DNA from: Lactarius indigo
Taxonomy: Eukaryota > Basidiomycota > Agaricomycetes > Russulales > Russulaceae
Reading direction: 5' to 3'
Length of the DNA: 64,000 nt
Assembly (NCBI GenBank): GCA_025766275.1
Contig: JAFKAC010000026.1
Location: 124,001 to 188,000 of the forward strand
The translations under genes were made by a program, and so were the position numbers. Shown here piece by piece: positions 1 through 64,000 of this stretch (position 1 is the first letter of the stretch; every line of letters begins with the position of its first letter). The notes beneath the pieces are model-generated. The model ran no database searches. It had not been told where the DNA came from and saw nothing but the letters and a program-made list of their open reading frames with translations.

Positions 1-1
1 T

Positions 2-130
2 CTTCTCAAGTACGGTGCCGATGTCAATGTGAAGAACTCCGAGGGCAAGTCCCCGTTGCAGCTCGCTTCTGGGAGAAAAGGCAAGGGGATGAAACGATTG
101 TTGTTGAAATATTCATATTCTGTCAAGTAA
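2..130 (+). CDS. C-terminal end of an ankyrin-repeat protein (5' part outside window)
   Basis: The frame starting at base 2 gives 42 codons and a TAA stop at 128-130. It opens with LLKYGADVNVKNSEGKSPLQ and continues with LA, which is the second helix, beta-hairpin and TPLQLA-like start of an ankyrin repeat, followed by a short basic tail ending KYSYSVK. Ankyrin repeats are protein-binding scaffolds, and in Agaricomycetes they often form the C-terminal sensor of NACHT/NLR-type proteins. The gene lies on the same strand as the Goodbye-NACHT pseudogene at the right edge, so the two may have been neighbours in an NLR cluster before the transposons arrived. The full domain layout cannot be known from this fragment. 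Confidence 0.75.
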   Translation, partial: LLKYGADVNVKNSEGKSPLQLASGRKGKGMKRLLLKYSYSVK

Positions 131-462
131 ACATGGTACAAAGTCGCGATAGGTCTGCCCTACGATACCTCAGTGTAGAAACATAGCTCGTTTGCCATAT
201 TTGTTCGGATGTTAGATAGCAGTCGTATGTGGAGTGTAAAAAAAATTCGCGGAATCCCGCACGTGACACCTGTACCCAATGGCCACAGGAGGAGCAAGCG
301 CAGGCGGTAAATGGTCAGGGTGTCAAAAGCCTCGTAGGAATGGGACGGACAAGACCGGAGGGAGGCGATCACTGCAATAAAGATGCTCGCAATGCGAAAT
401 TACGAGAGCGAGAAGCGAAGTGCCACGTGTATGTGTTGGCCATCCCTAAGAGGAAGAGAACG
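131..462. other. 3' flank of the ankyrin gene, no feature recognised
   Basis: This stretch lies between the ankyrin stop codon and the Copia-1 target site duplication. Short open frames exist on both strands but show no recognisable domain or codon pattern. It probably holds the 3' UTR and intergenic DNA of the host locus. Confidence 0.5.
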
Positions 463-467
463 AGAAA

Positions 468-1085
468 TGATGAACAGTCACATAAAGACTATACTCACAG
501 TGGACTGGTAAGACTGTGGTGAGATATAGAAGGTGACTGAGAAGCAGCACAGGGTGTCAAGCAAGTGAAAGCAAGAGAGATTGTCTGGCACACAGCAGTG
601 AGAGAACTGATCATGGTATTACAGAGGAGAAGACATACCTGGCACACAGCAGTGAGAGAACTGATGTGGACCAGGGCGTACAAGCAGTCTACTTATACTG
701 TACAGAGGCGTGACACTAGTACAAGGGAAGTAACTACAAGTCACAGAATACAAGGAGCGCATTGTTCTACAACAGGACAAAGGAGTGTGTATATGGAGAA
801 CAAGGCGTATAGAACAAGAAGGGTCCAGACTAAGATGATATCATAATGACATCACAATAAAGATATATCTAAAGGAAGAACAAAGACGTAGTACAATGAC
901 AAGTCCAGAGGAGTCCGCATGATGTCATAGTACATGATGTCATAGGTGTCGCAATGATAAGTAATAGATTGTACAGATCAAAACAGTATCTAATCTAGAG
1001 GTCCTACATATCTAATCTAAAGCAGTCCATGCTGCAAGTCCAGTCCGTACGAGCCGCTAAGTGCGCAGGGGTCACTTTATCAACA
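468..1085 (-). repeat. Copia-1 3' LTR
   Basis: Left copy of the 618-bp LTR, which is the 3' LTR because the element reads on the minus strand. It contains a direct duplication of ctggcacacagcagtgagag plus aactgat (about 27 bp) near 587 and 640. Immediately to its right, at about 1086-1096, the minus strand reads a purine run ending cggggaga, a good polypurine tract for plus-strand priming. Confidence 0.93.
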
Positions 1086-1104
1086 TCTCCCCGTGATCTA
1101 CAAT

Positions 1105-4100
1105 CTAAGTACATACAAGTCCCATGTCATCGTTGTGCTTCTGTAGCAGGACACGCGGTAGTGACTTTGTGAAACCGTCCGCAACCATATCTACAGTAGG
1201 AGTTCTAATGAGGGTGATGGTCCCCTTTTCGATGTACTCCCGAATGACATGATGCCGTATGGCAATGTGCTTAGACCGTCTCCCAGTGACAGGGTTCAAG
1301 GCCAAGTCAATGGCACCCTTATTGTCACCATGAAGTGGGATGGGGTCGTCGACCTCGTACCCGAGTTCCGTGAGGAAGCTCTGATACCACGCAGCCTGGT
1401 TAGCTGCGTTGGTCATGGCCATGTATTCCGCTTCCGTTGTGTTTTGGGCAACAGTCTTTTGCTTGCGCGAAGACCAGCTTATTGCACCGTTAGCTAGTAG
1501 GAACACATAACCAGAGGTGGAGTGGCGGTCATCAGTCTGATCAGCCAGACTGGAATCAGTGTAGCCATGAAGGCCATCGCCATTGGCGCCATCATAGACA
1601 ATACGCATATCCATAGTTCCCACTAAGTAGGATAGGACATACTGCGCAAGTCGCAGATGTTGTGGTGAAGGGTTCGCTGCGTACTGCGCCAAACGTGACA
1701 CAGCGAAAGAGATATCTGGCCTAGTGCCAATCTGCACATAAAGCAGACTCCCAATAAGAGATTGGTAGTGAGAGATATCTGAGGCAGTTGCCTGCGACGT
1801 ATATTTAACCAAGTGCTCGTCAGCACCAGCGGGCAAGGGTGTATTGTGTGGTGTGGCATCAGACATGCCAAAGCGTTCAAGGACATCCTTGATGTAGCCA
1901 GACTGATCTATTTCGATGCGTCTGAGGGAGCGGTCGCGCACAATGCGCATACCAAGATAAGACTCTATCTCCCCGAGATCTGTCATCTCATAGCGTTCAG
2001 ATAAGTCTGACTTAAGACGCTTGATTCCACTCAACGAGGGACCCAGTATTGTGATGTCGTCAACGTAGACAATAACGAAGAGTGGATCATACCCCTCCCG
2101 TTGAGGCATCACATATATGCCAGCATCAGCAAACGTCCGCTTAAAGCCGAGTGCAGTGAGCACTCCATGGAATTGCAAGTTCCATGCGCGGGAGGCCTGT
2201 TTGAGACCATAGATCGCCTTAACCAGGCGACACACCTTCGTCTCAGAACCAGTGACAGTGAAACCTTGTGGCTGCTCCATGTATATCTCCTCGTCAAGCA
2301 CGCCATTGAGAAAAGCAGACTTAACATCCATTTGATGAATGTGCCAGTCCTCCAGCGCGGCCAACGCCAGAAGTAAACGTAGTGACTCAAATCGTGTGAC
2401 GGGAGAGAAGGTTTCATCAAAATCTACGCCAGGGATCTGCGTGAATCCCTTAGCCACCAAGCGAGCTCTGTAGCGGCCATCCGCTTTGAGCTTAAAGACC
2501 CATTTGGATTTTACTGCCTTGCGATTAGGCGGGAGATCCACTAACTCCCAAGTCCCATTTTTAGCTAGGGCGTCCATTTCATACTGACACGCCTTGGTCC
2601 ACTCATCTGCAGCTGCAGACCGCATGGCCTCTGCATAGGTTGCAGGGTCTCGGCCTACAAAGGCAGCAGCTAATAACTCCGCATACCCCAGACGCCTGCC
2701 GCGCCATGCCACATTGTCCGCATTGAAGTAGCGCGGATTAGGGACAGGGGCACGAGCACTGCGCCTTGGTGCATTGTCCATCTCGCGCAACAGCTGACTA
2801 CGCTGTGCACGATCCTCAAATCCCCCAGGCATTTCTGGTGAGGGAGGAGGGACATGGTGCATAATGCACGTTGCACTAGGACGCGGCGGGGGTGAAGTGG
2901 GAGTGGTCTGCTCACGTTTAGGTGTGGTGGGCAGGGCTGGCAAAGCAGGTGGTGGAGTGGTGGGGCGTGGTTGGACTTGTGGGGGGTCTAAAAGGTTTTC
3001 TACATCCTCTTCCTCACTACTACTGGAGTGTGCAGGGGAGGGGGCTCGCATTGGTGGTAACGCCGGCGGGTGAGGCACGGCAGTCACTGTTGTGCTAGGC
3101 ACGATTGGTGGTGAAGGTGTGGGGTGTGTCTCAACACCCTGTAGGGACAGGAAGCTACTCTCGTCGAATGTCACATCCCTGGACACTCGGACGGAGCAGG
3201 TTGAGCGGTCCCAGAGCTTATAGCCCTTAGATTCGGGCTCAAACCCAATAAGCGTGACCTCAATGGCCTTCACATCCAATTTGCGACGCTTATCAGCGGG
3301 TACGTGCATGTACCCCTTGCATCCGAAGACGCGAAGATGTGAGACATCCGGCACTTTGCCAGAGTGCCAGAGCTCATAAGGAGTGCGCCACTTAAGCCCA
3401 CGGATTGGAGAGCGGTTATAGATGTGCACAGCTGCGCACACTGCATGCTCCCAGAAGCCTTTAGACATGCCAGCTGTGTGAAGCATGGACATTGCCTTAT
3501 CCATAATGGTGCGGTTAAACCGCTCGGCTTTACCATTGGACTGTGGTGAACCCGGCATCGTGAGGTGATGCTCTATCCCTTTCTGCTTGAGGATGTCCTG
3601 CGTGACACTTGACATGTATTCGCCACCACGGTCAGAGTGCAGAGTGCGCAGTTTATGGCCAGACTGGGTTTCACCCCAAGCCAAATACATCTGCAGCGAC
3701 TTAGCAAACTGATCCTTCAATTTAAGGAAGTGGACCACAGTGAACTTAGTGTGGTCGTCTATGAAGGTGGCTGTATACGTCGAGCCTTGCAGAGACTGAG
3801 TTTGCATAGGACCGGCGAGGTCACTGTGCACAATCTCAAATTGACGAGTTGTCCTTTTGTTGGAGGACGCAGAAAAGGGTTGACGAGTGGATTTACCCAT
3901 CTCGCACCCACGGCAGACTGTGTGGGCCGTGGTAGAGCTATCTATGTCCATGCCAGTAGTGGCAGAGGGACCGTGCGCCTTCAGAGCCGCAGAGGAGATG
4001 TGTCCCATGCGTTGATGCCAGATATCAAGTGTGGCAGCACTTGATTTTGTGTGGGCGTTGAGGCCGACGCTGGCTGCGTCCAACCAGTAAAGGTTGTCCT

Positions 4101-5427
4101 CAAGGTAGCCTTTAGCCACACACTTTTGTTTGACAGATATTTTAAAAGAGCCACTGTCAAAGGCAATCTCAGCACCCTTTTGTGCTAGGGCGCGCGTCGA
4201 CAGGAAGCGCGTCTTCACCTGTGGTAGGTGTAACACATTACTGAGGGTGATGGAGATACCCTGGCTCGTTGTAAAGACGACGGACCCGACACCTACTTGG
4301 TCTATTGTGGACTTATCACCCAGGCGTACAGTGCCTTTAGTTGGGGTGTAGTCCTTGAAGTCAGACCGATGTGGGGTGATGTGGTGAGTGGCACCACTGT
4401 CCATCATCCAACGCACACGCGAGGCAGCATACAAGGCAACACCGATTGATTCAGAGGCCCAATCTATCTTGGGCTCTACTACCTCTGTGATGGAGGCGGT
4501 GGTAGGTACTAAGACATGACTATTGGCAGCCTTGTTGCCTGCCTTCTCCTTCTCCTTTGCGTCAGCCTCATCCTTCTTCCTCTTCCTGCAATCAGGCTTG
4601 ATATGGCCCTTTTTGTTGCAGTAGTGGCAAGTAAGACCAGAGTGGTCCTTCTTGCCCTTTTTGCCCGTCGACTTGACAGGGGCCACCTTGTTGAGGGAGG
4701 AGCCAGAGGGCCCAGAGCGGCGAGCCTCTTCCGACACTATGCGCGCAATTATTTCAGCGTGCTTGAGTGTGGAGGGGGCCCCACTGGCAAGGATTGTTGA
4801 GGCCAACACCTCATAAGAGGGCGGCAGTGCGTGGAGGAGAATGAGGCAGTATTGGACGTCAGAGACACCCATCTGTGCATTGGAAAGGGCAACCCTAAGC
4901 TCATTAAGCTTGGCCAGCTGAGCGGCCATGGGTGCAGAGTCGTCGAGGCGGGCTTGTGTTATCTGAATCCACAGATTAAAGATGGTGGTGCTGCCCGAAG
5001 CACCTCCATATACGTCCTTGAGCTTGGCCCACTTGTCCTTAAAGGTAGGATAGGCAGTGTTATCTGCCACAAGCGAGTAGATATCTGGTTTAAGGTAAAG
5101 GCGGAGGTACGCCTTGGAACGACGTTGGACTGAGTCCCACTCATCTGTAGTGATGCCAGATGGGGGTGTATCCAGAGTGAACACATCCTCGGCTTCGTGC
5201 AGCGTGAGGATGGCCTCAATGGTCCCAGACCATTCGTTCCAACCAGTGCCATCAAACTGTTCAAGGCGGATGCCAGAGGGCATACCAAAGGTTGCACCAT
5301 ACGCGGCAGATACGCGTGTGGAGGGAGTGGATCCAGAGGGAGGAGGGAGTGAGCCTCCTGCAGAGCCACCAGTGGGGCTGGGAGGAGCACCAGCACTGGC
5401 AGCAGGGGTAGATGAAGAGCCAGACAT
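1105..5427 (-). CDS. Copia-1 Gag-Pol polyprotein (1440 aa, intact)
   Basis: This is a single-frame Ty1/copia polyprotein in the order protease, integrase, reverse transcriptase, RNase H. Visible landmarks are a UBN2/DUF4219-like Gag region (about 50-240), a CCHC knuckle CHYCNKKGHIKPDC (267-280), the aspartic protease motif DSG (343-345), and the integrase HHCC finger (H471/H475, C505/C508). The DDE core shows D535, D599 in HSDRGGEY and E635. The RT motif is YVDD (1121-1124), and RNase H has D1291, E1332 and D1368. A Pro/Ser/Thr-rich linker (about 765-880) separates integrase and RT. I see no stop or frameshift. The start is the first ATG after a 782-nt leader. The protein makes virus-like particles, copies the RNA and integrates the cDNA. 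The element looks competent on paper. Confidence 0.96.
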   Translation of the reverse strand: MSGSSSTPAASAGAPPSPTGGSAGGSLPPPSGSTPSTRVSAAYGATFGMPSGIRLEQFDGTGWNEWSGTIEAILTLHEAEDVFTLDTPPSGITTDEWDSVQRRSKAYLRLYLKPDIYSLVADNTAYPTFKDKWAKLKDVYGGASGSTTIFNLWIQITQARLDDSAPMAAQLAKLNELRVALSNAQMGVSDVQYCLILLHALPPSYEVLASTILASGAPSTLKHAEIIARIVSEEARRSGPSGSSLNKVAPVKSTGKKGKKDHSGLTCHYCNKKGHIKPDCRKRKKDEADAKEKEKAGNKAANSHVLVPTTASITEVVEPKIDWASESIGVALYAASRVRWMMDSGATHHITPHRSDFKDYTPTKGTVRLGDKSTIDQVGVGSVVFTTSQGISITLSNVLHLPQVKTRFLSTRALAQKGAEIAFDSGSFKISVKQKCVAKGYLEDNLYWLDAASVGLNAHTKSSAATLDIWHQRMGHISSAALKAHGPSATTGMDIDSSTTAHTVCRGCEMGKSTRQPFSASSNKRTTRQFEIVHSDLAGPMQTQSLQGSTYTATFIDDHTKFTVVHFLKLKDQFAKSLQMYLAWGETQSGHKLRTLHSDRGGEYMSSVTQDILKQKGIEHHLTMPGSPQSNGKAERFNRTIMDKAMSMLHTAGMSKGFWEHAVCAAVHIYNRSPIRGLKWRTPYELWHSGKVPDVSHLRVFGCKGYMHVPADKRRKLDVKAIEVTLIGFEPESKGYKLWDRSTCSVRVSRDVTFDESSFLSLQGVETHPTPSPPIVPSTTVTAVPHPPALPPMRAPSPAHSSSSEEEDVENLLDPPQVQPRPTTPPPALPALPTTPKREQTTPTSPPPRPSATCIMHHVPPPSPEMPGGFEDRAQRSQLLREMDNAPRRSARAPVPNPRYFNADNVAWRGRRLGYAELLAAAFVGRDPATYAEAMRSAAADEWTKACQYEMDALAKNGTWELVDLPPNRKAVKSKWVFKLKADGRYRARLVAKGFTQIPGVDFDETFSPVTRFESLRLLLALAALEDWHIHQMDVKSAFLNGVLDEEIYMEQPQGFTVTGSETKVCRLVKAIYGLKQASRAWNLQFHGVLTALGFKRTFADAGIYVMPQREGYDPLFVIVYVDDITILGPSLSGIKRLKSDLSERYEMTDLGEIESYLGMRIVRDRSLRRIEIDQSGYIKDVLERFGMSDATPHNTPLPAGADEHLVKYTSQATASDISHYQSLIGSLLYVQIGTRPDISFAVSRLAQYAANPSPQHLRLAQYVLSYLVGTMDMRIVYDGANGDGLHGYTDSSLADQTDDRHSTSGYVFLLANGAISWSSRKQKTVAQNTTEAEYMAMTNAANQAAWYQSFLTELGYEVDDPIPLHGDNKGAIDLALNPVTGRRSKHIAIRHHVIREYIEKGTITLIRTPTVDMVADGFTKSLPRVLLQKHNDDMGLVCT

Positions 5428-6197
5428 TGGGATGATTTATCTATCGCCGAGGAGCAGTCAGCGACAGTGCTTCATAGTTTGCAAGACAAAGACAGAGGGG
5501 GATACCACTCCTGTCTGTGATTCTGTAAGGCCAGAACGCTAACGCGTCCTGCCTCCTGATAGTATGCCAGTGATACAAGGGCTAGGCCCAGGTTGGAAGA
5601 ATCCCTTTGCCATACCATGAGCTAGCTGCCAGCCAGGATGTGTCTAAGACACAGCTCAAATGGTTTGCGTCAGGGGGAAGGTGAAGGGAATGCTTTCAGA
5701 GCCCAAGGCTGTCTACCTCAGCCTCCTCGGCCTGTTGGTTGCCTCATCGCCACAAGTGGCTTTACTGAATCCTTTCCCATTGCCGCTACAAGGCAGGTAT
5801 CTGGTTGCAGAACACCACAATGGTGAACACCCCCCAGAGCCTGAACCAGGTTTTACACTCCCATGGTGAGGAGATCCTGCGCCCAGTGTGGAGCACCAGA
5901 GACAGCTGGCGCTAAGCTCCACAATACACAGCCCAGTGGGCCATGCACGCCTGGATATTTTGAAGTTAAGGGGCTACCAGATCCAGTCTCCTTGCGCATA
6001 GCGCAGGGGCTAGGAAAACAGTAGGGGTGAAAGTAGGACTACTGGGCAGTACATGTACAGGAGGTTCCTTAGCAGAGACAAGTGGCGCCCCACTGTCCTC
6101 TGCCTTGGGCAAGGCTGATAAGGCCCCAGACAGACCTTAGCCTGGTGTGTCCTCCTAGGAAGACAGTGACCAGCCAAGTGGAGTGGCTAGGGCACCA
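5428..6197 (-). other. Copia-1 5' leader (untranslated region)
   Basis: About 780 nt lie between the 5' LTR/PBS and the polyprotein start. The stretch is almost identical to the leader of Copia-2 (59227-59993). It has short sense-strand open frames that differ in length between the two copies (about 69 codons here, 131 in Copia-2), which argues against a conserved uORF. It probably carries packaging or dimerisation signals. Confidence 0.7.
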
Positions 6198-6209
6198 GGG
6201 CCCATAACC
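6198..6209 (-). promoter_or_regulatory. Copia-1 primer binding site, initiator tRNA-Met anticodon-arm type
   Basis: Reading the element strand, GGTTATGGGCCC directly follows the 5' LTR. Its complement GGGCCCATAACC is the anticodon stem-loop of eukaryotic initiator tRNA-Met (CAU anticodon included), not the tRNA 3' end. Drosophila copia and yeast Ty5 are known to prime with such a cleaved half-tRNA. Confidence 0.85.
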
Positions 6210-6827
6210 TGATGAACAGTCACATAAAGACTATACTCACAGTGGACTGGTAAGACTGTGGTGAGATATAGAAGGTGACTGAGAAGCAGCACAGGGTGTC
6301 AAGCAAGTGAAAGCAAGAGAGATTGTCTGGCACACAGCAGTGAGAGAACTGATCATGGTATTACAGAGGAGAAGACATACCTGGCACACAGCAGTGAGAG
6401 AACTGATGTGGACCAGGGCGTACAAGCAGTCTACTTATACTGTACAGAGGCGTGACACTAGTACAAGGGAAGTAACTACAAGTCACAGAATACAAGGAGC
6501 GCATTGTTCTACAACAGGACAAAGGAGTGTGTATATGGAGAACAAGGCGTATAGAACAAGAAGGGTCCAGACTAAGATGATATCATAATGACATCACAAT
6601 AAAGATATATCTAAAGGAAGAACAAAGACGTAGTACAATGACAAGTCCAGAGGAGTCCGCATGATGTCATAGTACATGATGTCATAGGTGTCGCAATGAT
6701 AAGTAATAGATTGTACAGATCAAAACAGTATCTAATCTAGAGGTCCTACATATCTAATCTAAAGCAGTCCATGCTGCAAGTCCGGTCCGTACGAGCCGCT
6801 AAGTGCGCAGGGGTCACTTTATCAACA
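6210..6827 (-). repeat. Copia-1 5' LTR
   Basis: Right-hand copy of the 618-bp LTR and the 5' LTR in element orientation, so it should hold the promoter driving transcription leftwards. It ends at the TSD agaaa (6828-6832). Confidence 0.93.
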
Positions 6828-6832
6828 AGAAA

Positions 6833-7620
6833 TGGGTGAGTAAAGGTTAAGAGGGCCTTCGTCAAATGTTCCAATATATTTGCCGAACTCTAGCGACAGA
6901 TTGCCCACTGCGCATGTCGGCCAATGGGAACCCTACACCTGGCTCTGTCTGCGCGTGGAGAAGTGTGTGTGAGAGAGGAACTGGTGAGGAAAAACAGGTA
7001 TGAGGTAAACGGTACTCGTACAAAGAGATCGCGTTGCACAGTACTTATATTCGAGAGTTGTGGAATACAAACGTATTTCGTCATGGATAAACGCGTAACC
7101 GTCAGGGGAGAGCAGCATAGGCCCGCAGTACGTCGCCTACGCCCGCTCCGGTACAAAAGTAAATATATCACACGCGTCATCGCTGAAGCCGCAGAGGTAG
7201 TACAAACCCCGCAGGAGGGGCAGTAAGGTCTGCAAAAGAAGCGCGCGCAGCGATAATGCGTGTGAGCGAGGAAGTGTGATCTAGGAAGTACAGGAAACGC
7301 ACCCATGTCGCTCGTCAGCTCTCTGGCCGGGAACTCCCTCACTTGAACCGATGAGCCGGACGCAGAGCTCGATCCGGCGACGAGCGTAACAGACAATTTT
7401 GTCGCCAAAGTCAGCAAATGCCTTTTGAACGGTTTGACTCTCCTGCTCCACTTCTCATAGATAGCCAGGCACGTAAATGTAGCTGACGCGCGGTGGAGAC
7501 AATGACGATATCAGTCATCCGACTTCTAGTCTAGTCACGTTGACCGTGTCGGAGACAAGCGTAAGGTCCATGCCACTGAGATGCTCTTGAATTTCCAGGG
7601 TTCGGTACCGGAAGCGGGGT
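6833..7620. other. Flanking intergenic DNA, nothing recognised
   Basis: This DNA lies between Copia-1 and the left end of KDZ-A. A 175-codon open frame on the minus strand (6890-7417) has no domain, odd composition and no splice logic, and I regard it as chance. No RNA gene or repeat was seen. Confidence 0.5.
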
Positions 7621-7627
7621 GTTGGGG

Positions 7628-7720
7628 GAGCCCATGACGCAGATTTGGGTCATTGTACTCGGCAGAGCCCACGTGACAATTTCACGAGCGCATTGGCAAA
7701 GCCCACGTGGGCCCATTGTG
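7628..7720 (+). repeat. KDZ-A left terminal inverted repeat (degenerate)
   Basis: It pairs with 51975-52067. Similarity is patchy, but the spacing of the conserved blocks is identical (23 bases between two GCCCAYGTG blocks). The TSD candidate gttgggg lies just outside. Confidence 0.65.
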
Positions 7721-9190
7721 TGACTTAAGCGCATATAGATGTATGGGCCCATGAATATGTATTCTGTATAGGCATCGTATGGGCCAACCAAACACATATA
7801 GGGAAACTGCACAAGGTCCATGTATAGGCCCAGGACAAATGGGGGGTATCTGGCAATGAGCTTGTATTGGCCCAGAATTAAATTGCAATGTCATTGACAA
7901 TATACACGTATGGGCCCATAGGACTGGCATTTGCTGCTGCCGATGCAATTGTAATGGCCCAGGGCAAGCAGGAAAGCTGCCGAACAAGAGCTTTGTGTAG
8001 GCCGACGATGTGCACATAAGACCAAGCTTGTGCTGTTGCCGATGATATTGTGATGGCCCATAGCAGGTGGCGACAGCTGCCGAACATATATCTCGTGTGG
8101 GCCCATGGCAGCCATGTGTATATTCTGCCAACTAGCTTGTATTGGCCTACGATGGTCACTTGTATATTCTGCCGATGAGCTCGCATTGGCCCAATTCAAC
8201 CTATCATGTATCTGACAATATACATGTCTGGGCCCATAGGAAGGCATTTGTGCTACTGCCAATTAGCTCATAATGGCCCGCAGTAGGTAGCGACGGCTGC
8301 CGAACATATATCTCGTGTGGCCCCATGGCAGCCATGTGCGTATTCTGCCAACTAGCTTGTATTGGCCTACGATGGCCACTTGTATATTCTGCCGATGAGC
8401 TCGCATTGGCCCAATTCAACCTATCATGCATCTGACAATATACATGTCTGGGCCCATAGGAAGGCATTTGTGCTACTGCCAATTAGCTCGTAATGGCCCG
8501 CAGTAGGTAGCGACGGCTGCCGAGCATATATCTTGTGTGGGCCCATGGCAGCCATGCGCGTATTCTGCCAACTAGCTTGTATTGGCCTACGATGGCCACT
8601 TGTATATTCTGCCGATGAGCTCGCATTGGCCCAATTCAACCTATCATGCATCTGACAATATACATGTCTGGGCCCATAGGAAGGCATTTGTGCTACTGCC
8701 AATTAGCTCGTAATGGCCCGCAGTAGGTAGCGACGGCTGCCGAGCATATATCTTGTGTGGGCCCATGGCAGCCATGCGCGTATTCTGCCAACTAGCTTGT
8801 ATTGGCCTACGATGGCCACTTGTATATTCTGCCGATGAGCTTGCATTGGCCCAATTCAACCTATCATGCATCTGACAATATACATGTCTGGGCCCATAGG
8901 AAGGCATTTGTGCTACTGCCAATTAGCTCGTAATGGCCCACAGTAGGTAGCGACGGCTGCCGAGCATATATCTCATGTGGGCCCATGGCAGCCATGCATG
9001 TATTCTGCCAACTAGCTTGTATTGGCCTACGATGGCCACTTGTATATTCTGCCGATGAGCTCGCATTCAACCTATCATGTATCTGACAATATGCATGTCT
9101 GGGCCCATAGGAAGGCATTTGTGCTACTGCCAATTAGCTCGTAATGGCCCACAGTAGGTAGCGACGGCTGCCGAACATATATCTCGTGTG
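7700..9190. repeat. KDZ-A left subterminal tandem array, 220-bp unit
   Basis: The landmark tacatgtctg + ggcccatagg recurs at 8221, 8441, 8661 and 8881 (exactly 220 bp apart) and again near 9090 with a 9-bp deletion. Diverged units extend left to about 7700. Each unit contains two CTGCCGA words (followed by gc/ac and by tgag) and several GGGCCCA words. Open frames of about 92 codons recur every 220 bp on the minus strand only because the repeat lacks stops in that frame. They are not genes. Confidence 0.92.
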
Positions 9191-9270
9191 GGCCCATAAT
9201 CGGCATGTATGATTGATGCTGATGAACCTGATTACACTCGCAATAGCCACAGGGTCTACTTGAACTATAG

Positions 9271-10450
9271 TTATGGCATGAGATCATAGCTCTTTCCATC
9301 ATACATGGTATTTAGAGTCTTCTGGCCGTCATGAAGCTGCACAATTTCCTGCCAAAGCATCTCAAGGACCCTCTCATGTGTCTCACATCTCGATTTCAGG
9401 TCCTCAATCATCTTGTCTTGCCCCTCACATCTACTTTTCAGAGCCTGGACCTCTTTTTCTAGGTCTCTGACGACACTATTGTTGTCTTCACCTCGAACTG
9501 ACAGTATGCACGATGAGTGTAAAACCAGATGTAAACTTCAGTGAACACACATGAGATTGCTGGCTCATTGCCTTCCTCCCTGCTTTCATCGGCGTTCTCT
9601 TCTTGGGGCGAAGGCTTGTCCTTTATAAACACTGTCTTGGACTGCTTCCCCTCATCCCTGACATTTGGCCCATCTCCCTTTGGCGGGTTTGTGTGCTTAG
9701 CCATCTTACCCTTGGCTTTATCTCGTAGCCTAGCTACCTTTGAACTACAGGTATTTGGAGTGTCGTGTAGAACCTGCAGGAATAATAGATCTTGGATCTT
9801 TGGGCCAGCTTTATGTTTCAATCCAATCACTTACGTTTCCATTATCTTGTCTCTTTGGCATAGTACCGGTGATTGCTTTAGTACAGTCATCGGCAGCTTT
9901 CTGTTTTTCTGCCGATCTTGTGACAATTTCTTCGGCAGCAATTTTATTTCTCAGTGCATCTGTGGGATAAAATATGGGACTCACTCTGAAGACCGCCACC
10001 AGCAGCACACTGCTGCTTCTTCCCATTGCTAGGAATAGTGACTATTGAATGGTCAACCTCTGTTGAATCGTCTTGAGGTTCAGGTGCCATAGATTCCAGA
10101 ACGGAAGCTGCCGACGGGATACTCATTGCTACATTGCTTACCATCGCCGAACCTTCTTGAAGCTTAGGTACCATACATTCGCCACAGGAAGCTGCCGATG
10201 TAAGTAGAGACCCATGAACATCAGAGAACAGTACCGTACCATTTTGACCAGGTAGATGTATGTCCAGCGGTGGAAGATCTTTGGGTGAAGTATAATAGTT
10301 GCTACTTAACACCTTTGGATTATCCTCAGAGACAGCTCTCATGTTCAGGGAGGTTTCAGACTCGTTGAACATCAAAGCAAGGCTCAATAGGAGTGGGTGA
10401 ACACGGGGAGGTGTGGGACTTCTTGTATTAAAATCAACAAAATAGTTCAT
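9271..10450 (-). CDS. KDZ-A accessory gene A1: Ser-rich protein with C-terminal coiled coil, unknown function
   Basis: This is a multi-exon gene on the minus strand, starting at ATG 10450 (MNYFVDFNTRSPTPPR) with stop TAA at 9271-9273. The N-terminal part is serine-rich and low in complexity. A middle exon carries the helical stretch ALRNKIAAEEIVTRSAEKQK. A Lys-rich segment is followed by a clear 53-bp intron (9498-9550, donor gtgtgt, acceptor ctgtcag), after which the frame continues as a coiled coil with heptads such as DLEKEVQALKSRCEGQDKM, a second DLKSRCE copy, and the end YDGKSYDLMP. I do not recognise the family. It lies inside KDZ-A on the same strand as the transposase, so a role in transposition is possible but unproven. 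The upstream exon joins are approximate. Confidence 0.5.
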
Positions 10451-10789
10451 CGATTCTCTCTAGAAATATCTGAGCTTAGCTTGTAGAAGCAGATGGAAAG
10501 CACACTAGGATACCAAGCGTGCTCTCAATAAATTCTTCCACTTTATTTCATCTTGGTGTGTGCATGTGCGGTATGCTTCTAGCCCATTTTTGAGCATAGC
10601 GGCATGGTGGTGAAGAGTTTGTTCATCTTTGGTTAGACCGAGCATGGATGTTGACATGGAATAGAGCTGGTAGTAGATCCAGGGGGAGGCAGTACAGAGC
10701 GCATATGCAGGTCTGTAATCATGGCCCATGCAGATATATTGTCAACTGTCCTATCAGAGCGTTCGGGTTCTGTCGGCAGCTAGTGTGGG

Positions 10790-11270
10790 TATATAATACA
10801 GGCCATCACAGCATTTCTCCTAGCAGCGTCTGATTGGGCAGCTATGAGTTTATTGCATCACCGGGTAGGCTGCTACAAGCTTATCGGTAGCACCTGACTG
10901 GACCATTCCAAATATATCAAAAGTTGCTGATTGGGCCATGGCAAGCTTATGGCCATTATCTGATTAGGCTGCCGTGAGCTTATCGGCGGCACCTGATTGG
11001 GCTATTGGGCTACCGCAAAGTTTATCGGCATCACCTAATTAGGCTGGTGCAAGTTTATGGGCAGCACCTGATTGGGCCATTGTAATTTTATCGGTAGCAC
11101 TTGATTGGGCCACTGCAACTTGATCAGCAGCAACAGGTTTATGGGCAGCAACTGATAGGCCACCGCGAGCTTATCGGCGGCACCTGATTGGGCCATTGTA
11201 AGTTTATCGGCAGAAACTTATTGGGTCACTGCGAGCTTATCGGCAGCACCTGATTGTGTCGCTGAAACAT
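10790..11270. repeat. KDZ-A degenerate about 40-bp tandem repeat
   Basis: About ten diverged copies of a unit like gagcttatcggcagcacctg followed by attgggccactgc. Many copies keep TATCGGC(A/G)GCACCTGATTGGGC. It carries the KDZ-A signature word TCGGCAG in several copies and mutated forms (tcggcgg, tcggtag) in others. No coding potential was recognised. The preceding stretch 10451-10789 is plain intergenic sequence. Confidence 0.75.
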
Positions 11271-11285
11271 GCTTCCATCTACCAT

Positions 11286-11781
11286 GCAGGGAAACGATTC
11301 AGAGATACAAAAGCATGTCTCTGAGTTAGAGGAGAACAACTTTAAGGAGGCAGTGTGTGGATCAAACTAATGCCTAACCAGGGCACTAAACCAATGCCTG
11401 TAGATGTGCTCTGAATTCTGGAAGGGTGTTTCATTCCTCAGTGAAACAGATTCTGATGCAGGTCGACATCAGAGGGAAATGACAGGGCCCTCCAACGGAG
11501 GTTTTAGTGAGGTCCCAAAAAATGTGGTGCTCTTACAACCTGTGATTCAAAAGCTCATAGATAAGGTGATTTGGAATGTCATCTGATCTGCCGAAGCTAA
11601 CACAACACAGGACCCTCCAAAGGGTGTTTCTGCGGAATGGCTTTCAAAAGCCAGATCTAATGCTGGCTTCCTGAAAAAGTGGAAGGTGATAAGGAAAGAA
11701 AAATTGGAAGACCTTTTGAGTGATTTGGAAAATGAGATGGTTTTGGTAGATGTCTTAGCAGGGGGGGATGGAAAACTGTAG
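11286..11781 (+). pseudogene. Possible decayed coding remnant in KDZ-A
   Basis: Plus-strand pieces look protein-like but do not join into one frame: MQGNDSEIQKHVSELEENNF at 11286, then a segment with GVSFLSETDSDAGRHQREMT, and a charged helical end (WKVIRKEKLEDLLSDLENEM) before TAG near 11781. No family is recognised. It could be an unspliced small gene or a relic. Confidence 0.25.
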
Positions 11782-11816
11782 TTGATTTTCACGAAGACAT
11801 AGAAATATAATTCTCA

Positions 11817-12494
11817 TTAACCCATGTTTTCTTCCAAACGAGAGGCCTCTCCCTCAAGACTCTCAAAACCATTGGAGATCGTATTGTAAAGGGAATTAAC
11901 CTGGTTCTCAATTTCCTTGACCAGTTCCTGTGCTTCTTTGAATTTCCCTACTATTCTAGCGCGAAGTTGCGTGCTAGCTTCCTGCTACAGCACTGGTTAA
12001 TTTGAGGATCAGTAAATGAAACGAGGTACATACCATCTCTAGAGCACGCAGCAACCCCACTACTACCTCCTCACGGACATCGAATGGTTCTTTCATTGTC
12101 TCCCCTTCAAATTTCCACCACTCTGTAAAATTAAATTGAGGAATGCCAGCTGCCTGGAACATTCCCTCTAGCTGCTGGTTTGCTTCGGGAGCCATATAGG
12201 ACCCTGGGTTCCTAATGTCTGAAAACCCACGAAAGGCAATCCTGACCGACTCTGGCACTTGAGGGGAGCTGCCGCTAGACGACAGAAGGCCAATAATCCA
12301 TACAGCAGCAAGCTAAGTCCAATTTCTGGTGAAAAGATATTCCTAGCACATTGAGTAATGCTTACCACTTCCTTGTGTAAGCTGCCGATATAGTTTTTGT
12401 CAATATCGGCAGGTTTGAGAAGGATAATGGATATTCTCTGGCCAATGTAGGCGAGTGCAGCGTCTAGTATGGAGGTGCTGATTTCAGTGGACAT
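11817..12494 (-). CDS. KDZ-A accessory gene A2: small helical/coiled-coil protein, unknown function
   Basis: Three exons read cleanly on the minus strand. Exon 1 starts at ATG 12494 (MSTEISTSILDAALAYIGQR) and ends ...LHKEV before a gtaagc donor. Exon 2 starts LAAVWIIGLLSSSGSSPQVP and contains FNFTEWWKFEGE and a helical end GLLRALEM before a gtatgt donor. Exon 3 starts EASTQLRARIVGKFKEAQEL and ends LEENMG with TAA at 11817-11819. All joins keep frame without stops. The protein of about 175 aa is acidic, with predicted helices and a coiled coil at the end. It lies about 500 bp downstream of the transposase on the same strand. The family is not recognised. Confidence 0.6.
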
Positions 12495-12992
12495 GGTATG
12501 CGGATGTGAATTGATGCGCAAATGGAATGGAATCTCTATGCTTAAGAAGCTGCCTTCGGGAGCTGCCGATGAGTGCTGATGATCTTAAGTGAGTATACGC
12601 CCATGCTGCATCATGCACATGACTCCGAGACATCTCCATTTGAAGTTTCTGTTGCTTGTGTGAGGAAATGCCTGTGGCACATGCCTGTCACAAGCCCATA
12701 TATCGGCAGCCCTCCCGCCAGCTATGTGCTAATAGAATGTCGTTAGCAGAGACCCTTCACGGGCAGCCCAAGCCACAAACACCTACCGGTGACTCATGGC
12801 TAGCTGCAGTGAAGCAAAACATCCAATCTGTTTCCCTTTATAGAGATAACTCTGACTTTCCGTTGGAGACTATATAGCAGGCCTAATTGTAAATGAGGGA
12901 ATGAAACAGATTTATTTCTAAAGGAATTGTAGTTTTAAGCTCCCACTGACTACCGATAGCTAATCGGCAGCGCTATGCGAAAGTTATTAAAC
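12495..12992. other. Intergenic DNA of KDZ-A with signature words
   Basis: No gene was seen. Exact CTGCCGA/TCGGCAG words occur near 12561, 12703 and 12964. The stretch separates the transposase stop from gene A2 and probably contains the A2 promoter. Confidence 0.5.
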
Positions 12993-15900
12993 TCATCTAC
13001 TTGGTTGCAGCCGTAGAACTTTAGCAAACTCAGGAGGCGGATTACTCCTGAGTAAAGCAGTAAACCTGGACTCTGCCTGAATAGCCATCGAGCACCACAT
13101 TGCACTCTGTTTGGCTGCCCACGCAGCATGCCCTGACTGTGACTGGGGCTCAAGGAGCTCCTGCTTTGCTTGCCAAAATTGCTCTTGATGCCTAAAAAAC
13201 CTGACAGCGGACTCCATCTCAACTTGAAGACACTGAAGTTCTTCTATCCATCGCATCTTTTGAGCTTTTGCCCGAAGCCAATGTACTCGGTAGACTGTAT
13301 AGAGCGTTATATTGTTTGAGTGTGTGTGAACAGAGAGCTACGCACAGTCTTCCATCCATTCCCCAATGTCGGCATCTCTCTGAATGTCCATTGTCCAAAA
13401 CCAGGGCAATGATTTATTCCGCTGGCCACGTACATGAGGGGCAATTACACTTGTCTTGACACTCAAGTCCTGGCGCCTCAAGACTTTGTATCGATCAAGG
13501 AGAGAGGTGCCGGCTCCAAGGTTTACCATTGCCTGCCGGGCACGAATATACACCCGGGCATGATGCTGAACTGTTGACTCGGCAGCATGTACTTCTGCCC
13601 AAGCGCGTGTTTTGAGTCTTTGTGTACGTGCCGGACGAACATCCTGTCTGAACAGATAAGATTTGTGGCCTAGGGAGATGCAAATGTGATGTAGGGAATC
13701 GTTCAGTTGTCCCTCCCGTAGATGTATTTCTGCCTTCGCCAGGGCTTCGGCAGAATTTCCATCACACCAGTCACGTCCAAGATGTGAAGGAAGATGCAAC
13801 GAGATATACTCTGCATCCACACTGCCATTGGTAGAGCAATTTCCTGGAAACTCCATTTGATCATGTTCTTCGGCAGATGAAGTGCAATCCTCATCGTCTT
13901 CTCCTTCATCAGTGCCATCAAATTCTACACCAATATAGGTTTCTCTTCTTGGGGCATTGTCCCAGTAGTCATCTCCGCTGTTGTGGGGGTCTTGAAGAAT
14001 GTTAGCTGCCTGCTTTTGGAATGCGTCAACTCTTTCTTGGAGTCGGGCACGCTTCAAGGTAATATCCCTCTGTTGATCTGGTGTTGGATGGGATCCAATC
14101 TTCCTCACCAGTGCTTGAAGGGATAACCTATGTTTTTTGTGAAATCACGATCAGATGTCTCACTGGAGAAGGTGCTGAGAATCCTACTGTGACTCCTGAA
14201 TCTTCAATCCACTGCTAAGCCATACAGCATGTCCCTTATGGCTAGAGCCCTCAGTCTCCTTCTGTGTCAATTCAAGAAGTATCTCTGCACGCGATGGGAC
14301 TGAAACCTGATGTCAGGCAAACATATCATAGAGTAATTGTACCCACATTGTTTCCTCTTGATGTCATAGATGTCCATGACTTTGACGTCATGACCTCGCT
14401 CCCTTTGTGCATACTCCTCTTCGGCGCTCCAAGCCTCAACACTCTCCGTACTTGCCGATACATTTATGGACTCAAATGCTGCCGTGCTGATTGTGGCTCC
14501 CGAAAGTGCCTTTCGGTAGCGTCTAGACACAGCATTGACTACCCAACCCACGTAAGCACTGATGTGGTATCTGTAGGAGGGAACTTGCCTAGGTCAATAA
14601 GCTTCTTCCAATTTGAGTCATTCATATGGTCATCTATGACCTCCCTGCGATGCGATGTTGACATCCCCCTCGTACTTCTGGAGATCTCATTGAGTGGAGC
14701 CCAAAATGTTTCGATGGTCTCGCCATCTATTTGTCGGCCTCCTTTGATGAAGCTGGGCGAATACCTAGCTAGGCAGGTATCTTGATGCCCATGGATATGA
14801 AAAAGACCAATGCCCAACCTGAGCTCCAGGCCGTCAGGAAGTTTGAGATAGTTGCTGCCGATAACCCTCTCCTTCATATGAACACTCCATTGACACATGA
14901 CATCATAGCAGATGAGGGCGGCCTCTATCCCCTCCATATTGAAGTTTAGGGCCTTGAATATGGAATAGTCCATATTCTTCTGGCTTTTGGAGGGTTGATT
15001 TTCACTCATTGTATGCAGATAGATATAAGAACTCACGCTTCTCCCTTTTGAAAGTCAACAACAGAATCGGGCACAAAAGCCCCATGAATGCACGCAGTGG
15101 CACCAATTCCAGTCGATTCAAGGTGTCCGCTGTGCTTGTTTACATTATTTACTGCACGGTGGTCATGGCATGTCGATCTCTGCTCAAGTGTCAACCCTCC
15201 CCTGCCGAAATACCAGAGATAGTGCTTACCTGCCGCCTCTCAACTGCCGATTTCAGGTGCAATTCATATGACTTTTGACTGACCATGAATCCTGTACCTT
15301 CAGAGAGTGGAATGTCATTCTCGGGATTCCTCATCTTCATGTGCTCTGCCTGGAAGTTCCCATCCATCATGAAGCCCCGCATGAAAAGGGTTTTGCTAAA
15401 GTAATATGTCGGCAGTTACTAGGTACCGAAGACTATTGACACACCTATTTTCAAACTCTCTCCAATCCTCGGGGAGGTTGATTCCAGGTTGTGCACACAA
15501 AGCACAGAATATAGCTGTTGATCCCGGCTTCTGTTCTTCATTCTCCCCATACCCGAAACCGAATCTCTTCTGGGAAATGAGTACTCTCCACTGCCGGGAG
15601 ACCCTCAGCAGCTCCCGATATCGGTCCTAAAGCTGCCGATTAGTCTGCTATCGGCAGATGTGCTAAGTTCTCTTACCGGCACTGAATTTGGAAACTCATC
15701 ATTTGTGAGTCTCCTTAGGCGACTGAAAAATTGGCTTGGAGTCGTCTTGCATTCAAGATTGTCCAAATGGAAGTCTTCTAGCACCCGGAAGGTAAATGCT
15801 GTCTTTGGGTTGCGAAATGTGGCTGGAAAGAGCCCTGCCATCATCAACTGCATGTCGTGCTCGGGAGCTTCAGGGCAGAAGCACCAGCTGACGCCAATCT

Positions 15901-16736
15901 CGTGGATTCCAGACCTATCAATGACAGTTATTATTTGATTTCCCTCTTTATCATGACGCCCAGGTTTTGGACTGTCGAAGCCAAGGTCGGCAGCTGCATG
16001 ATACTCTCTGTGGCTACCGACCTGGCAGTCTTCGTCGGCATCATAGCACCTCTGTGACTGTATTTTTTGGAATGAGATTTAAAAAATAAAAGGGTTGGCA
16101 ACACACACTTTGAATTGGGCACAAATCCCCAGAGTGCCCAAGACGCAAGCATATCCCAACCTCCCGCAACCACGACGGCATGAAGTATTTCCCTGTCCAC
16201 TTCTGAACCCTGTGGAACGGAAGCCGGTTATGTGATTTTCGGCAGCACTCCTTGCAGAGCACCAGAGCAGGGAAGCAGTTGGTACATCTCCACTCAAATG
16301 GGGCAGACATGCAGCCCTGGCACATTGTCATAGCTGGGACACCCTCAGAGTTGAGGAGGCAACGCAAGTAGGGGCCAATCCTAGGAATAAATTCTTCCAT
16401 GTATATGTGCTGGGACTGGGAGAACATGTAAAATACTATTGGAGAAGGGCATGGATGCAAACCCACTCTCGTCTGTTCAGGTATGAATGGCTCCTCTATC
16501 CAGATTGTCTCATCAACATCCATGGACGCAGGGTCGGTTTCATCCAATATTGCCCCATGGTTGTCTATCTCCATTCTGCCAGCATCTTGTCTTGGTGTCG
16601 GCAGATTTGTTGAGGTGCCTACTTCTACCGGGATATTTCTGGTTCCTCGGGAGCCTTCTCGGGACACCCACTCAATCACCTTAGCCTTAGACTTTCTGTG
16701 GAGGAATTTGGATGCCTTCACACCCTTGCGTGCCAT
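12993..16736 (-). CDS. KDZ transposase of element A (multi-exon)
   Basis: This KDZ-superfamily transposase reads on minus from ATG 16736 (MARKGVKASKFLHRKSKAKV) to a stop at 12993. The N-terminal region is basic and acidic, followed by a CxC2 zinc cluster: CQGC (about 16311-16322), WRCTNC, LCKECC, PFHRVQKW, and LGHSGDLCP (about 16120-16145). The catalytic core contains DGNFQAEHM (about 15360), the block after MDYSIFKALN with YDVMCQW (about 14900), GIGLFHIHGHQDTC (about 14800), and DGETIETFWAPLNEIS (about 14710). The C-terminal block is NKSLPWFW...VHWLRAKAQ. This matches KDZ-B's transposase block by block. Exons are separated by short introns, and I see no certain disabling lesion. By family it should cut and rejoin DNA at the terminal repeats. 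The exact splice sites were not all resolved. Confidence 0.88.
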
Positions 16737-17458
16737 GGGAAACTAAGAATGGATGTGTCGTGTGTTGCAGTATATGTCCCTGAAGAAGCAGCACCTCCAA
16801 TTAACCTGTCGGCAGCTTTGGCTGGCTGGGTATTGCGTCTGTGGATTTTGCGGTCCAGACTTGACCTGTGGTCACTCACGCTACTGTCGGTAGCTTAGAT
16901 AAACCAGGTTTGGCAGCCAATCAAACCACTTTGTGCTGTTAAACTGGACTGGACTGGACCTGTGGTCACTTACACTACTATCGGCAACTACTTAAACCAC
17001 TTCAGGCTGTTCTCTCATGTAGCACATATTTTATCTATTGTATATGACATGAGATACCCTTTGATAGCATGTTGCTTCGTTCATCCTCAACTGTGAAGCA
17101 CAAATTTGGGGTCAACAGTTCTGTTTATGCAAAAGTGTGCCTTCTCAAGGTACCTGGCAGCAGTGTCTGTCATTATTTTAGGGTTTCTACCATTTGGTTG
17201 ATTGGTAGCTACTGAAAGTGTACTAGACCATATTACCATCTCGGCAGCCTCGGCAATATAACACAGAGATAACACAGATGCCGTCTGTCTTGACAAAAAA
17301 CAAGATATTTCTCTTGTGATTGAGACAAGGCTTGATAGTATGGTCTCTAGGAGTGTGACATGAGTACACCCCATTAAGATGGCAAACAGTTTGACTTGGC
17401 TGAGGGACAATTACCAGGAATTATCGCTCCAGAGACATTTACTGATCTACCGAAAAAC
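16737..17458. other. KDZ-A intergenic DNA with a diverged direct repeat
   Basis: Two similar stretches, around 16855-16940 and 16935-17025, share acttgacctgtggtcact-like sequence, followed by CTACTGTCGG or CTACTATCGG and then an aaccac...gctgtt block. This makes a degenerate duplication of about 80 bp. A 107-codon minus-strand open frame (17087-17410) has no recognisable domain. The upstream promoter of the transposase is expected just right of 16736. Confidence 0.45.
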
Positions 17459-18189
17459 AATATTGTAACGTTACAGTAGGAACGTTCAGCTCGGCGTGAG
17501 CAAGTCTGGTCTTTCTATGTCAATGAGCGAGGATTCAGCCGATAATGGCAAGGTTTAAGTGGTTAACAAGGATCTCAGAGTATGACACAATACTCAAGAT
17601 GTGAGAGGAGTTCAGGGGGGGGGTTCAAGAGGTTCGACGGTTCAGCAGAGAGTTACCCCAAGGGAATGGGAAAACAATGTATACTGTGATGATAAAGAAG
17701 TCGAGTCTAAGGATACAAGCTACCTAGGGCCACGACTTATATAGAAAAAGGTTTGTTTGTGCAGAACAAACAAATAGCGCAATCCGCAGCAAGCGTGAGA
17801 AGTAACACAGCAATCCGCAGCAAGCGTGAGAAGAAAGTACAGCAATCCGCAGCAGGCACGGGAAAAAGAAGAAGGTGTGCACAGCTATCCGCAGTAAGTG
17901 TGGGAAGAAACAAGGATATAAAAGGCAAGTGAGACATGTCTCAGTTTCAACAAAAGTGAGACACCTGCCATAAAAGGGTGCATTTAGCCCAAGTATAGTA
18001 GTAATAAAGACTTATAAGGACAATGAGTGTCTCATTGTCTCACTTTGCACTAGGAGAGAATCTTAAGGCTCCTAGTGTGCAGCAAGTCCGAAAAAGGGAA
18101 AACCACGAAAGGAAAGACTTTCCCGCGAACGTAAGTGTAAGTAAGAAATTAAGGTGAAGTTGAAAACAAGTCCAGTCCGTAACAAATAT
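17459..18189 (-). mobile_element. Solo LTR (gypsy-like termini) with TSD aatat
   Basis: A 721-bp LTR-like block (17464-18184) starts tgtaacgttacag and ends cagtccgtaaca, and is flanked by the 5-bp repeat aatat (17459-17463 and 18185-18189). Read on minus it begins TGTTACGG and ends CGTTACA, like the LTR of the gypsy element at 20.5 kb, but the interior is unrelated. It contains about four tandem copies of a unit near 30 bp (gcaatccgcagcaagcgtga), a TATA-like tataaaag and an aataaag. No internal domain remains, so it most likely arose by LTR-LTR recombination. Confidence 0.8.
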
Positions 18190-18724
18190 AATGTTGTATC
18201 TGCAAAATATCGTACTAACAAATGAGCTACCGAAGCCATGGATCCGCCATGGGGGGTATGCCCAAATATGCTGATGTAGTTTCCTAGCAGTGTAGAGCTC
18301 AGATCCTGCAGCGATAAGGGTATCTGTTAAGGAGGAAGATCCAGAAACTACATCTTCCCTATATCATAGCATCACCCAGGTCTGATGTTAGTAGCTAGCC
18401 AATGAATGAGATGTCATTGGTAATGCCCCAAATAGAGTGTTGTCTGGCAGCTCAGGAGAGGGAGCTGAGAGAGATTTTTCATAGAGAGGGATTGTAATTT
18501 ACTATGGATCACCATTTCTGTTCAAGACGTTTGGTGAGCTGCCGCAAAAATAACAATATTTCTTTGTATTTGTGAAACCTTGCACCGACAGTGAGCTGCC
18601 AAAATCATAGATATACCATAATAGCCATGCCCTATTACACTGATTCCCATTGCTAGTGGTATCGAATTCTGGCCTTGCTAAGTCAAGAAAAGATATATAG
18701 GAGAAAGCTTTGACAGTCGCTATG
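18190..18724. other. KDZ-A intergenic DNA downstream of the TET/JBP gene
   Basis: No gene was recognised. It contains two loosely similar stretches (about 18195-18260 and 18530-18610), each pairing an AAAATA-rich segment with a GAGCTGCC/GAGCTACC word. It probably holds the 3' region of the dioxygenase gene. Confidence 0.4.
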
Positions 18725-20019
18725 TTACTGATAGTGGGCTATGTTCATCCAAGAATTCCCTGGAACCCCTGCCCACTCATGTACTCTATCCCTCATGAAG
18801 TATGTGTAGCATACTCTTTCTCCTTCAAAATTGTGCACTTCATGCTCCAGCGTCCCCCCTAACAGGCCAACTACTGAACCAGGACCATACTCCAGCGAGA
18901 GTCCAATTCCCGGCAGCCTCAAATTGCAATTTCGGTAGCGCCCAACAGACACCAGCAAATCATACCATTGTTTCCTGGAATTTCCGTCCCGATGTGGCGG
19001 CGTGAGGTGATTACAAATGACAGAGACGCCGTTGAAAACGGATGTCCATTGACGGAGGACATCCTGTGGCTGGATCTCGGCACATTCTCTTAGCCGTTTG
19101 AAGGTATCCTGACCGGTATTATAAAGCTCCGGATGAATGACAGCCAGGATTGCACTCAATATTGAATTGGATTGAGTGATGCAATCTAGCCAGTCCAAGA
19201 CAGCTGGCTTTCTCAAAGCCGCACCGACCTGGGGGTGTGGTTGTACCATCTCAATTGAAATCAGCTGCTGAATGATAAAACATTACTGGTAGAGAAAATT
19301 CACCTCATGTCCTTGTTGGAACCATGCAGGTGATATGTTGATCACCCCCTGAAGGCCCTCTAGCCCTGAAGGAAATATTTCTGGATCAACACGCCAAGAT
19401 GTGCTACTTTGACGCTTGCTCAACAAAAAATGTAGCTTCTCTGTTGCTGCCATCATTTCACCCTAAAATACATTATATTTGATGCGGTGATCGGACAAGG
19501 TGAGTAAACTTACCTGCCAAGAATCATTCAAGATTCCAGGAAGATGCCATGCCAATATCATTCCTTGGTTGTCAATGACAATGCAGGGCCTTGAAATGGT
19601 AAGGGCAGCTGCCGTACCCTCCAGCGGAGGATATTGCCTCTTCAGGCTGGCCTCTTTCTGCTTGGACACCTGGGTTCCTGGATTGTTTGGCTTCATTGGG
19701 AGCTTATCTGCATAACGTGTAATATCCCAGTTTATCTGCACTGCTTGGATTGTCTCAGGATATATGTCTGAGTGCCCAGTCTGTGTCACTAACCACGGTT
19801 CATGAATGCATCCACCAGAGTGAGTGCAATTCGATCCAGCTCTGAAATTAGAGGCACCGGCAGCATCAAGGGAGCTCGTGGTGCCTTAGCAACGCTGATT
19901 GGCTGAGAGGAGCGCTGGTTTAACTTGTATTGGAACTGAGCACGGAGGTATTCGGCACAGAGATGGGACAGACTCAGGGGGGAGAGTGTGCACGTCTGAG
20001 GGAGCTGGAAAGCCTGCAT
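18725..20019 (-). CDS. TET/JBP-family 2-oxoglutarate/Fe(II) dioxygenase (5-methylcytosine oxidase-like), possible frameshift
   Basis: This gene has several exons on minus, with first ATG at 20019 (MQAFQLPQTC) and stop at 18725. The last exon (from 19249) carries the double-stranded beta-helix core: HRD giving the HxD iron ligands, WYDLLVSVGRY, LPGIGLSLEYGPGSVV, distal His in GGTLEHEV, and a GERVCYTYFMRDRVHEW block with the 2-oxoglutarate-binding Arg. The upstream exon 19462-19304 has NISPAWFQQGHE, and a 51-bp intron (19463-19513) separates it from the exon before. These features fit fungal TET/JBP proteins, which oxidise 5-methylcytosine. Association of such genes with KDZ elements is established for mushrooms. 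Near 19795 the reading frame shifts from ...DAFMN to EPWLVTQTG without room for an intron, so this copy may be frameshifted. Confidence 0.82.
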
Positions 20020-20203
20020 TTCCTCAGCGTCAAGGGACTTGAATGAAGATGATTAGCTGCCGATACATGCGGATTCCGTGGGAGTTGAGCTCCCGATAAA
20101 CAATCCCACGCTGCCGAGCACAAGTTGGCACGTGATATAATGCCTTAAAGCTGCCGAACCTTTAGACCTTAAGTCTATCCCTCTTGAAAAACCTACCTTC
20201 CCG
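20020..20203. promoter_or_regulatory. Shared 184-bp divergent promoter between TET/JBP and gene X
   Basis: The dioxygenase (minus) and gene X (plus) start codons face away from each other across only 184 bp. The spacer holds three exact CTGCCGA words near 20058, 20112 and 20153, an unusually dense cluster of the element's signature word. This suggests co-regulation. No experiment supports it here. Confidence 0.5.
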
Positions 20204-20551
20204 ATGCCGAACACCAGCAAACAAATGAAAAAGCCTACCAAGCCTACCAAAGAGGTTGAGCGCAAAGGGCCAGGCATTGAGTCTTCAGACTCTGAAGACC
20301 CTGATGACAGTGACTACAATTTTTGCCTGCAGTCTAACTGCTCAGATTTATCTTTCGATAGGGTGTCAATCATCTCTGGTGATTTACATGTCATCGCTCG
20401 AAGGGGCGTTCCTACCAATGATGAGGAGGGAGGTAGCACAGAAAATGAGAGGTGTGTATTCTGGTCTAATGTATGACTGCTAAAATGTGACCTTGGACAG
20501 GGATTCGATCGCACCTGGCGATCTAGACATGGTCACTCAAGAGGGTGTAGC

Positions 20552-20999
20552 TGTTACGGTTTAATCCTTACTGTACCGGTTGTGACTACGGCGGTAAGGT
20601 AGATTAGTCACGGACTCGGAGTTTACGCAGGAGTTAGGAGTTTGAGGATGACTCGATCCTAGTACAGGTAGTAGTAGTACTAGGATTGCGCTACTTACGC
20701 GATACGTCGGACGCTATACTACAGTGACTCATAGCAGCGCTTGAAAGCCTGCTCTTCTTGTATTTAAGGTAGCTGTGGAAGACCAAGACACGCCATCTTG
20801 GTCTTCTTCAATCGTCACTTCTTGTCTCCAGTTCTCTCTTCACTCCTACCTCAGAAGTAGGAAAGTCATCGTCATAACTAGTGTCTTCGAACATCTAGGA
20901 TAAAGCCTTCGTGCCATACGTCTTCGGGCGTGAACAGCTAAGTCATCAAAGTCGCCTTCATTTACGCTCAAGTCGAGCTAACGCTGTGACGGCGTTACA
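20552..20999 (+). repeat. Gypsy 5' LTR
   Basis: This 448-bp LTR carries a TATA-like tatttaag near 20761 and a short inverted motif around gaccaagacacgccatcttg + gtc near 20780-20805. It appears identical to the 3' copy. Confidence 0.95.
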
Positions 21000-21018
21000 T
21001 TAAGACCAAGATCCCATT

Positions 21019-23007
21019 GTGGCGACTGTCAACACACGCGATCAGTGGACGAGCTTCCGTCCCTACCATTTGGAACGAAGAGGAGATCGCAACGTACCAA
21101 CCAGATTCCTAGGAGCGGCCCGCTGGAGGGAACGAGGAGACGAAACCGGATACTTCGTAGAGTTCAACGGACCCTCACGGTTCAGACCTGTTGAGTTCAA
21201 TTTTGACCACCTGTGTTGGGTAGAAGTTACGTGGAACCCCATAGATCACCGCTGGGACGTCATCAGACCAGCAGGAAGACAATATCAGTGTGATATCGAC
21301 GCACGCGAGCTCAACTCACGAGCCGACTGGGGACCCATCGACGGCCAAATACGAGAACATTCGACCGGAGAAGCAGTAAGTGAGGAAACCGAAGAGGAAG
21401 AGCAAAGCGAGGAAGATCGTCCAGCAAGCGTTGGACCTATCGAGCAATACACCATCCAACGAGCTGAGTCCCTACATATCTCAGAACAACCAGAAGTGAT
21501 CCACGTACGATCACCCGCAGCAGAAATGGCAACAACCACCATGACGGAAGAAGAAATTATAACTATTAGAGAACAAGCGGCGCGAGACGCGGCCGAAGCA
21601 ATCAGGCAGGAATCTCAACGAAATCTCATGCCCATCAACCCCGAAACGGGACATCGAATGACCGCGGACGACGCAGCAATCTTCCGTGCCATCGGACCCG
21701 ACCAAGGAGACCCCCCGTCAGGGGATGGAGGAAGACGAGGGATGCCGCTAGACCCCCCACCCGGGTGGGGAGGACCTCCCGGGGACAACTTCCCCCGACG
21801 CCCAGGAGGGGGAGGAAATCCGCCCGACCTCCCGAACAACCCACCAGAAGGAGGACCTCCAGGAGGAGGTGGAGGCGGCGGAGGAGGTGCAGGCGGGGGG
21901 GGGCATGGACACGAAAAATTAACCGGTGAACCTCCCACCATCTTCGACGGAGATCGCACTAAGGTAGACTCATTCCTCACGCAATGGCACGTATATTGGG
22001 GGATGAACCTCGACACTCCCGTCATGCGCAACGACTATCGACGATGCCTGCTCTTCCTCTCCTACATCAAGGGGGTGTCGGTCAGCGAATGGGTGCTCTC
22101 ATACCTCAAATGGCTCAATCGACAAATACAACGTGGCATAGACCAACACACGCGGGATCTGTGGAACGCAGTAGCAGAAGGGTTTAACCAAAGGTTCGTC
22201 AACACCCTTGAACGAGAACAGGCTCAAGCCCTGTTGAGGAAGGGCCTCAAAATGGTCGATGGAGACATCGACAAGTACGTCAATGAATTCGAAGAAGCGG
22301 CCAGAAAAGCAGGCTACCGTCTTAACGACCCGCAAACAATCGACCTCTTTACAAAGGGGCTCCCCAAGAAGTTATACGAGAAGACCTACGACCTAGACGA
22401 GCCGGAGACCTTCGACGAGTGGAAGCGGGCAACGCTTCGCCGGCAGCGCAACTATATCCATATCAGAGCCAGGGTGGATGAGTACAAGGACAACAAACCG
22501 AAGAAGACGGGCAACGCCAATTGGAGCGTTCCACAGAACCTCGCAAACCCGTGGGCCATGGACACCTCCGCCGACCGAACTAGGGCAAGATTGGCCGGAT
22601 CCGACGAGATCGACTATGGCAAGCCGCCATACACCAATCTACCTCCGTTCCCGCCAAGAGGGGGCCCTGGAGCCAGAGGACGCGGAAGAGGGGGAATGCG
22701 GCGAGACCTAAGGACAGTCCTGTGCTATAACTGTAACGCACCGGGCCACCTCTCACGAAACTGCCCCCATCCACGACAGCCGCGACAATGGCGACCGCAA
22801 GAATCCGGACCTTCTACCGTCCGGATGACCGAAACCGACTACTACGCACAAGAGGCACCGCCCGCCCAGATACAAGCTGCTTCAACCAGTAAAACGGCGG
22901 AAGAACGAGCTAAAGAATGGCTTACGGGGGTAGCCAACGCCCCTGACGAAGTAAAGGATTTAATACTACAGGACTTGTGGGGGAAAGAGGGTTTTCGGAG
23001 CGCCTGA
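21019..23007 (+). CDS. Gypsy Gag (662 codons from an in-frame GTG; no upstream ATG)
   Basis: The open frame runs from about 21004 (after TAA 21001) to TGA 23005-23007. The first in-frame codon usable as a start near the 5' end is GTG at 21019; the first in-frame ATG is at 21526 (MATTTMTEEEIITI). The protein has an acidic N-terminal half, a Gly/Pro-rich linker (about residues 230-300), a Ty3-type capsid domain (about 305-490, with LFLSYIKGVSVSEWV), and a CCHC knuckle CYNCNAPGHLSRNC (about 572-585). It forms the virus-like particle and binds RNA. Either a non-ATG start is used, the ATG was lost in this copy, or translation starts at 21526. The capsid and knuckle are intact in all cases. Confidence 0.85.
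   Translation: MATVNTRDQWTSFRPYHLERRGDRNVPTRFLGAARWRERGDETGYFVEFNGPSRFRPVEFNFDHLCWVEVTWNPIDHRWDVIRPAGRQYQCDIDARELNSRADWGPIDGQIREHSTGEAVSEETEEEEQSEEDRPASVGPIEQYTIQRAESLHISEQPEVIHVRSPAAEMATTTMTEEEIITIREQAARDAAEAIRQESQRNLMPINPETGHRMTADDAAIFRAIGPDQGDPPSGDGGRRGMPLDPPPGWGGPPGDNFPRRPGGGGNPPDLPNNPPEGGPPGGGGGGGGGAGGGGHGHEKLTGEPPTIFDGDRTKVDSFLTQWHVYWGMNLDTPVMRNDYRRCLLFLSYIKGVSVSEWVLSYLKWLNRQIQRGIDQHTRDLWNAVAEGFNQRFVNTLEREQAQALLRKGLKMVDGDIDKYVNEFEEAARKAGYRLNDPQTIDLFTKGLPKKLYEKTYDLDEPETFDEWKRATLRRQRNYIHIRARVDEYKDNKPKKTGNANWSVPQNLANPWAMDTSADRTRARLAGSDEIDYGKPPYTNLPPFPPRGGPGARGRGRGGMRRDLRTVLCYNCNAPGHLSRNCPHPRQPRQWRPQESGPSTVRMTETDYYAQEAPPAQIQAASTSKTAEERAKEWLTGVANAPDEVKDLILQDLWGKEGFRSA
22989..22995 (+). promoter_or_regulatory. 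-1 ribosomal frameshift slippery heptamer GGGTTTT between Gag and Pol
   Basis: In the Gag frame the codons read gag ggt ttt cgg, giving G GGT TTT, a canonical X XXY YYZ heptamer, ten bases before the Gag stop. Slipping one base back enters exactly the Pol frame (…GGG TTT TCG GAG…). The Pol frame has no early ATG, so this is the likely mechanism of Gag-Pol synthesis. Confidence 0.75.
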
Positions 23008-26000
23008 ACCCATCGGCCTGGGTGAGGGCTCTAAATTGTAATTCTGTAATCATGACACGCTTTCGTTCTCTCCGAATTCCAGTCTCGATTCGCACGAATT
23101 ACCGAATGGCCGACATCAAAGCATTGGTTGACTCAGGAGCAACCGATAACTTCATACATCCGAATTTTGTCAAAAGGATAGGCATTGGACTCCAGCCCCT
23201 GCCACAACCACGGAAAATTTGGAACATAGACGACACAGAAAATAAAGCTGGGTCTATCACCCACTTCACCGATCTAGATGTATACGCTAAGGGATATCAC
23301 AGGACCATGCGCTTCCTCGTAACCGATCTCGGGAAGGAAAGCATTGTCCTAGGATATCCATGGCTGGCAACCTACGAGCCAACCATTAGCTGGCGGGACG
23401 CAGTAGTACACGAGGAGATCATGCCGGTCGTGATCAGCACACAGGACAGTCCAGATCGTCATACCATCATCGCAGCCGCACTCACTAATGACGAAAAGGA
23501 AGCCATCGTCCAGGATATGGAGGAAGAAGACATATACCTACGCGCAACTACGTCCACGGAGCTAGCTATCCGGGCGAAAACAGAAGATAACCCCGTAGAA
23601 CTGCCGGCAGTATACGCCGCCTTTGAAAGGCTCTTCAGCGAAGAAGCGTCTCAACGATTTCCCCCAGCAAGACCCTGGGACCACGCCATTGACTTTAAGC
23701 CTGGTACTCCATCTGCGATAGATTGCAAAATATACCCGTTAACGCAAGAGGAAGAGGGGAAGCTTAAGGAGTTCCTAGACGAAAAACTTAAGCAAGGATA
23801 TCTGCGACCGTCCATCTCCCCATACGCCTCATCATTCTTCTTTGTCAAAAAGAAGGACGGGAAGCTACGCCCCGTACAAGACTATCGCGTTATCAACTCA
23901 CATACCATACGCAACCAATACCCACTCCCCCTTATCCAGGACCTCATCTACGACCTCAGTAATGCCCATATCTATACCAAGCTCGACATCCGCTGGGGTT
24001 ATAACAATGTCCGCATACGCGACGGAGACCAAGAAAAGGCGGCTTTCAAAACCAAATTCGGCCTCTTCGAACCAACGGTCATGTTCTTTGGCCTCACAAA
24101 CTCACCAGCCACCTTTCAAACCATGATGAACCACATCTATCGCGACACCATCGCAAAACACAAACTACGGGGGACGGTTATCCGAGTCTACATGGATGAC
24201 ATTGGAATTGCCACGCGGGAAGGATCCACATCAGCTGATCATATTGCCGCGGTGACTGACGTTCTCCGCGTTGCCCAGGATCATGATCTCTATTTCAAAC
24301 TCGAGAAATGCCTATTTCACCAACCGCGGATGGATTACCTGGGGGTAATCCTTGAGAGGGGGGTAACACGTATGGACCCGGTAAAAGTTCGCGGCATCAA
24401 GGACTGGCCAACCCCAACAAAGGTCAGGGACGTACGATCCTTTCTAGGCTTCTGCAACTTTTACCGCCTTTTCATCCGCGGTTTCGCCACCCACGCACGA
24501 CCATTAAACCGACTCACCCGGAAGGACGCAGAATGGAAATGGACAGAAGACGAAGACCGCGCGTTCAGAACCCTCAAACGCCTCGTCACGGAAGAGCCAG
24601 TATTGGCACATCCCAACTTACAAGACCAATTCGAATTAGAGGTTGATGCATCCGGATTCGCAGTAGGTGCCGTGCTCTTACAAAAGAAAAATGACGGTCG
24701 CAAGCACCCGATAGGGTATTACTCAGCCACTCTAAACGAGGCTGAACGCAACTACGACATCTACGACTTAGAGCTTCTGGCCATCGTCAAGGCTCTCCGG
24801 CACTGGAGACCCCTACTTGCGGGGTCCCCACATAAAATCAAGATATTTTCAGACCACCTCAATCTCCAGTACTGGAAAACCCCGCAAAAAATCAGCCGAC
24901 GAGTCGCCCGGGAAGTACTAGAACTGATGGAATACGATTTCGAGATCCATCACATCAGAGGAAAGAATAACGGCAGAGCAGACGCCTTATCCAGACGACC
25001 GGACTACGACCAGGGAGAGGGAGACAACGAAGGTGTGGTAGTCTTACCTCCCGAAGTATTCGTACGAGCCACTAATGCCGCTCGCGCCCTGGAAATACAC
25101 CCGCTACTGCAAGCGCCGAGGCGACGGCAAGACCCGAAGGTTATCCAGGCATGGGTCGACGCCCACCAGCTGAAAAAGATAGAAGGAGAATGGTACAAGG
25201 ACGGACGACTGGTAGTCACCGGGCCCATGTCCGCGTACAGGGCAATAATACACGATCACCACGACCCCCCCGTTCACGGTCACCCAGGTATCAGCAGAAC
25301 CCAACGAATTGTCGAACGACACTACTGGTGGCCAAGAGTTCGTCGAGATGTGTATGAGTATGTCACAGGATGCGCCGACTGCCAGCGAAACAAAGTCAAC
25401 ACAAGACCAACGCACGCGCCGTTGCACCCCATCACCGCAATAACGGACGCTCCTCCCTTCCACACCATCGCGTTGGACTTTATTACCAAATTACCAATAT
25501 CTCAGTCCTATGATAGTATCCTCACCGTTACAGATCACGACTGCAGCAAGGCGTCAATATTTATCCCGTGTAATGAAGAGATTACCGCAGAAGAAACGGC
25601 CACCCTGTACGTCCTTCACGTATTCAAACGGTTCGGACTACCGCGCAAAGTCATCAGTGACCGCGACCCCCGATTCACATCAAAATTCACCAAGGAAGTC
25701 TGTCGAATTTTGGGCATCAAACAAAATGTCTCTACGGCGTATCACCCACGAACGGATGGGCAATCGGAGCGAACCAATCAATGGCTGGAGCAATATCTGC
25801 GGTTCTGGGCCAACGAACGCCAAGACAACTGGGCGGCATATCTCCCGATAGCAGAATTCGCTCACAACAATTGGCCCCACGAGCACACAAAACAATCACC
25901 CTTCATGCTGCTTATGGGCTACGACCCAATAGCAGATTGGACGGATAAGCCATCCCCTATCCCACGCGTCGTCACCAGACTTACACAGCTCAAGGAAGCG

Positions 26001-27725
26001 CGACAGCTGGCCCAGACCCTTATCAAGAAGGCCCAGGACAGTTGGGTGAAGCACCGAAACACTCCGAAATATCAGATAGGCGACCAAGTATGGTTAGAAG
26101 GAAAACACCTTCGAACCAATCAACCTACGGCAAAATTTGCGGCGCGACGCCACGGTCCTTTTAAAGTAGTCCAGGTGATGTCCCCATACAACTACCGTCT
26201 TGAACTTCCCACACAGTGGAGCATCCACCCAGTGTTCCACATAGATCTTCTCACGCCGTACAAAAGTACAACCATGCATGGAGAAAATTTCCCTCGACCG
26301 CCACCGGATCTTGTGGAGGGGGAGGAAGAATATGAAGTCCAGGCTATTCTAGATTCACGGCATTTCGGCCGCCGCAAGAAACTCCAATATCTCATCAAAT
26401 GGAAGGGCTATCCTGACTCGGAGAATCAGTGGGTCGATAAGGATGACGTCTTTGCCCCGGAAGCAATAGAGGCATACCAAGCGGCCCGAACAGCCGCACG
26501 AGGACTTAAAAGCGCTATCGAAGAGCGGCAGGGAGAGTATCACTCCCACATTCGATCTACTTCTACGTCTATGCCCACCTCTCCTCTCAGACATGTCACC
26601 ACGGCGATCCTCCTCGACCAAGTCGCACAAGACGCCGCCGCCATCATCCAAGACGACGAAGAAACCGTGGTTCCAGCGGTCCAGCTCACTCCGTACACAC
26701 CTGCAAACATGCGAACCGGGCATATCACCGCTCAAGAATGGGCTGGCCTCTTACAGAGGTTCCCAGACCCCACGCGCCAGCCCAGCGACGAGCAGCAGCC
26801 TGCCGTCGCTCACATCTTCCGAGACGACAATGGGGCGCGGGAACCCATCGCGATCATCCCCCCAGACGACGCTCTTATCGGTACTAGGGGAGTTTTCCCG
26901 ACCGATCGACCTAACGAAGGACCAGGAGGAGGTGGAAGCGGAGGAGGCTTGGCGGAAGACGGCTCAGGAGTGGGCCAGAGAACAGTTGAGGTTGGCGCAG
27001 GAGAGATTGAGCGAGTTGCGGCAGCGCAGGCAACGATGCCGGACCAAGCTGACCCTGACGACGGAGATTACTACCCGGTCAGCCACCCCCTCCTTCGAAC
27101 GAACCGCGACTCTGCTGATCCCGGAATCACCCCGTGGCTCCTGCACACCGACGGAACCCCCATGTCTCGAGGACGTGTGCGACTGCCCGGCGTCGCACTT
27201 CACACCCCCATTACGCGAGACGACGACCCGGCGCAGGTCCTTGCGCCTGAGGGGTTCCGGGCGAATCGACAGCCCCATTACATTCACTTCCCCATCACCG
27301 GGCCGGACGGAGTAGAGCTGCAGGCGAGTCATGTCCAGATTGTCGGAGGTGCGAACCCTTTTGTCCTGGGAGTAATCCCGGGATCCCCTTATCTCTACGG
27401 CAAACCCCTTTACGCCGCCCCTCGTCTCTCGGCTGCGAATCGCGCCTTCATCGCTCACGAGGACCTCGTCATCCTCGCCGCCAACAAACTTACCGACCGC
27501 GCACTTAACCGCATAGGGGATGAATCCCTGGTTGCGGAGGTGACACGGTATCGCGCCGCAGCCCACGAGGAGTCGCGCTTACAGGCGCGTATCCGCCAAC
27601 TCCGCAGCATGGTCCTTGTTGCCCGGGAGGACAAGATGGACTGTGTGTACCGCCTGGAGCGTGCTGACGTATTCCGCCGTATTGAGGATGAGCAACGCGA
27701 GTGGATCGCCCGTGACTTTCAGTGA
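22995..27725 (+). CDS. Gypsy Pol: protease, RT, RNase H, integrase, chromodomain
   Basis: The Pol frame opens at 22977 and is entered at 22995 by -1 frameshift, with stop at 27723-27725. Residues below are counted from 22977. Landmarks are protease DSGATDNF (52-59), RT with YMDD (405-408), RNase H Asp in EVDASGFAVGAVLL (557), integrase H2C2 finger HPGISRTQRIVERHYWW..CADCQRNK (about 767-815), and the DDE triad in TDHDCSK (about 852), SDRDPRF (about 895) and SERTNQW (about 931). A chromodomain spans YEVQAILDSR...YLIKWKGYPDSENQWV (about 1117-1165). An unusual tail of about 410 aa follows, with no domain I recognise. The chromodomain is known to steer integration to marked chromatin in this clade. 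No stop or frameshift is seen. Confidence 0.96.
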   Translation, partial: SERLNPSAWVRALNCNSVIMTRFRSLRIPVSIRTNYRMADIKALVDSGATDNFIHPNFVKRIGIGLQPLPQPRKIWNIDDTENKAGSITHFTDLDVYAKGYHRTMRFLVTDLGKESIVLGYPWLATYEPTISWRDAVVHEEIMPVVISTQDSPDRHTIIAAALTNDEKEAIVQDMEEEDIYLRATTSTELAIRAKTEDNPVELPAVYAAFERLFSEEASQRFPPARPWDHAIDFKPGTPSAIDCKIYPLTQEEEGKLKEFLDEKLKQGYLRPSISPYASSFFFVKKKDGKLRPVQDYRVINSHTIRNQYPLPLIQDLIYDLSNAHIYTKLDIRWGYNNVRIRDGDQEKAAFKTKFGLFEPTVMFFGLTNSPATFQTMMNHIYRDTIAKHKLRGTVIRVYMDDIGIATREGSTSADHIAAVTDVLRVAQDHDLYFKLEKCLFHQPRMDYLGVILERGVTRMDPVKVRGIKDWPTPTKVRDVRSFLGFCNFYRLFIRGFATHARPLNRLTRKDAEWKWTEDEDRAFRTLKRLVTEEPVLAHPNLQDQFELEVDASGFAVGAVLLQKKNDGRKHPIGYYSATLNEAERNYDIYDLELLAIVKALRHWRPLLAGSPHKIKIFSDHLNLQYWKTPQKISRRVAREVLELMEYDFEIHHIRGKNNGRADALSRRPDYDQGEGDNEGVVVLPPEVFVRATNAARALEIHPLLQAPRRRQDPKVIQAWVDAHQLKKIEGEWYKDGRLVVTGPMSAYRAIIHDHHDPPVHGHPGISRTQRIVERHYWWPRVRRDVYEYVTGCADCQRNKVNTRPTHAPLHPITAITDAPPFHTIALDFITKLPISQSYDSILTVTDHDCSKASIFIPCNEEITAEETATLYVLHVFKRFGLPRKVISDRDPRFTSKFTKEVCRILGIKQNVSTAYHPRTDGQSERTNQWLEQYLRFWANERQDNWAAYLPIAEFAHNNWPHEHTKQSPFMLLMGYDPIADWTDKPSPIPRVVTRLTQLKEARQLAQTLIKKAQDSWVKHRNTPKYQIGDQVWLEGKHLRTNQPTAKFAARRHGPFKVVQVMSPYNYRLELPTQWSIHPVFHIDLLTPYKSTTMHGENFPRPPPDLVEGEEEYEVQAILDSRHFGRRKKLQYLIKWKGYPDSENQWVDKDDVFAPEAIEAYQAARTAARGLKSAIEERQGEYHSHIRSTSTSMPTSPLRHVTTAILLDQVAQDAAAIIQDDEETVVPAVQLTPYTPANMRTGHITAQEWAGLLQRFPDPTRQPSDEQQPAVAHIFRDDNGAREPIAIIPPDDALIGTRGVFPTDRPNEGPGGGGSGGGLAEDGSGVGQRTVEVGAGEIERVAAAQATMPDQADPDDGDYYPVSHPLLRTNRDSADPGITPWLLHTDGTPMSRGRVRLPGVALHTPITRDDDPAQVLAPEGFRANRQPHYIHFPITGPDGVELQASHVQIVGGANPFVLGVIPGSPYLYGKPLYAAPRLSAANRAFIAHEDLVILAANKLTDRALNRIGDESLVAEVTRYRAAAHEESRLQARIRQLRSMVLVAREDKMDCVYRLERADVFRRIEDEQREWIARDFQ

Positions 27726-27756
27726 GTCTGGGGCCTCACGCTAGAAAGGAGGGTGA

Positions 27757-28204
27757 TGTTACGGTTTAATCCTTACTGTACCGGTTGTGACTACGGCGGT
27801 AAGGTAGATTAGTCACGGACTCGGAGTTTACGCAGGAGTTAGGAGTTTGAGGATGACTCGATCCTAGTACAGGTAGTAGTAGTACTAGGATTGCGCTACT
27901 TACGCGATACGTCGGACGCTATACTACAGTGACTCATAGCAGCGCTTGAAAGCCTGCTCTTCTTGTATTTAAGGTAGCTGTGGAAGACCAAGACACGCCA
28001 TCTTGGTCTTCTTCAATCGTCACTTCTTGTCTCCAGTTCTCTCTTCACTCCTACCTCAGAAGTAGGAAAGTCATCGTCATAACTAGTGTCTTCGAACATC
28101 TAGGATAAAGCCTTCGTGCCATACGTCTTCGGGCGTGAACAGCTAAGTCATCAAAGTCGCCTTCATTTACGCTCAAGTCGAGCTAACGCTGTGACGGCGT
28201 TACA
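27757..28204 (+). repeat. Gypsy 3' LTR
   Basis: Second 448-bp LTR, identical by eye to the first. It is preceded by the polypurine tract at 27743-27756 and followed by TSD gtagc. Confidence 0.95.
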
Positions 28205-30403
28205 GTAGCTCCCGGAAACGAAGAAAGTGATAGTATGGGTCAAGCGAGGTGGGTACACTTGTTGTTTACACAGACGCCCTCCATTGACATTGCTTCACAC
28301 TCAAGCCAGAGTATTGAACTAACAGATGAACAAACCGACATATTGCAGAGGCACATTGCTGCATTCCGAGCTGCCGACCCAGATTCTCGGTCCAAAATCA
28401 TCCAAGTTTCCGTTGACAGCATCAAGAAAAGTTGGCGACAAGGCGTGGGCTTCAATAGAGATGGCGTAGAAATGGTACGTTTGCTTTAGCCTCAACAATG
28501 TTGCACCGCTCTCATATTTCGTAGTTTGTACGCCGATTCCTTTATAACAGGTGCCGACAGGAGCGAAGACGATGCCAGTTTCGTCACAGAAAATGGACAT
28601 ATCACGACATTTTGGTTGATGTTCACCAAAAGGAACTTGACAAGATGGCTCTCGAAATGTCTGGGTCGAAGCGGGGATCGGCAGCCTACCTTGGTTGCTA
28701 CAAAAAGTCCATCAAGGTGATCAGCCAGAGATTAGATGAACATACACGGGTGAAGTACAGAGCGGAGGCGAAGAAATGGACAGAGCAACAGGCTCCCCCT
28801 CGGCAGCAGCAGCGGTACGTGCATGCCAAGCACTCTATCGTGTGGGAAGTAACTAAGTCCTATCAAGGATGTTTGGGAAACATGGTATCAACACCATGCG
28901 AGATTTTTCTGAGTCCATGTACCGCCAATATGGTGTACGGGTTGCCATATTAGCAGGCTACTGCGACAGTGATGGCGAACCGGCGATCATGTTGTGAGTA
29001 TCAAATTCTATCTACTTACAATCTAGTGACCTATTACCTAGCCATGACATCAATAACGAATTGGGTGGAACGTCCTTCAAATCGCGACACAAAGACTGGC
29101 AGAGGGACCCAATGGTCGAGGACTTCTCAAGATGGACTGCCGAGTCCTTTGGTGGGAGTCTATTTTGCTTCAAGGGAAGTGTGCTAATGCGGCACCTTTA
29201 TAGGAGTCCATGCTAGCGATGACAGCGAAGAGGAGGGAAAAGGGAAGGATGCAACGCCAATTATCAAGCTGGTGATAGACAAGAATGGGTATCCCATGCT
29301 GCCGAGATGGGAAGCCATCGAACGCGAGGGTCTCATGTACAGGAAGTACCTCATCGGCAGGTTCATGGGCGAGACGTACAGTAAGTGAGCTACAGCTTGT
29401 AGTAGACCTATCACTTATGAACTTATCAGAGATTGCCGTGGGCGGGGGAAAGGGCAGAATCCCATGGGCCAGACTGAAAGAGACCCCAGGTGACTTCATC
29501 CTTTCCAAGTACCTGCCGGCCGGTGTTACGCTCACTCAGTACCATCACATTCGCCAAGAGGATGTCAACGCATTGCTCAAACACTGGACGCAAAGGCAAG
29601 CTGCCGGCGAGATCCCATTCCGTTTCAAGATGAGAGATGTCTGGGGGCGTCAGGCACAAGGAAATGATGAAGAAACCCCTGGAGATGGAAATGCTCTAAC
29701 CAAAGAGGGGGCTGACGGTAATGGCCAAGAAGACAGCGCTGGGGGTCCAAGCGATGTAAGTAAGCTCCTTGTGTTGATGGGAGATGCTTACCATCTTTTT
29801 CCGCACCTTAAGCCTCACCCTCACCACAGCACCAGCAGCCAAAGGCATGGAAATGGTGCCGAGGTGTGTGAGGAGCTGGGACAGGGAGATCGAGATCCAT
29901 CTCCGCACCCACCCAACGCTGCACCCCCTCACACTCGCCCTCGCCCTCGCATTATCACACAACGCCACTCTACAACAGGAAGCTCAAGGGCGGATCAAGC
30001 TGCCGAGGCATCTACCACTCATAGACCAGTTCCCGACACAGCTGCCGATACTCGTCCCCCCAAGCGTCAGAAAGTCAGCAACCCCACCATAAATGCACAG
30101 CCTGAGACTCGGCGCTCAGGGCGTTCAACACGGCCTACAGAGCGGGTCAAGCAAACGCAGTAAGTAATGACTTCTTTGTTGTATCTAGAACCTGAAGTTC
30201 CCAATAGGGGTAGCAATATGTATTCTAGGAAGAGAGCGCGTCGCTAGCAGTCTTTGTATCACCTTTCTCCATCCACTCTCTAATTCATGGTATCACAAGT
30301 CCTCATTGTAGTATCTATTGTCCATTCGTCGTAGTCGATATACAGATGTGTTGCAAAAACTTATACTTGATGAAACAGAAAACATGAAGGCCTAATCAGC
30401 CTT

Positions 30404-31160
30404 TTATGCCCCACCGCCTTTCATCAACACCTCCAATTTCTCCTCGACATCCGCCAACCTCATCTCCAGGTGTTGGATCCTTTCGGCAGAGTTGTGCTCA
30501 GGAACTTCCTGAGGTGCTTGAGCTGCCGAAACCCCAGAACGCTGCCGAGAGGATGACAGAACCAAGTGTGAGGGCATTGGCACCTCCACAACTGGCACAA
30601 GGCGTCGTGCAGGTTGCAAGCGCCGACGGAGGGAGGGAGTGATCGCGGGGGTGGCATCGGCAGCACCGGCAGCTGCAGCAGGAGCGGAGGGACCGGCAGC
30701 TGCAGCGGCGGTAGCGGTGGCAGTGGTGTCGGTGGCAGAGGGGTTGGGAGAGGTGGGAGAGTCAGGCGCCGTGGGGGCCAGCGAAGCTGGAGACGCTGCG
30801 TTGGATGACGTGCTGTACAGTGTCAGCCCCTCAACCAACCTTGAGGCCGATGCTGCCGAGTCTGACGCCTCCGACGTCTTCCTGTATGCAGCTGCGGGCT
30901 GCTTTCCTTCCCGCACCTTGTACTGAGCGATGCGGTACCTGCGCACCACTTCCGGCTTCAGGTGGCACCGATCGGTCTTGCCTGTCTTCGAGTTTGGCGG
31001 CATCAAGCTGCACCCCACCTTGCTGCTTTGGCAGCGCAAGCAGGGAGCTGTCGGCTGTGGCTCGCAGTGCACATTGGCCTTGATGCATCTTTCACACTAT
31101 CACCAAGTTCTTTCAGCCGAATCTTAATGAAAATATATAACTACGCACCGAAAATTCATA

Positions 31161-31193
<33 letters not shown>

Positions 31194-32033
31194 CTCACTC
31201 TCCAACTCGTCTCCTATCACTTTGGGAGGGAGTCGGACTGGCACATTCCGCTTCTTGGAACGGCGCGGCGGTGGTGAAGTAAGCTTGCGCTTCCTCGAGG
31301 TAGCTGCCGAACCAGCTGCCTTCTTCTTTCCCTTCTTGTGGATTGAGGGAGGCTCAGGGGACTTATGGAGTTAATCAGAAACAAAACGTAAATGGGGAAG
31401 TATTATTGCTCACCTCCTCCAGCTGGTCTACCTCCATCTCGTCTTCTGAGTCTTCAGGAGGTGGGCCCATGATGAGCGTCACCTTCGGCAGGTGCCGACG
31501 AGGAGGTGAAGGTGGTGGTGGTGGTGGCGGTGTAGGACTTGGTGCTGCATTTCCAGCGGGCACCCCCCCATCCCCATGCTCGGCAGCTGTGGAGGTTTAG
31601 ACTGTGTTTGAGGGAAAGGTGAACAGTGACTTACCAAGGTGCTCCCACCAGCGGCCCTCATTTGGAGGCAATAGGTGCGAGATGTCGGCGGGGAATTTGG
31701 CACTGGGCAGGTAATATTTGTGCTTGTTAATTGAAGGGTGCCCCCTGCCAATGTCTGACAAATCCCCCTTGGCATCGAGGACGATATACAAGGCGGCTAG
31801 CGTTGGGTGTAGCGCCGGCAGGTCCCCCGAATTTCGCCGGAGCCTCCTGAACTCTCACGTCGTGAGGACCTAGTTCAAATGGGGATTGGATGGAAACTGC
31901 AATTGAATTAAGTACGTACCTTCTCTTCCTCAAAGCGGCGTTCCCATTCAGCCCTGTCAGCAACATCGCGAACGCTGACATAGCTTGCAACAGCGGCCTC
32001 AACCCTAGCGGTGATATGGAGGAGGGAATTCAT
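30404..32033 (-). CDS. KDZ-A Zn2Cys6 zinc-cluster protein with coiled coil
   Basis: This is a multi-exon gene on minus, starting at ATG 32033 (MNSLLHITARVEAAVASYVS) with stop at 30404. An early exon carries LAALYIVLDAKGDLSDIGRG and GRWWEHL. Next come a Pro-rich stretch, a basic Lys/Arg-rich segment (KKGKKKAAGS, RRSKKRNVPV), and a run of 11 Asp encoded by a GAC repeat. A 52-bp intron (31097-31148) follows, and the next exon opens directly with CERCIKANVHC then EPQPTAP then CLRCQSSKVGC. The spacing C-x2-C-x6-C-x7-C-x2-C-x6-C is that of the fungal Zn(II)2Cys6 DNA-binding cluster. The C-terminus is Ala-rich, then a coiled coil HLEMRLADVEEKLEVL. KDZ-B has a counterpart at 43.1-45.0 kb. A DNA-binding role on the element is inferred. 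Confidence 0.68.
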
Positions 32034-32277
32034 GGCGTTGGTGGGTAAGAAAAAAGTGTGTTGGCAGTTTACGTTGCCACATTGAAGCGAGGTCAACAAG
32101 CGGCATGCTGCCGAGCTGCCGAAACTACCAATCTGGAATCTGAAACCTGACTCAGCAAAAAACAGTAATGAATCTTGAGTGTCTCTTGCGTAATAAGCAA
32201 TCTAGATATATAGGCTCATTCCGCATTGAGTCTCCCTTATCACCGCCTCATCAAACTGTCCCACTTCTTTGCTAGCT
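32034..32277. promoter_or_regulatory. Divergent intergenic region between the Zn2Cys6 gene and the repeat-protein gene
   Basis: This 244-bp spacer lies between two outward-facing start codons. It contains a tandem pair of signature words (gctgccgagctgccgaaa, 32107-32124). It resembles the TET/JBP-X spacer in layout. Confidence 0.4.
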
Positions 32278-33224
32278 ATGTCTCGCCCTTTTCTTGCACT
32301 ATCGGTTGACACTCGGCAGCTTGTGACTGGAAGAGATGCGCCATTATCTGCCGAAGGTCAAGACGATTTTGGCATGGATGGGTCGCCCTCTCCACGAAGC
32401 CAACACAGCTTTGGCATGGATGGGTCACCCTCCCCTCAAAGTCAATGCAGCTTCGGTATGAGTGGGTTGTCATCCCCTCAACACCAATACAGTTTCGGCA
32501 TGGGTGGGTCACCCTCTCCTCAACGCCGACATAGTTTCGGCATGGATATGTCACCATCCCCCCAATGCCAACACAATCTTGGCAGGGATGGGTCACCCTT
32601 GTCACCCTCTTCGCATGGACAACGCAACTTTGGTGTGGACAAGCTGCCTTCACCAGAATCTCAAGACAACTTCGGCAAGGATATGCCGACCTCACCTGAC
32701 ATCCAAGATCAGGGGACTGACCCTGCGTCGAGGATGGAAGCCCCACTGGTTCTAGGGACTCAACAACCCAGCATTGACCCAGTGCCAACACAGGAGGAAA
32801 GATCTGGGACAGGCGTCTCTCTACCTACCGAGGCCAGAGAGACCTTCGGCAGCCATTCGGCAGCTTGCAGTAAGTCTCATTTCTACTGATTATATATGTC
32901 TCTAACTCTGCGTGCACAGCTTGGAATTGGGGTGATCGTGCCCCATCTCCCAGCAACTCTGAGATAAAGGAAGGTGAGGTCGGTCAGGAGGAAGCACCTT
33001 CAGAGCTGGTGCGCCACATTGTCAACCTAGCATAGTGAAAACTGACCATTGTTTCTTTCTAGCAAGAAGAGTACGACCTGGGAACTCGGGTGTCGATCTT
33101 ACGTGCCGAAGCTGTAAGACTTCGGCGGATCTACGTCCAAGCTTGGCGGATTTATGAGAGGGAGATTGCTTTGAGTGAGGTTGTAGACGCTATGGTAGAT
33201 GAGCTGGACAATATTGAGGCGTAG
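32278..33224 (+). CDS. KDZ-A accessory protein with SPSPQ..FGMDG tandem repeats, unknown function
   Basis: Translation starts at ATG 32278 (MSRPFLALSVD) or the in-frame ATG 32269. Residues about 25-130 hold seven or eight tandem repeats of roughly 15 aa (FGMDGSPSPQSQCSFGM-type), a low-complexity region also visible in DNA. Two short introns follow (one after SHSAAC at about 32870; one at about 33012-33061 ending tttctag). The last exon reads QEEYDLGTRVSILRAEAVRL and continues as an amphipathic helix to EVVDAMVDELDNIEA (stop 33222-33224). No family is recognised. The final helix suggests an oligomerisation or protein contact role. It lies inside KDZ-A between the zinc-cluster gene and the right subterminal array. 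Confidence 0.5.
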
Positions 33225-33499
33225 AACATTATATAGCGGTGTCGAATACTTAAATAGTACGCATATAGCAGCCTTGATTCAGATGCAATTTAAGTACACC
33301 CAGAAGAGATTGCTGGTTGATATGATAAAGGATAATGGGCAACTCAAATGACAAAGTCGGGATCTCCAAAAAGGACACCAGCACAATGTAAGATACTCAG
33401 TAAAGGTGCTATGAGGGTGATGTAGAGGCCATTTGGGACCGTCGGTATTATTTGCAGGAACATTGTAGGGCTTAAGTAGTCCCAGTGAGGATGGTCGGT

Positions 33500-36395
33500 A
33501 GCTCTCTGTGATTCAATTCTGGGCCAACTGCAAACCATCAACAGCAATTCACGACTATGGCCATTGGCCCACCCATTTATCTCAGCAGTTTTGCCAATCA
33601 GTGTCCATGGCCAATCTGAGCTATTCGGCAGCTCTATCAATGGGCCCACTAATGATATATACCAGCTGTTACTTGATGGGCCCACGTGGGTTTTACCTAT
33701 GTAATTGGTCTATTTACACTATTACTAGATCGTGGGTCTGTTCAATGTGTTCGGCAGCTTTCAATGAGTTCAACCCAGGCCCACTCTAAATTATTGACAA
33801 CTCTTCTAAGCTGTGCCAATTGGCCCATTCGTTTATCTCGGCAGTTTTTCCAATCAGTGTCCATGGCCCATCCTTTTATGCCAGCGGTTCTATCCATGGG
33901 CCCACTCATGATATATGCCCACTGCTACTTGATGGGCCCACGAGGGTTGATCGATGTAATAGGTCCATTTACACTATGTCTAGATCATGGGCCCACTCAA
34001 GTTGTTCGGCAGCTCTCGATGAGTTCAACCGCAGGCCTACTCTAAACTATTGACAACTCTTCCTAGCTGTGCCAATTGGCCCATCCATTTATTTCAGCAG
34101 TTTTATCCATGGGCCCAATCATGATATATGCCCACTCTTGCTTGATGGGGCCATGTGGGTTCAACAATGTAATAGGTCAATTTACACCCTGCCTGATCGT
34201 GGGCCCACTCAAGATGTTCGGCAGCTCTCTGTGGGCTCAACAATGGGCCCATTCTAATATATTGACAACTCTTCCTGGCTGTGCCAATTGGCCCATCCAT
34301 TTATCTTGGCAGTTCTATCCATGGGCCCACTCATCACATATGCCCACTCTTGCTTGATGGGCCTGCGTGGTTTCACCAATGTAATAGGTCAATTTACACC
34401 CTGCCTGATCATGGGCCCACTCAAGATGTTCGGCAGCTCTCTGTGGGCTCAACAATGGGCCCATTCTAATATATTGACAACTCTTCCTAGCTGTGCCAAT
34501 TGGCCCATCCATTTATCTTGGCAGTTCTATCCATGGGCCCACTCATCACATATGCCCACTCTTGCTTGATGGGCCCATGTGGTTTCACCAATGTAATAGG
34601 TCAATTTACACCCTGCCTGATCATGGGCCCACTCAAGATGTTCGGCAGCTCTCTGTGGGCTCAACAATGGGCCCATTCTAATATATTGACAACTCTTCCT
34701 AGCTGTGCCAATTGGCCTGTCCATTTATCTTGGCAGTTTGATCCATGGGCCCACTCATGATATATGCCCCTCTTACTTGATGGGCCCATGTGGTTTTACC
34801 AATGTAATAGGTCAATTTACACCCTGCCTGATCGTGGGCCCACTCAAGATGTTCGGCAGCTCTCTGTGGGCTCAACAATGGGCCCATTCTAATATATTGA
34901 CAACTCTTCCTGGCTGTGCCAATTGGCCCATCCATTTATCTCGGCAGTGCTATCCATGGGCCCACTCATGATATATGCCCCTCTTACTTGATGGGCCCAT
35001 GTGGTTTCACCAATGTAATAGGTCAACTTACACCCTGCCTGATCATGGGCCCACTCAAGATGTTCGGCAGCTCTTTGTAGGCTCAACAATGGGCCCATTC
35101 TAATATATTGACAACTCTTCCTGGCTGTGCCTAATTGGCCCATCCATTTATCTCGGCAGTTCGATCCATGGGCCCACTCATCACATATGCCCCTCTTACT
35201 TGATGGGCCCATGTGGTTTTACCAATGTAATAGGTCAATTTACACCCTGCCTGATCATGGGCCCACTCAAGATGTTCGGCAGCTCTCTGTGGGCTCAACA
35301 ATGGGCCCATTCTAATATATTGACAACTCTTCCTGGCTGTGCCAATTGGCCCATCCATTTATCTCGGCAGTGCTATCCATGGGCCCACTCATGATATATG
35401 CCCCTCTTACTTGATGGGCCCATGTGGTTTCACCAATGTAATAGGTCAACTTACACCCTGCCTGATCATGGGCCCACTCAAGATGTTCGGCAGCTCTTTG
35501 TAGGCTCAACAATGGGCCCATTCTAATATATTGACAACTCTTCCTGGCTGTGCCTAATTGGCCCATCCATTTATCTCGGCAGTTCGATCCATGGGCCCAC
35601 TCATCACATATGCCCCTCTTACTTGATGGGCCCATGTGGTTTTACCAATGTAATAGGTCAATTTACACCCTGCCTGATCATGGGCCCACTCAAGATGTTC
35701 GGCAGCTCTCTGTGGGCTCAACAATGGGCCCATTCTAATATATTGACAACTCTTCCTGGCTGTGCCAATTGGCCCATCCATTTATCTTGGCAGTTTGATC
35801 CATGGGCCCACTCATGATATATGCCCCTCTTACTTGATGGGCCCATGTGGTTTTACCAATGTAATAGGTCAATTTACACCCTGCCTGATCGTGGGCCCAC
35901 TCAAGATGTTCGGCAGCTCTCTGTGGGCTCAACAATGGGCCCATTCTAATATATTGACAACTCTTCCTAGCTGTGCCAATTGGCCCATCCATTTATCTTG
36001 GCAGTTCTATCCATGGGCCCACTCATCACATATGCCCCTCTTACTTGATGGGCCCATGTGGTTTCACCAATGTAATAGGTCAACTTACACCCTGCCTGAT
36101 CATGGGCCCACTCAAGATGTTCGGCAGCTCTCTGTGGGCTCAACAATGGGCCCATTCTAATATATTGACAACTCTTCCTAGCTGTGCCAATTGGCCCATC
36201 CATTTATCTTGGCAGTTCTATCCATGGGCCCACTCATCACATATGCCCCTCTTACTTGATGGGCCCATGTGGTTTTACCAATGTAATAGGTCAACTTACA
36301 CCCTGCCTGATCGTGGGCCCACTCAAGATGTTCGGCAGCTCTCTATGGGCTCAACAATGGGCCCATTCTAATATATTGACAACACTTCCTAGCTG
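33500..36395. repeat. KDZ-A right subterminal tandem array, 212-bp unit with a higher-order dimer
   Basis: The landmark gccaattggcccatccattt recurs every 211-212 bp from about 34070 to 36190, with diverged units from 33530. Each unit holds four or more GGGCCCA words and one or two TCGGCAG words. Two neighbouring dimers (about 34890-35312 and 35313-35735) are nearly identical to each other, which indicates a recent 423-bp duplication. The array resumes at 51551 after KDZ-B. Open frames in several frames on both strands are by-products of the repeat. Confidence 0.93.
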
Positions 36396-36679
36396 CAGCC
36401 AATGATCTGCCATGAATTCCATAACTCATGGGCCATCCGACGGGAAGAACCCCTCATAACTCATGGGCCAACCGACATCGGCCGACGCACAAAATTCTTC
36501 CGGAATTCATGGGCCACCCGACGTCGGTTCCGATGTAGGAATTGCTAAAGGAAGTAGCAATATTTCCTTCCATAATGGAAGAATCAGATTTCCGGGTCAT
36601 TTCCTGAAACAGATGAATAAACACCCATTCATTTCCTGAAATGGAGGGATCACGACCCATGTTACTTCCTGAAATGGGG
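36396..36679 (+). repeat. KDZ-B left terminal inverted repeat
   Basis: About 284 bp, pairing with 51259-51543. It contains two catgggcca(t/a)ccgac motifs and the palindromic core cgacatcggccgacg. It ends near cctgaaatgggg. Confidence 0.92.
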
Positions 36680-36829
36680 ATACCTATACAGATGCCCAGA
36701 ATCCAGTCAGGAGAGATCTCACAGAAGGTGGGCTTCATGGAAGCTTACTTTCCCATCATGGGAAACTCAAGAGAAGCTCTTATTCCTAGAATGGAAGCTA
36801 TGACGGAAAGTAAGTTTCCCATGATGGTA

Positions 36830-38130
36830 GACTTCACGGAAATCCAGTTTCTCGTGACGGGAAGACTTACGGAAACTTAATATCCCGTCACGGGTTAAGT
36901 CACGGAAACATATCTTCCCGTGACGGGAAGATTCATGGAAGCACAGTTTCCCGTCACGGGAAAAGTCACGGCAACTGAGTTGTCCGTGACGGAAAATATT
37001 TACGGAAACATATATTTCCGTGACAGGAAGATTCACGGAAACTCAGTATCCTGTCACAGGTTAAGTCACGGAAACATATCTTCCCGTGACGGGAAGAGTC
37101 ACGGATGCACAGTTTCCCGTCACGGGAAAAATCATGGCAACTGAGGTTGTCCGTGACGGAACTATTTACGGAAACATATCTGCCCGTGACGGGAAGATTC
37201 ACGGAAACTCAGTCTCCCGTCACGGGTTAAGTCATGGAAACTGAGATTCCCGTAACGGGAAAAGTCACGGAAACATATCTTCCCGTGACGGGAAGAGTCA
37301 TGGATGCACAGTTTCCTGTCACGGGAAAAATCACGGCAACTGAGGTTGTCCGTGACGGAACTATTTACGGAAACATATCTTCCCGTGATGGGAAGATTCA
37401 CGGAAACTCAGTCTCCCGTCACGGGTTGAGTCACGGAAACTGAGGTTCCCGTGATGGAAAGACTCACGGGAACTTATCATCCCGTGACGGGAAGATTAAC
37501 GGAAACTCAGTCTCCCGTCACGGGTTGAGTCACGGAAACTGAGGTTCCCGTGACGGAAAGACTCACGGGAACTTATCATCCCGTGACGGGAAGATTAACG
37601 GAAACTCAGTCTCCTGTCACGGGTTGAGTCACAGAAACTGAGGTTCCCGTGACGGAAAGACTCACAGGAACTTATCATCCCGTGACGGGAAGATTAACGG
37701 AAACTCAGTCTCCCATCACGGGTTGAGTCACGGAAACTGAGGTTCCCGTGACGGAAAGACTCACGGGAACTTATCATCCCGTGACGGGAAGATTAACGGA
37801 AACTTAGTCTCCTGTCACGGGTTGAGTCACGGAAACTGAGGTTCCCGTGATGGAAAGACTCACGGGAACTTATCATCCCGTGACGGGAAGATTAACGGAA
37901 ACTCAGTCTCCCGTCACGGGTTAAGTTACGGAAACTGAGGTTCCCGTGACGGAAAGACTCACGGACACATATCTTCCCATGACGGGAAGATTAATGGAAA
38001 CTCAGTCTCCCGTAATGGGTAAGTCACGGAAAATGAGGCTCCCATGACGGAAAGACTCACGGATACTTAACTTCCCGTAATGGGAATATTCAAGGAAACT
38101 CAATTTCCAGCCATGGGAAAAGTCACGGAA
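36830..38130. repeat. KDZ-B left subterminal repeat: palindromic TCCCGTGACGGGA motifs, about 99-bp higher-order unit
   Basis: The palindrome tcccgtGacggga (and tcccgtCacggga) recurs dozens of times with partner words such as gtcacggaaac. From about 37230 to 37990 they are organised in a tandem unit of about 99 bp: gactcacgggaacttatcat recurs at about 37461, 37560, 37658, 37758 and 37856. Left of 36830 there is non-coding DNA with ttcctgaaatgg-type repeats. Open frames here are not genes. Confidence 0.9.
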
Positions 38131-38337
38131 ACTGAGTTGTCCTCGACGGAAATACTCATGTGGTTTCCGGAATGGATAAGTCAACAGCCACAGGTTCTTA
38201 AATTTATACAAAGGTATCACTGTATCACTAATTGCCTCTCTGAAGGTATGTTGGATCCAGTCCACCTGAACCCCTGCCAATATCTACATTCCTTTATAAT
38301 GATCAGATCACACAGTATATGTCTTTACTGTGCTTAC

Positions 38338-40252
38338 TTACCTGGCTTTATCTGTCATCTTGACCACTCGCTTGACTCGTCCTTGCTGGGGCTTGGGCAC
38401 ACCAGGATTGTTGTATGGCACAGATCCCACTGGAGGTCCTGTCTCAATCCTTGGATGTTTCCGAAATGTTTCCGCCCTTGATATGCTCAATGGAGGAGGA
38501 TACAATGATTTGCTAGTGGCTATAAAGTAGTATGCATGAGTTTGTATGGCCATAAGAGAAATGGTAAGCTGCTCACTAGGAGCAGATGTCTGTTCAGCCT
38601 CCCTATTTCTACTGAGGGCAGATGAAGATGGCGATGGTGGAAGAGGTGGGGTCACAGTTGGAGATTGTAAACCATTGATTTCATTTGAGAAATCTTCCTC
38701 TTCACTGCTAGTGTCTGACTCAGACTCATTGGAATCTGAGCATCTCTGTGTCCGCTGTGGATTCTGGATCCGCTTCGGATTCTGGATCCGCTGTACAGCC
38801 TGATCTCTATCAGTAAGTAGCTCACAGGATGAGTTCCAGATCAATGGAATTAATCCTTCTTTCTCGCGTTGCCTCCAGTGGTCTAGCAGCCTGAACACCT
38901 GAACTATACGGAGCTTTGATGGATCCACCCATGGAAATCCAGTTGGGAAGCATTCCTCCTCAATCCATGCGGCTGGATCACTGCAGACTTTGCTCCAAGG
39001 GATAGTTGCTTTCTTCCTACCAGAGATGAATCCTAACTCATATGTGTTATCATAGAACTGTAAAGGGAATATCCTTAACTCACTGATATGAGCATTACAA
39101 TAATCCCTAAGAGCTGACTGAACGACCTTTGCTGAATAGCCATCATCTAGGGTAATGGAAGGAATTTCAGGTTCCCCATCTGAATCCACAACAATCTTCA
39201 CTTTGTTCTTGAGTGTCTTTGAATGTTCCGCAGGGATAACTTGGTCATGCTCTATACTATGAATATGAGATAATGTTGATGGATGTGTGGAAATGTGACA
39301 AACCGGGTCCAAAGCACTTCCGGCTGTATTTCATCCACTCCTGCCAGACCATGGCATTTCTCCAGTCTGGGCAGAAGTCCAAAAAGGACATTCCATCATC
39401 CAGAACCCTGTTCCAGTCATCCCTACAAATATGTGGCAATGTAAAGGTAGTGCTGCAGCTGGATACATCTTAGGAAGACTTACATTGAAGCTCTTGGGTT
39501 TCCGTCCTTGTCTGCATAAGCCACCAGAACAATTGAGCGCATTCCACATGTCTTGAATAGCTGTGTTTGGAAGTCCCTAACTATCCGGCCACGGAAAGCT
39601 GCTTGAGCCATTCTAACAAGGTGTATTATGTGTGTGGATCATGAATACATGGGTGGAAACTCACTTGGCTTGGATATCCCTTGGGGGTCTGTCCTCTGAC
39701 CACTCCTTTGCAAGTTCGACATATGGTTCTTGTTCCTCTGTAGTCAGCTGTTTCCAAAGCATTGTTGTTGCATCCTGGAGAGCTCCTAAGAATGCCTGAG
39801 ATCCAGGAACACCACCGGAAATCCTCTGTGCAAGTTCCATAATCTCTTCCTTATTCTCATGGTAGAATGCATTCCGGGCTGACCACTTCCAAGTAAACTT
39901 GATAAGTTGACGATGAGGACGGGAATAGTGATTGTAAAACCAGGTTCTGATTTTCTGGAGCCATATGTATCAGTGAGCCTTTACATGGATTAACTCTCAA
40001 TGCTCATACCCTTTTAGCCTCTTTTTTATCAAAGCCAGTATTTGGAGGCCTAAGGGCATACAGGTCTCCCATAGCCCTCTCAAGGATAGTCTTCCGTGTC
40101 TCTGTATCAGCCTTTTGGAACTCTTCCACATACCCCTTCAAGATGGTGGCATCCTGACGGGTTAGGGAAAAACCTTTGTCTGAGGCATGGATAGATGGAG
40201 AAGAGATCTCAGACTCCCCAGCTGAGCTCCCGGATAGATGGTCGGATTGCAT
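38338..40252 (-). CDS. KDZ-B gene X homologue, conserved KDZ-associated protein
   Basis: Multi-exon minus-strand gene, start ATG 40252 (MQSDHLSGSSAGESEISSPS), stop at 38338. Exon 1 has SLTRQDATILKGYVEEFQKA. The next exon has RIRTWFYNHYSRPHRQLIKF and LTTEEQEPYVELAKEWSEDR. Another has MAQAAFRGRIVRDFQTQLFK and SIVLVAYADKDGNP, then SFLDFCPDWRNAMVWQEW. The last has RKKATIPWSKVCSDPAAWIE, FRLLDHWRQREKEGLIP, an acidic Ser-rich stretch and a basic end. The same blocks occur in the same order in KDZ-A gene X. The LTxEExxxYxxxAxxW block recalls an HMG-box helix, but that is only a resemblance. Function is unknown. Unlike the KDZ-A copy, this one looks intact. Confidence 0.72.
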
Positions 40253-40609
40253 AGCTATGATACTAGGATGTAAGAATGTGTGGGAGATGTATATGGTGTT
40301 TGTGGAATTGTACCACATATGGTGAGCCTTAAATACACTGACTAGTGTCTTTGAGTTCCTGTCCCGTGAATGCTGGATTTGCAGATGATTTAGGAAACAT
40401 GTCTGGGGGTATCACATTGAAACAATATGTCTGTTGTGTGAGACATATGTGAAACCACTTATTTTGATATGTGCTTCATGTTTAGTTTCAATGCAGGTAG
40501 ATGACAGCAGACAGATGTATCTACAGATGTAGCAAGGGGGTAACATGTCCTGGGATGGAAGCGATATATCCATGGACAGAGATGATGTCTGTGAACAGAA
40601 ATGATCCTT

Positions 40610-40945
40610 CTATTGGTGGATGCGATCCATCCGTAGACGGACGCAATCCATCCGTAGACGGATGCGAGCCATCCGTAAACGGATGCAATCCATCCGTAGA
40701 CGGATGTGCGCCATCCGTAGACGGATATGCGCCATCCGTAGACGGATATGCGCCATCCGTAGATGGATATGCGCCATCCGTAGACGGATATGCGCCATCC
40801 GTAGACGGATGTGCGCCATCCGTAGACGGATGTGAGCCATCCGTAGATGGACGCAATCCATCCGTAGACGGATGCGAGCCATACATAGACGGATGCGAGC
40901 CATCCGTAGATGGACACGATCCATCCGTAGACGGAGGTAATCCTT
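40610..40945. repeat. KDZ-B 21-bp palindromic minisatellite (ATCCGTAGACGGAT)
   Basis: About 15-17 tandem copies of units such as gccatccgtagacggatatg, each built on the palindrome ATCCGT-AG-ACGGAT. The 21-bp period is a multiple of three, so open frames run through it on both strands (encoding PSVDGYA-type repeats). It lies between gene X and gene B2, outside both, and I read it as non-coding. Confidence 0.9.
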
Positions 40946-41249
40946 CCTTAGATGAGACGGAAGTGATATTACTGTGGACGCTGTGGACAGAAGTGATACG
41001 CCCTCAGATGGAAGTGATGTTTCATCGGATGGGAGTGATACTTCCTGAGACGGAAGTGATGCTTCCTTGTACAATAGAATGTGCTTCCTCTGATGGCGGA
41101 AACATTCGCCATGGGATCCATTCATAACCTTAGTTGTGTATGTCTCACTCATCCACACATATGTTTGAGATATTTACTGGTACATAGAAAGTGTGCGAGC
41201 TCGTTTCAAATACATGTGTGTTTCTCAGTACAGACTCCTTGTAACTACG

Positions 41250-42582
41250 TCACTTGTCCCGGCCACTGGTCTTGTAAATCCCATCCCTAATATATGAGAG
41301 ATCAGAATAGAGGTCCATTACGACGCCCATGAGTATCGTGCATCTCTCCATGAGATCCCCAGAGTGATCGGATGGGTCAAGCGAAAGCAGCCCCCTGTAG
41401 GCAGCAGGGAAATGGCGCCCGGATGCGACATGCGGATATGGTGCCCTGGCCACCTATGGGAGAGTGTAAATGTCAGGAAACCGCAATCGACAAGACACCA
41501 CTCACATATGCAATAGGTATAAGATTACTCTCAGGAATACTTATTATTTCCTCTTCAGGTGGACTGGAATCGGTATCCATCTTCTCCCCACTGTGAGAAC
41601 CTTCCACCGACCGTGGGCTATCAGGAACGCGTGCTGTAGGAGGGGCCGTAACGTCCTCTACGTCGATGGGAACGGACATAACGCTCCGTCCCTGTATTGG
41701 ACTATCTGGTAGCTCAGGGGTTTCATGGACCTGTGATCTGTCAAGAATGGCAACTGCCTCAGGTCTATCAGTTACATCTTCCTCGTGGATTACGGGTTCC
41801 GTGTGTACGACTTCCTGCAAGATGTCACCAGTGCCCTCTTCCGCCGGACCTGTAGAACCATGGGATTCTTGCATTGTTGGAAGCGTTCCGGGACTGCGTG
41901 CTGTTTCCTGTGACCCGTCGGAAACGGCTGCGACGCCAAGGGTGGATGTTGTCTGGGTGTATGTGACTCAAAACAACTCGCCATGAATGTATGCCATCTT
42001 GGGACTTACAATGCTCTGAGCTATGTCAAGGACATCGGCTATCTCTGGATCCGCCGCTTCCTGTAGCTCACAAGAAGGTCCTGCAGCCTGCGAAGCTGCT
42101 GTAACCCGCAACGGGTCAGTGGCGGGTTCCGGCTCAGATGCAGGCGCATCCGGGGTGTCCTGTCTCAGTGTCGCCTTCCGCCTATGGAGGAAGGCGGTAC
42201 GGCGGGCATGGTGAGTTGGTGGAGACGGATCGGACTCAGTGGGCTCCACTAGTATTGTCGTTGACACATCCGTTGTGTTCTGCGGTAAATGAGAGTCGTT
42301 TGTGATGGAGGGGAAGATGGGGCATACCACTGGCGAAGGCAAGGAAGGTGCTACGGAAGTTTCGATTGTAGCAGGAGGCACAGCAGTAGCCGGACTGCGC
42401 TTCTTGAGGAAGCGGTAGCGTGTGGAAGGCCGCGCCTCTACTGTGGAAGATGGTGTGGCCTGTCCGGGTTCTGAAGGATGGCCAGATGATATCGTAGAGA
42501 GTGGGGGTCCATGCCCGGATGGATCGCCCTCAGTGGAATGCTGTCCGGATTGCACACGGGAAGGGGGAGGGCGTGGAGGCAT
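41250..42582 (-). CDS. KDZ-B gene B2: long disordered Pro/Ser/Thr-rich protein, unknown function
   Basis: Minus-strand gene, likely start ATG 42582 (MPPRPPPSRVQSGQHSTEGD); an in-frame ATG also exists at 42666. The first exon is rich in Pro, Ser and Thr with basic patches (RYRFLKKR, RRTAFLHRRKATLR), ending ...LDIAQS near a donor gtaagt at 42010. The second exon is acidic (MDTDSSPPEEEIISIPESN) and ends ...IAY. A 50-bp intron ending tcccatag leads to a folded-looking end VARAPYPHVASGRHFPAAYR, with DLMERCTILMGVVMDLYSDL and stop at 41250. I do not recognise the family. It is the only gene in KDZ-B for which I found no counterpart in KDZ-A. Confidence 0.5.
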
Positions 42583-43107
42583 CTTTCCAACGTATGCCCA
42601 TTGACCTGGAAGCCCCTGTTTCAGTATAAATAATTTACCAACTAGGGTCGGACCTGTATGCGACATTCTCTACTGATCTATGGGCTGTAGGTGATTCTAC
42701 AGTGGTGGGTTTCAAAATGCGCGTCGACTATGTCATCAAAAATGTCTTCTGATACATTTCTAGCAGACCTATACAATATGATGCTAGTGTACTAGGGCCT
42801 CGACTCTGCACTCCAGGCCTTGGATTGCCGATAGGCTTCTGAATGATGCAAGACATCAATAGTCGACACACGAGGCGAGGCCATGTGATCATTATTGTCC
42901 GAAATTCGGATAAGTTGTCTGAAACTGTCGGATGCCATCGGGTTCCATCGGGTTCCATCGGGTTCCATCAGGTTCCATCAGATCCTATCTAGCTCCATTC
43001 GGAAACTGGTCGTCGGGCATGGGAGGCTTCCCACGAGCAACGGAAAATACTGCGTGTCCGTCCCCCCCTCCCTGTAGTCCGTTTCCGCACATTCCCTCGC
43101 TTCCACT
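42583..43107. other. KDZ-B intergenic DNA with a 12-bp microsatellite
   Basis: Divergent spacer between gene B2 and the zinc-cluster gene. At 42932-42985 the unit ggttccatcggg is repeated about four times with decay. No gene was seen. It should contain promoters for both flanking genes. Confidence 0.5.
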
Positions 43108-44962
43108 ATGCCCCCACAGCGCAGGATTTATGTGGACAAACTTACTGCAGATGAAAAAGCACTGATGGGGACTGCAATCCGCTTCGACCTTGCGCTCAGG
43201 TATAGGGAGAAGAACCTCGATTCTGTGGACGACGATTGGTACAGGACATGCATTGCTTCGGAATTGGTAAGTGCTAGTATCTGTTAATATATTGAACTGT
43301 ACACCAATTACTACATAGGACGATGTAAATGAGATATTCGGGAAGTATTCAGATGGAAATACTGAGCCGCGTATGCACCCAATAATCACATATGTTGCTG
43401 AAGAATGGGATAGCGCTGCGGACAACTCCAGGGTGCCGGATATCACTGCACTCAAGCTTGAAGACGTTTCCAAGCTATGCGATGAAAGCGCAGCAGCTAA
43501 CCCATCGTGGAATACCCAGCTTAATATGAAGACGCTTAACGCACTCATTGGGCTTCTGAATCCCTCAGATCGGTGGTGGCTTCCGGCTCTACGATCAGAT
43601 GTGGATGATGTTCCAGGTATGTTATACGTCTTCCTCTCACTCCCGGAACAGCTAATTCCATTTTCCAGACACACCCCACGTAACGCCACCTAGGGCGGGG
43701 TCCAAAGCATCCGGAAAGCGTCCCGCGCCACCCCCTCCTGATACGGGTTCTGACAGCGGTGCAGAACCATCCGGTCCAGTTCCCGCATCCGTTCAGGATG
43801 CTACCACGGTCAATGAGGACGTTGAGATGCATGAGGACGATGGGGGAGAAACGCCGTGCAAGCCGAAGAAGGCCACAAAGCGTGTCGCGGTCCAGTCCCC
43901 CACAGCAGCTCATCGCACTACCCGCCGCCGGCGCACAACTACTGGCGCAGGCGACGTCCCTTCTTCTCCAGAGCCGGAGCCTACGAAACTCATTCCCGTG
44001 CGCCCAGTCCCCATGGAACCAGTGTCCGGTGTCCCTCCGCACGCTGCTGTTCCCACGCGCACAAAACCCATTAATGTGACCATCGTGAGTTCTGACGAGG
44101 CTGATGATCCACAGGGATCTCGTCGATCTCGTCGACGACGTCTAAGTGTCGTTGACGATTCCGCCTCGGAACTGGAAACTGGGCCGCCGGATCTGGTAAG
44201 TCCCTCATGGCTCTATTCCTGTTTCCGTACTCACAGTGTGCTACAGCGCGCATGTGGCCCTTGCAAGGCTGCAAACCACAAATGCAAGCCACAACCCGCC
44301 GGGAGGAAGGGAACAGCATGCAGGTGGTGTACAAAGCGGAGGCACAAGTGTGTCCCCCGCCCTCAGTGGGTGGTGACGGGGAAAGAGGATGGGAAAGGGA
44401 AGAAAAAACAATCACTCGGTGCGTTCCCATTTGTCTGATATCATTGTATTATGCTAACGGACCCACAGACGAAGTCGTGCAGAGGCTGGACGACATGTGC
44501 AACACGCAAGAGGCCCACATTGCGGCCATGCGCGACTTCGTGCACAATACGGACGTTATCCTACGTGCCTTGTGTACCCAAGGACCGGGCAATGTTAATA
44601 TGTCGACCCTACGCCTCCGGACGCCTGCTGTTCCGCTTTTCACGGAGCCTGGACCTTCCACACCCAGCGCGTCCTCTGTTGCCAGTGGAACCAGTGGCGC
44701 CCCCTCAACAGTTTCCAGCATGGGGCTTGGTCGTATGATGATCAGCGATGCGGGTGTCGCTGGCCCTTCCGAAGTCCCACCCGACCGCCCACAGGCCCCA
44801 GGTACGTCGGATATTGCACCTACATTTCCCGGATGCATATTCATATCTTCCGCCTTCGTAGTATCTCGCCAGGGTCTCCGTAATCGCTCAAGTCGTGCGG
44901 GGACCTCTAGTGGTGCACAGTCGAGGGTCGGGTCGCGCCAATTGTCTCGCGGACGTACCTGA
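43108..44962 (+). CDS. KDZ-B Zn2Cys6 zinc-cluster protein with coiled coil
   Basis: Starts at ATG 43108 (MPPQRRIYVDKLTADEKALM), and exon 1 ends ...CIASEL before gtaagt. Exon 2 holds a folded N-terminal region ending NPSDRWWLPALRSDVDDV, matching the RWW...L block of the KDZ-A protein. A disordered, basic exon follows (RRSRRRRLSVVDD). The next exon opens with ACGPCKAANHKC, then an 11-residue loop, then CRWCTKRRHKC (44253-44351): C-x2-C-x6-C-x11-C-x2-C-x6-C, the Zn(II)2Cys6 pattern. After another intron comes a coiled coil (VVQRLDDMCNTQEAHIAAMR), then a Ser/Pro-rich tail ending SRQLSRGRT (stop 44960-44962). It reads on the transposase strand, as in KDZ-A. It is probably an element-encoded DNA-binding factor, by inference. 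Confidence 0.7.
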
Positions 44963-45907
44963 ATATAGTATAACATTTGTTCTATCTACTTTTGTCTCGT
45001 ATTACCCCATGTACAGTATGCCATATATTTCCAGGGCTTCGAATCTCACATTCCTATCTTGATTCCTATGCACTCTATGTCGCTTATATGAGTCGCGGGT
45101 TATATCCGGGACGTTTCCGAAACTTTCAAAGCGCGGAAAATATGGAATCTGCATTGGGGGTCACGAGTGCATCACGGATCCTGCTGCACGTATCCGGGAG
45201 TCACGGATGTGTGACTGGATGTTTCCAGGCACTCTCACAACAGCGTTATCCCAGTGTTTGAATGCGTATTGGTGTCGCGGGTGACGCGGTGACGTCTGGG
45301 ACATTTCCGAAGCTTTCCAAGCATGGCACATATGGACTACGCATATGTGGATCATGAATGCATCACGGGATACTATCACAGGAAAGTTCCGGAAAGGTTT
45401 CCGGGCACATTACGGGACGGTCCTGAAACAGTTTGCCCATGCCCCATATTGGGCACATACATGGGAGTCACAGGCGCGCTGTAGGAGGTTTCCATAACCT
45501 TCCTAACACACTCCATACACGCTCCATACAAAGGATGTATATGTGGATAATGGGTATATGTGGGTCATGGGCACGTCACAAGCAAGATCATGGAAGGTCT
45601 TGAAACATTCTGGACATGCAGAACCTCCCAGTGGGAGGGTTCGGACTATTCAACCAGTGAAATATATTCTGTATCTGTTGCATGCAGGAAACATGTGAGT
45701 AGGCCATGTTTTGGAATATGGATTGGCATGTGTAGTATGATTGGAATGACAGGCAGCGTCCTGTTTGGAGGGGTATGAGGTGTGTTGTGACATCTCTAAT
45801 CATTATCTACCTAGACAGTAGGTTATAGCGTGGATTTGCTTAAGTACAGCATGTATAGTTTTGTGTCCATCCACTCCTGTACTACCTCACCCCATATCTA
45901 ACCTCGC
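44963..45907. repeat. KDZ-B intergenic region with two diverged copies of a repeat
   Basis: The stretches at about 45105-45190 and 45293-45375 share (c/t)gggac(g/a)tttccgaa(a/g)cttt, then a (g)gcac/gaatgcatcacgg(g/a)at block. Words built on CACGG, TCCGGG and TTCCGGAA are frequent. No coding sequence was recognised. Confidence 0.5.
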
Positions 45908-46432
45908 ATGTCTGACATCCAGAAGGCATCAAAGGAGAAGGATATTGATATGTCCATAAAGGATGTCCATCTTACCTTTACCGGGACCTATACTGGGATT
46001 TCCGATCCAGAAGATGATGCTTCATCTGGTCTGGAATCCTTTGATGAAGATGATATGTATGGATCGGACAATGGAGACGACATCATTTGCAATATTCCCG
46101 ACACAGATGAAGAATCACAGGAACTTGAACATTCCTTGGATAGGGTATGTCCTCCACCCCACTCCCGACTTTCGGAGATCTCATGTGTTACCCAGCTCAA
46201 TGAGCTCATTAATGCTTCCCAAAGTCTGTGTGTCGACCTTGAGAACATCTATATTCTGGCAGTGGAATTGTACAATATTTGGAACAGGGGAGATGTGTCT
46301 GAGCATGATTCCCAGCAGAGTTCAGATCCCTTGTCTGTCCTGCATAGGTCAGATGTACTAGAGGTGGAGGCACATGGTAGGGATATCGAAGCGGAAGTAG
46401 AAGGAGCCTCCACTGGCGGATTTAGTAAATAG
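45908..46432 (+). CDS. KDZ-B small acidic protein, unknown function
   Basis: Single-exon frame of 174 codons, ATG 45908 (MSDIQKASKEKDIDMSIKDV) to TAG at 46430-46432. The first half is strongly acidic (SFDEDDMYGSDNGDDIIC, TDEESQELEHSLD). The second half has a helical segment, ISCVTQLNELINASQSLCVD followed by LENIYILAVELYNIWN, typical of an amphipathic coil. It lies about 260 bp upstream of the transposase on the same strand, in a place comparable to the small coil genes next to transposase A. No family is recognised. A short intron cannot be excluded. Confidence 0.5.
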   Translation: MSDIQKASKEKDIDMSIKDVHLTFTGTYTGISDPEDDASSGLESFDEDDMYGSDNGDDIICNIPDTDEESQELEHSLDRVCPPPHSRLSEISCVTQLNELINASQSLCVDLENIYILAVELYNIWNRGDVSEHDSQQSSDPLSVLHRSDVLEVEAHGRDIEAEVEGASTGGFSK

Positions 46433-46693
46433 TGATATGCAGGATGCAATGGCCCACATCTGATAATCCAGTATGCATTGTTCGGATATTGTAGAACTCC
46501 GGATGGCCTAGAATACTATGAAACCGCTGATTTTTATGATCCCTGATGTATCCCCTACAAGGGAACATCTGTAGAATATTCCGCAACTCATTTCTGCAGT
46601 ATGCACAGGGTATTTAAGACAACATCCAAATCATACAAAGACACCCAGCTTCATCATCTCTATACACATTTCCTATCCACTGCTATACAGGAA

Positions 46694-49600
46694 ATGCCTC
46701 GCACTCGTGATGTTATCATTCCTGAAACTGTTGAAGGCATCGAGGAGGTCGTCATCAAGCACACCAAATCGAAGCGTGGTACAATCCGGACAACGGAAAA
46801 GGTTGTTCCCGTTGTCTGTCCACAGAAGGAGCGATCCGGACAGACTTCACGGGCACGCCGGAAGGATGCACACCCGCAGATTCCATCAGCTAGTGTCAAA
46901 GGTTCTGGGGGGCCTCTCCACATCCATGAAGACCCGCAGATGGACCCATACACGGAAGAGCAACAGTATGACTTCCACAATACAGAAGAGGATGGTCAGC
47001 TACAACCCGACTCAACTGCCACCCAACAGGCCACTGTATGTCTCACATTTATTCATATCATGTAGCTATCCTGATCAGATGTAGACTCCAATGAAACAGT
47101 GGGTGGAGCTCAGGGATAGATATCTCCATGTTCTCCTGGAGATGGAAGGTCGGGGAAAATCTGACAAGTGTTCCATGTGCAGCAAGAAACCTGAAATAAA
47201 GTGTCCGAATTGCTTTGGACCACTGTTGTTTTGCAAGGACTGTTGTCTTGAAGCTCACAGGAACTCCCCATTTCACAGACCACTACTATGGAATGCAACC
47301 CACTACACTCCAGTAACTCTGCACTCCCTCGGATTTGTATTGTGCATTGGGCATGGTGGTATGCCATGTCCACGAACAGTTGAGGTAGTTATGGACACAC
47401 ATATCTTACAATGTCTTGTAGTGCTCATATTACCTTAGGGAATCAGAGCTGCACAAGCAGTCTCCACTAGTAGAAAGAGGAGTTCCGGGAAGAGACGTGC
47501 CCACTCAGCATCTCTTGCATCTGTTTCCGAGGGTCCTGATTCTCCAGATAATTCTGGCCAACTTCCTACACCTCGCGAGACTCCACAGCCAGAAGGCCCA
47601 TCCACTAATCCGGATATCTCTGACAGACTCTTTGACTCCCTGGATATGTCTCTGGATTCTAATGACAGTGATTCCAGCAGAGTGCGGACAGCGGACTCTG
47701 GTAATCCACTGTTCACTGTTGTTGACAGAAGTGGAATCTTCGACATGGAGGTAGTATTCTGCATTTGCCCAGGAATGGACAATATTGGCGAGCAGCTTCT
47801 CCAATCCGGGCTATTTCCATCCACATTCCGGCAAATAGAAACATTGTTCACATTCACAGTATTGGAGGACTTCATTCTGGATAACCTGGAATGCAAGACC
47901 ACAGCCCAGCAGTATTATTCAAAGCTGCAAAGCATGACAAGCAAGATGTTTCCCAACAATGTGCAAGTATGTCTTCATCCATACATACACACACTCCCAT
48001 CCACCCACACCCAGATCTAATAAATGTTTACAGAACCGTTACAAGCAACTTCTGAGAGCATCTCGCCAGTGGCGTGACCTCAAGGCCAGGATGGAAAGTG
48101 GGCTTGGACATCAGTCGGAAGGAGAGAGCTGTCCAGATGGAGCCATGGCAATATTCTGCCCTGCATGCCCACAGCCTGGAATCAATCTTCCTAAGGATTG
48201 GAAGACACTATATCCTCCGTATGTCATTTATGAACTGGCATCTCCACATACTCATACTCCCCATTGAAGTGACCAGCTTATCCAGACATTTATCATGGAC
48301 GGAAACTTTTCCGCAGAACACATGCGCCATAGATCCGGGGACAAGGATGTTGCATTATCAGCAGGAATGGCATTCATGGCCAACCCTGATTCCTACAAGG
48401 CTCATCTCCAGTGCGGAAAAGAAATAGCCCAAGTATGTGATGTCTTCCTTACCCAGATCCTTTTATCTAATGGCCTTATAGCCCAGCACATGTAATACCT
48501 ACAGAGCCATTGAACAGGCAAATTCTAGTAGGACACACCTTGATGTCACAGGGATTGGTGCAACTGCCTGCTGCCATGGGTTCTTTGTTCCAACATCTGT
48601 GGTAGATTTCCAGAAAGGAGAGAGGTATGAATGTTCTCTTGGAATCCCTATATCCGGAAGTGATGTACCATTTCCGATAGGCAAATCAATATGGACTACA
48701 GCATATGCAAAGCACTCTCATACAATATGGAGGACATCCCTGTGGCTCTTGTCATGTATGACATCATGTGCCAATATAGAGTCCACTTCCAGGAGAGGGT
48801 CAAATGCAGTCCAGAACTCTCACTACCAAGCTCACTGACACTCCGGATGGGAATTGGACTGTTCCATATCCATGGGCACCAGGATTCTTGCTTGCCAAGG
48901 TTTTCTCCCAGCTACATTCCAGGAGCAAAGCAGGTTGATGGAGAAATAATCGAGACCTTGTGGGCACCCCTGAATAATATCTCTCGCAGCATCCGAGGGA
49001 TGTCCTTGGACCATAGGCAGGAGGTATTGGATTCCCACATCAATTACTCCAACTGGAAGAAGCTGGTTAGGATTGGTATGTATTATCCATCCGGACTATC
49101 CCATATGTTAATACAACACTAATGACACTTGTATGTGAAAGTCCCATCACTACTAAAGTGGTGGAAGCGACTGGACTCTGGCTTGGATGCCAGTGCAAAG
49201 GCATATAAGGCACTCAATCAACACTTCAAGCATAAATCTGAACAATGGCTGAAGGATGATGAGGGTGCTCAACAGGAGAGACAAAAAACCCCATCTTCCA
49301 TGGATATCTATGACACTGTGAAGGAAAAGGGTGTGTGGTCTGAATCCGAAATTATCCACCCATAATTGATGAATGTCTCCAGCCCCATCCCGGGCTGCTA
49401 TCCAGCAACAGCTTACTGAGGAAGAGAGCAGGGACCATTCCATCCAGGGTGAGACATCTTGGATTTCATGTGGCCTTAAGATACAGGAATTACAGTATGT
49501 CCACAAGGATCCTTCCTAATTCATTGAATAATGACCTACCCAGACTTGCAATCCGCTATCAGCTCCGGAGTCAGGGATCAAAGCTCACTATAGAAGATTC

Positions 49601-50633
49601 ACAAGTCCTTGAGAATAAGCGCAATCGCATACAGAAGCTTATTGATATGTTTGAGCACCAGGCAGACACCTTCCTACACCATCATCAGGATACAGATGAT
49701 GTTCCGGTATGGTCTATGGGGGACTATGCTGAATATGACAATGTGGATGACATAGATGGCTCCGGAAATCCTGGCCTTGGACCTTCTCGCCATTACCATG
49801 GAGCCCTGACCTCTGATGGCTCAGGAATGGAAAGTTCCAATGTTGAGGACATTCCCCTCCTTCTTCCATCATCCCTTGGATGGGAGTGGTGTTCAAGCCA
49901 TGGTATCAAGTCTCTTGCAATGAAGGAAGCTAAGCTACGCTATGCTCAGGCAAATGATTCCATCCACAGGATCCGCCTTGCATTAGGGTTCAAGTCTGCA
50001 CTCTTCCGAACACAAGTGCGGGATGCCCGTACACAAAAGACAAAGACCCGTGCATGGACTGCAGTTCATGGTGTTGATAGCACAGTCCATGAGCATGCCC
50101 GGAACTATTGCATGGCACGGGATGCATACCTCAGGGTCCAGGAAGAATCCGGAGACTTTCCGGAATTACCACCCCTCCACCCCACAGATCTTCGCATCAG
50201 CACAACCATCCTTGGAGCAGCACAGGTGGGACAACGCAATAAACAGCTCCCATGGATATGGAGCTTTGGGGTCTCTGAAAGGCATGATGGAACTTGGATG
50301 GATGAGTGTAGGCCAACATCCATTGCCATATGATGAATGCTTACAGATATTTCAGTTAACCGAGTCCATTGGCTTCGTGCAAAAGCTCAGTTTGAGAGGT
50401 GGAAGGAAGAACAACACAGTATTCATAATGAAGCCATATGGATTCCAGCTTACTTTCATTCCAAGGCAGAGCATTGGAAGACCAGGATGGATATGGCAGC
50501 ACAGGTGCTGCTTCCTGGCCATGAAGCATATGCATCTCGCCAAGCACATGCATGGGAGGAACTATCTAGGAGTTCTGTAAAGGCACTAATCCCAATCACC
50601 TCTTCTCCATTAAAACATTTAGAGACTATGTAA
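46694..50633 (+). CDS. KDZ transposase of element B (multi-exon, apparently intact)
   Basis: Starts at ATG 46694 (MPRTRDVIIPETVEGIEEVV) and ends at TAA near 50633. The N-terminal exon is basic and charged. The CxC2 cluster follows in the next exon: CSMC, KCPNC, LFCKDCCLEAH, SPFHRPLLWN and LCIGHGGMPCP (47165-47390). Core blocks are RSGIFDMEVVFCICPGM, TVLEDFILDNLECKTTAQQY, MDGNFSAEHM (about 48295), STCNTYRAIEQANSS joined by an intron, DYSICKALSYN with YDIMCQY (about 48757), GIGLFHIHGHQDSCLPRFSP (about 48855) and DGEIIETLWAPLNNIS (about 48940). The last blocks are RNKQLPWIWSF and VHWLRAKAQFERWKEEQHS. Conserved Asp/Asp/Glu in DGNF, YDIMC and DGEIIE are likely catalytic. Short introns separate the exons, and all inspected joins stay open. 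It should mobilise the element via its TIRs. Confidence 0.9.
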
Positions 50634-50639
50634 AGGTGT

Positions 50640-51258
50640 ATCCTAGTTCTGATCTATTCCCATAAACTGTAAATCAATGATATCACTCCACTTATTTCAT
50701 GTATCACAATGGAAGGCAATCTCTACATTACAGGAATTACAAGGGAAGTGATGCTTCCATCATAGATAACTCATGGAAGTTGGTTATTATGTTATTTCTT
50801 GGATTCCGGAAAGCCACTGAAGGTGATTTTGGTAAGTTAAACGGAAAGCTAAGACTTCCACTCCTGGAAGTGACACAAGTTTTGATTCCTCCATTTCTGG
50901 AAATAATGTGTGTTAGGATTTCTGTTCAGGAAACACATGTATTGATTTCCGCATTTCGGGAAAATGACACGGGTGTTAATTCTTCCGTTCGGAAATGATA
51001 GGGTTTTGATTCCCCATTTCCGGAAATTATTTGGGTTTTGATTTCCTGTTTCCGGAAATGATACGGGTTTTGATTTCCCCATTTCCGGAAATGATATGGG
51101 TTTTGATTTCCCCGTTTCCGGAAATGATACGGGTTTTGATTTCCCCGTTTACGGAAATTATTTGGGTTTTTATTCTCCCGGAATGGGAGAATGACATGGG
51201 TCCATCTCAGGAAATAACACAGGTGTTACATCTTATGTTCTGAGAATGGGTTTTGGTA
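50640..51258. repeat. KDZ-B right subterminal repeat: palindromic ATTTCCGGAAAT units
   Basis: Between about 51000 and 51180, a unit near 36 bp (gggttttgatttccccattt + ccggaaatgatac) is repeated about five times, each with the palindrome atttccggaaat. Looser versions (ttcagg, ttccgg) extend back to about 50750. No gene lies here. Confidence 0.85.
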
Positions 51259-51543
51259 CTCCCATTTCAGGAAATAACATGGGTCATGATTCCTCCATTT
51301 CAGGAAATAAATGAGTGTTTATTCATCTGTTTCGGGAAATGACCCGGAAATCTGATTCTTCCATTATAGAAGGAAATATTGCTACTTCCTTTAGCAATTC
51401 CTACATCGGAACCGACGTCAGGTGGCCCATAAATTCCAGAAGAATTTTGTGCGTCGGCCGACGTCGGTTGGCCCATGAGTTATGAGGGGTTCTTCCCATC
51501 GGATGGCCCATGAATGATGAAAGTCATGGCAGATCATTATGTG
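51259..51543 (-). repeat. KDZ-B right terminal inverted repeat
   Basis: Inverted partner of 36396-36679, about 90% identical by eye. Its outer end reads (inward) cacataatgatctgccatga. The TSD ctagctg follows at 51544-51550. Confidence 0.92.
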
Positions 51544-51550
51544 CTAGCTG

Positions 51551-51990
51551 TGCCAATTGGCCCATCCATTTATCTCGGCAGTTCGATCCATGGGCCCATG
51601 TGGTTTCACCAATGTAATTGGTCAATTTACACCCTGCCTGATCATGGGCCCACTCAAGATGTTTGGCAGGTCTTTGTAGGCTCAACAATGGGCCCATTCT
51701 AATATATTGACAACTCTTCCTAGCTGTGCCAATTGGCCCATCCATTTATCTTGGCAGTTCGATCCATGGGCCCATGTGGTTTCACCAATGTAATAGGTCA
51801 ATTTATACTATGCCTTGATTGTGGGCCCACTCAATGTGTTTGGCAGCTCTCAATGAGTTTAACCATGGGCCCACTGTATACTATTGACAAAACTTCCCAG
51901 CTACTACAATTGGCCCATTCATTTATCTTGGCAGTTCTATCCATGGGCCCACTCATGATATATGCTCACTCTTGCTTGATGGGCCCACAT
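51551..51990. repeat. Continuation of the KDZ-A 212-bp array after KDZ-B
   Basis: Resumes with tgccaattggcccatccatt in register with the interrupted unit. It holds about two and a half diverged or shortened units, which lack the central catcacatatgcccctcttac segment. Confidence 0.9.
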
Positions 51991-52067
51991 GGGTTTCAAC
52001 AACCTGTAAGGTCTATATGCACATGGGCTTTTACATACACATTGTCACTAACTTGCGCCATTATGTG
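51975..52067 (-). repeat. KDZ-A right terminal inverted repeat (degenerate)
   Basis: Read inward from 52067 it begins cacataatggcgcaagttag, sharing cacataatg with KDZ-B's right terminus and block spacing with 7628-7720. The next bases gttgggga match the left flank gttgggg. Confidence 0.65.
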
Positions 52068-52074
52068 GTTGGGG

Positions 52075-54278
52075 AACCCGACGCTGAACCAACGCTGAGA
52101 AGAGGATGATCCGTACCGGACGGGCGGTAAGGACGGCGGAGGAAACTATTGCTGGCGGGGCGCACGTGCGCGAAAGTAGTAGAGGGTACCATGTGAATGC
52201 TATTCCATTTGTGAGATAGGGGACTGTAACGGGAGAGATAACGCACCTATAAAGCGAACAAGAGTTTTCTAACTCCTACGACCAACCTTCCGTTCATCGC
52301 CAACGGAAGCCCTGTTCTGGCGTGCCGTTTCGGAGAATGGCGAGGTGGTCCCTATGTGAGTGTGAGAACAAGCTGGCGTACCTTCACGGTAATTGAGGAC
52401 TAGATTGATTCGACACGGCACGACACTTGTTGAAAGGGAAGGGGGTGCTCGGAAATGTTAGGTCGGGGTTGGTTTGACCGGCAAACACCGGATTTCCATG
52501 AGTTCGTCGCCATTTCACATACTGTACAGTAAACTCTTCCCAAGACTCCCCACCCCCTTTGTGATGAGTCATTGCTCGATATTCCACTTGAGATCTACTT
52601 CTCTGTTTTAAAACGTGCACGACGAGTGATTAGTACCATGGAACTATGGTTAGATGTGAATGTAATAGTGTCAACTGGCAATGATACATGAAGGAGAATA
52701 TTACTAAGTTCGACGTTTGATGAACAACTCAACGGGGGTATTAAAGGTCATGCTGGTCTGTGATAATATAATGTGGTGAATTCATTGGAACACCAGTAAC
52801 GTTCAGATGTGATAAAAATCTCAAGTCTGCTACAGCTGCAGTCGCTGCGGCTGCTGCCGGATGCGGAGAGCCGTGGGATGTCAAGACTACCCTATGGGCT
52901 ACAATACACCGAGTGACCTTTGGCCACTTCTACTTTGCGCAGATGAGACCCCTACATGAGAGCGGGAAAATAGTGTGGGTACTGCGTGGCTCGGTGTGAG
53001 CAAGCCATGTGAAACTTGAAGCTTGAGGCCTGATGCTCTGTGATCCCGTCCGTTTACCCGAACCTGCGCGTGCACCGTTCTACCTAGGTGGTCCCCATAA
53101 AACCGCTTTGAGTAAGGCAGATCTAGATTTGCTCGACGTAGAGGCTGTGCTGGCAGTAGCTACCAGCGCACAAGCAGGTCAGAACTTAGTGGAGCATGAG
53201 TGCGTTTGGGTCTATTGCTCAGTCTATCGTTTCCTCGCCAGCTGTCATAGGTCAACAATCATCAGTCACCAGTCACCTGGTGAAGCTGTCTGAATCCCCG
53301 CAGTCGTCATCGCTCATAGTGACCCCCCTGCGCTCTGCCACCGCCCTGGTACGCCACACATCATGCCACCTGGTGGGCGTATCACCAGACGCGCTTCCCT
53401 GGGAGGCCGTGAGAAGGTCCCTACACGCCGCTGACGGCACCCAATGACCATTCGAGAAAAAAGTATGTTTATATCCCCTTCATCTTTTGAGAAAGGCTTC
53501 ATGACGCCCACAGACTCTTGAGGGTGAAGTTATCAGGGCCTGCAGACACCACATGGGAAGATATTAATATCAGTAACATGGATCGGGGTGAACTGCATCT
53601 GGGTTGCTGCATATCTAAGGTAAGCTCAGCTTTTTTTAAAGATCTGTTTCTATTCCGGGATACATATCGGAAATACAGACCGGTCGCCATAATAGAGCTA
53701 CAGTATCTATGGGCAGTTCTGCCTATGCAGAATCACCTCCCCAACACAGTACCTGCGACTAGCACTATGAATTAACGTTAAACCAAGGCAAAACCATATA
53801 GACAGAGGCTGGGAGGCAGTCCTTCGGTGATTGGGGGGGGGTTGAGGGAAACGGAGACAGGGGGTAAAAAGAGAGGAAGACGCGAAGTCCTCACACATAC
53901 ACTAACAGAAGGGGAATTTTCACCTCATGCCCCCCCTAGGGTAAGCTGTGTATACTTTGCCGAAGGCACCGTATCTAAGAATGGAGGGTGAGTCCATAAT
54001 TGGTTAGTAGAGAAGCCAGGGAAGAGTTGTTGGGTAGGAAAAGAAGACAGAGCCGTGGGACTCCATCAAGGGTTGTTGACAGGTGGGGAAACATTGGCAC
54101 AAGGCCGAATCTTCCAGCGCCGAAAGTCCCCCGCGATCCGGTCGTGGTTGTACCGGACGCGAGTCGAACTGCAGCTTCCGAACCGATACAGTACATACGC
54201 GACTCGGAGGCTGTCCCCACATCTCACTGGTCTCACATCTCGACCTTGTCCAACTCAGAGTCGCCATAAGCACGATGT
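52075..54278. other. Host intergenic DNA between KDZ-A and Copia-2, nothing firmly recognised
   Basis: About 2.2 kb without a convincing gene. A TATA-like ctataaagc lies near 52247. Short open frames (for example 53033-53293, 53518-53775 and 54000-54269) show no domain, and I could not join them. The rightmost part must include the original promoter of the NLR gene, now pushed about 6.3 kb away by Copia-2. Confidence 0.45.
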
Positions 54279-54283
54279 CATCC

Positions 54284-54896
54284 TGATGAACAGCACACAT
54301 AGATAGCTTACTCACAGAGGGACAAAGTGTTCTGTGGTGAGACAAGCTGGGTGGCTGGAAGCAGCAACAGGAAAGTCTAGCAAGGTAAAGCAAAGTGTCT
54401 GGCACACAGCAGTGAGAGAACTGATCATAGTATTACAGAGGAGGTGACATACCTGGCACACAGCAGTGAGAGAACTGATGTGGACCAGGGCGTACAAGCA
54501 GTCTACTTATACTGTACAGAGGTGTGACAGCAGTACAAGGGAAGTAACTACAGGTCACAGAATACAAGGAGCGCATTGTTCTACAACAGGACAAAGGAGT
54601 GTGCATATGGAGAACAAGGCGTATAGAACAGGAAGAGTCCAGACTAAGATGATATCATAATGACATCACAATAAAGATATATCTAAAGGAGGAACAAAGA
54701 CGTAGTACAATGACAAGTCCAGAGGAGTCCGCATGATGTCATAGTACATGATGTCATAGGTGACGCAATGATAAGTACTAGATTGTACAGATCAAAACAG
54801 TATCTAATCTACAAGTCCTATATCTAATCTAAAGCAGTCCACGCTGCAAGTCCTGTCCGTACGAGCCGCTAAGTGCGCAAGGGTCACTTATCAACA
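54284..54896 (-). repeat. Copia-2 3' LTR
   Basis: Left LTR. It contains the same internal 27-bp direct duplication (ctggcacacagcagtgagag...) as Copia-1. A polypurine tract abuts it on the right (about 54897-54906). Confidence 0.93.
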
Positions 54897-54915
54897 TCTC
54901 CCCGTGATCTACAAT

Positions 54916-57900
54916 CTAAGTACACATGAGTCCCATGTCATCGTTGTGCTTCTGCAGCAGGACACGCGGTAGTGACTTTGTAAAGCCGTCCGCAACCATA
55001 TCCACAGTAGGAGTTCTAATGAGGGTGATGGTCCCCTTTTCGATGTACTCCCTAATGACATGATGCCATATGGCAATGTGCTTAGACCGTCTCCCAGTGA
55101 CAGGGTTCAAGGCCAAGTCAATGGCACCCTTATTGTCACCATGAAGTGGGATGGGGTCATCGACCTCGTACCCGAGTTCCGTAAGGAAGCTCTGATACCA
55201 CGCAGCCTGGTTAGCCGCGTCAGTCATGGCCATGTATTCCGCTTCCGTTGTGTTTTGGGCAACAGTCTTTTGCTTGCGCGAAGACCAGCTTATTGCACCG
55301 TTAGCTAATAAGAACACATAACCAGAGGTGGAGTGGCGGTCATCAGTCTGATCAGCCAGACTGGAATCAGTGTAGCCATGAAGGCCGTCGCCATTGGCGC
55401 CATCATAGACAATACGCATATCCATAGTTCCCACTAAGTAGGACAGGACATACTGCGCAAGTCGCAGATGTTGTGGTGAGGGATTCGCTGCGTACTGCGC
55501 CAAACGTGACACAGCGAAAGAGATATCTGGCCTAGTGCCAATCTGCACATAAAGCAGACTCCCAATAAGAGATTGGTAGTGAGAGATATCTGAGGCAGTT
55601 GCCTGCGACGTATATTTAACCAGGTGCTCGTCAGCACCAGCGGGCAAGGGTGTGTTGTGTGGTGTGGCATCAGACATGCCAAAGCGTTCAAGGACATCCT
55701 TGATGTAGCCAGACTGATCTATTTCAATGTGTCTAAGGGAGCGGTCGCGCACAATGCGCATACCAAGATAGGACTCTATCTCCCCGAGATCTGTCATCTC
55801 ATAGCGTTCAGACAAATCTGACTTCAAACGCTTGATACCACTCAGCGAGGGACCCAGTATAGTGATGTCGTCAACGTAGACAATAACGAAGAGTGGATCA
55901 TACCCCTCCCGTTGAGGCATCACATATATGCCAGCATCAGCAAACGTCCGCTTAAAGCCGAGTGCAGTGAGCACTCCATGGAATTGCAAGTTCCATGCGC
56001 GGGAGGCCTGTTTGAGACCATAGATCGCCTTAACCAGGCGACACACCTTCGTCTCAGAGCCAGTGACAGTGAAACCTTGTGGCTGCTCCATGTAAATCTC
56101 CTCGTCAAGCACGCCATTGAGAAAAGCAGACTTAACATCCATCTGATGGATGTGCCAGTCTTCTAGCGCAGCCAACGCCAGAAGTAAACGTAGCGACTCA
56201 AATCGTGCGACGGGAGAGAAGGTTTCATCAAAATCTACGCCAGGGATCTGCGTGAATCCCTTAGCCACCAAGCGAGCTCTGTAGCGGCCATCCGCTTTGA
56301 GCTTAAAGACCAATTTGGATTTTACTGCCTTGCGATTAGGCGGGAGATCCACTAACTCCCAAGTCCCATTCTTAGCTAGGGCGTCCATTTCATACTGACA
56401 CGCCTTAGTCCACTCGTCTGCAGCTGCAGACTGCATGGCCTCTGCATAAGTTGCAGGGTCTCGCCCCACAAAGGCAGCAGCCAGTAACTCCGCATACCCC
56501 AGATGCCTGCCGCGCCATGCCGCATTGTCCACATTGAAGTAGCGCGGATTAGGGACAGGGGCACGAGCACTGCGCCTTGGTGCATTGTCCATTTCGCGCA
56601 ACAGCTGACTACGCTGTGCACGATCCTCAAATCCTCCAGGCATTTCTGGTGAGGGAGGAGGGACATGGCGCATAATGCGCGTTGCACTAGGACGCGGCGG
56701 GGGTGAAGTGGGAGTGGCTTGCTCACGTTTTGGTGTGGTGGGCAAAGTTGGCAGAGCAGGTGGTGGAGTGGTGGGGCGTGTTTGGACTGGTGGGGGGTCT
56801 AGGAGCTTTTCAACATCCTCCTCCTCACTACTACTGGAGTGTGCAGGGGAGGGAGCTCGCATTGGTGGTAACGCCGGCGGGTGAGGCACGGCAGTCACTG
56901 TTGTGCTAGGCACGACTGGTGGTGAAGGTGTGGGGTGTGTCTCAACACCCTGGAGGGACGGGAAGCTACTCTCGTCGAATGTCACATCCCTGGACACTCG
57001 GACGGAGCGGGTTGAGCGGTCCCAGAGCTTATAGCCCTTAGATTCGGGCTCAAACCCGGTAAGCGTGACCTCAATGGCCTTCGCATCCAATTTGCGACGC
57101 TTATCAGCGGGTACGTGCATGTACCCCTTGCATCCAAAGACGCGAAGATGTGAGACATCGGGCACTTTGCCAGAGTGCCAGAGCTCATAAGGAGTGCGCC
57201 ATTTAAGCCCACGGACTGGAGAGCGGTTATAGATGTGCACAGCTGCGCACACTGCATGCTCCCAGAAGCCTTTAGACATGCCAGCTGTGTGGAGCATGGA
57301 CATTGCCTTATCCATAATGGTGCGGTTAAACCGCTCGGCTTTCCCGTTGGACTGTGGTGAACCCGGCATCGTGAGGTGATGCTCTATCCCTTTCTGCTTA
57401 AGAATGTCCTGCGTGACACTCAACATGTATTCGCCACCGCGGTCAGAGTGCAGAGCGCGCAGTTTATGGCCAGACTGGGTTTCACCCCAGGCCAAATACA
57501 TCTGCAGTGACTTAGCAAACTGGTCCTTCGACTTAAGGAAGTGTACCACAGTGAACTTAGTGTGGTCATCTATGAAGGTGGCTGTGTAGGTCGAGCCTTG
57601 CAGGGACTGAGTCTGCATAGGACCGGCGAGGTCACTGTGCACAATCTCAAATTGACGAGTTGTCCTCTTGTTGGAGGACGCAGAAAAGGGTTGGCGAGTG
57701 GACTTGCCCATCTCGCACCCACGGCAGACTGTGTGCACCGTGGTAGAGCTATCTATGTCCATGCCAGTAGTGGCAGAGGGACCATGCGCCTTCAGCGCCG
57801 CAGAGGAGATGTGCCCCATGTGTTGATGCCAGATATCAAGTGTGGCAGCACTTGATTTTGTGTGGGCATTGAGGCCGACGCTGGCTGCGTCCAACCAGTA

Positions 57901-59226
57901 AAGGTTGTCCTCAAGGTAGCCTTTAGCCACACACTTTTGGTTGACAGATATTTTAAATGAGCCACTGTCAAAAGCAATCTCAGCACCCTTTTGTGCTAGG
58001 GCGCGCGTCGACAAGAAGCGCGTCTTCACCTGTGGTAGGTGTAGCACATTACTGAGGGTGATAGAGATACCCTGGCTCGTAGTAAAGACGACAGACCCGA
58101 CACCCACTTGGTCTATAGTGGACTTATCACCCAGGCGTACAGTGCCTTTAGTTTGGGTGTAGTCCTTGAAGTCAGACCGATGTGGGGTTATGTGGTGTGT
58201 AGCACCACTGTCCATCATCCAACGCACACGCGAGGCAGCATACAAGGCAACACCAATTGATTCAGAGGCCCAATCTATCTTGGGCTCTACGACCTCTGTA
58301 ATGGAGGCGGTGGTAGGTACTAGGACATGACTATTGGCGGCCTTGTTGCCTGCTTTCTCCTTCTCTTTTGCGTCAGCCTCATCCTTCTTCCTCTTCCTGC
58401 AATCAGGCTTGATATGGCCCTTTTTGTTGCAGTAGTGGCAAGTGAGACCAGAGTGGTCCTTCTTGCCTTTCTTGCCCGTCGACTTGACGGGGGCCACCTT
58501 GTTGAGGGAGGAGCCAGAGGGTCCGGAGCGGCGAGCTTCTTCTGATACTATGCGCGCTATGATCTCAGCGTGCTTAAGTGCGGACGGGGCCCCACTGGCG
58601 AGGATGGTAGAGGCCAACACCTCATAAGAGGGCGGCAGTGCGTGTAGGAGAATGAGACAGAATTGAGTGTCAGTGACACCCATCTGTGCGTTGGAAAGGG
58701 CAACCCGCAGCTCATTGAGCTTGGCCAATTGAGAGGCCATGGGTGCGGAGTCGTCGAGGCGGGCTTGAGTTAACTGGATCCACAAGTTGAAGATAGTGGT
58801 GCTGCCCGAAGCACCAGCATATACATCTCTGAGCTTGTCCCACTTGGCTTTGAAGGTGGGATAGGCGGCGTTGTCGGCGACAAGGGAGTAGACGTCAGGT
58901 TTGAGGTAGAGGCGGAGGTAGGCCTTTGCCCGACGTTGTACTGACTCCCATTCGTCTTGAGGGACATCAACTGGTCCATGGTGGAGGGTGAACACATCCT
59001 CTGCTTCATGCAGCATGAGGATGGCTTCAATTGTCCCAGACCACTCATTCCAGTGAGTGCCGTCAAACTGTTCAAGGCGAATGCCAGAGGGCATGCCGAA
59101 CGTTGCACCATAGGCAGCAGAGATGCGAGCAGAGGGTGAGGATCCAGTGGGGGGAAGCGCAGAGCCCCCCGCAGTAGCAGTAGCACCGGCGGCAGCTCCA
59201 GTGGGAGATGGTGCGCGAGAAGACAT
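54916..59226 (-). CDS. Copia-2 Gag-Pol polyprotein (1436 aa, open)
   Basis: Same domain order as Copia-1: UBN2-like Gag, CHYCNKKGHIKPDC knuckle, DSG protease, integrase with HSDRGGEY, YVDD reverse transcriptase, and RNase H with TEAEYMAM. The frame is open throughout. Differences from Copia-1 concentrate in the first about 240 residues (for example LHHGPVDVPQDEWESV versus LDTPPSGITTDEWDSV). Some single changes hit normally conserved places: KSKLVFKLK instead of KSKWVFKLK at the start of RT, HQHMGH instead of HQRMGH in the integrase finger region, and AIWHHVIRE instead of AIRHHVIRE in RNase H. These may lower activity. Confidence 0.95.
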   Translation of the reverse strand: MSSRAPSPTGAAAGATATAGGSALPPTGSSPSARISAAYGATFGMPSGIRLEQFDGTHWNEWSGTIEAILMLHEAEDVFTLHHGPVDVPQDEWESVQRRAKAYLRLYLKPDVYSLVADNAAYPTFKAKWDKLRDVYAGASGSTTIFNLWIQLTQARLDDSAPMASQLAKLNELRVALSNAQMGVTDTQFCLILLHALPPSYEVLASTILASGAPSALKHAEIIARIVSEEARRSGPSGSSLNKVAPVKSTGKKGKKDHSGLTCHYCNKKGHIKPDCRKRKKDEADAKEKEKAGNKAANSHVLVPTTASITEVVEPKIDWASESIGVALYAASRVRWMMDSGATHHITPHRSDFKDYTQTKGTVRLGDKSTIDQVGVGSVVFTTSQGISITLSNVLHLPQVKTRFLSTRALAQKGAEIAFDSGSFKISVNQKCVAKGYLEDNLYWLDAASVGLNAHTKSSAATLDIWHQHMGHISSAALKAHGPSATTGMDIDSSTTVHTVCRGCEMGKSTRQPFSASSNKRTTRQFEIVHSDLAGPMQTQSLQGSTYTATFIDDHTKFTVVHFLKSKDQFAKSLQMYLAWGETQSGHKLRALHSDRGGEYMLSVTQDILKQKGIEHHLTMPGSPQSNGKAERFNRTIMDKAMSMLHTAGMSKGFWEHAVCAAVHIYNRSPVRGLKWRTPYELWHSGKVPDVSHLRVFGCKGYMHVPADKRRKLDAKAIEVTLTGFEPESKGYKLWDRSTRSVRVSRDVTFDESSFPSLQGVETHPTPSPPVVPSTTVTAVPHPPALPPMRAPSPAHSSSSEEEDVEKLLDPPPVQTRPTTPPPALPTLPTTPKREQATPTSPPPRPSATRIMRHVPPPSPEMPGGFEDRAQRSQLLREMDNAPRRSARAPVPNPRYFNVDNAAWRGRHLGYAELLAAAFVGRDPATYAEAMQSAAADEWTKACQYEMDALAKNGTWELVDLPPNRKAVKSKLVFKLKADGRYRARLVAKGFTQIPGVDFDETFSPVARFESLRLLLALAALEDWHIHQMDVKSAFLNGVLDEEIYMEQPQGFTVTGSETKVCRLVKAIYGLKQASRAWNLQFHGVLTALGFKRTFADAGIYVMPQREGYDPLFVIVYVDDITILGPSLSGIKRLKSDLSERYEMTDLGEIESYLGMRIVRDRSLRHIEIDQSGYIKDVLERFGMSDATPHNTPLPAGADEHLVKYTSQATASDISHYQSLIGSLLYVQIGTRPDISFAVSRLAQYAANPSPQHLRLAQYVLSYLVGTMDMRIVYDGANGDGLHGYTDSSLADQTDDRHSTSGYVFLLANGAISWSSRKQKTVAQNTTEAEYMAMTDAANQAAWYQSFLTELGYEVDDPIPLHGDNKGAIDLALNPVTGRRSKHIAIWHHVIREYIEKGTITLIRTPTVDMVADGFTKSLPRVLLQKHNDDMGLMCT

Positions 59227-59993
59227 TGGGATGATTTATCTATCGCCGAGGAGCAGTCAGCGATAGTGCTTTATAGTTTGCAAGACATAAAGATAGAGGG
59301 GGTACCACTCCTGTCTGTGATTCTGTAAGGCCAGAACGCTAACGCGTCCTGCCTCCTGATGGTATGCCAGTGATACAAGGGCTAGGCCCAGGTTGGAAGA
59401 GTCCCTTTGCCATACCATGAGCTAGCTGCCAGCCAGGATGTGTCTAGGACACAGCTCAAATGGTTTGCGTCAGGGGGAAGGTGAAGGGATTGCTTTCAGA
59501 GCCCAAGGCTGTCTACCTCAGCCTCCTCGGCCTGTTGGTTGCCTCATCGCCACAAGTGGCTTTACTGAATCCTTTCCCATTGCCGCTACAAGGCAGGTAT
59601 CTGGTTGCAGAACACCATAGTGGTGAACACCCCCCAGAGTCTGAACCAGGTTTTACACTCCCATGGTGAGGAGATCCTGCGCCCAGTGTGGAGCACCAGA
59701 GACAGCTGGCGCTAAGCTCCACAATACACAGCCCAGTGGGCCATGCACACCTGGATATTGATTGAAGGGCTACCAGACCCAATCTCCTTGCGCATAGCGC
59801 AGGGGCTAGGAAAACAGTAGGGGTGAAAGTAGGACTACTGGGCAGTACATGTACAGGAGGTTCCTCAGCAGAGACAAGTGGCGCCCCACTGCTCTCTGCC
59901 TTGGGCAAGGCTGGTAAGGCCCCAGACAGACCTTAGCCTGGTGTGTCCTCCTAGGAAGACAGTGACCAGCCAAGTGGAGTGGCTAGGGCACCA
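59227..59993 (-). other. Copia-2 5' leader
   Basis: Untranslated leader, nearly the same as in Copia-1 with a small deletion near 59755. A 131-codon sense-strand frame (59513-59908) is not preserved in Copia-1. Confidence 0.65.
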
Positions 59994-60005
59994 GGGCCCA
60001 TAACC
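59994..60005 (-). promoter_or_regulatory. Copia-2 primer binding site (initiator tRNA-Met half-molecule)
   Basis: The element strand reads GGTTATGGGCCC directly after the 5' LTR, identical to Copia-1 and to Copia-3. Confidence 0.85.
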
Positions 60006-60618
60006 TGATGAACAGCACACATAGATAGCTTACTCACAGAGGGACAAAGTGTTCTGTGGTGAGACAAGCTGGGTGGCTGGAAGCAGCAACAGGAAAGTCT
60101 AGCAAGGTAAAGCAAAGTGTCTGGCACACAGCAGTGAGAGAACTGATCATAGTATTACAGAGGAGGTGACATACCTGGCACACAGCAGTGAGAGAACTGA
60201 TGTGGACCAGGGCGTACAAGCAGTCTACTTATACTGTACAGAGGTGTGACAGCAGTACAAGGGAAGTAACTACAGGTCACAGAATACAAGGAGCGCATTG
60301 TTCTACAACAGGACAAAGGAGTGTGCATATGGAGAACAAGGCGTATAGAACAGGAAGAGTCCAGACTAAGATGATATCATAATGACATCACAATAAAGAT
60401 ATATCTAAAGGAAGAACAAAGACGTAGTACAATGACAAGTCCAGAGGAGTCCGCATGATGTCATAGTACATGATGTCATAGGTGACGCAATGATAAGTAC
60501 TAGATTGTACAGATCAAAACAGTATCTAATCTACAAGTCCTATATCTAATCTAAAGCAGTCCACGCTGCAAGTCCTGTCCGTACGAGCCGCTAAGTGCGC
60601 AAGGGTCACTTATCAACA
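60006..60618 (-). repeat. Copia-2 5' LTR
   Basis: Right-hand LTR, 613 bp, followed by TSD catcc and then the NLR ATG at 60633. Its promoter drives transcription leftwards, away from the NLR gene. Confidence 0.93.
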
Positions 60619-60632
60619 CATCCAACAACCAG

Positions 60633-63390
60633 ATGTCCTCCTCCACTCCAAATATTCAGCTGATCTTCGACGAGGCCCTAAAAGAGTACAAGAAGAAAAC
60701 CGGAAAAGAACTTACTACCCACCCAATTGCAGACGAGATCAAAGCTTGTGATTCTCCTGAAGCTATCCTTACGGTACTTCAAGGGAAAGCCAATGAACTC
60801 AACCCATCTCAGAGCAATGATGAGCGACTCACCAAGTGGCTTACGCCAACCGTGAATGTCCTCAACGCACTCTCCGCCACCCTTGGTGTGGGTGTTGGTA
60901 CGGTAAGCCCCGGCATGTTGTCACATAATGCTTGGTCTGTGTCATAACGTTAACTTTCAGGTATTTCCCCCAACTAAAGTCATATCTTCTGGAATCGGTA
61001 TCCTCCTCGTAGTCAGTTTTTGTGCCCACTCCAACCGTGTAGGCCGATAACACCGTCATGACCTCATGCAGGCAGCAAGGGACACGGCAGCGAGCCGCGA
61101 TGCACTTATAGAACTCTTCGACCAGATAAAGAACTTCTTTATACGCCTCAAGACCTACACCGAAGTCCCACAGACCATGGAGATGACGAGCGTAATAGGG
61201 AAGATTATGGCGGAAGTGCTGTTTATGCTCGCTATAGCAACAAAGGCGATGAAGCAAGGACGAACGAGTGGGTCCAGTTCTATCTCTGAGCTTCTCCTCA
61301 CTTAAATTCGACCAGAAACATTTCTTAAAAAGTTGGCGGGAAGGAACGACATCGAGGACGCGCTACTGAAGTTGAATAAACTGGAACAGGGGGAGCTCCG
61401 TATGGTATCTGCGCAAGTGTTGAAGACCACCAGTGATCTCAAGGACGTTACAAAGGATATAAAAGACGCTACTGGTAATCTCAAGGACGGTGCATAGCTC
61501 GTTCGTCTCTCAACACAATTCACACTAAATATCGGATCAGATGCGAAAGAAACGAAAGTGATGGTGCAGCAGATTGTAAGCAATATTAGCTCCGGCAGTT
61601 GTAAGTATTGTCATGATCTCATCGCGAATAAGTGTAAGAGTTCACACACAATTTCAGGGGAGCGACTCCGAGGATGGTTGACTCCGCCTGATCCATCGAC
61701 GAACCACAACATCGCGTGCAGCGCTCAGCACGAGGGAACTGCGGTGTGGGTTTTCAACGAGGATATTTTCAAGCAATGGGAGTCGTCGGGCTCGTTATTG
61801 TGGATTCATGGGAAACGTACGTTTTATACAATGGGGCCCGCATCTCACTGACAACTGCTGCTTTTGTAGCGGGGTCGGGGAAGAGCATCCTCTGGTTCGC
61901 CATTCAGTTTTATTTCCGTATCCAGAAGCTTATGTTCTCGATCAGCTCTGCAATCATTCAGCACATCATCACCCTACGCGATGCTGGGTCGGCCTCCGCC
62001 GCCTATTTCTATTTCGATTTTAGAGATGACAATAAAAAGCATCGGCGAAACCTCCTTTCTTCACTTCTGATACAGCTTGCTTCCCGGTCCACGCCTTGTC
62101 TCAATATACTCTCCCACATCTATTCCCCTTATGATGCTTGCAAGGAGCAACCCAGTGAACGTGCTTTGATGCGATGCCTCAAAGACATGCTCATGGTCCC
62201 TTCCCTTTCTCAACTCCCCACTTACATCGTCCTTGATGCCCTTGACGAATGCCCCAACACGTCCGGCATACCAACTCCGCGAGGACATGTCCTCGAACTC
62301 GTAAAAAATCTTGTTGACCTGCGCCTTCCGAACCTACACATCTGCATCACCAGTCGCTGGGAGAATGATATCCGGACCACTCTCGAGCCACTGGCATCAG
62401 GCCACCTCTCCCTTCATGACCAACCCGGGCAGAAAAATGATATTGTTGAATACATTGGCGCGGTTGTTCAATCCGACCCTCAAATGATGAGTTGGCGGGA
62501 CGATGACAGGAGTCTAGTAATCAGGACACTCTCGGAGAAAGCCGATGGCATGTAAGGCGATGTTTCATTCTCATCAGTACCCCCTTCCCTAATATTCGTC
62601 ATACAGGTTCCGATGGGTGTTTTGTCAGCTGGAGATGTTGAGGCACTGTCTGGCTCCCAGTCTTCGACGTCAACTTGACGAACTACCGAAAACCCTGGAC
62701 GAGACATACGAGCGGGTCTTGAAAGAGATCGAATCCACCAACCAAGGCCAATACACGCGCCGTTTGTTGAATTGCCTCGCTGTGGCTCGTCGGCCGCTTC
62801 GTGTTGAGGAGTTCGCAGAGGTACTTGCGTTTGACCTTGATACAACTGAAGAAGAGATCCCGACACTCCATGTGGAATGGCGATGGGAGGACCAAGAACG
62901 AGCCGTGTTGTCTGCTTGTTCGAGCTTAGTTGCCATTGTCGACGACGGGAATTGCCGGGTTGTCCAATTTTCACATTTTTCAGTGAAGGAGTACCTCACG
63001 TCGAATTGTCTTGTTGCCGCGAGCGGAGATATCTCACATTACCACATTCTTCCCGAACCCGCGCACTTGATACTTGCGCGTGCCTGTCTTGGCGTTCTAC
63101 TCAACTTGAATAATCGCGTTGACAAAGATTGTGATGAGGGGAGTGGCAGGAACGGCGACAAGATCATCCCTTTGCTCAACTACGCTGCCAGGTACTGGGT
63201 TCCCCACGCACAGGTTGGGAGCGTCTCGTCACGCCTTAAGGATGCGACGGGGATTCTTTTCGACTTGAACCAACCATACTTTTTGGAATGGATAAAGATA
63301 CACGACATCGACCCCTATGTATATGAACACCGGGAAAAACACCACCAACCCTTGTACTTGTCGATGTGGAGTTGGGGTCACGCCACACAG
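60633..63390 (+). pseudogene. Goodbye-NACHT (NLR/STAND) gene, inactivated
   Basis: Eight exon pieces can be read: 60633-60902, 60961-61008, 61072-61267, 61316-61600, 61658-61816, 61870-61894, 61946-62551 and 62607 to about 63390, with GT-AG introns of 48-63 bp. The N-terminus (MSSSTPNIQLIFDEALKEYK, DERLTKWLTPTVNVLNALSA, then RDALIELFDQIKNFF) is the fungal STAND 'Goodbye' domain. The NACHT follows after LTPPDPSTNHNIACSAQHEG. Splicing joins the Walker A as GKPGSGKS; Walker B is YIVLDALDECP; sensor region ICITSRWEND. MFRWVFCQLEMLRHCL, LDETYERVLKEIE and VQFSHFSVKEYLTS are typical winged-helix-side blocks. Defects: in-frame TAG at 61495-61497 between the two domains, Copia-2 in the leader, and Copia-3 replacing the ankyrin end. 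When whole, such proteins are thought to act in non-self recognition and cell death. Confidence 0.88.
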
Positions 63391-63594
63391 TGGCGGGGCC
63401 ACGTGATACGTCGTATATACACGTCGGTGTCTGAACTATCTCCCTCAGTCGTTCTTATCCTACCGCGACTGAGGGTACGTACCACACTCACTAACTACCT
63501 TACCGCTCGACTAATTGTACGACTAGATCGTCCTAGGTATAATATAATAGTCGTTCTTATCCTACCGCAACTGAGGATCGTCCTAGTTCTTACA
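63391..63594 (+). repeat. Copia-3 5' LTR (left border approximate)
   Basis: The right border is fixed by the adjoining PBS. The left border is placed at tggcggggcc because NLR similarity ends there and a TG start is expected; a start at 63404 or 63427 is possible. It contains a direct duplication, cagtcgttcttatcctaccg with actgagg (63449 and 63548 regions), and a TATA-like tataatata. Confidence 0.6.
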
Positions 63595-63606
63595 GGTTAT
63601 GGGCCC
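63595..63606 (+). promoter_or_regulatory. Copia-3 primer binding site (initiator tRNA-Met half-molecule)
   Basis: ggttatgggccc directly follows the LTR end ttaca, the same 12-mer as in Copia-1 and Copia-2. Confidence 0.82.
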
Positions 63607-63710
63607 GTAATTGCCTGGAATCGCCTCAAACGCTATAACTCCTCGACTCACATTCAGCTCTTCTCTCATGCAATTACCTTCCTGAATATTCACCCCTCTC
63701 TTTAAACTCC

Positions 63711-64000
63711 ATGACTTCTGCAAATCCTGGAACTCCCTCAGGTGCTCCCTCTGGGACTACTGGCACTGGGGGTACCGGCGGGGCTACTGGCTCTGGCGGG
63801 ACAACTGGGGGTGCACCTGCTGCTGGCCACGATGACGTATTCGTCAACCCTCAGGCGTTCATTGCCGATTCGGCCTGGCCGAAGGAACTCATCCTCAATC
63901 GTTTGAAATCCAACTGGCAGGAATGGAACCGTCGACTGACACTTGTCGCCGATCAGCGACTCTTCTCTGGCTATCTCGATGGGTCCTTCCCTTGCCCCGA
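63711..64000 (+). CDS. Copia-3 Gag N-terminus (partial, runs off the window)
   Basis: ATG 63711 opens a frame to the window end: MTSANPGTPSGAPSGTTGTG, a Gly/Thr-rich leader, then FIADSAWPKELILNRLKSNW followed by QEWNRRLTLVADQRLFSGYLDG. The N-W-x-x-W and GYLDG pattern is the UBN2/DUF4219-like start of fungal copia Gag. The rest, including the knuckle and Pol, lies outside. Confidence 0.8.
   Translation, partial: MTSANPGTPSGAPSGTTGTGGTGGATGSGGTTGGAPAAGHDDVFVNPQAFIADSAWPKELILNRLKSNWQEWNRRLTLVADQRLFSGYLDGSFPCP

Follow-up and report, generated by a model that had tools for sequence, protein, structure and literature searches.

Nested KDZ elements in Lactarius indigo

Two KDZ (Kyakuja) transposons lie in the window, i.e., the whole 64-kb stretch of DNA that we analyzed. 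Both carry the transposase domain together with a CxC cluster, and both are bounded by a 7-bp target-site duplication, as is typical of Kyakuja elements. KDZ-A (family F1) extends from 7628 to 52067 on the minus strand, with the duplication GTTGGGG at these two positions. It contains an element that the earlier note labeled gypsy (20552-28204), as well as KDZ-B (family F5; 36396..51543, plus strand), whose duplication is CTAGCTG. KDZ-A consequently consists of three pieces (7628-20551, 28205-36395 and 51544-52067), the last of which is the tail of its right end, beyond KDZ-B. Kyakuja termini are typically 5′-CA..TG-3′. Read inward, both ends of KDZ-B begin with CA (CA..TG); of the two KDZ-A ends, one begins with CA and the other with GA.

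The minus strand of KDZ-A encodes a KDZ transposase core (14539..15054; PF18758, E=2.2e-31), a CxC2 cysteine cluster (15605..16078; PF18803, E=3.8e-26), a TET/JBP dioxygenase (18725..19282; Pfam Tet_JBP, PF12851, E=1e-17) and a protein that starts with the Zn2Cys6-like arrangement CX2CX6CX7CX2CX6C (30404..31096). An accessory ORF on the plus strand (29279..30163) is related to an ORF on the minus strand of KDZ-B (38338-39330; BLASTP E=2e-9). KDZ-B has a PF18758 match at window positions 48673-49053, a CxC2 domain and its own Zn2Cys6-like ORF (43656..44438, plus strand), in which CX2CX6CX11CX2CX6C begins at 44253. Two ORFs that the earlier note called Copia-like (1105-5436 and 54916-59235) are located in the flanks of KDZ-A.

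Both ends of KDZ-A have subterminal tandem arrays. The left array (8053..9197, minus strand) has 5.2 units of 220 bp, and the right array (33864..36403, plus strand) has 12 units of 211 bp.

A short word saturates KDZ-A

The word TCGGCAG (CTGCCGA on the other strand) has 87 exact copies in the window, and every one is in the pieces of KDZ-A (21,639 nt, or roughly 4,000 copies per Mb). Exact copies are absent from the left flank, the right flank, the gypsy element and KDZ-B, which bears out the earlier observation that the word is missing from the nested and Copia elements. Outside of tandem-repeat stretches, we counted 54 copies in 16,557 nt, where 1.66 are expected from dinucleotide frequencies; about fifty had been estimated by eye. 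The other 33 copies lie in masked repeat stretches or in the right-hand tail. The earlier note had proposed comparing the word and all other 7-mers with shuffled sequence. In 300 dinucleotide shuffles of non-array KDZ-A, TCGGCAG occurred 1.5 times on average and at most 6 times, and the highest count of any 7-mer in any shuffle was 16. In the real sequence, TCGGCAG ranks first among 7-mers. In the 90.3-Mb genome, the word occurs 14,431 times and its reversed form 8,828 times. This corresponds to about 160 copies of the word per Mb. The word is neither common genome-wide nor as frequent in the flanks as in KDZ-A, the two outcomes that the earlier note had said would count against its proposal.

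The dispersed words occupy both the half of the element with the transposase and TET genes (9198..20551) and the half with the accessory genes (28205..33562). In each half, they occur on both strands and both inside and outside of ORFs, as had been noticed earlier. Overall, they are split 27:27 between strands, and their density in ORFs (24 in 5,540 nt) is similar to that elsewhere (30 in 11,017 nt). The cysteine-cluster ORF contains three words, the Zn2Cys6-like ORF five and the accessory ORF four. The transposase core ORF has one, at 14855, which is retained in family F2. The TET/JBP ORF has no exact copy, and neither does the wider stretch bounded by words at 17241 and 20057. By contrast with the dispersed words, those in the arrays all point outward: 11 on the minus strand in the left array and 16 on the plus strand in the right array.

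The sequences around the 54 dispersed words are unrelated to one another. Beyond the word itself, the next 3′ base is C in 38 of these copies, followed by T in 31, and the variant TCGGTAG is also enriched (11 versus a scaled background of 0.4). We considered a fixed spacing or paired sites, but in this limited test of 54 words the spacing is irregular (coefficient of variation 1.4) and the strands are equally used. Places with two close words number 32 in our list.

Related families have different words with a common CGG

We found saturating words in six KDZ families of this genome: TCGGCAG in F1 and its sister F2, TCGGAC in F3, ACGGAA in F4, CGGAAA (TTTCCG) in F5 and AAGCGG in F6. All contain CGG. 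In KDZ-B, CGGAAA occurs in 50 distinct contexts, against 5.4 expected. Thus, a short motif is dense in one transposon family and different in related families, which is the pattern known from VANC targets, and the sisters F1 and F2 have the same word. A TET-carrying relative, L001, has TCGG(C/T)AG in common with these two families.

A blind search for enriched 6-mers, which covered 10 of 14 KDZ stretches (all except F8, F9, F10 and F15), returned a top 6-mer with CGG in 7 of 10 cases; CGG or CCG occurs in about 11% of 6-mers. The scores of these seven range from 18.5 to 136. Simulations did not exceed 8.7, and the gypsy element and the flanks scored between 7.1 and 10.9. The top 6-mers of F11, F7 and F13 do not include CGG. 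Among the stretches outside of this test, the leading 6-mer is AAGCGG in F8 (19 versus 2.3) and TCGGCA in F9 (14 versus 2.9), CGCGCA ranks ahead of AAGCGG in F10, and the leading 6-mers of F15 include no CGG word. Several stretches are not counted as independent families, because blastn matches F8, F10 and F15 to F6, F9 to F1, and F11 and F12 to F5. Bare CGG occurs about 11 to 25 times per kb of element, compared with 20 in the background, and is not elevated; it is only CGG with particular flanks that is. Among the matches listed in our literature search, we found no titles or abstract openings that report such words in KDZ elements.

Conservation and turnover of the words

F1 and F2 are 76% identical. 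Nonetheless, 19 of 34 words are kept between them, while control 7-mers with a CpG from the same surroundings average 5.0 and never exceed 14 in 20,000 draws. The words outside of this conserved set are private to one of the two families. Where words fall in ORFs, 31 of 35 third codon positions within them are identical, versus 820 of 1,196 elsewhere (P=0.006). The F1 and F2 arrays align weakly, yet TCGGCAG and TGGGCCCA are found in both. For pairs of families with different words, only 4 of 67 words are kept (control 424/3,369), although 3 of 7 words are kept from F4 to F5 despite their differing family words. Conservation is at the control level for F5/F12 (26/35) and for F6/F7 (2/9), and among the family pairs compared it significantly exceeds the control for F1/F2 alone. 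The F1/F2 result makes the word look selected. Together with the strand balance and the differences among families, it supports the earlier proposal of element-wide recognition sites.

A zinc-cluster protein is the candidate reader

All six word-bearing families encode a six-cysteine, Zn2Cys6-like cluster, and the cysteines are invariant in the seven aligned sequences from these families. The spacing CX2CX6CXnCX2CX6C, as in Gal4-type proteins, is exact in F1, F2, F4 and F5, and the first loop has 7 residues in F3 and F6. The type of cluster parallels the word: F1 and F2 have one type with TCGGCAG, and F4 and F5 have another with ACGGAA or CGGAAA. CGG is the classic half-site of Zn2Cys6 proteins, so its presence in the family words suggests that the putative cluster might bind CGG-containing DNA. 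In KDZ-B, the Zn2Cys6-like ORF would be the candidate reader of CGGAAA.

The clusters are divergent from established members of this class. The F1 protein matches Pfam Zn_clus at E=0.033 (14.7 bits, below the cut-off of 21), and the KDZ-B protein has no Pfam match at E up to 10. Zn_clus matches 3 of the 7 sequences (best E=0.015), and the unrelated DUF1660 also matches 3 (best 0.046). In a profile search of the PDB, the first two of six matches were LAC9 (E 0.26) and LEU3 (E 0.3), and the third was a cytochrome. An AlphaFold model of the cluster protein was poor (pLDDT 49.7). The two lysines with which Gal4 contacts CGG are not conserved in either the F1 or the F5 cluster. Beyond the six families, F11 has an in-frame cluster even though its top 6-mer lacks CGG, the cluster of F7 is frame-broken, and we found no in-frame cluster in the sequence retrieved for F8, F9, F10, F13 and F15.

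The earlier note had named the transposase, the zinc-cluster protein and TET as possible readers. The zinc-cluster protein fits best, given that CGG and the cluster occur together in six of six families. The transposase fits less well, as its regions can be aligned (about 65-81%) even between families with different words. However, the zinc cluster and the transposase are inherited together, and co-variation therefore cannot fully separate the two.

CpG decay and the TET gene

Every family word contains a CpG. Among copies of F1, 153 of 3,726 cells at CpG positions show a change, compared with 23 of 52,806 at other positions, which implies that mutation works against a CpG-containing word. We considered special protection of the CpGs in words, but their C to T decay is about as fast as that of other CpGs (24/678 versus 284/6,240 changed; the difference is not significant, P=0.28). 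The genome has 39 TET hits, 37 of which have an F1 or F2 transposase place no more than 25 kb away. Conversely, a TET hit lies within 25 kb of 20 of 21 such places in F1, 17 of 19 in F2 and 6 of 93 in other families; within 6 kb, these numbers are 17, 16 and 0.

These data do not favor the idea, also put forward earlier, that the words are a methylation mark that the element's TET/JBP enzyme reads or erases directly. The idea accords with the CpG in all words and with the common TCGG(C/T)AG of the TET carriers F1, F2 and L001. Yet words also occur in KDZ families in which none of 93 places has a TET hit within 6 kb, the CpG follows from CGG, and the CpGs in words decay like others. We therefore consider direct reading by TET quite improbable. 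A putative word-binding protein could nevertheless recruit TET.

A proposed role for the word

We propose, with a probability of roughly 0.57, that TCGGCAG is the family-typical word by which KDZ-A recognizes its own DNA, that the candidate reader is the element's own zinc-cluster protein, and that the likeliest job is anti-silencing. We infer from the sequence patterns that this protein binds the word. Each KDZ family would encode a small zinc-cluster DNA-binding protein of its own, whose CGG-containing site selection would have spread over the whole element, including ORFs, with extra copies in the end arrays. Bound protein might then coat and identify the element's DNA. Its purpose is suggested more tentatively, by analogy with the VANC proteins of Arabidopsis VANDAL elements: family-specific anti-silencing, in which the element is kept open. 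In families with TET, the zinc-cluster protein may bring the dioxygenase to the element, and it might additionally help to assemble a transposition complex at the ends. A broader and distinctly more doubtful version is an element-wide address code. Here, each family or sister pair would have a private CGG word throughout the element, including its exons, and an encoded reader, the reader would steer TET only to word-bearing DNA for self-specific demethylation, and word and reader would change together as new families arise.

VANC21 and VANC6 have targets with different motifs, many of them in tandem repeats; binding and loss of methylation were demonstrated, and co-evolution of protein and motif was proposed (PMC5735166). 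As in KDZ-A, a short motif is dense in the protein's own DNA-transposon family, although the VANC reader is known to be transposon-borne and the KDZ reader is a candidate. VANC21 motifs are mainly non-coding and in the same orientation, and their accumulation by tandem repeat formation was proposed (PMC5735166). By contrast, the KDZ-A word is equally frequent on the two strands, is as dense in ORFs (24 of 54) as outside, and mostly occurs as single copies in unrelated contexts, with a minority in arrays. The KDZ candidate also differs in being Zn2Cys6-like and fungal, and in that two families carry TET. The fungal Zn2Cys6 protein Pho7 footprints an asymmetric site that contains TCGGAC, identical to the F3 word, and changing the CG abolishes binding (PMC5559640). 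Pho7 and Gal4 belong to the host and regulate promoters, whereas the KDZ clusters are element-encoded and divergent.

KDZ-A resembles the TET-carrying Kyakuja elements of Agaricomycetes in its KDZ transposase, TET/JBP gene and 7-bp duplications, and Russulales is among their host orders (PMC12730594). The main text of this 2025 survey contains none of the terms "tandem repeat", "subterminal", "binding site" or "zinc". The survey speculates that the transposon-borne TET of mushrooms acts without target specificity. Because the element has both a family-typical word and a candidate reader for it, a straightforward binding assay could test TET targeting. If correct, our proposal would describe an independent fungal counterpart of VANC anti-silencing that uses another DNA-binding domain and reaches into exons. 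It would also provide a naturally occurring collection of zinc-cluster proteins for which the binding sites are evident from the sequence of the element itself.

Alternative explanations

An artifact of base composition, codon use or the spread of duplicated segments is very improbable. Although repeat stretches and the array tail account for 33 of the 87 copies, this explanation conflicts with the shuffles, the unrelated surroundings of the 54 dispersed copies, their presence inside and outside of ORFs, and conservation beyond the local control. It would also need a mutational process that makes family-typical CGG words against CpG decay. Recruitment of a host transcription factor, e.g., a Zn2Cys6 activator, for element-wide expression would agree with the CGG core and with words on both strands and outside of ORFs. 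However, the different words in one genome would call for several host factors, and promoter sites are not usually found inside ORFs, making this explanation improbable.

A site for the transposase or transposition complex, with the interior spread as a side effect, is unlikely, though less so than the explanations above. In maize, the element-encoded En/Spm protein TnpA binds repeated subterminal motifs and is linked to demethylation; the KDZ words differ in spanning the whole element, including its ORFs. The outward-pointing words in both end arrays of KDZ-A and the presence of the word in the F2 array are consistent with a transposase site, but interior words are equally dense in ORFs and outside, and transposase regions are alignable across families with different words. 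Moreover, better candidates exist at the ends. A second word, TGGGCCCA, is present in both arrays of KDZ-A and is nearly confined to the outer parts of F1 and to the F2 array, and it appears to fit a transposase site better than TCGGCAG does. In KDZ-B, ATGGGCC occurs three times at each end. The F1 and F2 arrays align weakly, yet TCGGCAG and TGGGCCCA are found in both.

Distribution of the word in KDZ-A

The word TCGGCAG/CTGCCGA occurs 87 times in the window, and every copy lies in KDZ-A, a KDZ element of family F1 (7628-52067, minus strand; 7-bp target-site duplication GTTGGGG). KDZ-A is split by two insertions, a gypsy element and KDZ-B, a family F5 element (36396-51543, plus strand) with its own target-site duplication, CTAGCTG. 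Its coding content includes the core of a KDZ transposase, a CxC2 cluster, a TET/JBP domain and an ORF (30404-31096, minus strand) that begins with a six-cysteine cluster. Outside its repeats, KDZ-A carries 54 words in 16,557 nt versus 1.66 expected; across 300 shuffles of this sequence the count averaged 1.5 and never exceeded 6. An exact search of the 64 kb found no copy in the remainder of the window, and the density is ~160 per Mb genome-wide (14,431 copies versus 8,828 of the reversed word in 90.3 Mb, 291 contigs) compared with ~4,000 per Mb within KDZ-A. The earlier note's claim that the word saturates KDZ-A and stops at the nested elements is thus borne out.

The dispersed words are split 27 to 27 between the strands, and they occur both within the ORFs examined (24 in 5,540 nt) and outside them (30 in 11,017 nt), where the counts rest on ORFs rather than verified gene models. 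If only the ORFs for transposase, TET and zinc cluster are counted, there are 14 words in 3,712 nt. Sequences flanking the 54 dispersed sites are flat, except for C and T directly 3′ of the word, so the word did not spread as longer duplicated segments. With nested elements set aside, the longest gap without an exact word is the TET stretch (17241-20057); in the aligned block of F2, the sister family of F1, words lie at positions 6250 and 7263 of the fetched F2 stretch.

An accessory protein is common to KDZ-A (29279-30163, plus strand) and KDZ-B (38338-39330, minus strand; 30% over 82 residues, E=2e-9). Neither accessory ORF has a significant Pfam match.

Conservation and turnover

The alignment of F1 with F2 covers 9,919 columns, with 76% identity. 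Nineteen of 34 F1 words are identical in F2, versus 5.0 from matched local CpG 7-mers (at most 14 among 20,000 draws); taken from F2 to F1, the figure is 19/33 versus 5.0. Third codon positions are identical at 31/35 sites in words and 820/1,196 outside (P=0.006), a sum that omits the word-free TET ORF, lacks the Zn2Cys6 ORF (outside the aligned blocks) and counts a 38-nt ORF overlap twice. Given that 15 F1 words and 14 F2 words have no match at the aligned place, word sites also turn over, although at least one unmatched pair (F1 4282, F2 950) may reflect a slip in the alignment. We consider it highly probable (roughly 0.85) that the word is a DNA site under selection and typical of its family.

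Where two families differ in their words, 4/67 words are kept versus 424/3,369 control places (nine comparisons summed); three of the four come from F4 compared with F5, and these two families have similar words. Retention does not exceed control from F5 to F12 (26/35 versus 69%) or from F6 to F7 (2/9 versus 22%). A third, more distant TET-carrying relative (L001, G000:C112:436258-439273) contains seven TCGG(C/T)AG in 3,016 nt, and its identity to F2 is 67% over ~1 kb. One TCGGTAG occupies the same aligned place in F1, F2 and L001.

Words of other KDZ families

In our search of the genome for KDZ families, 150 of 250 candidates were scored, giving at least 175 matches. Twelve further element stretches, which carry some flanking DNA, were searched for over-represented words with repeated contexts collapsed, and 10 of the 14 stretches, the window elements among them, entered a joint 6-mer test. 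The top 6-mer contains CGG in seven of the ten: TCGGCA (F1), CGGCAG (F2), TCGGAC (F3), ACGGAA (F4), CGGAAA (F5 and F12, one family) and AAGCGG (F6). Their scores run from 18.5 to 136; the highest value in simulated sequences is 8.7, and the range for the gypsy element and two flanks is 7.1 to 10.9. CGG itself is not raised (about 11 to 25 per kb in elements, 20 per kb in background), but the bases around it are family-typical in elements and flat in background.

The exceptions are F7, whose cluster has a broken reading frame, F13, a mosaic in which no cluster was found, and F11. Seven of the eight stretches in this test with an in-frame cluster therefore have a CGG top 6-mer. F11 has an in-frame cluster, yet its top 6-mer is TGGAAG, which we read as a CpG-decayed form.

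CpG decay

Among 18 F1 copies, each 3.4 kb long (L005-L020, L026, L033), all 153 CpG changes are C to T on either strand, with 153/3,726 cells changed at CpG versus 23/52,806 elsewhere (~94-fold). Twelve F2 copies, which seem to comprise two subgroups, show 155/3,192 versus 165/37,015 (~11-fold), with 6/155 CpG changes other than C to T. Because the copies are related, cells in these counts lack independence; stretches where L008, L016, L018, L019 and L022 are strongly diverged were omitted. The excess is likely a trace of CpG methylation. In F1, 8/366 word CpG cells are changed versus 145/3,360 at other CpGs; in F2 the figures are 16/312 versus 139/2,880. Word CpGs are thus not significantly protected in these copies (pooled 24/678 versus 284/6,240, P=0.28). 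Since mutation wears the word away, something must maintain it.

Candidate readers

The earlier note had proposed a site for the transposase or the zinc-cluster protein, or a CpG mark read or erased by TET. A recognition site is supported, but its candidate readers fare differently. Among 133 transposase places from the matches listed, with family labels assigned here, a TET match lies within 25 kb of 20/21 F1, 17/19 F2 and 6/93 other places; at 6 kb the corresponding counts are 17, 16 and 0. Words thus exist without TET, so we do not favour direct reading by TET/JBP.

The transposase fits the interior word less well, because an end-weighted word common to several families would suit it better. 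Of the 138 copies of GGGCCCA/TGGGCCC in KDZ-A, 136 lie either in the first 4 kb of the element or in its last 2 kb. In L059, whose array adjoins sequence 98% identical to F2, 60 of 61 copies surround the array, and ATGGGCC occurs three times near each end of KDZ-B. This second word, TGGGCCCA, lies almost entirely in outer parts of F1 (arrays 8053-9197 and 33864-36403; tail 51544-52067), is dense in the F2 array (L059:3815-5237) and is a candidate transposase site. The arrays of F1 and of F2 both hold TCGGCAG and the end word. Their units align weakly (best 74% over 58 bp) and may share distant common descent.

The zinc cluster is the best fit, and we think it the probable reader, with some reserve. 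Clusters are present in F1, F2, F3, F4, F5, F6, F11 and F12, and the six cysteines are invariant in all seven aligned sequences. The clusters of F1 and F2 are both of a short-loop type with SLMP.N.KTGK after it, and those of F4 and F5 have CGPCK...HKCKP in common, paralleling the likeness of their words. The case for placing the clusters in Zn2Cys6 is weak: scores fall below the Pfam cut-off, the unrelated family DUF1660 is matched by as many members (three of seven) as Zn_clus, a PDB profile search gave only non-significant matches (LAC9 and LEU3 first, cytochrome third), and the predicted structure, which shows two short helices, is poor. Lysines of Gal4 contact CGG, and these are not conserved in the F1 and F5 clusters. 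For an asymmetric TCGGA site there is precedent in the Pho7 footprint, which contains TCGGAC (PMC5559640).

We lean slightly towards a scheme in which the zinc-cluster protein would bind its word along the element and so label the element as self; this would oppose silencing and, in the case of F1 and F2, might also bring TET. That anti-silencing is the word's purpose is a tentative idea, somewhat short of even odds. The arrays may also aid transposition. VANC/VANDAL is the closest working system, but its motifs are placed and oriented differently from the KDZ words, and the way in which they are proposed to spread is also different (PMC5735166).
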